Source: Syntrophomonadaceae bacterium (GTDB lineage Bacteria > Bacillota > Syntrophomonadia > Syntrophomonadales > Syntrophomonadaceae). Taken from it: DNA of 43,664 nucleotides. This document shows, one piece after another, positions 1 through 43,664 of the stretch. The position numbers and the translations under genes were made by a program. A model generated the notes under the pieces. It saw only the letters and a list, made by a program, of their open reading frames with translations. It made no database searches and had not been told where the DNA came from. The stretch spans positions 1-43,664 of the forward strand of contig JAHDSE010000130.1 in the NCBI GenBank assembly GCA_018432955.1, in the 5' to 3' direction. Every line of letters begins with the position of its first letter. The first letter of the stretch is position 1.

Positions 1-608
1 AATTGACGCTCCATTTTTTTTAATTCTTCTTCAACTGCTATGCCAGCTTCTTCTTCGCACGCTGCCTGCAGACAGTGCGGCAAGGCTTCCACCAGGCTTA
101 CATTATAGTTGCCTTTCATTTTGACCTGTTCTGCCATTTCTACTCCGATAAATCCTCCCCCGATAATTACCACGTCCCTGGCTGCCTCCAGGGACTGTCC
201 TATTTTATCCAGGAATTCCGGATCTTTTCTAATGGGATATACATTGGGGAGATTAATCCCTTCGATAGGTGGAAGAATCGGATGGGAACCAGTAGCAATT
301 ACCAGCTTCTCATAAGCTACCTCAGTTCCATCTGCCAATTTGGCAATATGATTACCACGGTCAACATCCTCAATGTTTCCAATAATAAATTCAAAACCTT
401 TGTTTATAAACCCGTCATCAGGAATTTTATCTTTCTCTACCAGATTCAAATAGCCATAAATATAGGGTATCCCACAGGGGACTACCGTATAGGATACGTT
501 TCTAACAATAGTAACCTTTTTACCCTGATACCAGGTATAAACTGAATTGGCGACAGCCAAACCAGCTGCAGATCCACCAATAATCAATACATCTGTGTTT
601 TTTCTCAT
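1..608 (-). CDS. CoA-disulfide reductase / NADH oxidase-like flavoprotein (3' end cut off)
   Basis: Leftward gene whose C-terminal part lies outside the window; about 202 residues are visible. The start is ATG at 608, just after a GGAG ribosome site. The N-terminus has the FAD dinucleotide fold (VLIIGGSAAGLAVA, residues 6-19), followed by VVPCGIPY, which matches the region carrying the redox cysteine of CoA-disulfide reductases and water-forming NADH oxidases. A second dinucleotide fold (VVIIGGGFIGVEMAEQ) marks the start of the NAD(P)H domain. Family members reduce CoA disulfide, persulfides or oxygen with NAD(P)H in the cytoplasm. The family is clear. The substrate cannot be decided because the C-terminal domain is missing, so a rhodanese fusion is also possible. 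Confidence 0.8.
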   Translation of the reverse strand, partial: MRKNTDVLIIGGSAAGLAVANSVYTWYQGKKVTIVRNVSYTVVPCGIPYIYGYLNLVEKDKIPDDGFINKGFEFIIGNIEDVDRGNHIAKLADGTEVAYEKLVIATGSHPILPPIEGINLPNVYPIRKDPEFLDKIGQSLEAARDVVIIGGGFIGVEMAEQVKMKGNYNVSLVEALPHCLQAACEEEAGIAVEEELKKMERQ

Positions 609-755
609 AACTAAAACTCCTTTTCTGATAATAAGTTCGTATAATGAAAAAAACCTGTTCAATAAAATCCAGTCCGATTAAACTTCGGACAAAAGCAAAA
701 GACTTTTGCAGCCCATTTTCAACAATTGAGAGCTGCATAATTTAAAAAATCCAAC

Positions 756-862
756 TTGTCATTCTGAGCGTTAGCGAAGCCACCTTAATTTTGAGCAAAG
801 CGAACATCAGTAATGCCCGGAGGGTGAATCTTAAGATTCTTCGGCTTTGCCTCAGGATGACA
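756..862. repeat. Imperfect palindromic intergenic repeat, copy 1
   Basis: Both ends of this block carry versions of TGTCATYCTGAG pointing inward, and the interior holds GAATCTTAAGATTC. A shorter version of the same element, with the same TGTCATCCTGAGGCAAAGCC end and the same TCTTAAGATTCTTC core, lies at 27971-28026. This form is typical of small dispersed palindromic elements in bacterial genomes. It sits between the flavoprotein gene and a small membrane protein gene. The rest of 609-1096 shows no convincing gene. Confidence 0.7.
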
Positions 863-1096
863 GTACTATAATACTTCCCAATGATACGGAAAAACTAATT
901 ATGCAAAATCCTCAACAGTCAAGTTTTTTACAGCTGCGAAAACTCCTTATAATAATATTTGACAGGAAAAAAAGATCTCCTGTCTTGTGAATATATATAC
1001 TTTCACTTATATGGAGCTGACCAGAAACTACCCCGATCAGTATTTTTAGTCATCGGCTTTCACTCTGGTTGACCAACCAAAGAAATCATAAATCAG

Positions 1097-1273
1097 TCAA
1101 TAAGCAGCCGCACCTTCAAGGAAAAAAGCGATACCGAGTATCCATATTACTATATTCCAGAAACTACTGAGTACCACCGCGTCAAAGGCTGCCATGTAGA
1201 TAAGCAGGATACCCAGGAGAACACGTATCACCCGTTCCGCATTGTTCATATTCTGCTTGAAACTAATTTCCAA
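1097..1273 (-). CDS. Small YgaP-like (DUF2892-type) membrane protein
   Basis: A 58-residue leftward frame starting with TTG at 1273, eight bases after a good ribosome site (GAGGTG). It begins MEISFKQNMNNAERVIRVLL, and the NxAERVIRxxLG pattern is typical of the DUF2892 membrane domain found in YgaP and in many free-standing small proteins. Two hydrophobic stretches follow (about residues 17-34 and 36-54), joined by a very short turn. The protein ends in Tyr. The role of free-standing members is unknown; some lie near rhodanese or sulfur-handling proteins, and the neighbour here is a CoA-disulfide-reductase-like flavoprotein. The strong ribosome site and family pattern support a real gene despite its size. 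Confidence 0.7.
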   Translation of the reverse strand: MEISFKQNMNNAERVIRVLLGILLIYMAAFDAVVLSSFWNIVIWILGIAFFLEGAAAY

Positions 1274-1373
1274 CAGTAATCACCTCAATTTTTATTCTCC
1301 CCCCCGAAATAAAAGCTATTCGGCTTATTAAGATAATTCGGCAAGGGGATAAAGGCGAGATTAACCGGAGTAT

Positions 1374-1402
1374 TTGACCAATTATTTTTCTTATAATACA
1401 AT
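1374..1402 (+). promoter_or_regulatory. Sigma-70-type promoter for the fumarase operon
   Basis: TTGACC at 1374-1379 and TACAAT at 1397-1402 are separated by 17 bases, close to the vegetative consensus. The fumarase alpha start codon lies about 47 bases downstream. This contrasts with the -24/-12 promoters seen for the catabolic genes elsewhere in the window. Confidence 0.5.
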
Positions 1403-1448
1403 AAAATCGCTATATTACAAAAATATATCATGTAGAAAGGAACTCAGA

Positions 1449-2348
1449 ATGGATAAGGTAGAACAACGCGAAAAATTTATAGATATCATGGCTAGGTTTA
1501 CCGCATATACAGGCAAACATCTTCCTGATGATGTTTACGTGAAATTAAAGGAACTCAGAGAAAAAGAAAATACCGCTTTAGCCAGGATTATTTACGATGC
1601 CATGTTTGACGATCTGGAAATGGCCGATGAGCTGGACAGGCCATGTTGTCAGGATACAGGCATAATTCAGTATTTTGTGCAGCTTGGAACCCAATTCCCG
1701 TTGATTGATGAGATAGAAGATTGTCTGCGCGAAGCTGTGAAAAAGGCCACGCTAATCGCTCCGCTCCGTCATAATGCCGTGGAGGTTTTTGATGAGAAAA
1801 ACACCGGCAACAACGTAGGCACAAGAATTCCGTGGATTGACTGGGAAATCGTTCCCAACAGTAATGCAGCAACTATCTATGTATATATGGCCGGAGGCGG
1901 ATGCAGCCTGCCAGGAACAGCAAAAGTACTGATGCCTCTGGAAGGATACGAAGCTGCGGTAAAATTCGTATTTGATCAAATCACTTCTTATGGAATCAAT
2001 GCCTGCCCTCCTCTTTTGGTCGGTATTGGTATTGCCGGTTCCGTAGAGGTGGCAGCCAAACTATCAAAAAAAGCTTTACTGCGTCCTATCGGATCTCGCA
2101 ACACTAACCCACGAGCTGCAGAGCTTGAATCCAGTATCGAAACAGGTCTGAATGCTATCAAAATCGGTCCAGGGGGTCTTGGTGGTGAAAGCTCCGTAAT
2201 GGGCGTACATATTGAACAGGCGGCACGCCATCCGGCAACCATTGCCGTGGGTTTATCCACAGGTTGTTGGGCACACCGAAGATCCATTATCAAAATAAAC
2301 GCGGATATGGGATACGAAATCATTTCACACAAAGGAGCTGTACTATGA
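1449..2348 (+). CDS. Class I (Fe-S) fumarate hydratase, alpha subunit
   Basis: This 299-residue protein matches the N-terminal half of oxygen-sensitive class I fumarases and the TtdA subunit of L-tartrate dehydratase. It interconverts fumarate and malate using a [4Fe-4S] cluster. Three candidate cluster ligands are visible: Cys67 in CCQDTG, Cys186 in ACPPLLVGIGIAG and Cys273 in GCWAHRR. An in-frame upstream start at 1374 exists, but ATG 1449 follows AAAGGAACTC and begins the conserved part, so it is preferred. The stop overlaps the beta-subunit start (ATGA at 2345-2348), so the two are translationally coupled. The segment GGGCSLPG (150-157) stands where many relatives have a KGxGSEN-type motif. 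A tartrate dehydratase role cannot be excluded. Confidence 0.85.
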   Translation: MDKVEQREKFIDIMARFTAYTGKHLPDDVYVKLKELREKENTALARIIYDAMFDDLEMADELDRPCCQDTGIIQYFVQLGTQFPLIDEIEDCLREAVKKATLIAPLRHNAVEVFDEKNTGNNVGTRIPWIDWEIVPNSNAATIYVYMAGGGCSLPGTAKVLMPLEGYEAAVKFVFDQITSYGINACPPLLVGIGIAGSVEVAAKLSKKALLRPIGSRNTNPRAAELESSIETGLNAIKIGPGGLGGESSVMGVHIEQAARHPATIAVGLSTGCWAHRRSIIKINADMGYEIISHKGAVL

Positions 2349-2962
2349 AAACTAAAATAATAAGCACACCGATTCAAAACGAAGATCTGGAAAAATTGGA
2401 AATTGGTGATATCGTATATCTTGATGGTTATCTGATAACAGCTCGTGATGATGTGCATCAACGTTTAATAAAGCAGCATAAGGAGCTCCCTGTCGATCTA
2501 GCTGGTATGGCCATCTTTCACGCCGGCCCCATTATGCAGGAACTTGAAGGTCAAAAAGGAAAGTATAAGGTTATTTCCATAGGACCTACAACAAGTATGC
2601 GTATGGAGAAATATGAAAAAGACTTCATTTCTCAAACCGGGGTCAAAGTAATTATCGGCAAGGGCGGCATGGGTGAGAGTACGGTTAAAGGCTGCCAGAA
2701 GCACAAAGCGATTCATACGGTGTTTCCCGGAGGCTGCGCTGTACTGGCGGCCAACTGTGTGGAATATGTGGAGCGTGTGGAATGGTTGGATTTAGGTATG
2801 CCTGAAGCCATGTGGGTAATGCGGGTAAAAGAATTCGGACCCCTGATTGTCTCCATAGATACCAAAGGGCAAAATCTTTTTGAAATAAACAAAGGTGAAT
2901 TCAATATTAAAAAAGACTCAGTCCTCGAAGAAATCTGCCAGCATGTCGATTACCTCGATTAA
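2345..2962 (+). CDS. Class I (Fe-S) fumarate hydratase, beta subunit
   Basis: This 205-residue protein corresponds to the C-terminal domain of class I fumarases (FumA C-terminal or TtdB). Recognisable segments are GDIVYLDGYLITARDDVHQR near the N-terminus, the GPTTSMRM substrate-binding region and IGKGGMG. It starts at ATG 2345, overlapping the alpha stop codon by four bases. The ribosome site AAAGGAG lies inside the alpha gene. Together the subunits form the fumarase heterodimer or heterotetramer in the cytoplasm. In a carboxylate fermenter this links fumarate to malate and, through a dehydrogenase not seen here, to oxaloacetate, the likely substrate of the decarboxylase encoded at 5-8 kb. 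Confidence 0.85.
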   Translation: MKTKIISTPIQNEDLEKLEIGDIVYLDGYLITARDDVHQRLIKQHKELPVDLAGMAIFHAGPIMQELEGQKGKYKVISIGPTTSMRMEKYEKDFISQTGVKVIIGKGGMGESTVKGCQKHKAIHTVFPGGCAVLAANCVEYVERVEWLDLGMPEAMWVMRVKEFGPLIVSIDTKGQNLFEINKGEFNIKKDSVLEEICQHVDYLD

Positions 2963-3017
2963 GCCTTTTTATTATCTATAAGTATAAGTCAACAGATAAA
3001 TGTCAGGTCCCCTGCCT

Positions 3018-4436
3018 CTAACGGGAAAACCATTGGATGATAACTGAGCTTTTTTCGTCATCCATTCCCACCAGTTTCACATTGGCCGGGACTACCCCGG
3101 AGGCAATAGACACCCGCAGTGTATTAAGGTTTTTGCGGACTTGAAAATAGTTTCTTGAAATAGACAGGGACTGAATCTTCCGTCTGGGAACGATAGTGCT
3201 TACTTTGCCCAGGATTCTCGATCTAATTATTAACATACTCTCCTGCAGACTGTAGCCAGTATCACGATACTGCAAAGATCCGAGCCATATAGCCAGTGGC
3301 AGTAGTATCAGACCGGGATAAGCAAAGGGTAGAAAAAGGAAGATTATTATTACCAGCACTGTGGCAGGGATAAAATTTATCAGGATATAGCGCATTTTGG
3401 AACGATTAGGCAGCATTTCTACTTCAAAAGGACGATAAAATTCCGGTAATACTTCTTCCAGGAAATCCATCATCTTATGGCGCGGGATTACAGGCATGAT
3501 GACATTGCCTTCACCTTTATCTCCGACATTACTTATACTAACAACCTGGATACTTACCATTTTGAAGGGCTGGCGCAGGATACCTTCCACAATTTTCAGG
3601 GCCTGAATTCTCTTAACCGGTATGCTTAGCTGCTTCTTTTCGAACAAACCGCGGCTGATTTTCAAATTGTCACCATCCCGTATAAGGGTAAAACCTGCGA
3701 ATTTTATTAGATTACCGAGCAAGGAAAGTAAGCAGGCCAGTAAAATTATAAAAATAATTACCAGGATAGTAATATATACAGTACCTGCCATAAGATTACT
3801 TGCGTATTTCCCCAGCACTTCCCATATTTTTAAATTGGGTATTATCTTATCCAACTGTGATACAATGGTCAGCATGCCAGCCAGTATCAAACCCAGACTG
3901 TTAGAGGTGCTTCCCAGTATTAGTAAATCAGAACTTGAAAGCCGATATTGAATTAATCTATCTTTATCGGGTACATCTGGATTAAACACCTTTCCTTTCT
4001 GCAAAATTTTCTGGAGTTCAGCGGCCTTATCCGCGGAAATAGCCGGAAGTATTAACTCCGCTTTGTTTCCGCCTCCTGCGGTTTCAATCTGCAGCTTGAC
4101 CAGACCCAAGATACGCTGAATCACTCCAGCCGAAACCTGCACGGTTTGAATTCTCTCAAAAGATATATAACGTTTTTTTCTGACCAAAACACCATACTCC
4201 AGGCGTAGTTCATTATCTTGAACATAAAAAACAAAGCGCAGCCAGTAGAAAATCATATACACAATAAACAGGACCAAGACTATCGGCAAAAAAGTAAGAA
4301 ACCAGCTGCGAAAAGCTGACTCTCCCAGAGCAAGAATAATCAGGGGCAGCAAAGCCTGCGCCAATTTATACAAATTACGGAATATAAACTCCAGGATAGC
4401 TGCCGGGTGCAACCTTTGTGCTTTATACATCTTCAT
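3018..4436 (-). CDS. YdbT-like membrane protein with bacterial PH domains
   Basis: This 472-residue protein resembles the YdbT family of the B. subtilis YdbS/YdbT pair. Repeated bPH2 domains (for example around RKKRYISFERIQTVQVSAG and the later PVKRIQALKIVEGILRQPF and PRRKIQSLSISRNYFQVRK segments) alternate with paired hydrophobic helices. The frame is open upstream to 4553, but ATG 4436 is chosen because it overlaps the YdbS stop by 14 bases and begins the first membrane segment. In B. subtilis the homologues protect against certain bacteriocins and antimicrobial peptides. The function here is inferred only from family. It is co-transcribed with the upstream ydbS-like gene. Confidence 0.75.
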   Translation of the reverse strand: MKMYKAQRLHPAAILEFIFRNLYKLAQALLPLIILALGESAFRSWFLTFLPIVLVLFIVYMIFYWLRFVFYVQDNELRLEYGVLVRKKRYISFERIQTVQVSAGVIQRILGLVKLQIETAGGGNKAELILPAISADKAAELQKILQKGKVFNPDVPDKDRLIQYRLSSSDLLILGSTSNSLGLILAGMLTIVSQLDKIIPNLKIWEVLGKYASNLMAGTVYITILVIIFIILLACLLSLLGNLIKFAGFTLIRDGDNLKISRGLFEKKQLSIPVKRIQALKIVEGILRQPFKMVSIQVVSISNVGDKGEGNVIMPVIPRHKMMDFLEEVLPEFYRPFEVEMLPNRSKMRYILINFIPATVLVIIIFLFLPFAYPGLILLPLAIWLGSLQYRDTGYSLQESMLIIRSRILGKVSTIVPRRKIQSLSISRNYFQVRKNLNTLRVSIASGVVPANVKLVGMDDEKSSVIIQWFSR

Positions 4437-4905
4437 CCACCATCCGGGCAAGCCGGGAAATCCTCTCCCTGAGTTCAGCAGCGACATCGTCGGCAAGTGC
4501 AGGAATCTTATGCTTACCTGCTGCAGTAGATATGGTAACTGTAGATAGTCCATAGTGACTCAGCAGTGGCCCTTGTTCCGTATCAACATGTTGTACCCGT
4601 ACCATGGGAATCAAAGTTCGGTATTTGACAAAAACTCCAAAACGCAGATCAATCTGTTGTTCGGAAACGTCATAAAGCCATGTGTTCCACCGTACCTTTG
4701 GTATTACTGCAATCTTAAACACTGTTGCGCTAACTGCTAACAGCATTAACATTGGAAAAATCCATAGAGGAAGTTCCCACCAGCGCATGGCCTGCTGATA
4801 TGACAGTGGTATCAACCAGATAAATATGGAGTTCAACAGCCCTGTCCAGCGCCAGTAGGAAAGCGCTCTGGGGTCAATACGATGATATCCTGGAATAGTC
4901 TCCAA
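4423..4905 (-). CDS. YdbS-like membrane protein with a bacterial PH domain
   Basis: A protein of about 160 residues with two adjacent hydrophobic helices near the N-terminus followed by one bPH2 domain (WLYDVSEQQIDLRFGVFVKY, then the conserved RVQHVDTEQGPL segment). RVQHVDTxxGP is a hallmark of YdbS proteins. TTG at 4905 is selected because AGAGGGG lies eight bases upstream; GTG at 4908 is nearly as good, and the longer frame to 4932 has no ribosome site. The gene overlaps its partner ydbT by 14 bases, the usual paired arrangement. The proteins probably act together in the membrane. Confidence 0.75.
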   Translation of the reverse strand: METIPGYHRIDPRALSYWRWTGLLNSIFIWLIPLSYQQAMRWWELPLWIFPMLMLLAVSATVFKIAVIPKVRWNTWLYDVSEQQIDLRFGVFVKYRTLIPMVRVQHVDTEQGPLLSHYGLSTVTISTAAGKHKIPALADDVAAELRERISRLARMVDEDV

Positions 4906-4950
4906 CACATACACCCCTCTTGTGATAAACAATGAATTTAATTATATGTA

Positions 4951-4988
4951 AAAAAAGCTGGAAGTCAAAATTCCTTGCCCCAGCTTTT
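4951..4988 (-). terminator. Rho-independent terminator after the oxaloacetate decarboxylase operon
   Basis: Read leftward, AAAAGCTGG pairs with CCAGCTTTT across an 18-base loop and ends in a run of T residues. It lies 38 bases after the stop codon of the beta-subunit gene and just before the ydbS start, separating the two transcription units. Confidence 0.8.
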
Positions 4989-5025
4989 CTTCAGATATAA
5001 TAATTCTTTTGCCAGCCTCTTATCA

Positions 5026-6174
5026 TCAGCCAAACATGGTCAGAAGGAAGCCCGCAGCCACTGCAGAGCCTATAACACCTGCAACATTAGGCCCCATAGC
5101 ATGCATAAGCAGGAAGTTTGCCGGATTGGCCCTCTGTCCTTCAGCCTGGGCTACCCGGGCAGCCATAGGAACTGCTGAAACACCTGCAGAACCGATAAGA
5201 GGATTGACTTTCCCACCGGACAGCAAGCACATAAGCTTGCCCAGGAGCAATCCACCTATAGTGCTGAATATGAACGCCATCAAGCCCAAAAAAACAATCT
5301 TAAGCGTCTCAGGACTCAGGAATACTTCTGCAACAGCAGTAGCACCTACAGTGGTAGCAAGAAATATGGTTACGATATTGATCAACGCGTTTTGTACAGT
5401 ATCACTGAGTCTTTGCACAACACCGGATTCCCTGAAGAGATTCCCCAGCATCAGCATGCCCAGCAAAGGAGCAACAGCAGGAAGTAAAAGGCAAACAACA
5501 ATTGTTACAACTATAGGAAATACAATTCGTTCCAGCTTGGAAACTTCTCTAAGCTGTACCATTTCAATCTCTCTTTCTTTCTTGCTGGTTAAGAACCGCA
5601 TTATAGGCGGTTGGATCATGGGAATCAATGCCATATAGGAATATGCTGCAATAGCAATAGCCGGAAGCAATTCCGGTGCCAGCTTGGATGAAAGAAATAT
5701 TGCCGTTGGCCCGTCAGCACCGCCAATAATCGCAATAGATGCCGCCTCCTGCGGATTAAATCCCAGCACAACGGCAACAGTAAAGGCAATGTAAATGCCC
5801 AGCTGTGCAGCTGCTCCCAAAAACAAACTGGAAGGCCTGGCTATCAAGGGGCCGAAATCTGTCATGGCACCAATACCCAGGAATATCAGAGAAGGATAAA
5901 TCCCCAGTTTAACTCCCAGATAAATGTAATATAGAAGCCCTCCTGTTCCTGAACCATCAGCAGGCGGTGGGGCCATAAGATTAGCCATCGGCAGATTGGC
6001 CAGGATTACACCAAAGGCGATAGGCAAAAGCAGCAAAGGTTCATACTTTTTCACGATAGCCATATAAATCAGGATGCCTGCCACACAGATCATCACGACC
6101 TGTTGCCAGGTAATTACTGGAAAAGCGGAATTGTTCCATACTTTCAAGAGTGTATCAAGCAAAGATATAGACAT
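5026..6174 (-). CDS. oadB: Na+-translocating decarboxylase, beta subunit (OadB/GcdB family)
   Basis: This 382-residue integral membrane protein has about nine hydrophobic segments and is the sodium channel/decarboxylation subunit of biotin-dependent decarboxylases. Two signature regions are intact: [10 protein letters not shown], containing the Na+-coupling Asp, and [13 protein letters not shown], with the N-x3-G-x4-S pattern of the second functional region. The subunit removes CO2 from carboxybiotin and exports Na+. It starts at ATG 6174 after GGGGAGG and is the last gene of a four-gene leftward operon with alpha, gamma-type and biotin-carrier genes. It differs clearly from the second beta subunit at 26.7 kb. 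The match in length and motifs is strong. Confidence 0.9.
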
Positions 6175-6189
6175 TATTTAACCTCCCCA

Positions 6190-6591
6190 CTACTGCAACG
6201 CAAGAAGGATGTCACCTGTTGATACAGACGCCCCTTGAGCAACATTGAGCTGAGAAACCACTCCATCTCTCGGAGCAGTAACCTCGTTTTCCATTTTCAT
6301 AGCCTCCAGAATAAACAAAACATCCCCTTTGTTCACTTTCGCACCCTGCTGCACTCTAACAGCAAGAATAGTACCAGGCATAGGAGCCTTTACAGGATCA
6401 CCAGAAACAGCCTGAGCTGCCGTGGCAGTTGACGCAAGAGGAGCCGCCTCTGGAGCTGCCGGGGCAGCAGATATCGCTGCAGTTTCCTGTTCAGGTATTA
6501 CGGAAGCCTGAGTAGTCTTCACGATACTTGCTTTGCCTCTTTCTACTTCAACTTCATAATTTTTATCATTAATTGTCACTATGTACTTCAT
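6190..6591 (-). CDS. Biotin carrier subunit of the Na+-pumping decarboxylase
   Basis: A 133-residue separate biotinyl carrier protein. Residues 1-20 form a short N-terminal strand region, about 35-65 are an Ala/Pro-rich flexible linker (AAPAAPEAAP), and 68-133 are a biotinyl domain with EAMKMEN; Lys99 is the biotin site. It moves CO2 from the cytoplasmic carboxyltransferase to the membrane pump. ATG 6591 follows a G-rich ribosome site; the longer frame adds 13 unlike residues and is rejected. In many oxaloacetate decarboxylases this domain is fused to the alpha subunit; here it is free-standing, as in glutaconyl-CoA decarboxylase GcdC. It lies 15 bases upstream of oadB. Confidence 0.9.
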   Translation of the reverse strand: MKYIVTINDKNYEVEVERGKASIVKTTQASVIPEQETAAISAAPAAPEAAPLASTATAAQAVSGDPVKAPMPGTILAVRVQQGAKVNKGDVLFILEAMKMENEVTAPRDGVVSQLNVAQGASVSTGDILLALQ

Positions 6592-6613
6592 TCCCGTTCC
6601 CCCCAATAGTAGC

Positions 6614-6961
6614 TTATATCTCCTGATCAATTGCCTTGATCATCTTGAATTGCAGTTCAGACAAAGGGATCTGGCTCTCATCGCTGACGATAGCCATAAT
6701 CATGGCAGCGGTTTTTTCATCAACCCCTATAAGCTTTAATTCACCTGCAGACCACCCCTCATCGCGCACTTCGGGAAGTTCTGCCAAAACTGTTCCTCCC
6801 TCAGCCAGGACAATGCTCATATCAGTGCTTTTGCCCATGGCTTCCATAATATATCTTAAAACCAGAGACTGAAGCTTTATCAAAACACTAAGCAGAATCA
6901 GCACCAAAAACACGATCGCAAAACCCATGAGGGATACCAGCAAGCTGTCCATCAAAGTCAT
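6614..6961 (-). CDS. oadG: OadG/GcdD-type small subunit of the Na+-pumping decarboxylase
   Basis: A 115-residue protein with one N-terminal membrane helix (about residues 8-30) and a soluble tail ending GVDEKTAAMIMAIVSDES followed by a LQFK segment. This layout matches the gamma (OadG) or delta (GcdD) subunits that hold carboxyltransferase and pump together. It lies 12 bases after the alpha gene and 22 bases before the biotin-carrier gene. Its context makes the assignment firm even though these subunits vary in sequence. Full-length here, it contrasts with the two miniature candidates at 26.4-26.7 kb. Confidence 0.8.
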   Translation of the reverse strand: MTLMDSLLVSLMGFAIVFLVLILLSVLIKLQSLVLRYIMEAMGKSTDMSIVLAEGGTVLAELPEVRDEGWSAGELKLIGVDEKTAAMIMAIVSDESQIPLSELQFKMIKAIDQEI

Positions 6962-6973
6962 AAATACCCTCCT

Positions 6974-8350
6974 TTAGATCTTCTTTATGCTGTAACTGAC
7001 CTTTAAAGCAGTGTTTTCTTCTCTATTCCTGAAGAATTTTTCGGCAATCTGTGGAAAGGCAATGTAAGACAGCACATCCTCATCGTTTTTGGCCAGGCTG
7101 CCAATCTCTTTTTTAGCTTTTTCAAATTCCGGTTCCAGAGTATCCGCAAATCTCTGAGTGATCGGCTTTTCATCTCCCAGAACCATTTTTTCGACTTCAA
7201 CATCTACTGCTCCAGGAGCCTTGCCATATTCGCCTTTAAAATAAGACTTAACTTCCTTGGATATGCTCAGGTATCTTCCTCCCATGAGCACATTGGCTGC
7301 CGCCTGAACTCCAACAATCTGGCTCATAGGTGTCACCAGAGGAGGGTAGCCCAGCTCTTTTCTGACACGGGGAATTTCCTGCAAGACTTCGGGCAGCTTA
7401 TCCAGAGCATTCTGCTGCTTCAATTGGGAAATGAGATTTGAAAGCATTCCCCCGGGCACCTGATATACAAGAGCATCCGTATCCGAACCCAGCACATAGG
7501 GCTCCAGTTCACCAGACTGAATAAACTTTTCCTTCACCGGTTTAAAAAAATCATTGATTTCTTTAAGAACAACTTCGTCAAGTCCCGTTTCATACCCTGA
7601 CTGCTTTAATGCAAAATGCAGGGATTCAGTAGCAGGCTGGGAGGTTCCACCGGAAAAGGCAGAAATAGCACAATCGATGCAATCACAACCCGCTTCAATA
7701 GCCTTAAAATAAGTCATGGGCCCGAGTCCTGTAGTTGAATGGGTATGAAGGGCCACCGGCTTACTGACATTATCCTTGAGCGCCCTGATCAAATCATAGG
7801 CTTCCTGAGGCCCCATAATTCCTGACATATCCTTAATACAGATGGAGTCTACGCCCATTTTTTCCAATTGCCTTCCCAATTTAACATAATTGTCGAGATT
7901 ATGGATAGGACTCAAGGTAAAACAAATAGCACCCTGTGCATGAGCACCACTTTTTAAAGTCTGCTCCAAAGCCACCTCAATATTTCTGAAATCGTTAAGG
8001 GCATCAAAAATTCTCATTATATCTATTCCATTTTGGATGGAATGTTCAACAAATTTCCTGACCACATCATCAGGATAATGCTTGTAGCCCAGTAAATTTT
8101 GGCCTCTCAAAAGCATCTGGAGCTTTGTTTTTTTGATTACTGATTTGATTTTTCTAAGTCTTTCCCAGGGGTCCTCATTCAAGTATCTTAAACAGGAATC
8201 AAATGTTGCTCCACCCCAGCATTCAACTGAATGGTATCCAGCGTTATCAATTTTTTCAAGAATTTCCTCAAAATCACTAAAAGGAAGTCTTGTTGCAATC
8301 AAAGATTGGTTCGCATCTCTTAATACTGTCTCGGTGATATTAACCTTCAT
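6974..8350 (-). CDS. oadA: Oxaloacetate decarboxylase alpha / pyruvate carboxylase subunit B-type carboxyltransferase
   Basis: This 458-residue cytoplasmic enzyme has the HMGL-like TIM barrel of OadA, PycB and transcarboxylase 5S. Visible landmarks are TETVLRDANQS at residues 5-15, the MLLRGQNLLGYKHY segment, CIKDMSGIM with the candidate carboxylated Lys, and the metal-binding HTHSTTG. The C-terminal biotin domain of many OadA proteins is absent and is supplied by the separate carrier gene downstream. It transfers CO2 from oxaloacetate to biotin, giving pyruvate. It starts at ATG 8350 after GGAGTGG and is the first gene of the operon. Methylmalonyl-CoA as donor is less likely given the barrel family, though the substrate is inferred, not proven. 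Confidence 0.85.
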   Translation of the reverse strand: MKVNITETVLRDANQSLIATRLPFSDFEEILEKIDNAGYHSVECWGGATFDSCLRYLNEDPWERLRKIKSVIKKTKLQMLLRGQNLLGYKHYPDDVVRKFVEHSIQNGIDIMRIFDALNDFRNIEVALEQTLKSGAHAQGAICFTLSPIHNLDNYVKLGRQLEKMGVDSICIKDMSGIMGPQEAYDLIRALKDNVSKPVALHTHSTTGLGPMTYFKAIEAGCDCIDCAISAFSGGTSQPATESLHFALKQSGYETGLDEVVLKEINDFFKPVKEKFIQSGELEPYVLGSDTDALVYQVPGGMLSNLISQLKQQNALDKLPEVLQEIPRVRKELGYPPLVTPMSQIVGVQAAANVLMGGRYLSISKEVKSYFKGEYGKAPGAVDVEVEKMVLGDEKPITQRFADTLEPEFEKAKKEIGSLAKNDEDVLSYIAFPQIAEKFFRNREENTALKVSYSIKKI

Positions 8351-8968
8351 AAATCCACTCCATTCCGCATTACTATAATATTAATAAAGCTTTCAAATCG
8401 TTAAATTATCCTCCCATACATGATTATTTAACAATTAACGCAAAAACGCCTTTCTGCCTGATACTCAACAATAGAAACAGAAAGTCGTATATTTACATAT
8501 TATAACAACCATCTGCCTGTAATCCCATAAAATTTACAGCTTTCCTGTATTACTGAGATCCAGTCAATCTACTATTTGGCTATACTATATAAAATATCTC
8601 TAAAAAACCATTGAAATAGTAAGTGTTTACAGGATGCAGAGATCAGGGTATTTATTGAAAAACAATACAGGCCCCCTTGAAACTGAGAAGTGAATTCCAA
8701 GCCGGTTATTGCTGCGTTTTCTCATTTTTTGTATTGTAACCCGGTCATCTTTGCTATACACAGATTATTTTATCAATATATATTCTATTTGTATATGGAT
8801 TTGAATGGCTATAAGCATGTATACATGGCTGTATATAAACAATTTTTCTTCCGGGAAATTGTCATTATTTTTTGCAATTATTCTTTGCCCCTGACATTTT
8901 TGCGCAAATTTTTGATAATAATACAACAGCTGCTTATCCTCTCTCCGGTGTTAAGCAGAAGCAGGAGC
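8351..8968. other. Intergenic region without a recognised gene
   Basis: AT-rich spacer upstream of the oadA operon. No sigma-54 pattern was found on the leftward strand, and no convincing coding frame. CTGCTTA at 8930-8936 can pair with TAAGCAG at 8952-8958 and may be a weak terminator for the PurF-like gene, but it lacks a long T run. Confidence 0.4.
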
Positions 8969-10369
8969 CTATTCTTTCCCATTCCAGCAGTAAGTACAGA
9001 CTTTGTTCTTATCTAAACCGATGGCATCGAGCATATCGTAAATGTTCTGATATTTCAATGTGGAGAAATTAAGGTGTTTTCGAATACAATTCACCATACA
9101 ATCATACTTTTCATTGGCCGGATCACAATATGCCTCAAATGATTCCGGTTCTTTCCCTTCCAGCTCGATTATGGCCTTCCTGGCTACCAGATCCATGTCA
9201 GAGCGTGAAGCTGAGAAGTTCAGGTATTTGCAGCCAAATACCAGGGGCGGGCAAGCTGATCTGATATGAATTTCCCGGGCATGGCATTTATATAAAAGAT
9301 CCACAGTTTCTCTAAGCTGTGTGCCGCGAACAATTGAATCATCACAGAACAACAAGCGTTTGTCGGAAATTAATTCCGGGATCGGCATTAGCTTCATTCG
9401 GGCCACCAGATTCCTTATATTCTGATCCTGCGGCATAAAACTCCTGGCCCAGGTAGGTGTATATTTTATGAAAGGACGTCCATAGGGCACCTTGGACTGG
9501 TTGGAGTAACCAATGGCATGTCCGACACCTGAGTCAGGTATTCCGGCAACCAGATCTATATTTTCATTGTCGTTTTTTGCCATTGCCGCACCATTTCTAT
9601 GACGCATAACCTCTACATTCATTCCCTCATATGTTGAGGATGGATAACCATAATAAACCCATAAAAAAGCACAGATTTTCATTTTATCTTCAGCAGGTTT
9701 AACTATCTCAAAGCCTTCCTCGGTCAGGAAAATTATCTCTCCCGGTCCAAGTTCATATTTAAACCTGTATCCCAGGTTGGCAAAAGTGCAGGATTCAAAA
9801 GAAACGCAGAAGGCTCCTTCTTTCTCGCCCAGCAATAATGGAGTTCTTCCCAATTTGTCCCTGCAGGCATAAATCCCCTTCGGGGTTAAGAGTAAAATCG
9901 AACAGGAACCCTCAATTAATTCCTGGGCTTTTAACAAACCATCCCTGAAAGAATTTTCCTGATCAATTATTACCGATACAAACTCGGTAGGATTAATAGT
10001 CCCCTTACTCGTTTCCAAAAAATGAATATTTCTATGAGTAAAACTTTTTTCCACTATTTCATACATATTATTGATTCTTCCTACTGTACTGATTGCGTAC
10101 TGACCGAGGTGTGATCGCACAGTAAGGGGCTGTGGTTCCGTATCACTTATACATCCTATCCCCATATTACCTTGCATTCTTGGCAGTTCCGATTCAAATT
10201 TGGTTCTGAACGGGGTACTTTCGATATAATGAATTGATCGGTTGAAACTCTTGCCATTCCAAAAAGCCATTCCACCCGTACTGGTTCCCAGATGGGAATG
10301 GTAATCAGTACCAAAATATACATCTGTGACGCAATCTTTTTTTGAAACAACACCAAAAAATCCGCTCAA
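8969..10369 (-). CDS. PurF-like amidophosphoribosyltransferase paralogue without N-terminal Cys
   Basis: This 466-residue protein has an N-terminal Ntn glutamine-amidotransferase-like domain and a C-terminal phosphoribosyltransferase domain. The PRPP loop is clear (LLFCDDSIVRGT, about 339-350), and CTYC near the C-terminus matches the Fe-S cysteines of B. subtilis-type PurF. Start choice matters: TTG 10369 follows AAGGAGTG by nine bases and gives Met-Ser-Gly-Phe-Phe-Gly. The longer frame to 10411 has no good ribosome site. In true PurF the processed N-terminus is the catalytic Cys; here the aligned residue is Ser, and the nearest Cys is ten residues in. Glutamine-dependent PRA synthesis is therefore doubtful. 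No purine genes lie nearby. Confidence 0.75.
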   Translation of the reverse strand: MSGFFGVVSKKDCVTDVYFGTDYHSHLGTSTGGMAFWNGKSFNRSIHYIESTPFRTKFESELPRMQGNMGIGCISDTEPQPLTVRSHLGQYAISTVGRINNMYEIVEKSFTHRNIHFLETSKGTINPTEFVSVIIDQENSFRDGLLKAQELIEGSCSILLLTPKGIYACRDKLGRTPLLLGEKEGAFCVSFESCTFANLGYRFKYELGPGEIIFLTEEGFEIVKPAEDKMKICAFLWVYYGYPSSTYEGMNVEVMRHRNGAAMAKNDNENIDLVAGIPDSGVGHAIGYSNQSKVPYGRPFIKYTPTWARSFMPQDQNIRNLVARMKLMPIPELISDKRLLFCDDSIVRGTQLRETVDLLYKCHAREIHIRSACPPLVFGCKYLNFSASRSDMDLVARKAIIELEGKEPESFEAYCDPANEKYDCMVNCIRKHLNFSTLKYQNIYDMLDAIGLDKNKVCTYCWNGKE

Positions 10370-10553
10370 GTTTCTACACTCCTTCAAAATCTTAGCCTGT
10401 ATGATTTGCATATACCAAATTCACTCTTTTTACAACACAGCGGAAGCATATTATATTTACATGCCACAGTAATAAGGATACCTCATACACCCTCATCAGT
10501 CCATGAAAATGCTATTGAAAATCCCCCTTGGTTGGAAAGGATGCAAATTAAAA

Positions 10554-10581
10554 CCACCGGTATTATTAAAAAAGCCGGTGG
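10554..10581 (-). terminator. Stem-loop terminator downstream of the YgbA-family pseudogene
   Basis: CCACCGG pairs with CCGGTGG (7 bp). On the leftward strand the hairpin is followed by TTTTAATTT, fitting a terminator for the gene at 10754-11091. Confidence 0.55.
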
Positions 10582-10753
10582 TTTATTATCCGCAACCCGA
10601 TCAAGCATAGCAGCATCTAAAGATGGTTTTGCCATTTAACCCTCATGTACCAAAAGATCGACCTCAATAAGATAGACTCAAGCCTATTTTATTACTCCTT
10701 TTTTCTTAAAAAGCCCTCCGTTCAATCCAAAATACATGCGCCTTCATCATGAC

Positions 10754-11091
10754 TTATTTTTCTGTTTTCTTGCCCGGAGGATTTTTGAATTTCTTGCGAT
10801 ACATGTAGCGGACAGTCAGCACCGGGCTTCTCCATAACATGCGGGGACCGGAGTAGCGCATTACCTGCCTGATCGCCTCTCGCTGTTCTGCTTTATAGCA
10901 GTGTATCGGGCATTTGGCACATACCGGCTTGTTTTCCCCATAAGGGCATTTACCAGGCGTTGGCCGGCATATTCCAAGAGCTGCCGGCACGTCGGGCAGA
11001 GCTTTCCCCGCGTGCTGCCATGCATATCATGGCAGTATATCGAAAGCATTTTATGGATAGTCTTTAATTCCAACCTTCTTGAAAAAGCCAT
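10754..11091 (-). pseudogene. YgbA-family (nitrous oxide-stimulated promoter family) protein, frameshifted
   Basis: Two overlapping frames together make one protein of about 111 residues. The first part (start at 11091, SRRLELKTIHKML, then LCPTCRQLLEYAGQRL) and the second part (KCPYGENKPVCAKCPIHCYK, then VMRYSGPRMLWRSPVL) are consecutive pieces of the Cys-rich YgbA_NO family. The reading must change frame near 10950-10960, where a one-base loss (or two-base gain) after the CTGGTA codons breaks the gene. No slippery heptamer is visible, so this is either a genuine pseudogene or a base-calling error. The conserved CxxC, CPYG and CxKCPxHCYK cysteines suggest metal binding. The family's function is poorly known; in enterobacteria it is linked to nitric oxide response. 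Confidence 0.75.
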
Positions 11092-11284
11092 ATAATCCTC
11101 CTGTCAAAAGGTCTGCAACCACATTGGCAAAGTCCCCAAGTTATTAAGAAAACACGGGTTTTGATACATCTCATTATTACATGATAAGCACCAATAGACT
11201 GGGGGCTCTATTTTCCAACACTAACGTTTCAAACAATACTAAGCTTAAATTTTGTTGTCAATAACTCCTTTTCCTGGCGCGTTT

Positions 11285-12442
11285 TTATAGATTATATAGA
11301 TGTTTCCCTGTCAAGGGGTTCAGGCGAAAAACATTGCACATTTCATTTAAAATTTGTATATTTGCCAGACCGACATTCATAACCGTGTCATTGCCGCCAT
11401 AATATACAGCTACCGTATCATTCTTCCCGGCTATTGCACCGCAACTGAATACTACATTAGGAACATGGACATAATCGGTGTTTTTTACCTGGCAGTCACT
11501 TGCACTGGGCATTAATAGCGCTTTGCTGCTAATACGAATTTTTCTTGGATCTGTTGGATCTTCAAGGTCATGGAACGCCACGCCCAGGGTATAAGAATTG
11601 CCAGCCATGGTAGAACGTACACCATGAAAGATATTAAGCCACCCATATCGAGTCTTGATAGGCGGAGCACCTGGACCGATCTTGGCCTGGAATGCACCTG
11701 GTCCGTGACCGCTTCTCATGATTACATTACCGATTTCCCATGGTCCGGTTGGGCCTGATGCGAAACCTGCACATATTTCCCCAAATGAACCACCGACATG
11801 AGCAGAGCCGCATACTTCCCTTTCTTTGTCGTTTAGACGCAGCAATGCTCTCCATCTTTTATTTCTATCAGGTTCAGAAAAAATAACCACATTACGCATA
11901 TCCTGTTCGGATACCGGGCCATAACGAACAATAGTTGCAAAGTCCTTCGTTACAGCCATCATTACCTTGACTCTATGGGGAATCTGTTCATGGTATGCAC
12001 TGTAAGTCAATACATATATATCACTTCCAACAGGATTAATCCTAAGATCTTCTACTCCACCGGCCTCAGCTTCAATAACAGAGCTGATATCAACGCCTTC
12101 AGCATATATATCATTCTCTGCCGCAGGCAATAAAAATGGTTTGGGATCAACTATCCAGGCATCCAACCCATTGTCGCTCACAGCTTTTCCTATTACACTG
12201 CGACCATCAGCAATGTGGGAACGAAAAAGCATTATTGTTTGCTTCCTGCCATTTGTATCAGTCACTTCTGCCATTCCTGCATTATGAACAGTGTATGTAT
12301 ATAAACGGCTATTATTTCCCCAGACTCGATTGACATCATGGCATGTTAATATGGGGTTGGCAAAGTAACGTAAAACTGGTTCGTTAATAGTTACTGTTCC
12401 TTCAAATCCATTTAAATCAACATCTGCTTCAGTACAACCCAT
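11285..12442 (-). CDS. Glycoside hydrolase/phosphorylase family 130 protein
   Basis: This 385-residue cytoplasmic protein matches GH130 beta-mannoside phosphorylases. Typical segments are VEDLRINPV (the ED pair with the catalytic Asp), the GPGAPPIKTRYGWLNIFHGV region that binds sugar and phosphate, and VYYGGNDTVMNVGLANI near the C-terminus. Such enzymes phosphorolyse beta-1,4- or beta-1,2-mannosides to mannose 1-phosphate, though some are hydrolases. No signal peptide is visible. ATG 12442 follows GAAAGGGGGATC. The gene stands alone with no sugar transporter nearby, so it may serve recycling of an internal mannan-like reserve or wall glycan. The exact substrate is unknown. Confidence 0.8.
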   Translation of the reverse strand: MGCTEADVDLNGFEGTVTINEPVLRYFANPILTCHDVNRVWGNNSRLYTYTVHNAGMAEVTDTNGRKQTIMLFRSHIADGRSVIGKAVSDNGLDAWIVDPKPFLLPAAENDIYAEGVDISSVIEAEAGGVEDLRINPVGSDIYVLTYSAYHEQIPHRVKVMMAVTKDFATIVRYGPVSEQDMRNVVIFSEPDRNKRWRALLRLNDKEREVCGSAHVGGSFGEICAGFASGPTGPWEIGNVIMRSGHGPGAFQAKIGPGAPPIKTRYGWLNIFHGVRSTMAGNSYTLGVAFHDLEDPTDPRKIRISSKALLMPSASDCQVKNTDYVHVPNVVFSCGAIAGKNDTVAVYYGGNDTVMNVGLANIQILNEMCNVFRLNPLTGKHLYNL

Positions 12443-12540
12443 TTCGATCCCCCTTTCACATTATGGCATAATTTATAAAAATAGATTATGCAAATCTGCA
12501 GATTGAAATACAAGAACCGGAATTTATCGTATCATCTGAA

Positions 12541-12576
12541 GGGCAAGGTAGGGTCGAGAACCGTCCCCACTTGCCC
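12541..12576. repeat. Stem-loop repeat with an ACCGTCCC core
   Basis: GGGCAAG at 12541-12547 pairs with CTTGCCC at 12570-12576, enclosing GGGTCGAGAACCGTCCC. The GAACCGTCCCC motif is recalled from dispersed intergenic repeats in several Firmicutes. It sits just upstream of the -24/-12 promoter at 12596. Confidence 0.5.
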
Positions 12577-12595
12577 CCCAATATGTATCCAGGTT

Positions 12596-12611
12596 TGGTA
12601 TACTTATTGCA
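12596..12611 (+). promoter_or_regulatory. Sigma-54 (-24/-12) promoter for the family III CoA-transferase gene
   Basis: TGGTATACTTATTGCA has GG and GC at the required 10-base separation and a full TTGCA at -12. The start codon of the CoA-transferase is 103 bases downstream. A small GGCTGA/TCAGCC hairpin lies in the leader at 12646-12663. Confidence 0.6.
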
Positions 12612-12713
12612 ATCGAAATAAGTGCCAATGCTTACTTTCGCTGTGGGCTGATTTCTGTCAGCCGGGTCACAGAAAAGGAGAGCTATTTTATTCTTAATGA
12701 AAGGTGGAACGAA

Positions 12714-13886
12714 ATGACTATTCCGTTATCTTCAGTTCGTGTATTGGATTTGTCCAGAGGTCTTCCAGGGCCGTTTTGTACGCAGATACTATCTGATTAT
12801 GGGGCCGAAATTATCAAAATTGAGGATCGAACCGGTGATCCGGCTCGTAGAAATCATCCCCCCATCGCAGGGGAAAGTGCTCAGTTTTTTTCGGTTAACC
12901 GCAACAAACGCAGCCTCACCCTTGACTTGAAAACGAAAGAGGGGCAGTCAATATTCAAGAAACTGCTCAGCAACAGTGACGTGCTTATAGATGGCTTTAG
13001 ACCGGGAACAATGGAAAAGTTGGGACTTGGTTACGAAATCCTCAAGGAGCTTAATCCAGGCCTGATTTACTGTTCATTAACTGCTTTTGGAAGCACCGGT
13101 CCTTTGCGTTTTAGCCCCGCTCACGATGTAAATGTCACTGCTCTGGCCGGAATAACAGAGCTGACCGGGCGTCATGATGGCCCCCCGGCTATATCAACAG
13201 TACAAATTTCTGCCTTGAGCGGGGCTCTGTATGCTGTAATCGCTGTTCTTATTGCCCTGCTTCAAAGAAAAGAAACCGGGCTTGGGCAATATTGTGATGT
13301 GGCCATGCTGGACAGTTCAATCAGCCTGCTGGCTTACACTCTGGCAGAATGGTCCGCCAATAGAAATATTCCCCAAAGGGGAAAAGAACGCTTAACCGGC
13401 AATTCTGCATATTTTAACTTGTATGAGACCAGTGACGGGAGATATCTCAGCCTTGGAGCTGCGGAAAAAAAGTTCTGGGAAAAATTCTGTTCGGGAATTG
13501 GCAAACCTGAATATATAGAAATTCATAAGGAAGAATCCAGGCAGGATGAGATGATCGAAGAAATTCAAACCATACTCAGGGGCAAGAGCCAGCAGGAGTG
13601 GATGGAAATTTTCGGTGAGGAAATATGTTTAACACCGGTATTGAATCTTGATGAAGTAAGTAAACATCCGCAGGTACAGAACCGGGAAATGATCATAAAG
13701 CTTGATAATTTCCGGGAATCAGGCATGGATTTGGCCTTACCCGGGCCCGCTATAAAATTTTCAGATATTTCCTGTCAGGAAACGTTCGAGTTTCCTCGAA
13801 CAGGCCAACACAAGCTGGAGATTCTTGAAGAGCTTGGATATACACCCGATGAAATCAAGCTTTTTATAGAAAAAGAGATTATTTAG
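12714..13886 (+). CDS. CaiB/BaiF family (family III) CoA-transferase, possibly for a dicarboxylate
   Basis: This 390-residue protein has the family III fold: VRVLDLSRGLPGPFCTQILSDYGAEIIKIE at the N-terminus, NRNKRSL, LIDGFRPG and ETGLGQYCDVAMLD. Family enzymes move CoA between carboxylic acids through an aspartyl-CoA intermediate. Aligned by the downstream TGxGQ motif, the position of the catalytic Asp (AD..xG in relatives) is Ser166 (ISALSG), which is unusual. ATG 12714 follows GAAAGGTGG. The gene is flanked by crt-hbd-thl and lies near glutaryl-CoA dehydrogenase and GcdA-like genes, so a role in activating glutarate is attractive; racemase-type activity is an alternative. Transcription appears sigma-54 dependent. 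Confidence 0.8.
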   Translation: MTIPLSSVRVLDLSRGLPGPFCTQILSDYGAEIIKIEDRTGDPARRNHPPIAGESAQFFSVNRNKRSLTLDLKTKEGQSIFKKLLSNSDVLIDGFRPGTMEKLGLGYEILKELNPGLIYCSLTAFGSTGPLRFSPAHDVNVTALAGITELTGRHDGPPAISTVQISALSGALYAVIAVLIALLQRKETGLGQYCDVAMLDSSISLLAYTLAEWSANRNIPQRGKERLTGNSAYFNLYETSDGRYLSLGAAEKKFWEKFCSGIGKPEYIEIHKEESRQDEMIEEIQTILRGKSQQEWMEIFGEEICLTPVLNLDEVSKHPQVQNREMIIKLDNFRESGMDLALPGPAIKFSDISCQETFEFPRTGQHKLEILEELGYTPDEIKLFIEKEII

Positions 13887-13931
13887 CTGCAGAGATTTCA
13901 GCTGACATATTGAAGAAGGTACTAAGTAATA

Positions 13932-14032
13932 GAGCGGAACCCGCAGGGGTTCCGCTCCCAGAATTCTTTGACCTTTACTTTTTTTGCTCGCTCTGACTTT
14001 TGACAAGAGCGAAACCCGCAAGGGTTCCGCTC
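13932..14032. terminator. Two tandem stem-loops between convergent genes
   Basis: Two copies of GAGCGRAACCCGCARGGG followed by TTCCGCTC (13932-13957 and 14007-14032) each form an 11-bp stem, the second with one mismatch. They are 75 bases apart and both are followed by CCANAATT. They separate the rightward CoA-transferase gene from the leftward thiolase gene and probably act as a bidirectional terminator. As direct repeats they may also be a dispersed palindromic element. Confidence 0.65.
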
Positions 14033-14059
14033 CCATAATTTGCTTTGAGGTTTTTACAT

Positions 14060-15256
14060 TTACATCAATTCCACGATTACCGCCGAGCCCATACCGCCGC
14101 CAATACACAGAGTGGCCAGTCCTTTTTCGCCCTGCAACTGGCGTTTCTGCATCTCATACAGCAGGGTAACCATTATTCTGGCTCCCGAACAGCCAACGGG
14201 ATGGCCCAAAGCAATAGCGCCGCCATTGACATTTACCTTTTCCATTTTGTCTTCCCATCCCAGGGTTCTGGCTACTGCAAGAGACTGTGAAGCAAAAGCT
14301 TCATTGGCTTCGATAAGGCTGATCTCATCCACAGTCAGATTGGCTTTGGCCAGTGCTTTCTGAGTGGCTGGAATCGGGCCCAGGCCCATTACTGAAGGAT
14401 CTACACCGCCAGAAGCATAGCTGACGATTTTAGCCATGGGTTTGATACCCAGCTCATCAGCCTTTTCCCTGGACATAACGATAACTGCAGCTGCGCCGTC
14501 ATTAATGCCAGACGCGTTGCCGGCGGTTACGGTGCCGTCTTTCTTGAAGGCAGTCCCCAGTTTAGCCATTTTTTCCGGGTCGGTCATACGGGGATGTTCA
14601 TCAGTGTCAAACACTTTTTCGCCTTTTTTAGTCTTGAGCACAACAGGAACAATTTCATCTTTGAAACGGCCCGATGCTATGGCTTCGGCAGCTCTAACCT
14701 GACTCTGATAGCCAAATTTATCCTGTTCCTCTCTGCTCAAGCCATACTGTTCCGCGATGTTTTCAGCGGTGATACCCATGTGATAGCCATTGAAGATTTC
14801 CCAGAGGCCGTCATAAACCATGCCGTCAATCAAATCGCCCTTATACATGTTCATTCTGTATCCCCAGCGGGCATTTGGCAGGTAATAGGGATGTGCACTC
14901 ATGCATTCCATTCCACCGGCCATAACAATATCATTGTCACCGGCAAGAATGGTCTGGGCTGCCAGGCTAATTGCCCTCAAGCCGGAAGCACATACTTTGT
15001 TTATGGTGAAAGCGGTTACTTCTTTGGGAATACCGGCATGAATCATCGACTGACGGGCTACGTTCTGCCCCTGTCCGCCTTGCAGTACACAGCCAAAGAT
15101 TACTTCCTCGATCATTTCGGGTTTAATCCCGGCCCTTTTCATAGCTTCTACCATAACAATACGTCCCAGCTCAACAGTTTTGGTATCTTTCAAACTTCCC
15201 CCAAAAGTGCCGACAGGTGTACGGCATGCGCCAACCAGTACTACTTCTTTGCTCAT
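14060..15256 (-). CDS. Acetyl-CoA acetyltransferase (thiolase)
   Basis: This 398-residue protein is a complete thiolase. It has the nucleophilic Cys89 in KVCASGL, NEAFA, His352 in LGHPVG and Cys384 in CIGGGMG. It splits acetoacetyl-CoA into two acetyl-CoA, or runs the reverse reaction. ATG 15256 follows AAAGGGGAAAC; the frame stays open upstream to 15406, but that part overlaps the hbd gene and has no thiolase similarity. It is the last gene of a crt-hbd-thl operon, the classic set for converting crotonyl-CoA to acetyl-CoA. A paired stem-loop follows at 13932-14032. All catalytic residues are present, unlike the degenerate paralogue at 31.1 kb. Confidence 0.9.
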
Positions 15257-15308
15257 ATGTATGTTTCCCCTTTCTTTTTCCTTAATAGGTTTATCTTTCT
15301 CATAATTG

Positions 15309-16157
15309 TTAGTAAACGAAGAATCCTTCGCCAGTCTTGCGTCCCAGTTTGCCGGCGCGAACCATTTTAACCAGCAAGGGGCAGGGACGATATTTGGAAT
15401 CGCCAAACTCTTTGTACAGGGTTTCCATAATCTTCAAGCATATATCCAATCCAATCATGTCGGCCAGTGCCAGCGGTCCCATGGGATGCCCGGCGCCAAA
15501 CTTCATGGAAGTGTCAATGTCTGCAGCACTGGCTACGCCTTCCATTAATGCATACATACCTTCGTTCAGCATAGGGATCAAAAGACGGTTGACAATAAAG
15601 CCCGGAGCTTCATTGATCTCAACCGGTGCTTTGCTCATCTTAAAACACATTTCTTTGATAAGATTATAAGTATCCTGGCTGGTTGATGCTCCCCGTATAA
15701 TTTCCACCAGTTTCATTGCCGGCACCGGGTTAAAGAAATGCATTCCGATTACTTTGTCAGCCCTGCCGGTCGCAGCGCCAATTTCGGTAATACTTAGTGC
15801 TGAAGTGTTGGAAGCTAAGATACATTCGGGCTTACAAATGGCATCGAGTTCTTTGAATATGGATTTCTTGATTTCCATCACTTCAACGGCTGCCTCAATA
15901 ATAAGTTCACAGTCCTTCAAAGCATCGATATCAATGGTTCCGGAAATCCTGCTCATGACTGCATCTTTGTCGGCAGCTTCCATTTTCCCCTTGTCAACCA
16001 TCTTTTTCAGGTTCTTGTCAATCCCCTTGAGACCATTGTCCACAAATCCCTGTTGGATATCCCGTAAGACAACTTGCAGGCCTGATTGGGCAGCCACCTG
16101 TACGATGCCGGCTCCCATGGTACCGGCACCCAGTACCCCGATTTTTTTGATTTCCAC
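15309..16157 (-). CDS. hbd: 3-Hydroxybutyryl-CoA dehydrogenase
   Basis: This 282-residue protein has the NAD fold [12 protein letters not shown] at residues 7-18, the catalytic His region [32 protein letters not shown] and the C-terminal [14 protein letters not shown] signature. It oxidises 3-hydroxybutyryl-CoA to acetoacetyl-CoA with NAD+. The start is GTG 16157 with GGGGGGAAAA upstream; no ATG fits. It lies 18 bases after crt and 52 bases before the thiolase gene. Length and motifs are those of the clostridial Hbd family. The paralogue at 34.5 kb is slightly longer and serves the second beta-oxidation cluster. Confidence 0.92.
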
Positions 16158-16175
16158 TTATTTTCCCCCCAGTCT

Positions 16176-16985
16176 TTAATTTTTATAATAGTATCCTACA
16201 GGAAATAAACCCTGCTCCCGCAAGAAGTATTTACCTGTAAAATCTGCTTTCTTCTTTTCCAGCAAAGCACCCCTGAATTTCTCCTGCCCGGTCGCAGCAA
16301 AACAATCCTGTGAGAAGTCCAGATCAATATTGATTTTCCGGTCAAGATACCTTGCAGCCTTGCAGAGCTTAACGGCCAGCGGGCCTTTGCTGGCAATCTG
16401 ACTGGCTATGCCTCTAACGTATTCCATCATGTCTTCATATTCAACAATATGATTGACCAGACCAATCTGCAGAGCTGCATTGGCATCTATTATGTCGGCC
16501 GAACAGAGAAGCTCTCTGGCCATACCTGAACCAACTACACGCGCCAGCCGCTGGGCACTCTCAAAAGCGGGGAAGATGCCCAATCCTGCTTCGGTTTGCT
16601 CGAATATGGCCTCTGTGGAGGCTATGCGAAAGTCACAGCACATAGCCAGTTCACAACCTCCGCCCAGAGCAAAACCGTGAACAGCGGCAATGACCGGCTT
16701 TTCCAGGGATTCAATCATTTTGAACACCTGTTGTCCAAGTGTGGCAAAACTGCGGATTTCCACGGCAGACAGGGAGTATTTGCAGTCAACTCCGGCAGCA
16801 AAGGCCTTGTCACCGGCTCCAGTAAATATCAGAACATCAACATCATCACTATCACGAATAATTTGGACAACTTGCATTATCTCCATCAGGGTAGCCTTGT
16901 TCAGTGCATTCAGAACTTTTGGCCTGTTTATCTTCAACACCGCTACTCTATCCCGTATTTCCAGCAAGATATTCTCGTAGGGCAT
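16176..16985 (-). CDS. crt: Enoyl-CoA hydratase (crotonase), divergent
   Basis: This 269-residue crotonase-fold protein hydrates crotonyl-CoA. Both catalytic Glu positions are recognisable: GGGCELAMCCDFRIA and QTEAGLGIFP. It departs from the usual motifs in two places. The oxyanion/CoA loop reads AAGVDCK instead of the common AGADI/AGGDL form, and the normally Gly-rich PGxGGTQRL reads PAFESAQRL. About 17 extra residues follow the usual C-terminal end. ATG 16985 follows AAAGGGGGGAGAAAG. It leads the crt-hbd-thl operon, with a leader of about 300 bases starting at a sigma-54 promoter at 17300-17315. The position makes crotonase activity likely; another crotonase-fold reaction is possible. Confidence 0.8.
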   Translation of the reverse strand: MPYENILLEIRDRVAVLKINRPKVLNALNKATLMEIMQVVQIIRDSDDVDVLIFTGAGDKAFAAGVDCKYSLSAVEIRSFATLGQQVFKMIESLEKPVIAAVHGFALGGGCELAMCCDFRIASTEAIFEQTEAGLGIFPAFESAQRLARVVGSGMARELLCSADIIDANAALQIGLVNHIVEYEDMMEYVRGIASQIASKGPLAVKLCKAARYLDRKINIDLDFSQDCFAATGQEKFRGALLEKKKADFTGKYFLREQGLFPVGYYYKN

Positions 16986-17184
16986 CTTTCTCCCCCCTTT
17001 CACTTTATTACCATTCTTCTTTCCAACCTGCAGTTGAAAACTTTTTCTCCTGAACCCTCAGCAATATCGCCTTCCTTCCAAGATTATCAACTTCGGCATT
17101 GGATGCGAACACAGAACCCGGATATAAAATATGAACAGTACTTTCTTGATACTGCTTTATTCAGTACATATACTCAGGGAAAAT

Positions 17185-17228
17185 AAAAAAAAGGATATCT
17201 ACTGTTCTATAAATTTATAGAACAGTAG
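17185..17228 (-). promoter_or_regulatory. Perfect 30-bp palindrome plus T8 tract in the crt leader (possible attenuator)
   Basis: Positions 17199-17228 form a perfect inverted repeat with a 15-base arm, CTACTGTTCTATAAA. On the leftward transcript it is followed after six bases by eight T residues (17192-17185), the layout of an intrinsic terminator. It lies between the sigma-54 promoter at 17300 and the crt start at 16985, so it would act inside the leader. It could instead be a DNA operator. Confidence 0.5.
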
Positions 17229-17299
17229 AAAAATATAGAATATTACATAAGGGGATTAAAAAAATTAAAATAGTAATGTTGCGTATCGCTTTTATTTTA

Positions 17300-17315
17300 A
17301 GCAATAATCATGCCA
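17300..17315 (-). promoter_or_regulatory. Sigma-54 (-24/-12) promoter for crt-hbd-thl
   Basis: Leftward TGGCATGATTATTGCT differs from the TGGCACGN4TTGCW consensus at one base. The operon start codon is about 315 bases downstream. A divergent sigma-54 promoter lies at 17911. The spacer between them holds inverted repeats but no convincing gene. Confidence 0.65.
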
Positions 17316-17707
17316 AATATTCATTTTTCATTCAAGGATTGCATTACATCCGATAAGCTTACCTATACAGAAAAACCAGGATACGCCTGGCAAATCTCAT
17401 CCATCCTCCGCCTTCATCCGAGCCCTTATTTATCTTTTTCTTCATAATATAAAGTTCTTGTATAGTACTTCAAGCATTTCGGCAATATGCAGCTCTCGAA
17501 GTTTTTTTTAATTTTTTTAACTATAAAACCTCCCAAAAGGAAACAGCAGAACAAAGAAAATTATATTAAATGATATTAAGGGAATACTATTTAGCAATAA
17601 GAAATCGCGCACTCCATTGGATTTGTTTGTATTCAGAAAACCTCTATCAAGATGGCAACCTATAAATCAGCAATATACATAAACTCCAAATATCCTTTAG
17701 CACCATG

Positions 17708-17870
17708 TTGTTTGGTCATACATACAACTGTACGGCAAACAGCACAGTTGGTTTTACCTGTTTGCAACAATTATTGTATTACACATATTGGTAATCCTTG
17801 CAGCCAGACAGCAGCTTGCTTCGTTGTTTACCATACTATACCTGCAAAGCCAGTTTTCATTAAACAACGA
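17708..17870. promoter_or_regulatory. Candidate enhancer (UAS) region between divergent sigma-54 promoters
   Basis: Three elements stand out. TTGTTTGGTCATAC at 17708-17721 matches ATGTTTGCTCATAC at 42793-42806 in 12 of 14 bases. GCAAACAG at 17735-17742 is inverted as CTGTTTGC at 17758-17765. TCGTTGTTTA at 17821-17830 is inverted as TAAACAACGA at 17861-17870. The distances (40-200 bases upstream of the -24 element at 17911) suit binding sites for a sigma-54 activator. Confidence 0.4.
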
Positions 17871-17910
17871 TAAAGCTGATAAGCTCCCGTCTTGGAGATG
17901 CTTCAACTAA

Positions 17911-17926
17911 TGGCATAATATTTGCA
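17911..17926 (+). promoter_or_regulatory. Sigma-54 (-24/-12) promoter for acd-gcdA
   Basis: TGGCATAATATTTGCA has the invariant GG and GC at correct spacing and a full TTGCA. The leader of about 160 bases contains GTGAGGGGGGATG at 17957-17969, a 13-base string repeated in the leader behind the promoter at 25993. Confidence 0.7.
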
Positions 17927-18096
17927 TAATTAGTGATTAAACTGCTACTTTTGATTGTGAGGGGGGATGTCTTAAGCTACTGAATATAGCAAAAAATCAA
18001 TTAAGGCAGTTATTTAAAAATATTGCTTCGATACAAATCCACCTGCAGAACAAATCGCCCTTAATGGAATTATGTATCGCTTTAGGAGGTAAGATT

Positions 18097-19254
18097 GTGA
18101 ATTTTGAATTAACAGATGAACAAAAAATGGTTCAGGATATGGCAAAAAACTTTGCCGAAAAGGAAATTGCCCCTTATGTTGACGAGGATGAAGAAAACCA
18201 TCATTACCGCAGAGAAATATTGACTAAAATGGGTGAGTTGGGTCTTCTGGGTTGGAGCTTGCCTGAGGAGTACGGCGGAAACGGGATGGGCTGGATGGAA
18301 GCTGTATTGGCTCTTTATGAAATCGCCAAAGTTCATACCTCGTGGCGTTTGAGCATAAGCGGCAACAACTGGGGCCCGGCAATGACCATCAACCAGTATG
18401 GAACCCCGGAGCAAAAGGAAAAATACATTCCTAAACTGCTCAGTGGTGAACATGTCGGCAGTTTTGCCATAACTGAAGCCAACTCGGGTTCAGATGTAGC
18501 CAGCATGAAGACCTTTGCCCAGGACAAAGGCGACCACTGGTTAATGAACGGCAGTAAAATGTGGATATCCGGCGGCCATGCATCAGATGTCGGACTCGTT
18601 TATGCGGTTACGGAAAAAGGTGCCGCCCACAAAGGATTATCCTGCTTTATTGTTGATTACAACAATACCCCTGGAATAACCAGAATCCCAATACACACAA
18701 AAGTTGGTATGTGGCCGGCTCCCACATCTGAGCTTGTATTTGAAAACGCTGTAATACCCAAGGAAAACCTCCTGGGTCCCTTGAACCAGGGCTTTCCCAT
18801 TTGCATGTGGCAGTTAAACAATACCCGCATGGGTTGTGCCACCGGTTCAGCAGCACTATCGGCTGCATGCCTGGAAGGTTCTGTTCAGTACGCTAATGAA
18901 CGTACTCAGTTTGGCAAACCCATTGGTAAATATCAGATGATTCAGCAACAGATTACCGAAATGAAATTGGAAGATGAAGCTGCAAAATATCTGGTTTACC
19001 GTGCCGCCTGGTTAAAGGACAAAGGGCTCCCCAATCAGCAAGCTGTATCAATGGCCAAATTGGTTGGCTGCCAGGCTGCGGTTCACGCTGCCAATATGGC
19101 TATGAAAATCTATGGTTCATATGGATACTCTACTGAATACCCCTGTGGAAGATGGCTGCGTGATGCCAAACAGTTTGAGACCCTTGAAGGAACCTCTAAT
19201 ATGCATATGCAGATAATTGCCAATATCGAGCTGGGCTATCAGCCTAACAGATAG
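18097..19254 (+). CDS. Acyl-CoA dehydrogenase, probable non-decarboxylating glutaryl-CoA dehydrogenase
   Basis: This 385-residue flavoenzyme has the acyl-CoA dehydrogenase signatures ITEANSGSD (125-133), ERTQFGKPIG and the catalytic Glu364 in LEGTSNMH. GTG 18097 follows TTAGGAGGTAAG and is preferred over the upstream in-frame ATG at 18064. Two features point to glutaryl-CoA. Arg84 in TSWRLS aligns with the Arg of human glutaryl-CoA dehydrogenase that binds the free carboxylate (GYRSA). The next gene encodes glutaconyl-CoA decarboxylase. Residues linked to decarboxylation in that family differ (Ala77 for Glu, Leu85 for Ser, Leu363 for Tyr), so the expected product is glutaconyl-CoA. The alignment is from memory. 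Electrons would pass to electron-transferring flavoprotein, not encoded here. Confidence 0.75.
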   Translation: MNFELTDEQKMVQDMAKNFAEKEIAPYVDEDEENHHYRREILTKMGELGLLGWSLPEEYGGNGMGWMEAVLALYEIAKVHTSWRLSISGNNWGPAMTINQYGTPEQKEKYIPKLLSGEHVGSFAITEANSGSDVASMKTFAQDKGDHWLMNGSKMWISGGHASDVGLVYAVTEKGAAHKGLSCFIVDYNNTPGITRIPIHTKVGMWPAPTSELVFENAVIPKENLLGPLNQGFPICMWQLNNTRMGCATGSAALSAACLEGSVQYANERTQFGKPIGKYQMIQQQITEMKLEDEAAKYLVYRAAWLKDKGLPNQQAVSMAKLVGCQAAVHAANMAMKIYGSYGYSTEYPCGRWLRDAKQFETLEGTSNMHMQIIANIELGYQPNR

Positions 19255-19313
19255 CCTGCATTTAGCGTTACTGTTGAAAAGTTTTTAATTCCCCGTTAGA
19301 AAGGAGATAAAGC

Positions 19314-21059
19314 ATGAGCGAATATGGTTTTTCATTACATCCCTATTTCAAGGAAATGCCAGGCATAGGCAAAGCCCTGAGAAAGCAGAACAAGGCTAAT
19401 ACTGAAGAACTGAAAAAGGTTGAAGAAGAAATAAAGGCCGAAGTTGAAAGGGTTAAAAACTCTGGCAAATCCACAGATGCTATGAATAATAAAGGAGAAT
19501 GGGACGTATGGCAGCGCCTGGATTATCTGGTAGATCCAGGTACCTGGCATCCTCTGCATACCATTTATGATCCGAGTCGCAATGAAGAAGGCAGTACCGG
19601 AGTTATCGATGGTCTGGGTAAAATTTCGGGAAAATGGGCGGTAATAATTGCTTCAAACAATAAAATCATGGCCGGGGCCTGGATAGCAGGCCAGGCTGAT
19701 AATATACTCCGCGTTACAGATATTGCCAAAAAATTGCACATACCTCTGGTCTGGGTACTGAACTGCAGTGGTGTAAAACTCATGGAACAGGAAGAAGTAT
19801 ATGCCAACCGCAGAGGCAATGGAACTACATTTTACCGGCATGCTGAATTAGAACAGCTGGGTATTCCTGTAATAGTCGGAATATATGGAACCAATCCTGC
19901 TGGCGGCGGTTACCACGGCATCAGCCCGACAACACTGATAGCTCACAAGAATGCTAATATCGCTGTTGGCGGTGGCGGCATCGTGGGCGGTATGTCTCCC
20001 AAAGGATATTTCGATGACGAAGCCGCCAACGAACTGATCGAGGCCACCCGTCAATTCAGCGCTACCCCGCCGGGAAGGGTGGAAATTCATTATAACGGCA
20101 CCGGGTTTTTCCGGGAAGTATGCGATACCGAAGAGGCGGTTCTGGACAAGATTAAAAAGTATATGCAGGATATGCCGGCATATCATCCGGACTTTTTCCG
20201 TGTCGCTGACCCGGTTGATCCCAAGTTCCCAGCCGAAGACCTTTACAGCCTGGTACCTGCCAACCAGAGAAGGACCTATTCCATGCCCGAGGTTTTGGCC
20301 AGACTGTTTGATAATAGTGAACACTTTGAATACAAACCTGATTACGGCCCCGAAGTATATTGCGGCCTGGCAAAAATTGACGGTTATCTATGCGGAGTAA
20401 TCGGCAATAACCAGGGTGCCCTGGGTGCTGAATATCCCGAATATACTGATAAATATGCAGGCATGGGAGGCAAACTGTATCGCCAGGGCCTTATTAAAAT
20501 GAGCGAATTTGTTACCTTCTGCGGCCGTGACCGCATTCCCATGGTATGGCTTCAAGACACCACCGGCATTGATGTTGGAGATATCGCAGAACGAGCCGAA
20601 CTTCTCGGTCTTGGTCAGTCACTTATCTATTCCATTGAGAGTACCGATCTTCCTATGATGCTTGTTGTACTGAGAAAAGGCACCGCTGCCGCGCACTATG
20701 TTATGGGCGGACCCAACGCCAACAACAACAACATTTTCACTCTGGGAACTGCGGCAACCGAAATCTACGTTATGCACGGTGAAACCGCAGCAGCAGCTTC
20801 CTTTTCACGCCGGCTGGTTAAGGAGCAGGATGCCGGCAACTCTCTGGAACCCGTTATAGAAAAAATGAATGATATGGTCAAAGATTATTACGACAAATCC
20901 CGTCCAGCGTATTGTGCGAAAACAGGCTTTGTTGATGAAGTAGTGAATATGAGCGATCTTAGAAATTATTGCAAAGCATTTGTTGGGGCTGCTTATCAGA
21001 ATCCAACCAGTATATGTCCCCCCCATCAAATGATCACCCCCAGGATAATCAAGGGCTAA
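19314..21059 (+). CDS. gcdA: Glutaconyl-CoA decarboxylase carboxyltransferase subunit alpha
   Basis: This 581-residue protein is a two-domain biotin-dependent acyl-CoA carboxyltransferase. It closely resembles GcdA of Acidaminococcus fermentans (587 residues) along its length. Shared segments include YVLNCSGVK-like VWVLNCSGVK, GIYGTNPAGGGYHGISPT, GKLYRQGLIKM, WLQDTTGIDVGD, LRKGTAAAHYVMGGP and the C-terminal SICPPHQMITPR. It moves CO2 from C4 of (E)-glutaconyl-CoA to biotin, leaving crotonyl-CoA. ATG 19314 follows AAAGGAGATAAAGC, 59 bases after the glutaryl-CoA-dehydrogenase-like gene, so the two are one operon. The biotin carrier (25.3 kb) and membrane pump (26.7 kb) are in separate units. 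A stem-loop terminator follows at 21094. Confidence 0.9.
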   Translation: MSEYGFSLHPYFKEMPGIGKALRKQNKANTEELKKVEEEIKAEVERVKNSGKSTDAMNNKGEWDVWQRLDYLVDPGTWHPLHTIYDPSRNEEGSTGVIDGLGKISGKWAVIIASNNKIMAGAWIAGQADNILRVTDIAKKLHIPLVWVLNCSGVKLMEQEEVYANRRGNGTTFYRHAELEQLGIPVIVGIYGTNPAGGGYHGISPTTLIAHKNANIAVGGGGIVGGMSPKGYFDDEAANELIEATRQFSATPPGRVEIHYNGTGFFREVCDTEEAVLDKIKKYMQDMPAYHPDFFRVADPVDPKFPAEDLYSLVPANQRRTYSMPEVLARLFDNSEHFEYKPDYGPEVYCGLAKIDGYLCGVIGNNQGALGAEYPEYTDKYAGMGGKLYRQGLIKMSEFVTFCGRDRIPMVWLQDTTGIDVGDIAERAELLGLGQSLIYSIESTDLPMMLVVLRKGTAAAHYVMGGPNANNNNIFTLGTAATEIYVMHGETAAAASFSRRLVKEQDAGNSLEPVIEKMNDMVKDYYDKSRPAYCAKTGFVDEVVNMSDLRNYCKAFVGAAYQNPTSICPPHQMITPRIIKG

Positions 21060-21093
21060 ACAAATACGCTCTCACTCTCTCACCTGCAAATGT

Positions 21094-21128
21094 ACCCGCC
21101 GTATAATGAATAATAATGTACGGCGGGT
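21094..21128 (+). terminator. Rho-independent terminator after gcdA
   Basis: ACCCGCCGTA pairs with TACGGCGGGT (10 bp, perfect) with a 15-base loop, followed by the T-rich TCATTTCTTTAT. It closes the acd-gcdA operon. Confidence 0.85.
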
Positions 21129-21431
21129 TCATTTCTTTATATATCGTTGTTCAAATCTTCACCCGGCATTCACTGTATTTTCCAGGCCTTTTGATGATAT
21201 CTAAGCTTATGCAAGGAATAAGATAAGCTATTACTTATCTAAAAATATTTGTCGGGGTTACAGATAAGAGCAGCATACGCGAAACAGCTTGTCGCCATAT
21301 TTTTATATAATCCTCATTTATCAGAGTCTTTATCCATATTGTTACAGTATCTCCGTAGCAGTTGTAGTTGATATTTTCCCTTAAAAGTGAGAAACTATCT
21401 TTAGAGTTAACAGAGGGGATGGGTGTCTTGA
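21129..21431 (+). other. Upstream region of the sigma-54 activator gene
   Basis: No gene is visible. AGATAAG/CTTATCT form an inverted repeat at 21221-21240. The 12-mer CGTAGCAGTTGT at 21354-21365 recurs exactly at 26205-26216 upstream of the Na+-pump genes, in both cases preceded by a related TGTTA-CAG-TATC stretch. No clear -24/-12 or -35/-10 pair was recognised. Confidence 0.4.
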
Positions 21432-23552
21432 ATGGAATCGGTAAATTTATCCAATTCTTTTTTTCCTAACTCGCTAATCTATGTCCATGATTTGATGAAT
21501 ACAGATTTTGTAACTGTTCATCCGGATGATTCTTTGCTGACCGTAACCCGAAAATTTACTGAAACTAAAATAGACACTATTCCGGTTGTCGATGAAAAAG
21601 GTAAACTACTGGGAGTTTTTCCCCGAAGGCGGCTATACAAGGCCATTCTGGAAAATAAGAGTCTGGATGTCCCCTGTAGTTCATACATGGTTACATCTCC
21701 TTATGCTCTTTCTTCAGATCTCACCTATGACCAGCTTACTTTCATAATAAAATTGAACCAGACCCAGGTAGGAACAGTTCCTATTGTAGACAAGGACAAT
21801 GTTGTTGTCGGAACCGGTGGAAAAGTTGAATATATGAGAGCTACCGTGAATATGATAAGCAAAGCCAAAGCCCACCTTGACTCCATCTTTCAGGCTATGA
21901 ACGAAGGGATTATAGCTACCGACGAAAAAGGACAGATCATAAGCATTAATCGGGCAGCCGAAAATTTGTTTGGATTAAATGCAGATGATGTGTTCGGGCA
22001 AAATATACAAGAGGTATTTCCAGAAATTGATTCCGATAATGCCCGCCGTCTCAATGTTAAACGCATCATAAATTCTGTTCCGGTTATGATGAATCAGGTG
22101 CCTCTCATCGAAGATGATACCGTTAGAGGAATGAACTACGCCTTTGTTGATTTATCCAGTTTGGAGAAAATAGCGGCTGAATTGGAAAGTGTTAAAAAAT
22201 TACAGGTAGGTCTTCAGGGTGTCCTGAGTGCTTCTTCAGATGGTTTGATACTGACTGACCGGAACGGATTAATTACTTTTTACAATAAGGAAGCAGTGAG
22301 TTTACTGAAAAATCCGCCTGAAACACTTATTGAGCAGCCAGTAGAAAATTATCTGGGAAACCGTACAGCCATTAATGTTGCTAAAACTGCTATGTCTGAG
22401 GTAGAGGTTTGCACCATCGATGGCAAAAACTGCATGGTTTCCTATGTTCCTATAAACTTTGAGGAAGCCAACTTCCCGATGGGCGTAGTTGTTACGATAT
22501 ACCGGGAAGATAATTCCATGTCCGATGAAATGGCCCGAAAATGGTTCTCTCTGCAGCAACAGGTTAAATACTACAAAACTGAACTTGAAAAACAGGGACA
22601 TACTAATGCAGCTTTTAGTAATATAATTACCGAAAATCCTGCTTTTATTAGTTTAAAAAATGAAGCAGAACGCGTCGCCCGCAGCACTTCAACAGTCCTC
22701 CTCACCGGGGAGAGCGGCGTGGGCAAGGATATGTTCGCCCGTGCACTTCACGCTGCCAGCAAACGTGCCCGACGTCCGTTTGTAAAGGTCAACTGTGCTG
22801 CCATACCCGAAACTCTTTTGGAATCGGAACTTTTTGGCTATGAGCCAGGTTCTTTTACCGGAGCATTAAAAAAGGGCAAACCGGGATATTTCGAGCAGGC
22901 CCATGAGGGAACAATTTTTCTGGATGAAATCGGTGAAATGCCTCTATCCATTCAGGTTAAAGTTCTGCAGGCTTTACAGGAAAAACAATTCATGCGCGTT
23001 GGCGGAACCAGTACCCAAACGGTGAATGTCAGAATAATTACTGCTACCAACCGTGATTTGCGTGAGGCCATGGCTCATGGAGAATTCCGGGAGGATCTCT
23101 ATTATCGTTTAAATGTAATAGAATTTCATCTGCCGCCACTGCGTTCAAGGCCCGAGGATATACTTCCTTTGGCGGAAATGTTTATAGAAAAGTACAACAG
23201 CATCCTGGGCACCTTCGTCACCGGGCTTACACCTGAGGCTCGCAATATTTTGACCTCTTATTCCTGGCCGGGGAATATCAGAGAACTGGAAAATGCTATA
23301 GAAAGGGCGGCCAACTATGTTTGGGAAGGTCAGATTGGTAAAGAGCACCTCCCGGCTCAGATATATAAAAACAACAATATCAGCCAAACCGAACCAGGAA
23401 GCCCCTCTTTATCTTCGCTGGATGATGTTGAAAAAAACATCATCCTGGAAGCCCTGGAAAATACTAAAGGAAACAAAAGTGCTGCCGCCCGCCTGCTCAA
23501 AATCAGCCGTTCATCATTATATGAAAAACTGGCCAAACATGGGATTAGTTAG
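21432..23552 (+). CDS. Sigma-54-dependent activator with CBS pair, two PAS domains, AAA+ and Fis-type HTH
   Basis: This 706-residue regulator is built in order from a CBS pair (about 18-140), a PAS domain (about 145-240), a second PAS domain (about 255-360), an AAA+ sigma-54 interaction domain (about 395-635) and a Fis-like helix-turn-helix (about 665-706, GNKSAAARLLKISRSSLYEK). Walker A is GESGVGKD (426-433) and Walker B is TIFLDEIGE. The sigma-54 contact loop reads GSFTGA (473-478) rather than the usual GAFTGA. CBS pairs often bind adenine nucleotides, so it may sense energy charge as well as a PAS ligand. It sits between acd-gcdA and the other gcd genes and is the obvious candidate to control the -24/-12 promoters here. 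Confidence 0.9.
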   Translation: MESVNLSNSFFPNSLIYVHDLMNTDFVTVHPDDSLLTVTRKFTETKIDTIPVVDEKGKLLGVFPRRRLYKAILENKSLDVPCSSYMVTSPYALSSDLTYDQLTFIIKLNQTQVGTVPIVDKDNVVVGTGGKVEYMRATVNMISKAKAHLDSIFQAMNEGIIATDEKGQIISINRAAENLFGLNADDVFGQNIQEVFPEIDSDNARRLNVKRIINSVPVMMNQVPLIEDDTVRGMNYAFVDLSSLEKIAAELESVKKLQVGLQGVLSASSDGLILTDRNGLITFYNKEAVSLLKNPPETLIEQPVENYLGNRTAINVAKTAMSEVEVCTIDGKNCMVSYVPINFEEANFPMGVVVTIYREDNSMSDEMARKWFSLQQQVKYYKTELEKQGHTNAAFSNIITENPAFISLKNEAERVARSTSTVLLTGESGVGKDMFARALHAASKRARRPFVKVNCAAIPETLLESELFGYEPGSFTGALKKGKPGYFEQAHEGTIFLDEIGEMPLSIQVKVLQALQEKQFMRVGGTSTQTVNVRIITATNRDLREAMAHGEFREDLYYRLNVIEFHLPPLRSRPEDILPLAEMFIEKYNSILGTFVTGLTPEARNILTSYSWPGNIRELENAIERAANYVWEGQIGKEHLPAQIYKNNNISQTEPGSPSLSSLDDVEKNIILEALENTKGNKSAAARLLKISRSSLYEKLAKHGIS

Positions 23553-23573
23553 CAGTTTTCTTCGAAAGCCTCT

Positions 23574-24875
23574 TTATTTCTGTTCTCCATTATTTTCCTT
23601 GCTTAGAAAGAAAAATCTCCCGGGGGTTCGCCGGACAAATACTATGCAAAAAACCGCCAAAAGCGAAAGCAAGGCCAGTAATTTCCAGGCTGCACTGTAG
23701 GAATATACCGGATCGTATAGACGAGCCACTAAAATCGGGCCAATAGCTCCCCCCAACAACCCGGACATGGTTATTGTCCCCCAAATTTTACCCATGGATT
23801 TTACTCCAAAGCGGTCTGCTACAACAGCTGACAGAATTAGGGCCGCTCCGTGAGCAGCACCAATAATCACAACCCACAATAGGATCATCTGATATCCTCC
23901 GGGATTGAAGGCGAAAATCAAGCATCCCAGACAGAAAAGGGCATAAGCAACAATAAGCATAAACTTCCGATCCTTCGTCATGTCTGCCAGCCATGCCCCG
24001 CCTACTCCAGCTACCGCTCCAATCAGACCGGTATAACCAAAAAGAGTCGCGGCTTTCATACGGCTCAGCCCCATATCGCACATGGCCATAACTGCGTGGT
24101 TGGTTATACCATACCAGGTGGCCAAATAAAACAAATAAGACAAAAGAAGCAACCAGAATTCACGGGTTGCTATCGCTTCCTTAAAAGACCAGTTGCGGCC
24201 ATGCCAAATTGAACTTTTATCCAAGTCGGTCTTCGCCTTTTTAATCAGCTCGGCTTCGTCGGCACTCATTCCGTCAATATATTGACCTACATCCTGCGGA
24301 TGGTCTTTAGCCAGCAGACCTACCAGCACAATAACTATCAGTCCGGTTACTATCCCCAGTCCGGTTACCGCATTACGCCAGCCATATGCTTCCATTAAAT
24401 ATGCCAATAACGGGTTGAAAATGGCCAGGCCGACCCCGGTTCCCACTCCCACAATGGCTGCTGCCAGACCTCTTTTACGGACAAACCAGCGGGATATCAT
24501 GGTAGTGTTAACCACCATGCCTGCCCCAACCGCTGCCAGAGAAAATAATATTCCGTAAGAAAGGTAGATGCTGAACAAGCTTTGCGCCTGTCCAAAAATG
24601 GTCAGGGCAACAGCCATTAAGAAAGCACCTGACAGGATCATCTTTTTTGGTCCGAAGCGATCCACCAAAGCACCTCCAAAAGGCTGTAAAAAAGCCTGGC
24701 AGAGTATGCTGAGAGAAAATACGCTGGTAACCATGGCTCTGCTCCATCCAAATTCATCCAGTAAGGCCCCGAATAAAGTACCGAAACAGAACTTATTGCC
24801 GTAAATAATGGTTATTACAATAAACCCTATCAGAGTGATAACCCACCCATAGTAAAACCTTGATAAAAGTCTCAT
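23574..24875 (-). CDS. MFS transporter of the oxalate/formate or monocarboxylate type
   Basis: A 433-residue membrane protein with about 12 helices in two halves and a hydrophilic central loop near residues 200-225. FYYGWVI at the N-terminus, the loop-2 motif GALVDRFGPKKM and the matching second-half ADMTKDRKFM place it in the major facilitator superfamily, closest to the OFA/MCT carboxylate branch. ATG 24875 follows GGGGATTTATTG; the TTG just before it has poorer spacing. It is convergent with the activator gene (21 bases between stops). Its place among glutaryl-CoA and glutaconyl-CoA genes suggests uptake of a dicarboxylate or export of a product acid. The substrate is inferred from context only. 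Confidence 0.75.
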   Translation of the reverse strand: MRLLSRFYYGWVITLIGFIVITIIYGNKFCFGTLFGALLDEFGWSRAMVTSVFSLSILCQAFLQPFGGALVDRFGPKKMILSGAFLMAVALTIFGQAQSLFSIYLSYGILFSLAAVGAGMVVNTTMISRWFVRKRGLAAAIVGVGTGVGLAIFNPLLAYLMEAYGWRNAVTGLGIVTGLIVIVLVGLLAKDHPQDVGQYIDGMSADEAELIKKAKTDLDKSSIWHGRNWSFKEAIATREFWLLLLSYLFYLATWYGITNHAVMAMCDMGLSRMKAATLFGYTGLIGAVAGVGGAWLADMTKDRKFMLIVAYALFCLGCLIFAFNPGGYQMILLWVVIIGAAHGAALILSAVVADRFGVKSMGKIWGTITMSGLLGGAIGPILVARLYDPVYSYSAAWKLLALLSLLAVFCIVFVRRTPGRFFFLSKENNGEQK

Positions 24876-25109
24876 CAATAAATCCCCTTCCCCAGGATTT
24901 CGAAACTATAGCCGGATCATGCCCATATCATGACCTCGAACCATATAATCCGCCAACCTGGGTGACCAAGATCCAGCCATCAGGCATTCTTATAACGATA
25001 TTCTCAATTAATTGCGAATTGCGGCTCGAAACTGCACATGTTCATAACTGTCTGGAAAAGCCACAGCAAAGATCACCAATTTATATATCAGCTTGCGGCA
25101 TCATAATTA

Positions 25110-25125
25110 TGCAATTGAGTTTCCG
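25110..25125 (-). promoter_or_regulatory. Possible sigma-54 promoter for the MFS transporter
   Basis: Leftward CGGAAACTCAATTGCA has GG and TTGCA at correct -24/-12 spacing but a poor -24 flank. It is about 235 bases upstream of the transporter start. Otherwise 24879-25185 holds no recognised gene. Confidence 0.3.
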
Positions 25126-25185
25126 GGCGTGTCCTTCTGCTGATGATAATCATTTTATTAGCTTGTTCTTATCCGGCTATAAGAT

Positions 25186-25223
25186 CTAATGCCTGTAGGC
25201 CATAGACTGCCTGCAGGCATTAG
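25186..25223 (-). terminator. Stem-loop downstream of the biotin carrier gene
   Basis: CTAATGCCTG pairs with CAGGCATTAG (10 bp). It follows the leftward biotin carrier gene by about 87 bases but has no strong T run, so termination is probable rather than certain. Confidence 0.5.
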
Positions 25224-25309
25224 GTTTAACAAATCTTATTTCATTTATTTCAGTATTAAATGCTACTTAGCCATGTAAAACATATCTCATTCATATTAAC
25301 ATTTGTCTA

Positions 25310-25522
25310 CTACTCAAGAACGGCTATAACAGCCCCTTCGTCAATACGGTCGCCAACCGCAACTTTGATTTCTTTTACAGTCCCATCTTCATCGGGGAAA
25401 ACGGGGTTTTCCATTTTCATGGCTTCAATAATCATAATTTCGTCATCTTCAGTCACCTGGTCGCCAACCTTACAGTTAATTGCTAATACTTTACCCGCAA
25501 TCGGGCTTTCTACATTCGCCAT
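25310..25522 (-). CDS. gcdC: Minimal free-standing biotin carrier, probable glutaconyl-CoA decarboxylase gamma
   Basis: This 70-residue protein is just one biotinyl domain, with EAMKMENP and Lys36 as the biotin site. It lacks the N-terminal region and the Ala/Pro linker found in classical GcdC (about 145 residues) and in the second carrier of this window (133 residues at 6.2 kb). ATG 25522 follows GGAGGTTAG. It has its own sigma-54 promoter at 25679-25694, back to back with the promoter for the small-subunit/GcdB-like operon, which argues that it works with that pump and with GcdA. How so short a carrier reaches both partners is an open point. Confidence 0.8.
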   Translation of the reverse strand: MANVESPIAGKVLAINCKVGDQVTEDDEIMIIEAMKMENPVFPDEDGTVKEIKVAVGDRIDEGAVIAVLE

Positions 25523-25678
25523 TTTCTAACCTCCAATAAATAATTTATTTTTGTAATCCATAACCCTTAATATTAGTCACTGTTTTAAACAATTCTTATT
25601 CTTGAAACCCCCTTTTGTGAATACTAGGCAATGAGCCAGTGTTGATTAATTGATCCAATGCTTATCAATTATAAATAA

Positions 25679-25694
25679 TGCAACTACTATGCCA
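25679..25694 (-). promoter_or_regulatory. Sigma-54 (-24/-12) promoter for the biotin carrier gene
   Basis: Leftward TGGCATAGTAGTTGCA has GG and TTGCA at correct spacing and differs by only three bases from the acd-gcdA promoter. The start codon is about 157 bases downstream. Confidence 0.65.
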
Positions 25695-25864
25695 AAATCA
25701 GAATGATAACTAAAATCTAAAACTTCAGTTATTTATAATTTGGCTTGAAATTAATGTTTATATCCATTACTGCTCTGGCAAAAATTATCCGCATTCGATT
25801 ATTTTGCCGGCATTGATCGGTGCAGCGTTAGTAATGGCGACATTTCTTAAATATATCTTGTATG

Positions 25865-25885
25865 CCTTACCATACACTTGTAAGG
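25865..25885. promoter_or_regulatory. Inverted repeat midway between divergent sigma-54 promoters
   Basis: CCTTAC pairs with GTAAGG around CATACACTT. It lies about 110-170 bases from both the 25694 and 25993 promoters, and its TTACCATAC core resembles TTTACCATAC in the 17.8 kb region, so it is a candidate activator site. No gene is recognised in 25695-25992; a 70-aa leftward frame at 25962-26174 looks spurious. Confidence 0.35.
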
Positions 25886-25992
25886 TTTTTAATACACTTT
25901 TTTTTGCCTGACAGCTTGCAAAATACATAATAAACTATTCCATTAAGCACTTCACATTATTTTATATCCAATATACCCTTCTTCCTTTAAGT

Positions 25993-26008
25993 TGGTACGT
26001 TTTTTGCA
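25993..26008 (+). promoter_or_regulatory. Sigma-54 (-24/-12) promoter for the Na+-pump operon
   Basis: TGGTACGTTTTTTGCA differs from the consensus at a single base. GTGAGGGGGGATG follows at 26031-26043 as in the acd-gcdA leader, and could open a 19-codon leader frame at 26041-26100. A weaker -24/-12 match, TGGTACAAAAAATGCC, lies at 26167-26182. The first recognised gene starts at 26430. Confidence 0.65.
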
Positions 26009-26429
26009 AATTAAAGGGACGGGCGTGAAAGTGAGGGGGGATGACATCCAGGTTATTCTTTATACCGCCTTTTTTAAAAGCAATACATGTGGGAGAATAG
26101 TATATCCCCAAATTAACCAATAAAGTTCGCTTCCAGCGGTTATTAAGGCTTATGCTCAAGTATTTTTGGTACAAAAAATGCCAATACTGTTATCAGCCCT
26201 ATCACGTAGCAGTTGTTGTAGATAATTGTGGACAAAAAATAATTTAATACTGATCTGTGGCCAATTTAGCCTTGCTTTAAGTGCTGGGACGGTGATTAGT
26301 GAGAGACCCGGATATTGGATTATATTTTTTCTTGTTTCAAGGTGGGATTCTTACTGATTTGCACCAGACAACAACAGCTCAGGTTTTTTTAATTAGGTGA
26401 TTTTTATGACAGGATAGGAGGAAAATAAT

Positions 26430-26522
26430 ATGTTCACGACAACACAACTCATGGTTGGCGGTGCTGTTCTTGCACTGGTTATTATAGCTTTTGTGATACT
26501 CGTCAGAAAAGAATTACAATAA
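26430..26522 (+). CDS. 30-residue single-span membrane peptide of the Na+-pump operon
   Basis: This is a tiny frame with an excellent ribosome site (AGGAGG, eight bases before ATG). The product is MFTTTQLMVGGAV followed by LALVIIAFVILVRKELQ: a polar N-terminus, one membrane helix of about 20 residues and a basic end. It is the first gene of a three-gene unit with a 47-residue membrane peptide and a GcdB-like pump, with gaps of 25 and 17 bases. It matches no family recognised here. Its place suggests an accessory subunit of the pump, perhaps part of a split GcdD-like anchor. The case rests on ribosome site, spacing and helix rather than homology. Confidence 0.6.
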   Translation: MFTTTQLMVGGAVLALVIIAFVILVRKELQ

Positions 26523-26547
26523 ATTTTCTAATTTAGGAGGGGATAAA

Positions 26548-26691
26548 ATGGATTCGATTACACTGGTACTTCAATTTTATGGGCTGGGTATTATTATATC
26601 CTTTTTGCTCGCGGTTACGATCAAAGCAATGTTGGGGACTATCCGCTTGTTCTCCCGCGATAAATCGGAAGAAGTACAACACGCAGACTAG
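26548..26691 (+). CDS. 47-residue OadG-like membrane peptide of the Na+-pump operon
   Basis: The product has one N-terminal membrane helix (about residues 6-29, VLQFYGLGIIISFLLAV) and a short charged tail (RLFSRDKSEEVQHAD). This is the outline of the gamma/delta subunits (OadG, GcdD) of Na+-pumping decarboxylases, but those are normally 80-115 residues and the one at 6.6 kb is 115. ATG 26548 follows GGAGGGG. The gene lies 25 bases after the 30-residue peptide and 17 bases before the GcdB-like gene. It probably anchors GcdA or the biotin carrier to the pump. The assignment comes from position and shape. Confidence 0.65.
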   Translation: MDSITLVLQFYGLGIIISFLLAVTIKAMLGTIRLFSRDKSEEVQHAD

Positions 26692-26708
26692 AAAGTGAGG
26701 ATAGGATA

Positions 26709-27920
26709 ATGGATTTAATGTATTTGTTTCAGGGTATAGGCACCTTTTTTGAAATGGAGACACATCTAGCCATAGCAAGAGTAATTTTAATATTTCTTGG
26801 GATAGCCCTTGTTTTTCTGGGAGCCAAAAATATTTTGGAACCCCTGGTCATGGTACCAATGGGATTTGGTATGGCAGCCGTAAATGCAGGTATGCTTTTC
26901 TTAAGTGATACCAAGATAGGCACCCTCGTAGTTGACCCTTTGGTTTCCGACATTCCCGGTTTGATATCTGTTCTGCAGATTGATTTTTTGCAGCCCGTAT
27001 TCACCTTTGCCTTCAGCAATAATCTGATCGCCTGTATTGTTTTCATGGGTGTCGGGGTGCTCTGCGATGTCGGCTATCTTTTGAAATATCCTTTTACCTG
27101 CATGCTCATAGCCTTGTTTGCAGAGCTGGGTACCATTGTCACCTACCCCATTGCCATAGCTATGGGGCTTCCTCCCGCGCATGCGGCTGCAGCAGCTATC
27201 GTTGGTACTGCAGATGGTCCTCTGGTTCTGTTTTCATCACTGATGCTGGCTCCGGAAATCTTTGTTCCAATTACAGTTATTGCCTATCTTTATTTGAGCC
27301 TGACCTACGCTGGTTACCCATATATCATTAAGGCAATGATTCCCAAGGAATACAGAGGAGCAAAAATTAAAACAAGCAAGAAAACGGTTGAAGTAAGTTC
27401 CCATGAAAAATTGGTTTTTTCGATAGTAGGCTGCACGATTTTATGCCTGCTGTTGCCGGCAGCTACTCCACTGCTGTTAAGCTTTTTCCTCGGTGTAGCC
27501 ATTAAGGAATCAGGGATAACCAAATACGTTACTATGATTGAATCAACTTTCTTATATGCCGCTTCCTTTTTCCTGGGTTTGATGCTGGGTGTCTTATGTG
27601 ATGCCAACACCATTTTAAATCCGGTTGTTGCCCCACTACTGTTTCTCGGTATTCTTGCCCTGACCCTTTCTGCGGTCGGCGGAGTCATTGGCGGCTACTT
27701 CATTTATTTTATCAGCGGCAAAAATTTCAATCCCACTGTAGGTATCGCCGCTGTATCCTGTGTACCCAGTACAGCTAAAATTGCCCAGAAAGAAGTCAGC
27801 AAAGCAAAAAGATCCACTATCATTCTGCAATGGGCCATGGGTGCGAATATATGTGGTGTGTTGACCAGCGCTATTCTCATGGGAATTTATATCACGGTCA
27901 TACCAATGCTTGGCAAGTAA
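26709..27920 (+). CDS. gcdB: Na+-translocating decarboxylase beta subunit, probable glutaconyl-CoA decarboxylase beta
   Basis: This 403-residue polytopic membrane protein belongs to the OadB/GcdB/MmdB family. The Na+-coupling Asp is kept in VGTADGPLVLF, and NPTVGIAAVSCVP keeps the N-x3-G-x4-S pattern. It is more diverged from the family norm than the copy at 5.0 kb: the N-terminal 60 residues and the GTADGPL and CVPSTAK segments differ. ATG 26709 follows GTGAGGATAGG. It is the third gene of the unit with the two miniature membrane peptides and is driven by a sigma-54 promoter. With GcdA (19.3 kb) and the 70-residue biotin carrier it would form a complete sodium-exporting glutaconyl-CoA decarboxylase. 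Assignment to that substrate is from context. Confidence 0.85.
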   Translation: MDLMYLFQGIGTFFEMETHLAIARVILIFLGIALVFLGAKNILEPLVMVPMGFGMAAVNAGMLFLSDTKIGTLVVDPLVSDIPGLISVLQIDFLQPVFTFAFSNNLIACIVFMGVGVLCDVGYLLKYPFTCMLIALFAELGTIVTYPIAIAMGLPPAHAAAAAIVGTADGPLVLFSSLMLAPEIFVPITVIAYLYLSLTYAGYPYIIKAMIPKEYRGAKIKTSKKTVEVSSHEKLVFSIVGCTILCLLLPAATPLLLSFFLGVAIKESGITKYVTMIESTFLYAASFFLGLMLGVLCDANTILNPVVAPLLFLGILALTLSAVGGVIGGYFIYFISGKNFNPTVGIAAVSCVPSTAKIAQKEVSKAKRSTIILQWAMGANICGVLTSAILMGIYITVIPMLGK

Positions 27921-27970
27921 ATTGGGGATTTTAAATAATCAGCTTTTGTATACCATTAGTATTTTACTAC

Positions 27971-28026
27971 TGTCATCCTGAGGCAAAGCCGAAGGATCTT
28001 AAGATTCTTCACTGCTCAGAATGATA
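27971..28026. repeat. Palindromic intergenic repeat, copy 2
   Basis: TGTCATCCTGAGGCAAAGCC at the left and a degenerate inverse of it at the right flank the core GGATCTTAAGATTCTTC. It shares ends and core with the longer element at 756-862. It lies just after the GcdB-like gene. Apart from this and the two hairpins below, 27921-28420 contains nothing recognised. Confidence 0.7.
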
Positions 28027-28212
28027 TGCCAGATATCAACTAAAATATACTAAACAATTTATTTTCAATCATTAGTAAGCCCTTGAATTAATTGTTGCTG
28101 GATTGTGCAAGTTGATTTGAATGATGCAAACTGATGCAAGCATAGAAATCATTAACACTCTCCCTCCAGTTGACTCACGGCTTCAATCTATTTTGAAATC
28201 AGACGGGTCAAC

Positions 28213-28249
28213 AAAAAAGCCGCTTTCGAACCCCGGAAGCGGCTTTTTT
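28213..28249. terminator. Strong bidirectional rho-independent terminator
   Basis: AAAAAAGCCGCTT pairs with AAGCGGCTTTTTT (13 bp), with A and T tracts on both sides. It lies between the convergent GcdB-like and universal stress protein genes. Confidence 0.9.
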
Positions 28250-28298
28250 GAGATATAAGGAACAGAAAATTGCTCAACTAATCGCTTTCTATCAAATG

Positions 28299-28334
28299 CT
28301 AAAGAAGGCTCCGCCTGAATGGAACCTTCTTTAG
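28299..28334 (-). terminator. Stem-loop after the universal stress protein gene
   Basis: CTAAAGAAGG pairs with CCTTCTTTAG, with CTCC and GGAA extending part of the stem. It lies 87 bases downstream of the leftward uspA-like stop and may act together with the terminator at 28213. Confidence 0.6.
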
Positions 28335-28420
28335 TAAAACGGTTTTCTTATCATATTAATGGATGGATGCCGGCTTTATGTCCTGTTTACCGGATACTTA
28401 AATGCACGTCTCTGACCAAT

Positions 28421-28849
28421 CTATTTTATGGCCATTACCGGACAATTGGCTTCGGCTAAAACCCTCTGGGTTACGCTGCCAATCAATGCACCAGCCAATG
28501 GTCTGTGTCCTCTGGTACCTATTATTACCAGGTCAACATCCTCACTGATTTCATGGATTATTTCAGCTGCAGGATAACCCGTAACAACCTTTTTAGTAAT
28601 TTTTATACTATCGGTCTCTAATTCCTTAAGGCTTGAATCAAATACATTGGCGCCGATCTCGGCTACCTGTTCTTCAGACAATGGATAATACTCCTTTATC
28701 GTGAAGTCGTACATATGAGTTGGTGGTTGGGAAACTACATGAAACAGCTTGATCTCAGCATTAAAAACCTTGGCATACTCCAGTGCAGTTGACAATGCCC
28801 TGCGCGAGTAAGCCGAACCATCGGTGGGTACAAGAATTCTCTTAACCAT
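28421..28849 (-). CDS. Universal stress protein (UspA family)
   Basis: This 142-residue cytoplasmic protein has the UspA fold. VKRILVPTDGSAYSRRAL opens the domain, and the nucleotide-binding motif GTRGHRPLAGALIGSVTQRV (G-x2-G-x9-G-S/T) is intact, so ATP binding is expected. ATG 28849 follows AAAAGGAGGAAAAG. It is a single-gene unit ended by two stem-loops. Such proteins dimerise and respond to starvation and stress; in anaerobes they often lie near transport or energy genes. Nothing in the sequence fixes a specific role. Confidence 0.9.
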   Translation of the reverse strand: MVKRILVPTDGSAYSRRALSTALEYAKVFNAEIKLFHVVSQPPTHMYDFTIKEYYPLSEEQVAEIGANVFDSSLKELETDSIKITKKVVTGYPAAEIIHEISEDVDLVIIGTRGHRPLAGALIGSVTQRVLAEANCPVMAIK

Positions 28850-29031
28850 AATCTTTTCCTCCTTTTAATTTTGATTTACTTAATTAAACATTAGCTGACA
28901 CATTATAATAGAATACTCTGGCTATTTTGATAAACTTTTACACCTATGTACACAGGTAATGTTTATTCCCATTTGCACTGCTATTGGCGCTTGAATTATA
29001 CTATTACTATACTAATATAAAGGAGCATTAT

Positions 29032-29313
29032 ATGCGTATTCTAAAATCAAATGATTCGACTAATTGCCCGCGCTGCGGTTCCGATAATTGCCAGGACATA
29101 CCCAGAACCAAAGATATTGCAGGCACTCTTATTGCCGCTGTTGCTTTTTCCTTTTTTATTTATGTTTTTGCTTTTAATTTTCCCATGCTATGGTATTTGT
29201 TAATAGCAATGCCTTTCTTTATTTTGTTTCTCATTCTTAAACCCAGTCGCAAGCGTTTATGCTTGGACTGTAGAAAGGTTTGGGAATACCGTGTTAAAAA
29301 AACCCAAGCTTAA
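29032..29313 (+). CDS. Small membrane protein with split zinc ribbon
   Basis: A 93-residue protein with CPRCGSDNC near the N-terminus and CLDCRKVW near the C-terminus, together a plausible four-Cys zinc ribbon, separated by two hydrophobic segments (about 28-48 and 50-66). The ribbon halves would therefore meet on the same side of the membrane. ATG 29032 follows AAAGGAGCATT; the longer frame starting at 28984 lacks a ribosome site. It is a lone rightward gene, convergent with the chemotaxis-type gene. No named family or function is recognised. Confidence 0.6.
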   Translation: MRILKSNDSTNCPRCGSDNCQDIPRTKDIAGTLIAAVAFSFFIYVFAFNFPMLWYLLIAMPFFILFLILKPSRKRLCLDCRKVWEYRVKKTQA

Positions 29314-29365
29314 AACCCTGGTACTATAAGACTATGCTGATCATTAATTTCGAAAAAGTATATTA

Positions 29366-30532
29366 TTACAACGATAACGACACTTTTTGTACAGTCTGAA
29401 CCATGCTGCTGATCTCTTCCAGGCTAGCTGTAATTTCCTGAATAGCTGCAGCCTGTTCCTCGCTGGCCAGCATGCCGCTCTTGGCCTCCTGGCTTAGTTT
29501 TTCGAGGGTATTTGATATCACATTGACGAATTTTTGTATTTCGTTTACCGTGCTTTTGGATTCTTCAGAGAGTTTACGCACCTCTTCCGCAACTACCGCA
29601 AATCCCCGGCCTACATCCCCTGCCCGGGCTGCCTCGATAGCTGCATTCAGACCAAGCATTTTGGTCTGGTCAGATATGTTTTTGACTTTCATTAAAATAC
29701 TATTAATAGTATCAGTAGTAGCAGCCAGATTGCTGATGTTATCATTCAGTGAACGACTGTTTATCGCTGTTTGCTCGGCATTGGTAGCCACTGATTCCGC
29801 TGCCTGGTTTATTTCATAAACACTCTTGTCCGTATCGTTTATAAAGCTTTGCAGACTGGATGCCAGGCCCCGGTTCAGGGCCATGCCTATGGCACCGACA
29901 ACCTCATCACTGCTCTTATCCTTTATGGGTATGGCCACTACCTTCACCGGGGTATTGTAGACCTCTTCGGGCAGTTCCCGTGACAGCCGGGCTCTCTCTT
30001 CCATAGCCTTTAAAGCCACTCCGCCCTGCCCAAGCCGGTCTCCAACCTGAGCAACGGATTTGCCGCCCAGCTCATAATTATCTGCTTCATAGCGGCACAG
30101 GAATTTCTCCCGGTCGCAGATATAGACCATGCAACCCTGCGGAAATTCATTGCCCATTAGTTTTACAAATGATTCAAAGGCTTCGATTTCAGGCCATATT
30201 TGAGCACATAAAATGCCCCAGGTTCCGCAAATTTTATCCTCAGAACCTGACTTCACAGGATAAACCTGCATCCACAGAGAAGGTATTGCGGGATTATCTG
30301 AGGGCATAGTAATGCTATCTGCCTTTCCGCTGTTTAATACCTTATTGACAAGCGAATGCTCTTTTATTCCCTGCCCCCTCTTCAGATAAGGGTATGTAAA
30401 GCTGCCAACGGTCTTGACCTCTGTTATAATATGTTCATCACTGCTGAAAACAATGCTCTCAATCCCGTTATTATCCATAACAGTAGTCATCATTTCGGTG
30501 TATTCCATAAGCTCATCGTCTCTTATAATCAT
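29366..30532 (-). CDS. Soluble methyl-accepting chemotaxis-type transducer
   Basis: This 388-residue protein has a C-terminal MCP signalling domain (about 235-388). The coiled-coil tip region includes [20 protein letters not shown] and [12 protein letters not shown]. The N-terminal 200 residues form an unrecognised sensory domain with no membrane helix, so the protein should be cytoplasmic and sense an internal signal. ATG 30532 follows AAAGGA; the frame's TTG at 30541 is less well placed. It lies 32 bases after the thioesterase stop in the same direction, at the far end of the beta-oxidation cluster. That suggests behaviour tied to acyl-CoA or energy state. The signalling domain is short, so a partner or truncated form is possible. 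Confidence 0.75.
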
Positions 30533-30564
30533 AATTATCAATCCTTTAGCAAAGAATAATTGGG

Positions 30565-30966
30565 TTACTTCACATAGCTAAGAGTTGAATGGGATATCAC
30601 CGTATTATTTAAGTCAAAGACGGTTACTTCACCAAACACCAACCTCTTGCCGTTTTTTATCACCCTGGCTTCAGCCTTGAGGTCGCCTCCTTTATTAGAT
30701 CCCAAAAAATTGGTTTTTATTTCTGCAGTAGCTACCCTGCCGCTTGAGTCGATGCCGTTCTGGGTAGCCTGGGCAAGAAAAAAGGCCATGTCTGCAAGAG
30801 TTACCAGTACCCCTCCATGGGTACCTTGCCAGCTGTTGGCCAGCCGAGGGTTAAAAGGCATCGCTACTGTACAGACACCCTCGCCCGTTTCCAGGAGTCT
30901 GACCTGCAAATACTGATTTACCGGTATTTGAGCAAGATGGGCTTTGATTTCTGCAAAACTGGCCAT
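30565..30966 (-). CDS. PaaI-type hotdog-fold thioesterase
   Basis: This 133-residue protein has the hotdog signature [20 protein letters not shown], with the loop and helix that carry the catalytic residues of PaaI-like acyl-CoA thioesterases. ATG 30966 follows GGGAGATG by a suitable distance; an ATG nine bases upstream is less well spaced. It hydrolyses acyl-CoA to free acid and CoA, which could release CoA when beta-oxidation intermediates pile up. It follows the degenerate thiolase gene after a strong stem-loop at 31004-31041 and precedes the chemotaxis-type gene. Confidence 0.8.
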
Positions 30967-31003
30967 CAAAATCATCTCCCTTTACATAATATTCCTATAA
31001 ATA

Positions 31004-31041
31004 GATGATTTCTTATCCCCGGGCCGGGATAAGAAATCATC
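31004..31041 (-). terminator. 16-bp perfect stem-loop between the thiolase-like and thioesterase genes
   Basis: GATGATTTCTTATCCC pairs perfectly with GGGATAAGAAATCATC around a six-base loop. Leftward it is followed by TATTTATAGG rather than a clean T run. It probably terminates or processes the cluster transcript, lowering expression of the last two genes. Confidence 0.6.
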
Positions 31042-31071
31042 AAGGAGGAGTTTTAAAAAAACTGTTATTAG

Positions 31072-32250
31072 CTATAATTTTTCCACTACTACTGACAATG
31101 ACTGCCCTCCCAGGGCACCAACATTAACCAGGCCTGTCTGGCCACTTTGCAGACGCTGCAGCATATTGACCACCATGGCTCCGCCGGTTGCAGCTCCGGC
31201 ATGTCCATAGCCCAGGCTGCCACCATCGGCATTAGCTTTCTCTGCAGCTTTTTCCAATTGTTCCAAAACCGCCAGAGCATATGCTGCCGAAGGCTCATGG
31301 AAATCAATAAAGTCAATCTCATCCAGGATTTTTCCTGTAGCCTTCAAGGCATTTTTTATGGATTTAAGCGTAGTGATCTCCAAAAGGCGAGGATTCCCAG
31401 CTGCTATGCCAAAACCCAGCATACGCGCAATTGGCTTAACTCCAAGCTCTTTAGCCCGGTCCGCAGAAAACATTACTATACTTGCCGAACCATCAGCCAA
31501 AGGAGCAACATTTCCTGTGGTCGCTGTGCCGTTTGCGTTGACTGCAGCCAGTTCCATTAATTGGGCAAATTCAGGAGCTCTGGCAGCATCATCAGCGTCC
31601 ACCATAACTTCCGCTTTTTTCACTTTTTTGGAAACAGGTGCAATGCCTTCTTTCCATAGTTCTTTCTTTACAGCCGCAGCTGCTTTGGCTTTGCTCAAGG
31701 CGGCATATTCATCAAGAGTTTTGCGGCTTATTCCATAGTTCGCGGCAACTATATCTGCCAGGCTAAATGCGCTCAGTTCACCGTAAAGATCAACGGGCTG
31801 GGCATTAATTTCGATCTCTTTCTTGGAATCTTTGATATTAAGACTATCTCCGCCAAATGAAGAGCGGGCATTCAAGATATAGTGCGGCGCCTGACTGTTG
31901 GTTTCTATCCCACCTGTCAAAAGCCCCCGGTATTCTCCTGCGATAATTTTGTTGAATCCACTTATCATGGTCTGCAGAGCACCAGCACAAAGCGTATTCA
32001 TAGTAAAGCCCGCTGTATCCTCACTTAATCCTGCCAACAGCCAGCCATGGCGGCCTATATTGGCGGGCAGGCTGGTTTGTTTGGCCTCACTGTAGATGGC
32101 AATATCCAGTTGGGACGAGTCTATCCCTGCTCTATTTACAGCTTCTTTCATCGAAACGGCAGCCAAGTCTTGCGAACGCTGGCCTGCTAATGAACCCATA
32201 TACAGACCAAATGGTGTTCGCACTGCACTGGCGATAAGCACTTCCTGCAT
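31072..32250 (-). CDS. Thiolase-family protein with degenerate active site
   Basis: This 392-residue protein has the thiolase fold and keeps the nucleophilic Cys88 (NTLCAGAL) and a His350 (GYGHAGAATGG). The second Cys of the usual C-terminal CxGGGxG is replaced (GALGGQSLS, Gly378), the conserved NEAFA is HEPSAA, and GHP is GHA. These are the positions that activate the acetyl acceptor and form the oxyanion hole, so ordinary thiolysis looks impaired. ATG 32250 follows GTGAGGGATTACG. It lies 23 bases after a complete thiolase gene in the same direction. It may be a partner subunit, an enzyme with another acyl-transfer reaction, or a decaying copy. The full-length frame argues against simple decay. 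Confidence 0.75.
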   Translation of the reverse strand: MQEVLIASAVRTPFGLYMGSLAGQRSQDLAAVSMKEAVNRAGIDSSQLDIAIYSEAKQTSLPANIGRHGWLLAGLSEDTAGFTMNTLCAGALQTMISGFNKIIAGEYRGLLTGGIETNSQAPHYILNARSSFGGDSLNIKDSKKEIEINAQPVDLYGELSAFSLADIVAANYGISRKTLDEYAALSKAKAAAAVKKELWKEGIAPVSKKVKKAEVMVDADDAARAPEFAQLMELAAVNANGTATTGNVAPLADGSASIVMFSADRAKELGVKPIARMLGFGIAAGNPRLLEITTLKSIKNALKATGKILDEIDFIDFHEPSAAYALAVLEQLEKAAEKANADGGSLGYGHAGAATGGAMVVNMLQRLQSGQTGLVNVGALGGQSLSVVVEKL

Positions 32251-32273
32251 CGTAATCCCTCACTTTCACTTCA

Positions 32274-33500
32274 TTAATTCAGGGCTTCAATAATCCCCGC
32301 TACCCCAATTCCGCCGCCACAACACATGGTTGAAAGACCGTACTTGCCTCCGGTACGCTCCAGGCCGTAAAGAAGCTTGGTGGTAATAATGCATCCGGTT
32401 CCGCCCAGGGGGTGTCCAAGAGCAATAGCGCCTCCCCACAAATTAACATGCTTATCCAACCACTCAAAATCAATATTCCAATCCCTGATCCATTCTCTGT
32501 ATACAGCCAGGCTCTGTCCGGCAAATGCCTCGTTCAATTCAACAAGATCCATGTCCTTAAGGCTTATACCAGCTTTTTCCATAGCCACTTTAACCGATGG
32601 CACCGGACCGCGCCCCATAATACTGGGATCAACACCGGCAACTCCTGAACCTATAATACGGGCCCGAGGCTTGATGCCTAATTCATCGGCCTTTTCTTTG
32701 GACATAATAATAGCCAGAGCAGCACCATCGTTTCTGCCTGAAGAGCTTCCTGCAGTTACGGTTCCGTCTTTTTTAAACACCGGTTTTAGTTTGGCCATTT
32801 TATCCAGGTCAGTCAGACGGGGATGTTCATCAGTATCAAAATACCCGGTGGAACCATCTTCCTTGGTATATGCCACGGGTATGATTTCTGCCTTGAAATC
32901 GCCATTCTCTATGGCTTTGGAAGCCAGCAACTGGCTTCGGTATCCAAATTCATCCTGCTCTTTGCGCGGAATATTGTGAATATCCACCAGGTTTTCAGCA
33001 GTGATGCCCATGGGAATATTACCATAACGTTCAACCGGAGCTGCTCCGGGACCACCTGCCAGTATGGCATCCTTAAATGTAGTATCCAGATTGCCAAAAG
33101 CCTGATTGGCTTTACCGTTGAGGAAATATTCTCCCTGGCTCATGGCTTCCACGCCACCTGCCAGTATTATGTCAGCAAAACCGTTTTTAATAAATTCATA
33201 ACCTTCCAGTATAGAGAGCAAACCGGAACCGCAGGCTACAGTCATACAAGTTGCCGGGACCTCTTCAGGGATTCCCATTCTTAAAGCAAAATTGCGCGCA
33301 ATATTGGCACAGCTGGCGTTTTGTTTAACCTGCCCCAACATGACATAATCATAGTCCTCAGGTTTAATTTTTTTCCTGTTGCGGTCAATAATGGCTTTGC
33401 CTACCTGGGATACCAGTTCAATAGCAGGCAAATCCTTAATCGTACCATTCATCCTGCCTATAGCAGTTCTGGCCATATCAATTATTACCACTTCACGCAT
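32274..33500 (-). CDS. Acetyl-CoA acetyltransferase / 3-ketoacyl-CoA thiolase
   Basis: This 408-residue protein is a complete thiolase. It has Cys90 in TVACGSGL, NEAFAGQSLAV, IALGHPLGGTG and Cys393 in MCCGGGIG. It would perform the thiolytic step of beta-oxidation for acetoacetyl-CoA or a longer 3-ketoacyl-CoA. ATG 33500 follows AGGAGGGATATA. The insertion RDWNIDFEWLDKHVNLWGG before the GG motif is slightly longer than in the 14.1 kb thiolase. It is upstream of, and close to, the degenerate thiolase and downstream of an enoyl-CoA hydratase, within the long leftward cluster. Confidence 0.9.
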   Translation of the reverse strand: MREVVIIDMARTAIGRMNGTIKDLPAIELVSQVGKAIIDRNRKKIKPEDYDYVMLGQVKQNASCANIARNFALRMGIPEEVPATCMTVACGSGLLSILEGYEFIKNGFADIILAGGVEAMSQGEYFLNGKANQAFGNLDTTFKDAILAGGPGAAPVERYGNIPMGITAENLVDIHNIPRKEQDEFGYRSQLLASKAIENGDFKAEIIPVAYTKEDGSTGYFDTDEHPRLTDLDKMAKLKPVFKKDGTVTAGSSSGRNDGAALAIIMSKEKADELGIKPRARIIGSGVAGVDPSIMGRGPVPSVKVAMEKAGISLKDMDLVELNEAFAGQSLAVYREWIRDWNIDFEWLDKHVNLWGGAIALGHPLGGTGCIITTKLLYGLERTGGKYGLSTMCCGGGIGVAGIIEALN

Positions 33501-33539
33501 TATATCCCTCCTATTTTGCCGGATAACACCTGATCCAGC

Positions 33540-34334
33540 TTATTTTCCTTTATATTCCGGCTTCCTTTTTTCCACAAAAGCTTTCATACCTTCCTTTGCG
33601 TCTTCACTGCCAAAGATAGCCGCCCAGGCGTCGTGTTCAACTCTCATCGCAGTTTCGGTATTAATACCCCAATTGGAATTAATAACTGCTTTGAGCATCT
33701 TCAACGTAAAAGGAGGCTTCCGGGCCAGCTTATTCGCCCATTCCCTGGCTGTGCTCATTAATTCGGACAGGGGAACCACTTTGTTGATAAGTCCCATTTC
33801 CAGTGCCGTCTGAGCATCTATTACATTACCAAAAAACAGCATTTCCTTGGCTTTGCACATGGATATATTCTGCACCAGTCGATGGGTCGCTCCACCGCCG
33901 GGGAAAATACCCACATTAATTTCTGAGCAGGCAATTTTGGCATTATCCGCGGCTATTCGCAGGTCACACAATAACACATTCTCTGCACCGCCGCCCATGG
34001 CATAACCTGCTACGGCTGCTATGGTCGGTTTCGGCATATCTGCCAGGGCCCTCTGACCAGCAAAATTATTATCAGCATGGTCCCGGGCATCAACTATCGA
34101 ATACTGAGAAAGAGCTGGCAAATCCCCGCCAGCACTGAACACTTTTTCCCCGCCGGTAAGAATTACCACCCTGACATCAGGATCTTCTCCCAGTGCCGTA
34201 AATATCTCTACCCGTTCCCGGTTCACTTCATTATTTATCGCATTTAATGTTTCCGGCCGATTGAATTGCACTGTTGCGATATGATCTTCGACTGTGACCA
34301 GCATGGTATTATATTTCTTATCTCTATATGACAA
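33540..34334 (-). CDS. Enoyl-CoA hydratase/isomerase family protein
   Basis: This 264-residue crotonase-fold protein has FSAGGDLPAL (oxyanion loop), GGGAENVLLCDLRIA and SEINVGIFPGGGATHRL, keeping both catalytic Glu positions. TTG 34334 follows GGAGGGCGTATTAA and gives MSYRDKKY. The protein is the same length as, and clearly a paralogue of, the one at 38.6 kb (start MSYRDKEY), suggesting duplication within the cluster. It lies between the 3-hydroxyacyl-CoA dehydrogenase and thiolase genes; spacers of about 158 bases on the upstream side hold ACCGCA/TGCGGT inverted repeats. Confidence 0.88.
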   Translation of the reverse strand: MSYRDKKYNTMLVTVEDHIATVQFNRPETLNAINNEVNRERVEIFTALGEDPDVRVVILTGGEKVFSAGGDLPALSQYSIVDARDHADNNFAGQRALADMPKPTIAAVAGYAMGGGAENVLLCDLRIAADNAKIACSEINVGIFPGGGATHRLVQNISMCKAKEMLFFGNVIDAQTALEMGLINKVVPLSELMSTAREWANKLARKPPFTLKMLKAVINSNWGINTETAMRVEHDAWAAIFGSEDAKEGMKAFVEKRKPEYKGK

Positions 34335-34492
34335 TTAATACGCCCTCCTTTCTGATGTCTATAGACCGCAGTTATGGTTGCGGTTTATACTGCCTGTTCA
34401 GCCGGATAAACCACAACCACCTTTTTTTACATATTTAAACCTGAGCGTATATTCTTTAAGGACTGATGCTATATATCGTTGACCTTTTCAGT

Positions 34493-35380
34493 CTAGAATT
34501 TGACATCGGTTCTGGGTTTCTTTTCTCCCGACGTATAATCATACCATCCCTTGCCGGTCTTACGGCCCAAATCGCCTGAAGTAACCAATTTTTCCAGGGT
34601 CAGATTGGGAGCAAATTTGGCATCTTTATATCCGGCATGGAGAGTGGATAGAACGCTATAATTAACATCCAGACCTACAAAATCTGCCAGTTCAAAGGGT
34701 CCCATGGGATGATTGGCCCCCATTTTCATGGCTTTATCAATATCTTCTATGCTGGCTACACCTTCTTCCATGCACTTGTAGGCTTCGGCCCGCAGGGCAG
34801 AATTAATGCGGTTTACAATAAAGCCGGGAACGTCTTTGGCAACCACCGTGGTTTTGCCCATCTTCTGAGCAACCTCAGCTACTACAGCGATAGTCTCGTC
34901 AGAGGTTTTGATAGCCCGAATGATTTCGCACAATCTCATAACCGGTACCGGGCTGAAAAAATGCATGCCAATAAATCTGGCCTGATCCTTAACCGCTGTT
35001 GCCAGTGAAGTTATGGGAATGGATGAGGTATTGGTAGCGAAAATGCAGTCACCCTTGCATATGGCATCCAGTTTGGAGAAGATATCTTTCTTGAGGTCGG
35101 CATTTTCATAAACTGCCTCAATTACCAGATCAGCAGCAGCTGCATCTTCAAGAGCAGTACTGGGTTTAATCAGGTTAATAGCGGTATCCATTTCCCCTTG
35201 AGTCATTTTATCCTTGGCCACTTTTCTCCCGAGAAGCTTTTTAATTCCGTCAATTCCCTTTTCCACTGCAGCAGGAGCGATATCATATAAATATATTTCA
35301 TACCCTGCCTGGGCACCCACCTGCGCGATACCGGCACCCATAAATCCTGCTCCGACTACAAATATTTTTTTAACTTCCAT
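34493..35380 (-). CDS. 3-Hydroxyacyl-CoA dehydrogenase
   Basis: This 295-residue protein has the NAD fold FVVGAGFMGAGIAQ (residues 7-20), the His region IGMHFFSPVPVMRLCE, VPGFIVNRINSALR and MGANHPMGPFELADFVG. It oxidises (S)-3-hydroxyacyl-CoA to the 3-keto form with NAD+. ATG 35380 follows AAGGAGGGAATAAG. It is the second member of this family in the window and serves the right-hand cluster. The C-terminus carries about 15 residues beyond the common end (TSGEKKPRTDVKF). Confidence 0.9.
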   Translation of the reverse strand: MEVKKIFVVGAGFMGAGIAQVGAQAGYEIYLYDIAPAAVEKGIDGIKKLLGRKVAKDKMTQGEMDTAINLIKPSTALEDAAAADLVIEAVYENADLKKDIFSKLDAICKGDCIFATNTSSIPITSLATAVKDQARFIGMHFFSPVPVMRLCEIIRAIKTSDETIAVVAEVAQKMGKTTVVAKDVPGFIVNRINSALRAEAYKCMEEGVASIEDIDKAMKMGANHPMGPFELADFVGLDVNYSVLSTLHAGYKDAKFAPNLTLEKLVTSGDLGRKTGKGWYDYTSGEKKPRTDVKF

Positions 35381-35451
35381 TTCTTATTCCCTCCTTAGCT
35401 AAAATAACTGGACATAGTGAAACATTTCTTAATTCTTCTAATATAATAACC

Positions 35452-35516
35452 TGCGGTTGGCCTAGAATTTATCCTTTTGGCAGAAATTGTATCTATTGCT
35501 TGGACTGCCAACCGCA
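35452..35516. repeat. 10-bp inverted repeat in the thiolase/dehydrogenase spacer
   Basis: TGCGGTTGGC at 35452-35461 is exactly inverted as GCCAACCGCA at 35507-35516, with a 45-base loop. A related ACCGCA/TGCGGT hairpin lies in the next spacer at about 34366-34385. These may tune processing or partial termination inside the operon. Confidence 0.45.
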
Positions 35517-35538
35517 AATCGTTTAACTATTCAGAGAC

Positions 35539-36723
35539 TTAGCCGACCCATTCCCAGATGGCGGCTGCGCCCTGCCCGTGACCAACACACATGCTTTCTA
35601 CAGCATATTTGGCACCATAAAATTCCATCTCATGCATCAGGGTGGTGGCTATCCGCGCACCGGTACATCCCAGCGGATGGCCCAGTGAAATACCGCTGCC
35701 ACGCGGGTTCAATAAGGGATGGTTTCTGATTCCCAGTTCTTTGGTACAGTAACACGCCTGGGATGCAAAAGCTTCATTGACTTCCCATAGATCAATCTGG
35801 TCCGCGGTCATACCAGCCTGTTTTAGTACCTTGGGAATCGCCACAGCAGGTCCAATTCCCATGTACCTCGGGTCTACACCAACTGCTGTGTAGCCAATCA
35901 GTTTCATTTTCGGCTTAAGCCCCAGCTCCTGGCATTTTTCCTTGCTGGCTACCAGGACACAGGCTGCGGCATCATTGGTTTGACTCGAGTTCCCGGCGGT
36001 AACCGTAGCTGCTTCGTCATCCATAAATACCGGTTTCATTTTAGACAGAGTTTCCATAGTGGTTCCGGGTCTGATACCCTGATCCGTATCTACAACCTGG
36101 GTAACCGTACTGCCATCTCTGGTCAGGAATTCAGCTTCAATAGGCAGAATCTCATCTTTAAACAGGCCTTCTTTCGTAGCTTTATCAGCTTTTTCGTGGC
36201 TTTCCACGGCCATCTGGTCCTGTTCCTCTCTGCTTATCCCATACTTGCGCGCTACCATCTCTGCCGTCCAGCCCATGCGTACAAAGTTTTCGTCAGTAAA
36301 CTGGTTCAGATTCGGATTGTGCTCATTGCCAAATCCCATGGGAATATGAGTCATATGCTGTACACCGCCGGCCAGAATCATCTCGGCACCCCAACCCATG
36401 TTAATCGCGGAAACAGCATTGAAAATAGCCTGAAGCCCGGAAGAACAAAAACGGTCTACCGTACAGCCGGGAATACTCTGAGGAAAACCGGACACGATTA
36501 CTGAATAACGTCCGATATTGCTGGCCATGTCTTTGATCAGCGCAGTTCCTCCCAGAATTACATCGTCCAACTCTTCCTTCTTGTCTTCCAGGCCGGCCCG
36601 GCGCATCAATTCGTTCATGACTTTGGCTACCATGTCATCGGCTCTCAGATTGGAAAAATATGAATATTTGCCGGCTTTGGCAATAGCGGTTCTTACACTT
36701 TCAACCAAGTAAATTTCTCGCAT
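35539..36723 (-). CDS. Acetyl-CoA acyltransferase (3-ketoacyl-CoA thiolase)
   Basis: This 394-residue protein is a full thiolase with Cys93 ([10 protein letters not shown]), [10 protein letters not shown], His349 ([11 protein letters not shown]) and Cys379 (MCVGHGQG). The RFCSSG and CVGHGQG versions of the motifs are those of FadA-type, longer-chain thiolases rather than of acetoacetyl-CoA thiolases. ATG 36723 follows GGAAAGGGG. It lies 22 bases after the 609-residue acyl-CoA dehydrogenase gene, which also suggests a longer-chain route. A spacer of 158 bases separates it from the next dehydrogenase gene. Confidence 0.9.
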
Positions 36724-36745
36724 TTAAATTACCCCTTTCCCTAAT

Positions 36746-38575
36746 CTATTCGATAATCAAGGCTTCTTCCGGAACTTCCAGAACACTGGTGTCAGCATCT
36801 TTGATAACCGTAGTCAAAGTAAAGACATTGGGCAAAATGTTGTTTGCATAATATCTGGCACCGGCAATTTTACCCTTGTAGAAATTCATATCATAATGGT
36901 CGTCCGGGAGCTCGGCTGTAATCTTTTTAACTGTAAGCGCCTGCTCCAGGAGGCACATGGCTACATAAAGCTGGGCAAAGATAAACAGGATGCGAATGGC
37001 AAACACGTTGAGCAGCTGACCCTTCTCAGCCTTGTTGGCATGCCAGGAATAGACCAGATTCATGATTTCTTCAGCACAATTGTAGGCCTTTTCCATGTTG
37101 CTAAATTCTTTACTGAAACCCTCGGTAGCTTTGTTATTATCTATGAAAGCCTTCATGCTGGCCATCCATTTCTTGAAAGGTTCGCCGTCTTTCATGGTCA
37201 TCTTGCGTCCCACCAGGTCATTTCCATGAATAAATGAAGTGCCTTCCCAGATGGTCAGAACCTTGGAATCACGCATATACTGTTCAACCGGATATTCCTT
37301 GGTGTATCCCACGCCTCCCAGAACCTGTATGGCTTCTGCGGTCATTAAAACAGCGGTTTCACTTCCGTAACACTTGACCAGGGGAGTTAGTATGGCCGAG
37401 ACATCCGCACATTCCTTGGCTTTGGCCTTGTCTTCCGGCTTGGAGTTTTCAGCAATGTCAAGATTCCAGAATCCCTTGAATATCATAGCCCGGATACCTT
37501 CGGTGTGGGCCTTCATATCCAGCAGCATTCTTCTGACATCGGCATGCTTTACAATAGGCACCCGTTCGCCTTTAATATAGCCCTGAATCCTTTCCAGTGC
37601 ATACTGTGATGCCAGAGCATAGGCAGCCGAAGCCTGGTTGTTGGCATTGTGTCCGGTCCCAATACGGGATTCATTCATCATGTTGAACATCATCATCAAG
37701 CCCTTGGAGCGACCTTTTTCGTCTGGATCCGGTCCTACCTGAAACCCGTAGCACTCATCGTTTTCACCGAAGTTAAGCATGCAGGTGGCTGAACCGTTCA
37801 GTCCCATCTTGTGTTCAATAGCGATGGTGGTGACATCATTGGGCTTGCCCAGGCTGCCATCTTCGTTGACCCATATTTTGGGTACAATATATAGCCCCAG
37901 TCCGGCTGAACCTTTGGCACCCTGTGGAGGACGCGCCAGCACCATGTGGATGGTATTTTCACATATGGAACCGTCGCCGGCAGTGATGAACATCTTGGTT
38001 CCTTTAATTTTCCATATGCGCGGATCATCTGTAGGATAAGATCTGGCCAGGGCATCGCCCACATCTGAGCCGGCAGACGGCTCGGTCAGGTTCATGGTCC
38101 CCTGCCAGTCTCCGCTGAGCATCTTGGGAACAAATCTCTCTTTGTCTTCTTCGGTGCCAAACTTGATAATCAGGTTGGCGGCTCCGGAGGTCAACTTAAT
38201 GTTGGAGCCCATGGCCGGACAGGCCGCGGCTATCATCTCGGCAACCGCCTTGTAGAGAATCAGGGGCATGCCGCCCTCTACTTCAACACATTCACTGCTG
38301 GATCCCCACCCATTTTCCTGCAGGAAGCGAAATACTTCTTTATATCCGGGAGGATTGGTGACAACGCCATTTTCAAATGTGACCGGATTTTTGTCACCTT
38401 CCACGTTGATAGGACTTACGACTCCCCGGGCTACTTTATATCCTTCCGTTAAATACATATCAATATCATCATAGCCAAAGAAATCTTTAAACCGATCAAG
38501 AGCAAATACCTCTTTTGATGGGAGCCACTCTTTCAATATAAATTTTAGATCACGAACATTGTATTTGTATTCCAT
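36746..38575 (-). CDS. Acyl-CoA dehydrogenase, large (about 610-residue) type
   Basis: This 609-residue flavoenzyme has the usual three acyl-CoA dehydrogenase domains, with MNLTEPSAGSD (161-171), KMFITAGDG, AIQVLGGVGYTKEYPVEQYMRD (approximately 415-436) and the catalytic Glu444 in IWEGTSFIHG. An N-terminal domain and a C-terminal helical extension of about 130 residues make it larger than the 380-residue type. ATG 38575 follows GGAGGAAAAGATAA. It oxidises an acyl-CoA to the 2-enoyl-CoA and passes electrons to an electron-transfer flavoprotein. Chain length cannot be read from sequence. It lies between an enoyl-CoA hydratase and a FadA-type thiolase. Confidence 0.9.
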   Translation of the reverse strand: MEYKYNVRDLKFILKEWLPSKEVFALDRFKDFFGYDDIDMYLTEGYKVARGVVSPINVEGDKNPVTFENGVVTNPPGYKEVFRFLQENGWGSSSECVEVEGGMPLILYKAVAEMIAAACPAMGSNIKLTSGAANLIIKFGTEEDKERFVPKMLSGDWQGTMNLTEPSAGSDVGDALARSYPTDDPRIWKIKGTKMFITAGDGSICENTIHMVLARPPQGAKGSAGLGLYIVPKIWVNEDGSLGKPNDVTTIAIEHKMGLNGSATCMLNFGENDECYGFQVGPDPDEKGRSKGLMMMFNMMNESRIGTGHNANNQASAAYALASQYALERIQGYIKGERVPIVKHADVRRMLLDMKAHTEGIRAMIFKGFWNLDIAENSKPEDKAKAKECADVSAILTPLVKCYGSETAVLMTAEAIQVLGGVGYTKEYPVEQYMRDSKVLTIWEGTSFIHGNDLVGRKMTMKDGEPFKKWMASMKAFIDNNKATEGFSKEFSNMEKAYNCAEEIMNLVYSWHANKAEKGQLLNVFAIRILFIFAQLYVAMCLLEQALTVKKITAELPDDHYDMNFYKGKIAGARYYANNILPNVFTLTTVIKDADTSVLEVPEEALIIE

Positions 38576-38596
38576 TTATCTTTTCCTCCTAATCTA

Positions 38597-39391
38597 CTAC
38601 TCCCCAGTATAAATGGGTTTGCGTTTTTCCAAAAAGGCATTCATTCCCTCTTTGGCATCTTTGGTACCATAAGTCATTGCCCAGCCATGGGTTTCAATCT
38701 GTAAACCCTTTTCCAGGCTGCAGCTCCAGGCTGCATTGAGGGCTTCTTTGGCCATGCGCAAAGAAAAAGCTGGTTTTTTGCAAAGTTTACGTGCCACTTC
38801 CATTGTTTTCTCCCGCAGCTCATCGAGGGGAACAACCATATTGACCAATCCCAAATCCAGGGCGGTCTGAGCATCAAAGGTCTCACCCAGGAAGACCAAT
38901 TCCTTGGCTTTGCACAGGGATACGTGCTGGGGCAGCCGTTGAGTCGCACCGCCGCCGGGGTAAATCCCCACATTAATCTCGGGTAAGGCAAATTTAGCAT
39001 TATCAGCTGCAATCCTGAGATCGCAGCACATAGCGTTTTCAAACCCGCCTCCCATACAAAAACCAGCTATCATAGCGATGGTCGGCTTGGGCAGGTTGGT
39101 CAGGGACATACCGGACTGCACCACTTTATCAGCAAATTCCCGCGCGCCTTTGGGCCCGTACTTCACCATAGCTGCCAGGTCCCCGCCGGCACTATAGGCC
39201 TTTTCGTTACCGGTCATGATCAAAACCTTTATTTCCGGATCCAGCCCCGCTTCATGAATAGCTTCATTACGCTCCATTACCAATTCCGCATTGGCAGCGT
39301 TCAAAGCCTTGGGACGGTTGTATTGCACAATAGCAATATCATTTTCAATGTTAACCTTGATAAACTTGTATTCTTTATCACGATATGACAT
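38597..39391 (-). CDS. Enoyl-CoA hydratase/isomerase family protein
   Basis: This 264-residue crotonase-fold protein is a close paralogue of the one at 33.5 kb. Landmarks are YSAGGDLAAM, GGGFENAMCCDLRIA and LPEINVGIYPGGGATQRL, with both catalytic Glu positions present. ATG 39391 follows AGGAGGGTGAAA; two further in-frame codons upstream are not preferred. It is the first gene of the leftward beta-oxidation run and lies about 158 bases downstream of a possible sigma-54 promoter. Its 21-base gap to the acyl-CoA dehydrogenase gene shows co-transcription. Confidence 0.9.
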   Translation of the reverse strand: MSYRDKEYKFIKVNIENDIAIVQYNRPKALNAANAELVMERNEAIHEAGLDPEIKVLIMTGNEKAYSAGGDLAAMVKYGPKGAREFADKVVQSGMSLTNLPKPTIAMIAGFCMGGGFENAMCCDLRIAADNAKFALPEINVGIYPGGGATQRLPQHVSLCKAKELVFLGETFDAQTALDLGLVNMVVPLDELREKTMEVARKLCKKPAFSLRMAKEALNAAWSCSLEKGLQIETHGWAMTYGTKDAKEGMNAFLEKRKPIYTGE

Positions 39392-39548
39392 TTTCACCCT
39401 CCTTTCTTCTTAAATGTATTGAATCACGAGTTATAATCATTGTTTTAAAGACCTTGTACTATGTGCCAGAATTCATTCAGGCCGTATTTACTCCAAGCCC
39501 GGTAATATGAACTCAAGACTTTGATATATTTGTCGGAAGGCCACAACC

Positions 39549-39564
39549 TGCATTTGAAGTACCA
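39549..39564 (-). promoter_or_regulatory. Possible sigma-54 promoter for the beta-oxidation run
   Basis: Leftward TGGTACTTCAAATGCA keeps GG and GC at correct spacing, with one mismatch in the -12 TTGC. It lies in the 364-base spacer between the symporter gene and the enoyl-CoA hydratase gene, which otherwise shows nothing recognised. Confidence 0.4.
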
Positions 39565-39755
39565 AAACGCCCAATATTTATTGTTCCTTTGGGCTTGAAC
39601 TACAAACCGGAATAATCACCAAGCCTGGCTTGCCGGTTTTTAAACAGGGCGCTGGTGAAGTGCTGCCGGACTACTCGTCCCGCAACACTTGCTACCAACT
39701 CCCACAACCATGATGGACAATCGTTTAAAATCCATCACATTTTTCCACTTGCATA

Positions 39756-41177
39756 TTAGTCCAATTTACCTGCCGCGTCAGCCTCTGTCAGGGCCTCTTG
39801 ATATAGTGCATACCCATCAGATACTGGTTTGGGAGCCATCAGGGTCAGTACTACCAGGATAGGTACTCCCACTGCCAGCGACGGCCAGAGAGAGGTGCAA
39901 TACGGGTTGCCGGAAAAATGCCATACCGCTGCTACCAGACCGCCTACTAATATGGACCAGAAAGCCGCCCGGCTGTCAACCCGCGGCCAGAATATGGCCA
40001 CCAGGAGTACCAGACCGGCAATGGCTCTGATCTGGAAAGCACCTGCCATCTGCCCCAGTATGGAACCGGCATGCATACCAAAATAAGTCGCTGCCAAACC
40101 AAGTACTGCCATGGCAACACGGGCAAAGACCAAGCGCTGCTTTTCAGTTGCTTGAGGCTTGGCCAAAACATAGAGATCCTCACTGAGCATGGTAGTAGTC
40201 AGGAGCAATAATGCCGGACCAGTAGACATGATCGCAGCGAGTATACCCATGGAAGCCAGAACCGTGAAAGTCGGCCCAATTTGCTCGGCTACCAGGTAAA
40301 GAATGCTTCCGCTAGCGGCATCAGGCATAATTGCTCTGCCAACTATACCTATCAAAGCCGGGAACAGGGCAAAAATGAAGGTTAAAACTGCAGCCCAGGC
40401 AAATCCAGATCTATAGGACTTTACGTCTTTAGCTCCAAAAATAGCGGCGATCAATACTGAAGCCGCAAAGAACGACAATGCTGTGCCTATTAGCCAGCCC
40501 GCCATGGTCAACATGTCAGGCTGGTCCATCCTGAAGAAAGTGTCTGGAACTGCAGCCTGTATACCCCCGAAACCACCGGCAAACTTGACGGCGGCGAAAC
40601 AAACTATTCCCATGCCGATATACATCACCGTACAATGCAGTGCATTCATCCAGGCCATACCCTTCATGCCGCCCGTAATACACAGGGTTATGAACAGTAT
40701 GCCCACAAACCATGTTATCATGGTATGGTCAACACCCAGCAATGGCGCCAGTATGTTGCCTGCGGCCACCGGTTGCATGGCAAAAAGGATGGCGTAAACC
40801 AAAACCAGAACCACCATCATGACCATTCTGGTTTTGGCATCGAACCTTGCCTTATAAACCTGAGGCACTGATACCGAATTAAATTTGTTACCGATAACCC
40901 GGTAGAATTTGGCGGCAGTCAGCATAACCAGCAAACAGCCGATACTCATGCCCCAGTTTACCCATACCGAAGATAATCCAAAGCCAAAAGCTTGGGCGGC
41001 ATTACCTACCGTTCCTGCACCGGCTATAATTTCTCCAAACAGTATGGGAACAATCAACCATGTACCCAATTCTTTTTTGGCGACAAAATACCCGGCCAAA
41101 GTGGTCTTCCTTCTCATCATATATATCCCAATGCCCGTGGTTGCCGCAATATAAGCCAATACAATAGCAATAACCAT
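39756..41177 (-). CDS. Sodium:solute symporter (SSS family)
   Basis: A 473-residue membrane protein with about 13 hydrophobic helices. The opening MRRKTTLAGYFVAKKELGTW, the GEIIAGAGTVGNA segment and the GGMKGMAWMNALHC stretch are typical of the SSS family of Na+-driven carriers (PutP, ActP and pantothenate types). ATG 41177 follows GGGGAG with nine bases between; the TTG at 41186 directly abuts that site and is rejected. It lies 31 bases after the CoA-transferase gene, so uptake and activation of the same carboxylate (butyrate or a relative) is the natural reading. It would use the Na+ gradient made by the decarboxylases. Confidence 0.85.
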   Translation of the reverse strand: MVIAIVLAYIAATTGIGIYMMRRKTTLAGYFVAKKELGTWLIVPILFGEIIAGAGTVGNAAQAFGFGLSSVWVNWGMSIGCLLVMLTAAKFYRVIGNKFNSVSVPQVYKARFDAKTRMVMMVVLVLVYAILFAMQPVAAGNILAPLLGVDHTMITWFVGILFITLCITGGMKGMAWMNALHCTVMYIGMGIVCFAAVKFAGGFGGIQAAVPDTFFRMDQPDMLTMAGWLIGTALSFFAASVLIAAIFGAKDVKSYRSGFAWAAVLTFIFALFPALIGIVGRAIMPDAASGSILYLVAEQIGPTFTVLASMGILAAIMSTGPALLLLTTTMLSEDLYVLAKPQATEKQRLVFARVAMAVLGLAATYFGMHAGSILGQMAGAFQIRAIAGLVLLVAIFWPRVDSRAAFWSILVGGLVAAVWHFSGNPYCTSLWPSLAVGVPILVVLTLMAPKPVSDGYALYQEALTEADAAGKLD

Positions 41178-41208
41178 CAATACCAACTCCCCTTCTTAAA
41201 AACATCGT

Positions 41209-42555
41209 TTAACCAATCTTATTGGTTCGAGTCCATATGCGCTGCTCCTTTGCAGCCTTGATCAAATCATCGCGGAAGTCTGGATGAGCAATATCTATAA
41301 GCAGCTCAGCTCTTCTGTAGGTCGATTTGCCCATCATATTAGCTATGCCGTATTCAGTTACAATGTATGGCGCATATGTTCTAGGCACAGTAATAATGCT
41401 TCCCGGACGGAAATAGGGTACTATCCTGGAAACTGTTTTATCTCCCTGCTTCTTGGTGGAGGAAAGACAGATAAAAGGCTTGCCCCCCTTTGATTTCATG
41501 GCACCTATGGTGAAATCCAGCTGTCCGCCGGTACCGGAAATATTACGAAATCCAGAGGACTCGGAATTGATTTGACTGTAGAGATCGATTTCAACCGCGT
41601 TGTTTATGGAGATTACTTTATCGTTTCTTGCTATGATATCTGGATCGTTTGTAATGTCCACCGGGTATGTGGCACAGCGGGGATTATTATCAATATAGTC
41701 ATAAAGCCGCTGAGAACCCAGCGCAAAAGTGTAGGTTATCTTTCTCTGGTCAATGCTCTTCATCTTTCCATTAACAATTCCAGCCTCAGCTAAATCAATA
41801 AAGCAGTCGGCCATCATTTCCGAGTGAATTCCCAGATTTTTTAGGTCGGTATCGGCAATCATTTTACCGATCATGGACGGCAGGGCACCTATACCAAACT
41901 GCAGACAGGCCTCGTCCTCAAGTTCCTCAATCAATAATGCAGCAATTTTCTTCTCAGCCTCGGTAACCGTGAATTCTGACGGGATAACCGCCATGGGGCT
42001 TTCATGCTCAACTATATAGTCAACCTCGGAAATGTGAATGCATTCCTGTTCCCCTCCCAGACACCAGGGTGCATTGGGATTCACCTCCAGGATAACCACA
42101 TCTGCCATGTCGCAAATAGTCTTGGCATAAGAGCAGGACGTTCCGAAATTAAAATAACCGTGTTCATTCATCGGAGTGGTCATAATCATGGCTATCTGGG
42201 GCGGATACATGTTGCCGCTTCGCGTATTGCCCGGGCATTGGCCATAGTTGCCGGGGATATAATAGGCCAGTTCCTGATCGCCCAGATGGCGTTCATGTCC
42301 GCTCATGTGACCGGAATGATATAAAAACGACTTTTGTTCGGGATCAACTTTTACTAATTCGGGTTCGTACATAAGGCATACACCTTTGACATTAACCCCA
42401 GTCAACTCTCCGGCCCGCCGGGCGAGGGCCTCATCCAGAGCCCGGGGACCCATGGCGAAGTGGCTGTACCATACCCACTGCTTGGATTGAACTGCTTTAA
42501 CCGCTTCGTCAGCTGTTCGAAGTTTGCTGGCGTAAAGATCACTATAAACTCCCAA
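41209..42555 (-). CDS. Acetyl-CoA hydrolase/transferase family CoA-transferase (butyryl-CoA:acetate or 4-hydroxybutyrate type)
   Basis: This 448-residue family I enzyme has the catalytic Glu246 in GIHSEM and FGIGALPSMIG just before it, GTGGQLDFTIGAMKSKGGK near the middle of the C-terminal half, and TEYGIANMMGKSTYRRAE. It transfers CoA between acetyl-CoA and another acid through a glutamyl-CoA intermediate. The GTGGQLDF form is common in butyryl-CoA:acetate CoA-transferases. TTG 42555 follows GGGGG by ten bases. It is the first gene of a unit with the symporter, controlled by the best sigma-54 promoter of the window. In a syntroph it would activate butyrate using acetyl-CoA. Confidence 0.85.
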   Translation of the reverse strand: MGVYSDLYASKLRTADEAVKAVQSKQWVWYSHFAMGPRALDEALARRAGELTGVNVKGVCLMYEPELVKVDPEQKSFLYHSGHMSGHERHLGDQELAYYIPGNYGQCPGNTRSGNMYPPQIAMIMTTPMNEHGYFNFGTSCSYAKTICDMADVVILEVNPNAPWCLGGEQECIHISEVDYIVEHESPMAVIPSEFTVTEAEKKIAALLIEELEDEACLQFGIGALPSMIGKMIADTDLKNLGIHSEMMADCFIDLAEAGIVNGKMKSIDQRKITYTFALGSQRLYDYIDNNPRCATYPVDITNDPDIIARNDKVISINNAVEIDLYSQINSESSGFRNISGTGGQLDFTIGAMKSKGGKPFICLSSTKKQGDKTVSRIVPYFRPGSIITVPRTYAPYIVTEYGIANMMGKSTYRRAELLIDIAHPDFRDDLIKAAKEQRIWTRTNKIG

Positions 42556-42688
42556 TTTTGCTCAACCCCCTAGGTTAAAATTTAATTCTTGCCGACAGCT
42601 TGTATGTATTCTGCCAGCTGGTTTATTGAACAGATTTCGCTAATTCCCCCTTTCCCTTTATGTTGGTTTTTTGTTCTGCCAACATAAC

Positions 42689-42704
42689 CGCAACATTCGT
42701 GCCA
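42689..42704 (-). promoter_or_regulatory. Sigma-54 (-24/-12) promoter for the CoA-transferase/symporter operon
   Basis: Leftward TGGCACGAATGTTGCG matches the consensus at every defined position except the last W. The start codon lies about 134 bases downstream. The leader contains TGTTGG/CCAACA (42661-42683). Confidence 0.8.
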
Positions 42705-42790
42705 AGGGAAGAATTGCTTAAAAAATCAGCTACTTAGGGATCAGAAATCAATATCAGTCCAAATGCTGTTGTTTGTTCTTCCATACAGGT

Positions 42791-42806
42791 GTATGTTTGC
42801 TCATAC
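42791..42806. promoter_or_regulatory. Candidate activator site upstream of the 42.7 kb promoter
   Basis: GTATG and CATAC flank TTTGCT, and the string ATGTTTGCTCATAC matches TTGTTTGGTCATAC at 17708-17721. It is about 90-100 bases upstream of the -24 element, a normal distance for a sigma-54 enhancer. The rest of 42707-43090 has no convincing gene. Confidence 0.4.
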
Positions 42807-43090
42807 AACTTCTGGACACGCAGCATACAATAAGCAGCTATCGGTGCAGCACCACAAAAATGATTTTTAATATATCTATATTGCCCGGAATAAGATACGT
42901 ATATTCTTTTCATTGTCATAAAAAAAAAGCTCTAATTCACGCAAGAGCTATCTCAATAATACATTTGGATACCTGAGGCATCTTTTGGTTTTGCCGTTTA
43001 TAAAATAAAGACTTATCCCTCGCCCAAATTTTACTGCTCATAAAAAAATCAAAATCATTGGGATTTTCCTTTTCCTCCCGTGATATTTTT

Positions 43091-43664
43091 TCAACTAAGC
43101 TCATATTTCTTCAACTTCTCATAAAATGCCGAACGGCTCAAATTGAGCATCCTGGCCGCTGCGCTCTTATTTCCCTTGGTTTTCTGCAGAGCTTCAATAA
43201 TAATGTTTTTATCAGCATCGGAAAGTGCCGACCGATAATTTGAGGGTTTGGGCTTTTTGTTTTCCGGCTGAAATATATGAGCAGGAAGGTGCTCGACCCC
43301 TATTTTCCCATCCCAGGCATAATTAGCGGCTCTTTCTATGGCATTTTCCAGCTCCCGTATATTACCAGGCCAGGAATGACTCTCCAGAACACGACAGGCT
43401 TCGCGTTTGATTCCGGTGATATGCGCACCCAGGATATTATTGTATTTTTCAATAAACTTGTAAGTCAATGGTAAAATATCTTCAACCCGTTCCTTGAGCG
43501 GAGGAAGATAGAATTCGATAACATTCAGGCGATAAAACAGGTCTTCACGAAAAGCTCCTGTTCTTATAGCTTCGCGCAGATCCTTATTGGTAGCGGCAAT
43601 GATTCTGACATCAACCTTTCGCAGGCTGGTTCCGCCTACCCGCATAAACTGTTTCTCCTGCAAA
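43091..43664 (-). CDS. Sigma-54-dependent activator, C-terminal part (5' end beyond window)
   Basis: About 190 residues of the C-terminal half are visible: the end of the AAA+ domain (EKQFMRVGGTS, IIAATNKDLREA, the arginine-finger region REDLFYRLNVIEFYLPPL and SWPGNIRELENAIERAANYA) and a Fis-type helix-turn-helix (GNKSAAARMLNLSRSAFYEK). It is strongly similar to the same part of the activator at 21.4 kb. The N-terminal sensory part and Walker motifs are outside the window. It points toward the operon with the near-perfect -24/-12 promoter at 42.7 kb and is the likely local activator. Confidence 0.9.
   Translation of the reverse strand, partial: LQEKQFMRVGGTSLRKVDVRIIAATNKDLREAIRTGAFREDLFYRLNVIEFYLPPLKERVEDILPLTYKFIEKYNNILGAHITGIKREACRVLESHSWPGNIRELENAIERAANYAWDGKIGVEHLPAHIFQPENKKPKPSNYRSALSDADKNIIIEALQKTKGNKSAAARMLNLSRSAFYEKLKKYELS

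Follow-up and report, generated by a model that had tools for sequence, protein, structure and literature searches.

The window analysed here is a stretch of 43,664 nucleotides from a Syntrophomonadaceae bacterium. On its plus strand, the gene at 19314–21059 encodes GcdA, the carboxyltransferase subunit of glutaconyl-CoA decarboxylase (PF01039, 333 bits). The original prediction regarded this assignment as strong, and the protein indeed matches the solved GcdA structures over its full length (1PIX, E 1.1e-237, residues 6–580; 3GF3, E 7.5e-235). The neighbouring acd gene, on the same strand, lies in a frame that opens at 18064; its likely true start is the GTG at 18097, preceded by AGGAGG, which yields a protein of 385 residues (18097–19254). 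The two genes are adjacent in nine of the 11 related gcdA loci examined (G024, UBA4807, L026, G008, G040, G017, G031, G016 and G014; not in G021 and Paradesulfitobacterium), and their linkage is therefore beyond chance.

The nearest solved chain to Acd is 3MPI/3MPJ (E 3.8e-104), the non-decarboxylating glutaryl-CoA dehydrogenase of Desulfococcus multivorans. The top NCBIfam model is NF045552, although its cutoff is missed (416 bits against 470). Wischgoll et al. are said to have described in 2010 that enzymes of the non-decarboxylating type lack Tyr before the catalytic Glu and keep the distal-carboxylate Arg. In the alignment with 3MPI, the catalytic Glu364 of Acd is preceded by Leu363 and the distal-carboxylate residue is Arg84 (in HTSWR); the absence of Tyr, the retained Arg and the adjacent gcdA gene place Acd with this type. 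All 11 distinct Acd genes read that are linked to gcdA encode Leu or Val ahead of the catalytic Glu (Leu in L106, L107, L041, L108–L112 and L025; Val in L026 and L156), a pattern that is not exclusive to them, being found also in the unlinked paralogues L113 and L114 (Leu) and in L115 (Val), from a genome without a close GcdA. The D. multivorans enzyme shares the non-aromatic residue and the Arg, but has Val where the Syntrophomonadaceae proteins read have Leu.

The biotin carrier, with the role of GcdC, is encoded on the minus strand at 25310–25522 (70 aa; PF00364, 7.1e-18). It contains the conserved MKM lysine (EAMKMENP) and possesses neither anchor nor linker, the open frame being just 71 aa long. 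The plus strand contains two micro-ORFs, each predicted to form a single helix: one of 30 codons (26430–26522), with an AGGAGG ribosome site upstream, and one of 47 codons (26548–26691), a candidate small pump subunit. Neither micro-ORF is annotated or figured among the parts named originally, and neither gave a significant match in Pfam. In G024, G031 and G009 the shorter is again found ahead of MadB-type beta, as it is by tblastn in G016; the longer recurs in the same four genomes, with comparable short frames seen by eye in G167, G067 and G413. Codon comparison leans towards coding, position 3 being the most variable in 16 of 16 pairs and position 2 the least variable in 15 of 16 (one tie), in short frames and non-independent pairs.

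The gene at 26709–27920 (plus strand) encodes a pump (beta) subunit of the OAD_beta family. It reaches 498 bits with TIGR03136 (cutoff 596.9) and 183 bits with TIGR01109 (cutoff 190.6), thus missing both cutoffs; the beta subunits of the four nearest relatives score 503–519, under the first cutoff, and 194–196, barely above the second. In the beta tree, MadB-type and OadB-type proteins are split at 100/100, and the window protein falls within the MadB-type clade, outside the clade of G197 and G381. The subunit formerly described as GcdB-like is in fact a MadB-type carboxybiotin decarboxylase.

Two CoA-transferases are candidates for glutarate activation. The first, of family III (CaiB-type), is encoded at 12714–13886 (plus strand; PF02515, 357 bits) and reaches no NCBIfam equivalog cutoff (best mesaconate CoA-transferase, 232/700, and succinate-glutarate CoA-transferase, 203/750); its nearest solved chain, 9br6, is named succinate--hydroxymethylglutarate CoA-transferase, and in G024 a 68% homologue is found some 18 kb away from gcdA. 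The second, of the butyryl-CoA:acetate type (41209–42555, minus strand), also misses its cutoff (TIGR03948, 520/675). It is at least as good a candidate, because it is preceded by the paired operator described below and its homologue in G031 and G016 adjoins the gene for the pump subunit.

The minus strand further carries thl (acetyl-CoA acetyltransferase, 14060–15406; PF00108/PF02803), hbd (3-hydroxybutyryl-CoA dehydrogenase, 15309–16157; NF004474, 447 bits, above the cutoff of 408) and crt (short-chain enoyl-CoA hydratase, 16176–17003; PF00378, 180 bits; NF004475, 279/394). The 5' end of the thl frame overlaps hbd, so that its true start lies further in. Among the loci examined, only the window has a complete thl-hbd-crt set beside acd. 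The carrier gene at 23574–24878 (minus strand) encodes an MFS protein of the oxalate/formate-lactate type (PF07690; NF049980, 166/320), to which no substrate was assigned, and is kept beside the sigma-54 activator in G024 and UBA4807. Thus, apart from the type of the pump subunit, the parts of the original prediction were all recovered.

Predicted regulatory signals shared by the units

The gene at 21432–23552 (plus strand) encodes a sigma-54-dependent activator with a CBS-PAS-AAA+-Fis arrangement (PF00571, PF00989, PF00158, PF02954), the nearest named family being PrdR (NF041552, 502/795). Sigma-54-like (-24/-12) sites were predicted before the family III CoA-transferase (TGGTATACTTATTGCA, 12596–12611, plus strand), crt-hbd-thl (TGGCATGATTATTGCT, 17300–17315, minus), acd-gcdA (TGGCATAATATTTGCA, 17911–17926, plus), the biotin carrier (TGGCATAGTAGTTGCA, 25679–25694, minus), the micro-ORFs with beta (TGGTACGTTTTTTGCA, 25993–26008, plus) and the butyryl-CoA:acetate-type CoA-transferase (TGGCACGAATGTTGCG, 42689–42704, minus). 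The first is the weakest, with one mismatch to TGGCAYN5TTGCW and two to TGGCACN5TTGCW. Six of the 20 window units thus have a site with at most one mismatch within 600 nt, the corresponding figures being 59 of 4000 for shuffled upstreams and 289 of 4000 for 600-nt stretches taken at random from the window, the Y of the motif having been picked after the scan with TGGCACN5TTGCW was seen. That scan gave eight window sites with at most one mismatch, five before pathway units and three inside genes. The count of sigma-54-like sites over the whole window is unremarkable (37, shuffle mean 27, with 6 of 100 shuffles reaching 37). In the relatives, a perfect site occurs in 12 of 20 upstreams, and acd is preceded by perfect sites in G024, UBA4807 and G017.

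A second signal, the paired operator TGTN12ACAN2TGTN12ACA, occurs in three perfect copies in the window: between the divergent crt and acd units (17709–17746), between the divergent units of the biotin carrier and the pump genes (25859–25896; same place in G024, L160 9972–10009) and before the butyryl-CoA:acetate-type CoA-transferase (42770–42807; same place in G024, G040 and G016). Near the family III CoA-transferase only the promoter-like site was found, and no paired operator. Altogether 16 perfect copies are present in 549,215 bp, with a shuffle mean of 0.1; the motif was found via shared 5-mer inverted repeats, and since the window sites are among the 19 upstream regions used to derive it, they are not independent. 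Half of the 16 lie outside the derivation regions, and a pathway or activator gene lies downstream of four of those eight (L030 8195, L032 15651, L039 44, L159 8619), while the other four have no assigned gene (L158 7749, with no more than a weak match to crotonase at a distance of 744 bp; L160 12512; L160 12869; L163 2938). The search for the single palindrome gave a weaker result (6 matches, mean 1.83, with 2 of 100 shuffles reaching 6).

The predicted sites before six units, the activator gene and the paired operator support the earlier suggestion of separate units under common sigma-54 control. A sigma-54 activator, probably the product of 21432–23552, would switch on the scattered units by way of the paired operator.

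The route and the source of glutaryl-CoA

The genes described are likely to constitute a catabolic regulon for glutaryl-CoA, comprising a CoA-transferase, Acd, GcdA with its carrier and a MadB-type pump, Crt-Hbd-Thl and sigma-54 control. In this Syntrophomonas relative, which is uncultured, they would allow the conversion of a five-carbon acid to acetyl-CoA to be combined with sodium export. The glutaryl-CoA route itself is known biochemistry. One of the two CoA-transferases (12714 or 41209) would make glutaryl-CoA, from which Acd, to judge by homology and its active-site pattern, would remove two hydrogens without decarboxylation to give glutaconyl-CoA. After decarboxylation, Crt, Hbd and Thl would, by homology, convert crotonyl-CoA to two acetyl-CoA; its fate may be two acetyl-CoA or partly butyrate. 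The steps originally proposed, from glutaryl-CoA over glutaconyl-CoA to crotonyl-CoA and CO2 by a decarboxylase of the Na+-pump type and on through crt-hbd-thl, find good support in sequence, conserved neighbourhoods and the common regulatory signature; the GcdB type of the pump does not. Glutarate is a putative outside substrate, because neither CoA-transferase reaches a specificity cutoff.

Pelospora glutarica is a glutarate fermenter. Strain WoGl3 / Pelospora glutarica ferments glutarate by a process known from enzyme assays, which reportedly led to the proposal of this reaction chain. The likeness to the window comprises the reaction chain and the family Syntrophomonadaceae. No gene set for this fermentation was found in the literature searched, and the window offers candidate genes in a family with a known glutarate fermenter.

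Longer dicarboxylates, aromatic acids and lysine are other conceivable sources of glutaryl-CoA for the same enzymes, which would then form a lower pathway and not one for glutarate uptake, a possible but rather unlikely reading. The beta-oxidation genes at 30565–39397 and the carrier proteins without assigned substrate agree with such a source, and three papers connect genes for gcd and for the non-decarboxylating dehydrogenase with the degradation of aromatic compounds or benzoyl-CoA (PMC5852087, PMC13101534, PMC6129605). However, gcdA in the window, G024 and G021 has a family III CoA-transferase gene in its vicinity, one of the paired-operator units encodes a CoA-transferase, and P. glutarica is placed in the family of the window genome, all of which favours glutarate.

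The membrane part of the decarboxylase and proposed Na+ coupling

Comparative genomics indicates that the MadB-type beta very probably serves GcdA. In G024 (100% complete), G031 (99%) and G016 (98%) there is exactly one OAD_beta-family gene each, of MadB type, and the only Carboxyl_trans matches are GcdA and two acetyl-CoA-carboxylase-like half-profile genes. MadB-type beta is found in five of 54 family genomes, and four of these five are among the 12 with GcdA. In G167, from another family, the end of gcdA is followed on the same strand by a fragment of acd, a delta-like gene, a biotin carrier, a short helix frame, beta of the MadB type, crt and acd. Beside this beta, however, gcdA is represented by just some 35 codons at the end of a contig, and a longer stretch of gcdA, accompanied by a separate acd, is found on a different contig. 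Genes for biotin ligase and BioY are located near the pump genes of G024, and biotin ligase near the carrier in G017. MadB-type beta alone does not prove the presence of Gcd, because it occurs without a close GcdA in G067 and G413 and beside an OadA-like gene in G388. G009 has the carrier, micro-ORFs and beta, and GcdA was not found there; since not a single Carboxyl_trans gene was found in this genome, its assembly may have a gap. Beta was not found in two GcdA genomes, G432 and G438 (80 and 88% complete).

The window genome holds a second beta, of OadB type, at 5026–6174. A pairing of this subunit with GcdA, the MadB-type beta then belonging to another decarboxylase, was rejected as the main reading and appears improbable. 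It draws on genomes lacking MadB-type beta, in which an OadB-type beta adjoins the 70-aa carrier (G040, G021, G017, G008, G014 and Paradesulfitobacterium), and on the 67% completeness of the window genome. Yet the 5026–6174 gene belongs to a distinct oad operon that also encodes gamma, a carrier and OadA, and this operon is kept in G021, where the gcd carrier adjoins a separate beta; the near-complete G024, G031 and G016 have no OadB-type beta; and the paired operator and sigma-54-like sites link the carrier and MadB-type beta to acd-gcdA. A role of the MadB-type beta in malonate decarboxylase was dismissed, as it scores below the equivalog cutoff and no mad genes were found among the window proteins scanned.

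The pump thus looks like a hybrid, a glutaconyl-CoA decarboxylase whose membrane part is that of a malonate decarboxylase and which includes a bare carrier and two tiny membrane peptides. Its similarity to the Na+-translocating GcdABCD of Acidaminococcus fermentans and Clostridium symbiosum lies in the full-length GcdA homology and in the separate biotin carrier and membrane decarboxylase, which PMC7145394 describes for Gcd. There are differences, however. The beta of GcdABCD is of GcdB/OadB type, its GcdC is longer than the 70-aa carrier and has an N-terminal anchor and an Ala-Pro linker, and its delta is longer than the helix ORFs and has a cytoplasmic part; anchor, linker and cytoplasmic part are absent from the carrier (71-aa frame) and the micro-ORFs (30 and 47 aa). 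In the window the genes are moreover distributed over separate units that have sigma-54-like sites. In two relatives, delta proteins of 50 aa show a resemblance to OAD_gamma that stays under its cutoff. With the Na+-translocating malonate decarboxylase of the Malonomonas rubra type the window shares the beta type (TIGR03136), though under the MadB cutoff, and it has GcdA in place of the malonate acyl-carrier machinery. A bare biotin carrier of about 70 aa is also present in the mad-like locus of G381, and a short helix-like frame, seen by eye, lies upstream of madB in G197.

On strong homology, GcdA would transfer the carboxyl group of glutaconyl-CoA to the biotin of the 70-aa carrier, which, being untethered, would diffuse to the MadB-type beta; the helices of 30 and 47 residues probably serve as small subunits of the pump. 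The full model, a tether-free Gcd in which soluble GcdA and a free carrier shuttle carboxyl groups to a MadB-type pump with two micro-subunits, and in which Na+ decarboxylases are modular, beta being exchanged among Oad, Gcd and Mad while the carboxyltransferase stays, has chances that we consider evenly divided. From the locus it would seem that biotin-dependent Na+ pumps can exchange their membrane half between systems with the substrate half unchanged, and an annotation from beta alone ("malonate decarboxylase") would for that reason mislead. With its micro-ORFs and bare carrier, the locus is a testable case of the minimal parts for such a pump.

The MadB-type beta would split carboxybiotin and export Na+; coupling to Na+ rather than H+ is suggested by its family and residues. 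The equivalents of Glu40, Asp203, Ser382, Asn412 and Ser419 are all kept, although that of Asn412 varies within the MadB-type clade. PMC7274780 reports Arg304 and Asn311 of Salmonella OadB as essential, and the corresponding window residues are Tyr273 and Ser279, as might be expected if the beta were H+-coupled or uncoupled. This alternative is hardly likely, and the loss was set aside as an objection to Na+ pumping because the MadB of G197, which passes the cutoff, also lacks the Arg and Asn. As for the ATP synthase, Met was read by eye in its c subunit at a place where Na+-type rotors have Gln.

Dehydrogenase, decarboxylase and activation of the substrate

Analysis of the window, one entire contig of a 1.98 Mb genome that is 67% complete, points to a probable glutaryl-CoA catabolic regulon, in which the carboxyltransferase subunit of glutaconyl-CoA decarboxylase (GcdA) would be served by a putative sodium pump of the malonate decarboxylase beta (MadB) type. 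The original identification of GcdA (19314-21059, plus strand) was confirmed by the solved glutaconyl-CoA decarboxylase (Gcd) A subunits 1PIX (E 1.1e-237, residues 6-580) and 3GF3 (E 7.5e-235, residues 6-578), after which the next chain in the solved-structure search followed only at 4.3e-43. Its named near relatives are found in Syntrophomonas sp. DTU019 (92% identity), Syntrophomonas sp. UBA4807 (90%) and UBA4911 (84%); a deltaproteobacterial assembly (69%) and Paradesulfitobacterium ferrireducens (67%) hold remoter ones. These relatives make Syntrophomonadaceae the very probable family of the window, and the NCBI taxonomy places Pelospora glutarica there too.

The listed start of the candidate non-decarboxylating glutaryl-CoA dehydrogenase (Acd), 18064, is probably wrong; the likely true start is the GTG at 18097, which is preceded by AGGAGG and yields a product of 385 residues, the same length as in several relatives. 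The expected resemblance to glutaryl-CoA dehydrogenase holds, the best match among the solved chains listed being the enzyme of that name, 3MPI (E 3.8e-104). The 3MPI/3MPJ structures we take to be those of the Desulfococcus multivorans enzyme, which is non-decarboxylating. Wischgoll et al. (2009/2010) reportedly distinguish the two dehydrogenase types by a Tyr-to-Val exchange just ahead of the catalytic Glu. The window Acd has Leu363-Glu364 at this site, and its Arg84 aligns with an Arg of 3MPI. Leu or Val precedes the catalytic Glu in all 11 distinct gcdA-linked Acd genes read (Leu in loci L106, L107, L041, L108-L112 and L025; Val in L026 and L156). This pattern is not exclusive, since Acd-like genes without a close gcdA alongside also carry Leu (L113, L114) or Val (L115). 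The acd and gcdA genes are adjacent in 9 of the 11 related gcdA loci examined, the exceptions being genome G021 and Paradesulfitobacterium.

A second Acd-like dehydrogenase, 63-66% identical, is present in the compared genomes G017 (contig C133), G021 (C31, L114) and G032 (C102, L113), in each with another Carboxyl_trans gene (>620 bits) some 3 kb away; Leu-Glu-Gly was read in the L113 and L114 proteins. Such a pair may form a parallel system acting on a different dicarboxylic acid.

Judged by sequence, glutarate could be activated by either of two CoA-transferases. The first (12714-13886) belongs to family III, as predicted, and reached no specificity cutoff; its nearest solved structure is one named succinate--hydroxymethylglutarate CoA-transferase. 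The second (41209-42555), of the butyryl-CoA:acetate type (520 bits, cutoff 675), has a paired operator, and its homologue comes after the pump gene in genomes G031 and G016. Glutaryl-CoA may instead be derived from a substrate other than glutarate, and crotonyl-CoA may partly be converted to butyrate.

Membrane subunit, biotin carrier and micro-ORFs

The beta subunit (26709-27920, plus strand) had been described as GcdB-like, an assignment that is not retained. Against the MadB model TIGR03136 (cutoff 597) it reaches 498 bits, and against the general Na+-pump beta model TIGR01109 (cutoff 190.6) 183 bits; its homologues in G024, G031, G016 and G009 reach 503-519 and 194-196 bits, respectively. 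The oxaloacetate decarboxylase beta (OadB) type, represented by the beta of the window oad operon and by those adjoining the gcd carrier in G040, G021, G017 and Paradesulfitobacterium, shows 453-512 bits with TIGR01109 and 162-183 with TIGR03136. In a tree of 17 proteins the two types are separated at 100/100, and the window beta pairs with that of G024 (97/99) inside a five-protein Syntrophomonadaceae clade (99/99), apart from the MadB of G197, which passes the cutoff, and that of G381. Genes similar to TIGR03136 are rare, occurring in 9 of 398 sampled phylum genomes at E<=1e-60 and exceeding the cutoff in one.

The oad operon (5026-8350) provides a second, complete set of Na+-decarboxylase genes, this one of oxaloacetate type, encoding OadB, a 146-aa carrier, a gamma-like protein and OadA without a fused carrier domain. 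The same operon is found in G021 (L165 5644-8962), with a beta 88% identical to that of the window.

By alignment, Glu40, Asp203, Ser382, Asn412 and Ser419 of Salmonella OadB, residues whose functional roles are treated in passages of PMC7274780, correspond to Glu44, Asp169, Ser350, Asn380 and Ser387 of the window beta, and Arg304 and Asn311 to Tyr273 and Ser279. The absence of the last two is little informative, because neither has an equivalent in the MadB of G197, a protein over the cutoff; it has Gly at the place of Asn412. The ATP synthase c subunit reads, by eye, AFIETLTIY, with Met at the place of Gln32.

According to PMC7145394, GcdC combines a 70-residue biotin domain with an N-terminal anchor and an Ala-Pro linker, and GcdD a C-terminal part, proposed to contact GcdA, with a helix and a linker. 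In contrast to this GcdC, the window carrier (25310-25522, minus strand) is the 70-residue biotin domain alone, in a frame of just 71 codons. The gcd-linked carrier frames of nine relatives span 72-82 codons irrespective of beta type, and the mad-like locus of G381 likewise has a bare carrier (open frame of 74 codons), whereas the carrier of G167 has an N-terminal extension. Two micro-ORFs upstream of beta (26430-26522 and 26548-26691) are each preceded by an AGGAGG motif resembling a ribosome site. The first, of 30 codons, MFTTTQLMVGGAVLALVIIAFVILVRKELQ, also occurs in G024, G009, G031 and, by tblastn, G016; the second, of 47 codons, is present in all four as well. Neither has a significant Pfam match. 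Short helix-like frames were seen by eye before the MadB-type beta in G167, G067, G413 and G197.

In G024 the carrier and beta have genes for biotin ligase, BioY and ECF transport nearby (L160 13202-16114), with two unassigned paired operators (L160 12512 and 12869) between beta and this cluster, and a biotin ligase gene lies close to the carrier in G017 (L161 7889-8776). In G016 a CitMHS-type transporter gene (L159 10223-11086), encoding a candidate dicarboxylate carrier, lies ahead of the micro-ORFs and beta and shares their strand.

Probable association of the MadB-type beta with GcdA

In G024 (100% complete), G031 (99%) and G016 (98%) the sole OAD_beta-family match is the MadB-type beta, and Carboxyl_trans is matched only by GcdA, divided between contigs in G016, and by two half-profile genes of the acetyl-CoA-carboxylase kind. 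The carrier and micro-ORF/beta units of G024 are divergent as in the window, with acd-gcdA on a separate contig; in G031 carrier-acd-gcdA lies about 2.2 kb from micro-ORF-beta, on opposite strands. In G167, from another family (83% complete), pump and pathway genes run in series on one strand from a contig end: the last ~35 codons of gcdA, an acd fragment, a 131-aa delta-like gene, the N-extended carrier, a short helix frame, MadB-type beta (61% identity), crt and acd (57%). On another G167 contig lies a longer gcdA piece with an acd of its own immediately after it; the DNA is 86-94% identical to the first pieces, which indicates either that the module is duplicated or that strains are mixed. 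The short gcdA piece beside beta, together with this second module, slightly reduces confidence in the reading as a whole. The acd fragment (L156 9073-9261), which separates the gcdA end from the delta-like gene and has an intact acd downstream of it, is a decayed duplicate, the product of strain mixture or an assembly artefact; the further gcdA-acd pair is locus L166.

GcdA was found in 12 of 54 family genomes (E<=1e-60, leaving out contig-edge fragments in G027 and G032), MadB-type beta in five and both in four. The exception is G009, which has the MadB-type beta and in which a search for GcdA found none. The remaining GcdA genomes have the OadB type only (six: G008 and G014, in pieces; G017; G021; G364 and G439, typed solely by ~30% identity to the window beta) or no beta seen (G432, G438). 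MadB-type betas also turn up in G067 and G413 with no close GcdA, and in G388 adjacent to an OadA-like gene and a carrier gene (L154, L155, L157); this suggests that beta subunits are swapped among Na+ decarboxylases.

Strain WoGl3 is reported to ferment glutarate through the dehydrogenase/decarboxylase chain. In obligate anaerobes a non-decarboxylating dehydrogenase with a Na+-dependent decarboxylase forms an established chain; acd shares a contig with gcdBC in a benzene culture, with transcripts mostly of Peptococcaceae (PMC5852087), and the dehydrogenase gene adjoins EtfAB in a benzene-degrading Desulfobacterota genome (PMC13101534). The chain itself is known; a Syntrophomonadaceae gene set for it and a Gcd with a MadB-type subunit appear to be without description in the literature searched, mostly at surface level.

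Predicted sigma-54 sites and the paired operator

Shared sigma-54 control, as proposed originally, is supported at the level of predicted sites. A match to TGGCAYN5TTGCW (<=1 mismatch, <=600 nt upstream, correct direction) precedes 6 of the 20 window units: both CoA-transferases, crt, acd, the carrier and micro-ORF/beta. Shuffled upstream regions gave 59/4000 matches, and random 600-nt window stretches, which include the sites themselves, 289/4000; the count of loose matches over the whole window is not unusual. The upstream regions of relatives hold a perfect site in 12 of 20 cases, one mismatch in three and more in five, two of these being internal genes chosen as controls.

A paired operator, two TGT-N12-ACA palindromes spaced 20 bp, is perfect three times in the window, always intergenic (before acd/crt, carrier/beta and CoA-transferase 41209). 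At <=2 mismatches there are seven matches (shuffle mean 1.24; 0/100 shuffles reach seven). A set of 35 loci (549,215 bp) with little overlap, selected around pathway and pump genes, gave 16 perfect operators (shuffle mean 0.1): 11 lie <=900 bp upstream of acd, carrier, micro-ORF, CoA-transferase or sigma-54 activator genes, a twelfth (L039 44-81) about 490 bp upstream of the G031 carrier in the adjacent locus L038, and four are without an assigned downstream pathway gene. The placement in both divergent pairs indicates one operator common to each, amid outward-facing sigma-54-like sites. The natural candidate for the regulator is the sigma-54 activator next to gcdA (21432-23552); a second activator, cut by the contig end, lies at 43091-43663. 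In G024 the window activator has a longer homologue, which adjoins the CoA-transferase gene and is preceded by a paired operator of its own (L030 8195-8232). A long perfect inverted repeat, TACTGTTCTATAAATTTATAGAACAGTA (17200-17227), separates crt from its sigma-54-like site and is a candidate terminator or operator.

Follow-up and report, generated by a model that had tools for sequence, protein, structure and literature searches.

Decarboxylase Na+ pumps are described as machines whose soluble enzyme is fastened to the membrane pump by OadG or GcdD. The solved structure of the OAD complex shows the gamma helix bound to the beta subunit and the C-terminal tail bound to alpha, the OadG tail being required to hold alpha; the Na+-site residues of OadB are D203, S382, and N412 (PMC7274780). 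The C-terminal region of GcdD and the N-terminal region of GcdC are thought to link the head with the membrane base (PMC7145394). A literature search on madY/madZ, MmdE, or small OadG-like subunits returned no relevant paper.

The window considered here, i.e., the whole analyzed stretch of 43,664 nucleotides from a Syntrophomonadaceae bacterium, contains both OAD_beta genes found in this genome (67% complete). One of them belongs to a canonical decarboxylase encoded on the minus strand (5026-8350), which comprises a canonical OAD_beta (5026-6174; TIGR01109, 495 bits), a biotin carrier of 146 aa with a long N-terminal part and a linker (6190-6630), a GcdD/OadG-like subunit (6614-6961; PF04277, 26.6 bits) that also matches our model of the C-terminal domain (CTD), and an OadA/PycB-type carboxyltransferase without a biotin domain of its own (6974-8350). 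The length of 115 residues that a preliminary description of this DNA had given for the GcdD/OadG-like subunit was confirmed. The second OAD_beta gene (26709-27920, plus strand) encodes a carboxybiotin decarboxylase/Na+ translocating beta subunit of 403 aa (PF03977, E 5.7e-100, 335 bits). It had been called GcdB-like, but is MadB-like instead: the best subfamily is TIGR03136 (MadB) with 498 bits, below the equivalog cut-off of 596.9, vs. only 183 bits for the canonical GcdB/OadB model TIGR01109. The Na+-site residues are kept, as D169, S350, and N380 align with D203, S382, and N412 of OadB (alignment to 6iva).

The plus strand upstream of the MadB-type gene carries a glutaryl-CoA dehydrogenase-like acyl-CoA dehydrogenase (18064-19254; PDB 3mpi; NF045552, 416 bits, below the cut-off of 470), the glutaconyl-CoA decarboxylase carboxyltransferase GcdA (19314-21059, 581 aa), whose best solved-structure matches are both GcdA structures (1pix and 3gf3, 794 and 784 bits), and a sigma-54-type activator (21432-23552), recognized by eye from its translation and kept beside GcdA in loci L043, L050, and L059. 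They are followed on the minus strand by an MFS-like transporter, also recognized by eye (23574-24878), and a biotin carboxyl carrier of only 70 aa, with neither an N-terminal anchor nor an Ala/Pro linker (25310-25522). In the related genome G024, the block of dehydrogenase, GcdA, activator, MFS transporter, and thiolase is ordered as in the window, and the block of carrier, the two small frames discussed below, and MadB is located elsewhere. Sinanaerobacter (L043) has a single operon tiny1-tiny2-MadB-carrier-dehydrogenase-GcdA-activator, and the genes for dehydrogenase, GcdA, carrier, tiny2, and MadB form single operons in Rhodospirillaceae (L099, L104) and Polaromonas (L116). The product of the MadB-type gene probably serves as the Na+ pump in a glutaconyl-CoA decarboxylase, and the likely task of the cluster is the conversion of glutaryl-CoA via glutaconyl-CoA to crotonyl-CoA with Na+ export.

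Two small frames on the plus strand, named tiny1 and tiny2 here, directly precede the MadB-type gene. The first (26430-26522) encodes 30 aa, MFTTTQLMVGGAVLALVIIAFVILVRKELQ, with the C-terminus VRKELQ, and is preceded by the ribosome-binding site AGGAGG (26417-26422); the second (26548-26691) encodes 47 aa, MDSITLVLQFYGLGIIISFLLAVTIKAMLGTIRLFSRDKSEEVQHAD, with the motif F..AV.IK.ML..IR, and has the ribosome-binding site AGGAGGGG (26535-26542). The end of tiny2 is separated by 17 nt from the beta subunit gene. Each peptide has one hydrophobic stretch, predicted to form a single helix. The coordinates, codon numbers, strong ribosome sites, and single helices of the preliminary description were exact.

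It had further proposed a search for conserved tiny frames in relatives, and both indeed recur at the same site in dozens of bacteria. Among five relatives whose MadB is 67-75% identical to that of the window, tiny2 occupies the same position in all five and a complete tiny1 in four; the remaining relative (L006/L048) has an intact tiny1 frame upstream of MadB, with no ATG, GTG, or TTG at the usual start, which may reflect a sequencing error, an unusual start codon, or decay. The tiny2 and MadB genes of L006 overlap in different reading frames. For the small frames, pN was 0.31 for tiny1 and 0.30 for tiny2 vs. pS of 0.61 and 0.69, respectively, i.e., silent-site differences are about twice as frequent as amino-acid-changing ones; the corresponding values for MadB of L006 came from a shifted frame and were disregarded. 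Named genomes scanned with a single sequence yielded no matches; an alignment-based scan returned 80 MadB-type loci. Peptide-profile searches of these loci placed tiny2 upstream of the MadB-type gene in 78 and tiny1 in 31, with no further match below E of about 0.4 except a second tandem copy in L047. The two tiny2 exceptions are a contig end (L105) and an in-frame fusion exceeding the filter length (L113); hence the tiny2 family, alone or fused, adjoins the MadB-type gene in all 79 testable named loci, which span five phyla. In the separately found locus of G404 (L041), a tiny2-like frame lies directly downstream of MadB. The whole tiny1-tiny2-MadB set is duplicated in tandem in L047 (5864-8100 and beyond), a second MadB following the second peptide pair. 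Sequence comparison thus confirmed tiny1 and tiny2 as real genes, beyond chance.

We propose that the cluster encodes an untethered Na+ decarboxylase, in which tiny2 would represent the OadG/GcdD helix, the beta subunit would have minimal peptides as its partners, and the biotin carrier would be diffusible; this reading appears to us fairly probable, at about two chances in three. The binding, stoichiometry, diffusion, and Na+ pumping that we infer would be as follows. Within the membrane, the tiny2 peptide would attach to the MadB-type beta subunit in the way the OadG helix attaches to OadB, and would stabilize or tune it; tiny1, restricted to its clade, would add another single-helix partner for this subunit. 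There would be no CTD to tether the carboxyltransferase and the carrier, the matching anchor and linker of the carrier being gone too. Soluble GcdA would transfer CO2 from glutaconyl-CoA to the 70-residue carrier, and the loaded carrier would diffuse to the membrane, where MadB would decarboxylate it and export Na+.

The relationship of tiny2 to OadG/GcdD was assessed by profile comparison. Tiny2 of the window has no match to PF04277 (OAD_gamma), and two of 20 family members gave weak matches (best E 0.012); NF040909 (cut-off 25 bits) matched nothing in the window genome and none of the tiny2 members scanned. Searches of solved structures with the tiny1 and tiny2 families gave nothing meaningful, a match to a 21-aa phenol-soluble modulin (E 0.27) being taken as chance, and weak matches of the window peptides to DUF4059 and GGIII-CTERM were set aside as being below the cut-offs and not common to the families. 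In 14 proteobacterial loci, tiny2 is fused to a C-terminal domain. The fused proteins of Propionivibrio, Accumulibacter, Kiloniellaceae, Magnetococcales, and relatives start with the tiny2 helix (YG....S..VAVLIK in most) and continue with an Ala/Pro linker and the domain V.AAI.AA...GPH.I..I....W...GR..QHSH. In hhalign comparisons, tiny2 scored 98% against the N-terminal helix of fused proteins at the same genomic position (Propionivibrio/Accumulibacter) and 83% against canonical GcdD/OadG helices, vs. 1.7% for the equally hydrophobic tiny1 profile used as a control. We therefore regard tiny2, with moderate confidence, as a homolog of the OadG/GcdD N-terminal helix, a single membrane span being weak proof of homology, and it is best read as an OadG/GcdD-type subunit apparently reduced to its membrane helix. 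The suggestion that the peptides stand in place of a GcdD/OadG subunit holds in that the frames occupy that gene position and the 47-mer appears to be a helix-only relative of this subunit.

Several observations count against our explanation. Tiny2 and a separate full-length GcdD occur together in Verrucomicrobiota, L036/L118, and L108/L119, so that in these bacteria tiny2 would add to OadG rather than replace it. Moreover, tiny2-MadB pairs are found next to LysR genes with no decarboxylase gene nearby. These are the LysR/tiny2-MadB units of Lachnospiraceae and Clostridium aminobutyricum (L053, L061, L082), which have neither a carboxyltransferase nor a biotin carrier in the vicinity. Both patterns suggest that the primary partner of tiny2 is the beta subunit rather than the decarboxylase head. 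Finally, the window's own genome encodes a full GcdD, that of the other pump. The occurrence of tiny2 together with full GcdD and the full GcdD of the window genome, along with the lack of OadG similarity in tiny1, would suit a different explanation, to which we give roughly one chance in five: tiny1 and tiny2 could be general transporter stabilizers with no OadG ancestry, like KdpF and CydX, which together with AcrZ represent single-helix subunits of membrane machines (29-49 aa), and the tether of GcdA could be the 115-aa GcdD of the other pump or some separate protein. However, the fusions of tiny2 to the CTD and its similarity to the fused-protein helix speak for OadG ancestry, and three near-complete relatives possess no CTD protein at all (see below).

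The tiny1 peptides form a family (A7) of 30-mers with a common helix and the tail I(R/K)xEL. They had no match above any curated cut-off in Pfam and NCBIfam and no known relatives, and profile comparison revealed no similarity to OadG or tiny2; by these measures, tiny1 is a separate family. On the MadB tree its members fall within a single clostridial clade, as would be expected from one gain and one or two losses; L065 was counted as lacking tiny1, but this locus begins at the contig edge. A role of tiny1 as the second beta partner is suggested by its position and conservation. It could instead be a mere leader peptide or a translational-coupling frame, with tiny2 alone being functional. This option, compatible with our reading of tiny2, would agree with the clade-limited distribution and the missing start codon in L006/L048, but we consider it rather improbable, since the helix and the IRKEL tail residues are conserved in more than 30 genomes, the frame has its own ribosome site and pN below pS, and there is no run of regulatory codons.

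The CTD model recovers the domain in the fused proteins and in most of the canonical operons used for comparison, but neither the window cluster nor the clostridial glutaconyl clusters gave a match. Genome-wide searches detected no CTD in G024, G031, and G016 (100, 99, and 98% complete), and G024 and G031 also lack any match to OAD_gamma; all three genomes carry MadB, tiny2, the tiny1 frame, and GcdA. A full-length GcdD encoded elsewhere, which would have spoken against the preliminary description, is thus absent from three near-complete relatives that carry this gene set. The length of the biotin carrier follows the CTD. Where the domain is missing (about 25 cases), the carrier has about 70 aa and consists of the biotin domain alone, and where it is present (about 20 cases), the carrier measures 115-140 aa and has both the N-terminal anchor K.F.ITVNG..Y.V and an Ala/Pro linker; there are no exceptions, although on the tree this co-variation amounts to three independent changes (p 0.25), too few to reach significance. 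As these regions presumably link the head to the membrane base (PMC7145394) and the OadG tail is required to hold alpha (PMC7274780), the joint loss of the CTD and the carrier anchor points to an untethered pump.

The preliminary description had taken the two peptides for a split, minimal anchor. Neither word seems to fit: tiny1 resembles neither OadG nor tiny2 and the C-terminal half is absent, so that the CTD of the window cluster is, as far as its genes indicate, lost rather than split off, and an anchoring role is doubtful, since it is the missing domain that holds the carboxyltransferase (PMC7274780, PMC7145394). Truly split OadG does occur in relatives. A methylmalonyl-CoA-decarboxylase-like operon of Sedimentibacter (L063:8920-12701), which adjoins a tiny1-tiny2-MadB set, encodes a canonical OAD_beta, a 46-aa helix peptide, MmdA, a soluble 95-aa CTD protein, and a long carrier. 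In G084, a soluble 84-aa CTD protein is encoded between MmdA and a long carrier (L162:7072-7326); tiny1-tiny2-MadB is on a different contig, and this MadB is the only OAD_beta match of the genome. By analogy, tiny1 and tiny2, or a helix peptide and a separately encoded CTD, could restore a normal subunit in the window as well, but we judge this quite unlikely, given that no CTD protein was found near the window cluster or in the three near-complete relatives and that the matching carrier anchor is absent too. The last option, chance frames with no product, has only the short length of the frames in its favor, is refuted computationally by all conservation data, and may be dismissed as extremely improbable.

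In malonate decarboxylase operons, a tiny2-like frame of 38-40 aa was found between mdcB/citG and madB, both on plasmid pRCB133 of Rhodobacter capsulatus (L174, about 8860-8979) and in a Klebsiella pneumoniae record (L175, about 8840-8964). Neither frame is listed in the gene table, which is incomplete by design. The carriers of both operons have 69-72 aa, and no OadG is listed. Tiny2 may thus have escaped notice as a component of the textbook malonate pump, and it is a candidate for the small subunit apparently missing from malonate decarboxylase. The whole MadB branch, including these operons, appears to retain only the OadG helix, having lost the tether and the docking partner of the carrier. 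We give even odds to the general claim that untethered pumps exist, with a free carboxyltransferase, a 70-residue carrier, and a MadB-type pump held by one or two single-helix peptides, with tiny2 as a previously unlisted subunit throughout the MadB branch, that of malonate decarboxylase among them, and tiny1 as a new subunit without known relatives. It offers a testable rule, that a short carrier means no tether domain, and both peptides and their genes could easily be overlooked in purification and annotation.

Compared with known systems, tiny2 shares with OadG, GcdD, and MmdD (PF04277) the small size, the position beside OAD_beta, and a single N-terminal helix with profile similarity; in contrast to them, it has neither the Ala/Pro linker nor the C-terminal domain that binds the carboxyltransferase and the carrier, and it scores below the Pfam cut-off, while tiny1 is not similar to them at all. 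The OadG-related small transporter subunit NF040909 is, like tiny2, a helix-only protein of 40-50 aa encoded beside an OAD_beta gene, but it was found here beside the canonical beta branch and downstream of beta, and has no second peptide, and tiny2 scores nothing with this model. NF040909 is thus an independent precedent for a helix-only OadG-like subunit; the arrangement announced as new was to this extent already known, and the locus adds what appears to be another such family. The Na+-translocating malonate decarboxylase (TIGR03136) of Rhodobacter capsulatus and Klebsiella shares with the window cluster the MadB-type beta subunit, a carrier of about 70 aa, and a tiny2-like frame before madB, but uses an ACP-based carboxyl donor instead of GcdA and lacks tiny1. 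The GcdABCD enzymes of Clostridium symbiosum and Acidaminococcus have a homologous GcdA (1pix, 3gf3), and the window cluster presumably catalyzes their reaction; these enzymes possess a full-length GcdD and a GcdC with anchor and linker, whereas in the window both are reduced and the beta subunit is of the MadB branch. Finally, CydX (PMC4325964) and AcrZ (PMC7267776) are described as tiny helix subunits and, with KdpF, provide a functional precedent for the window peptides, no sequence relation being claimed.
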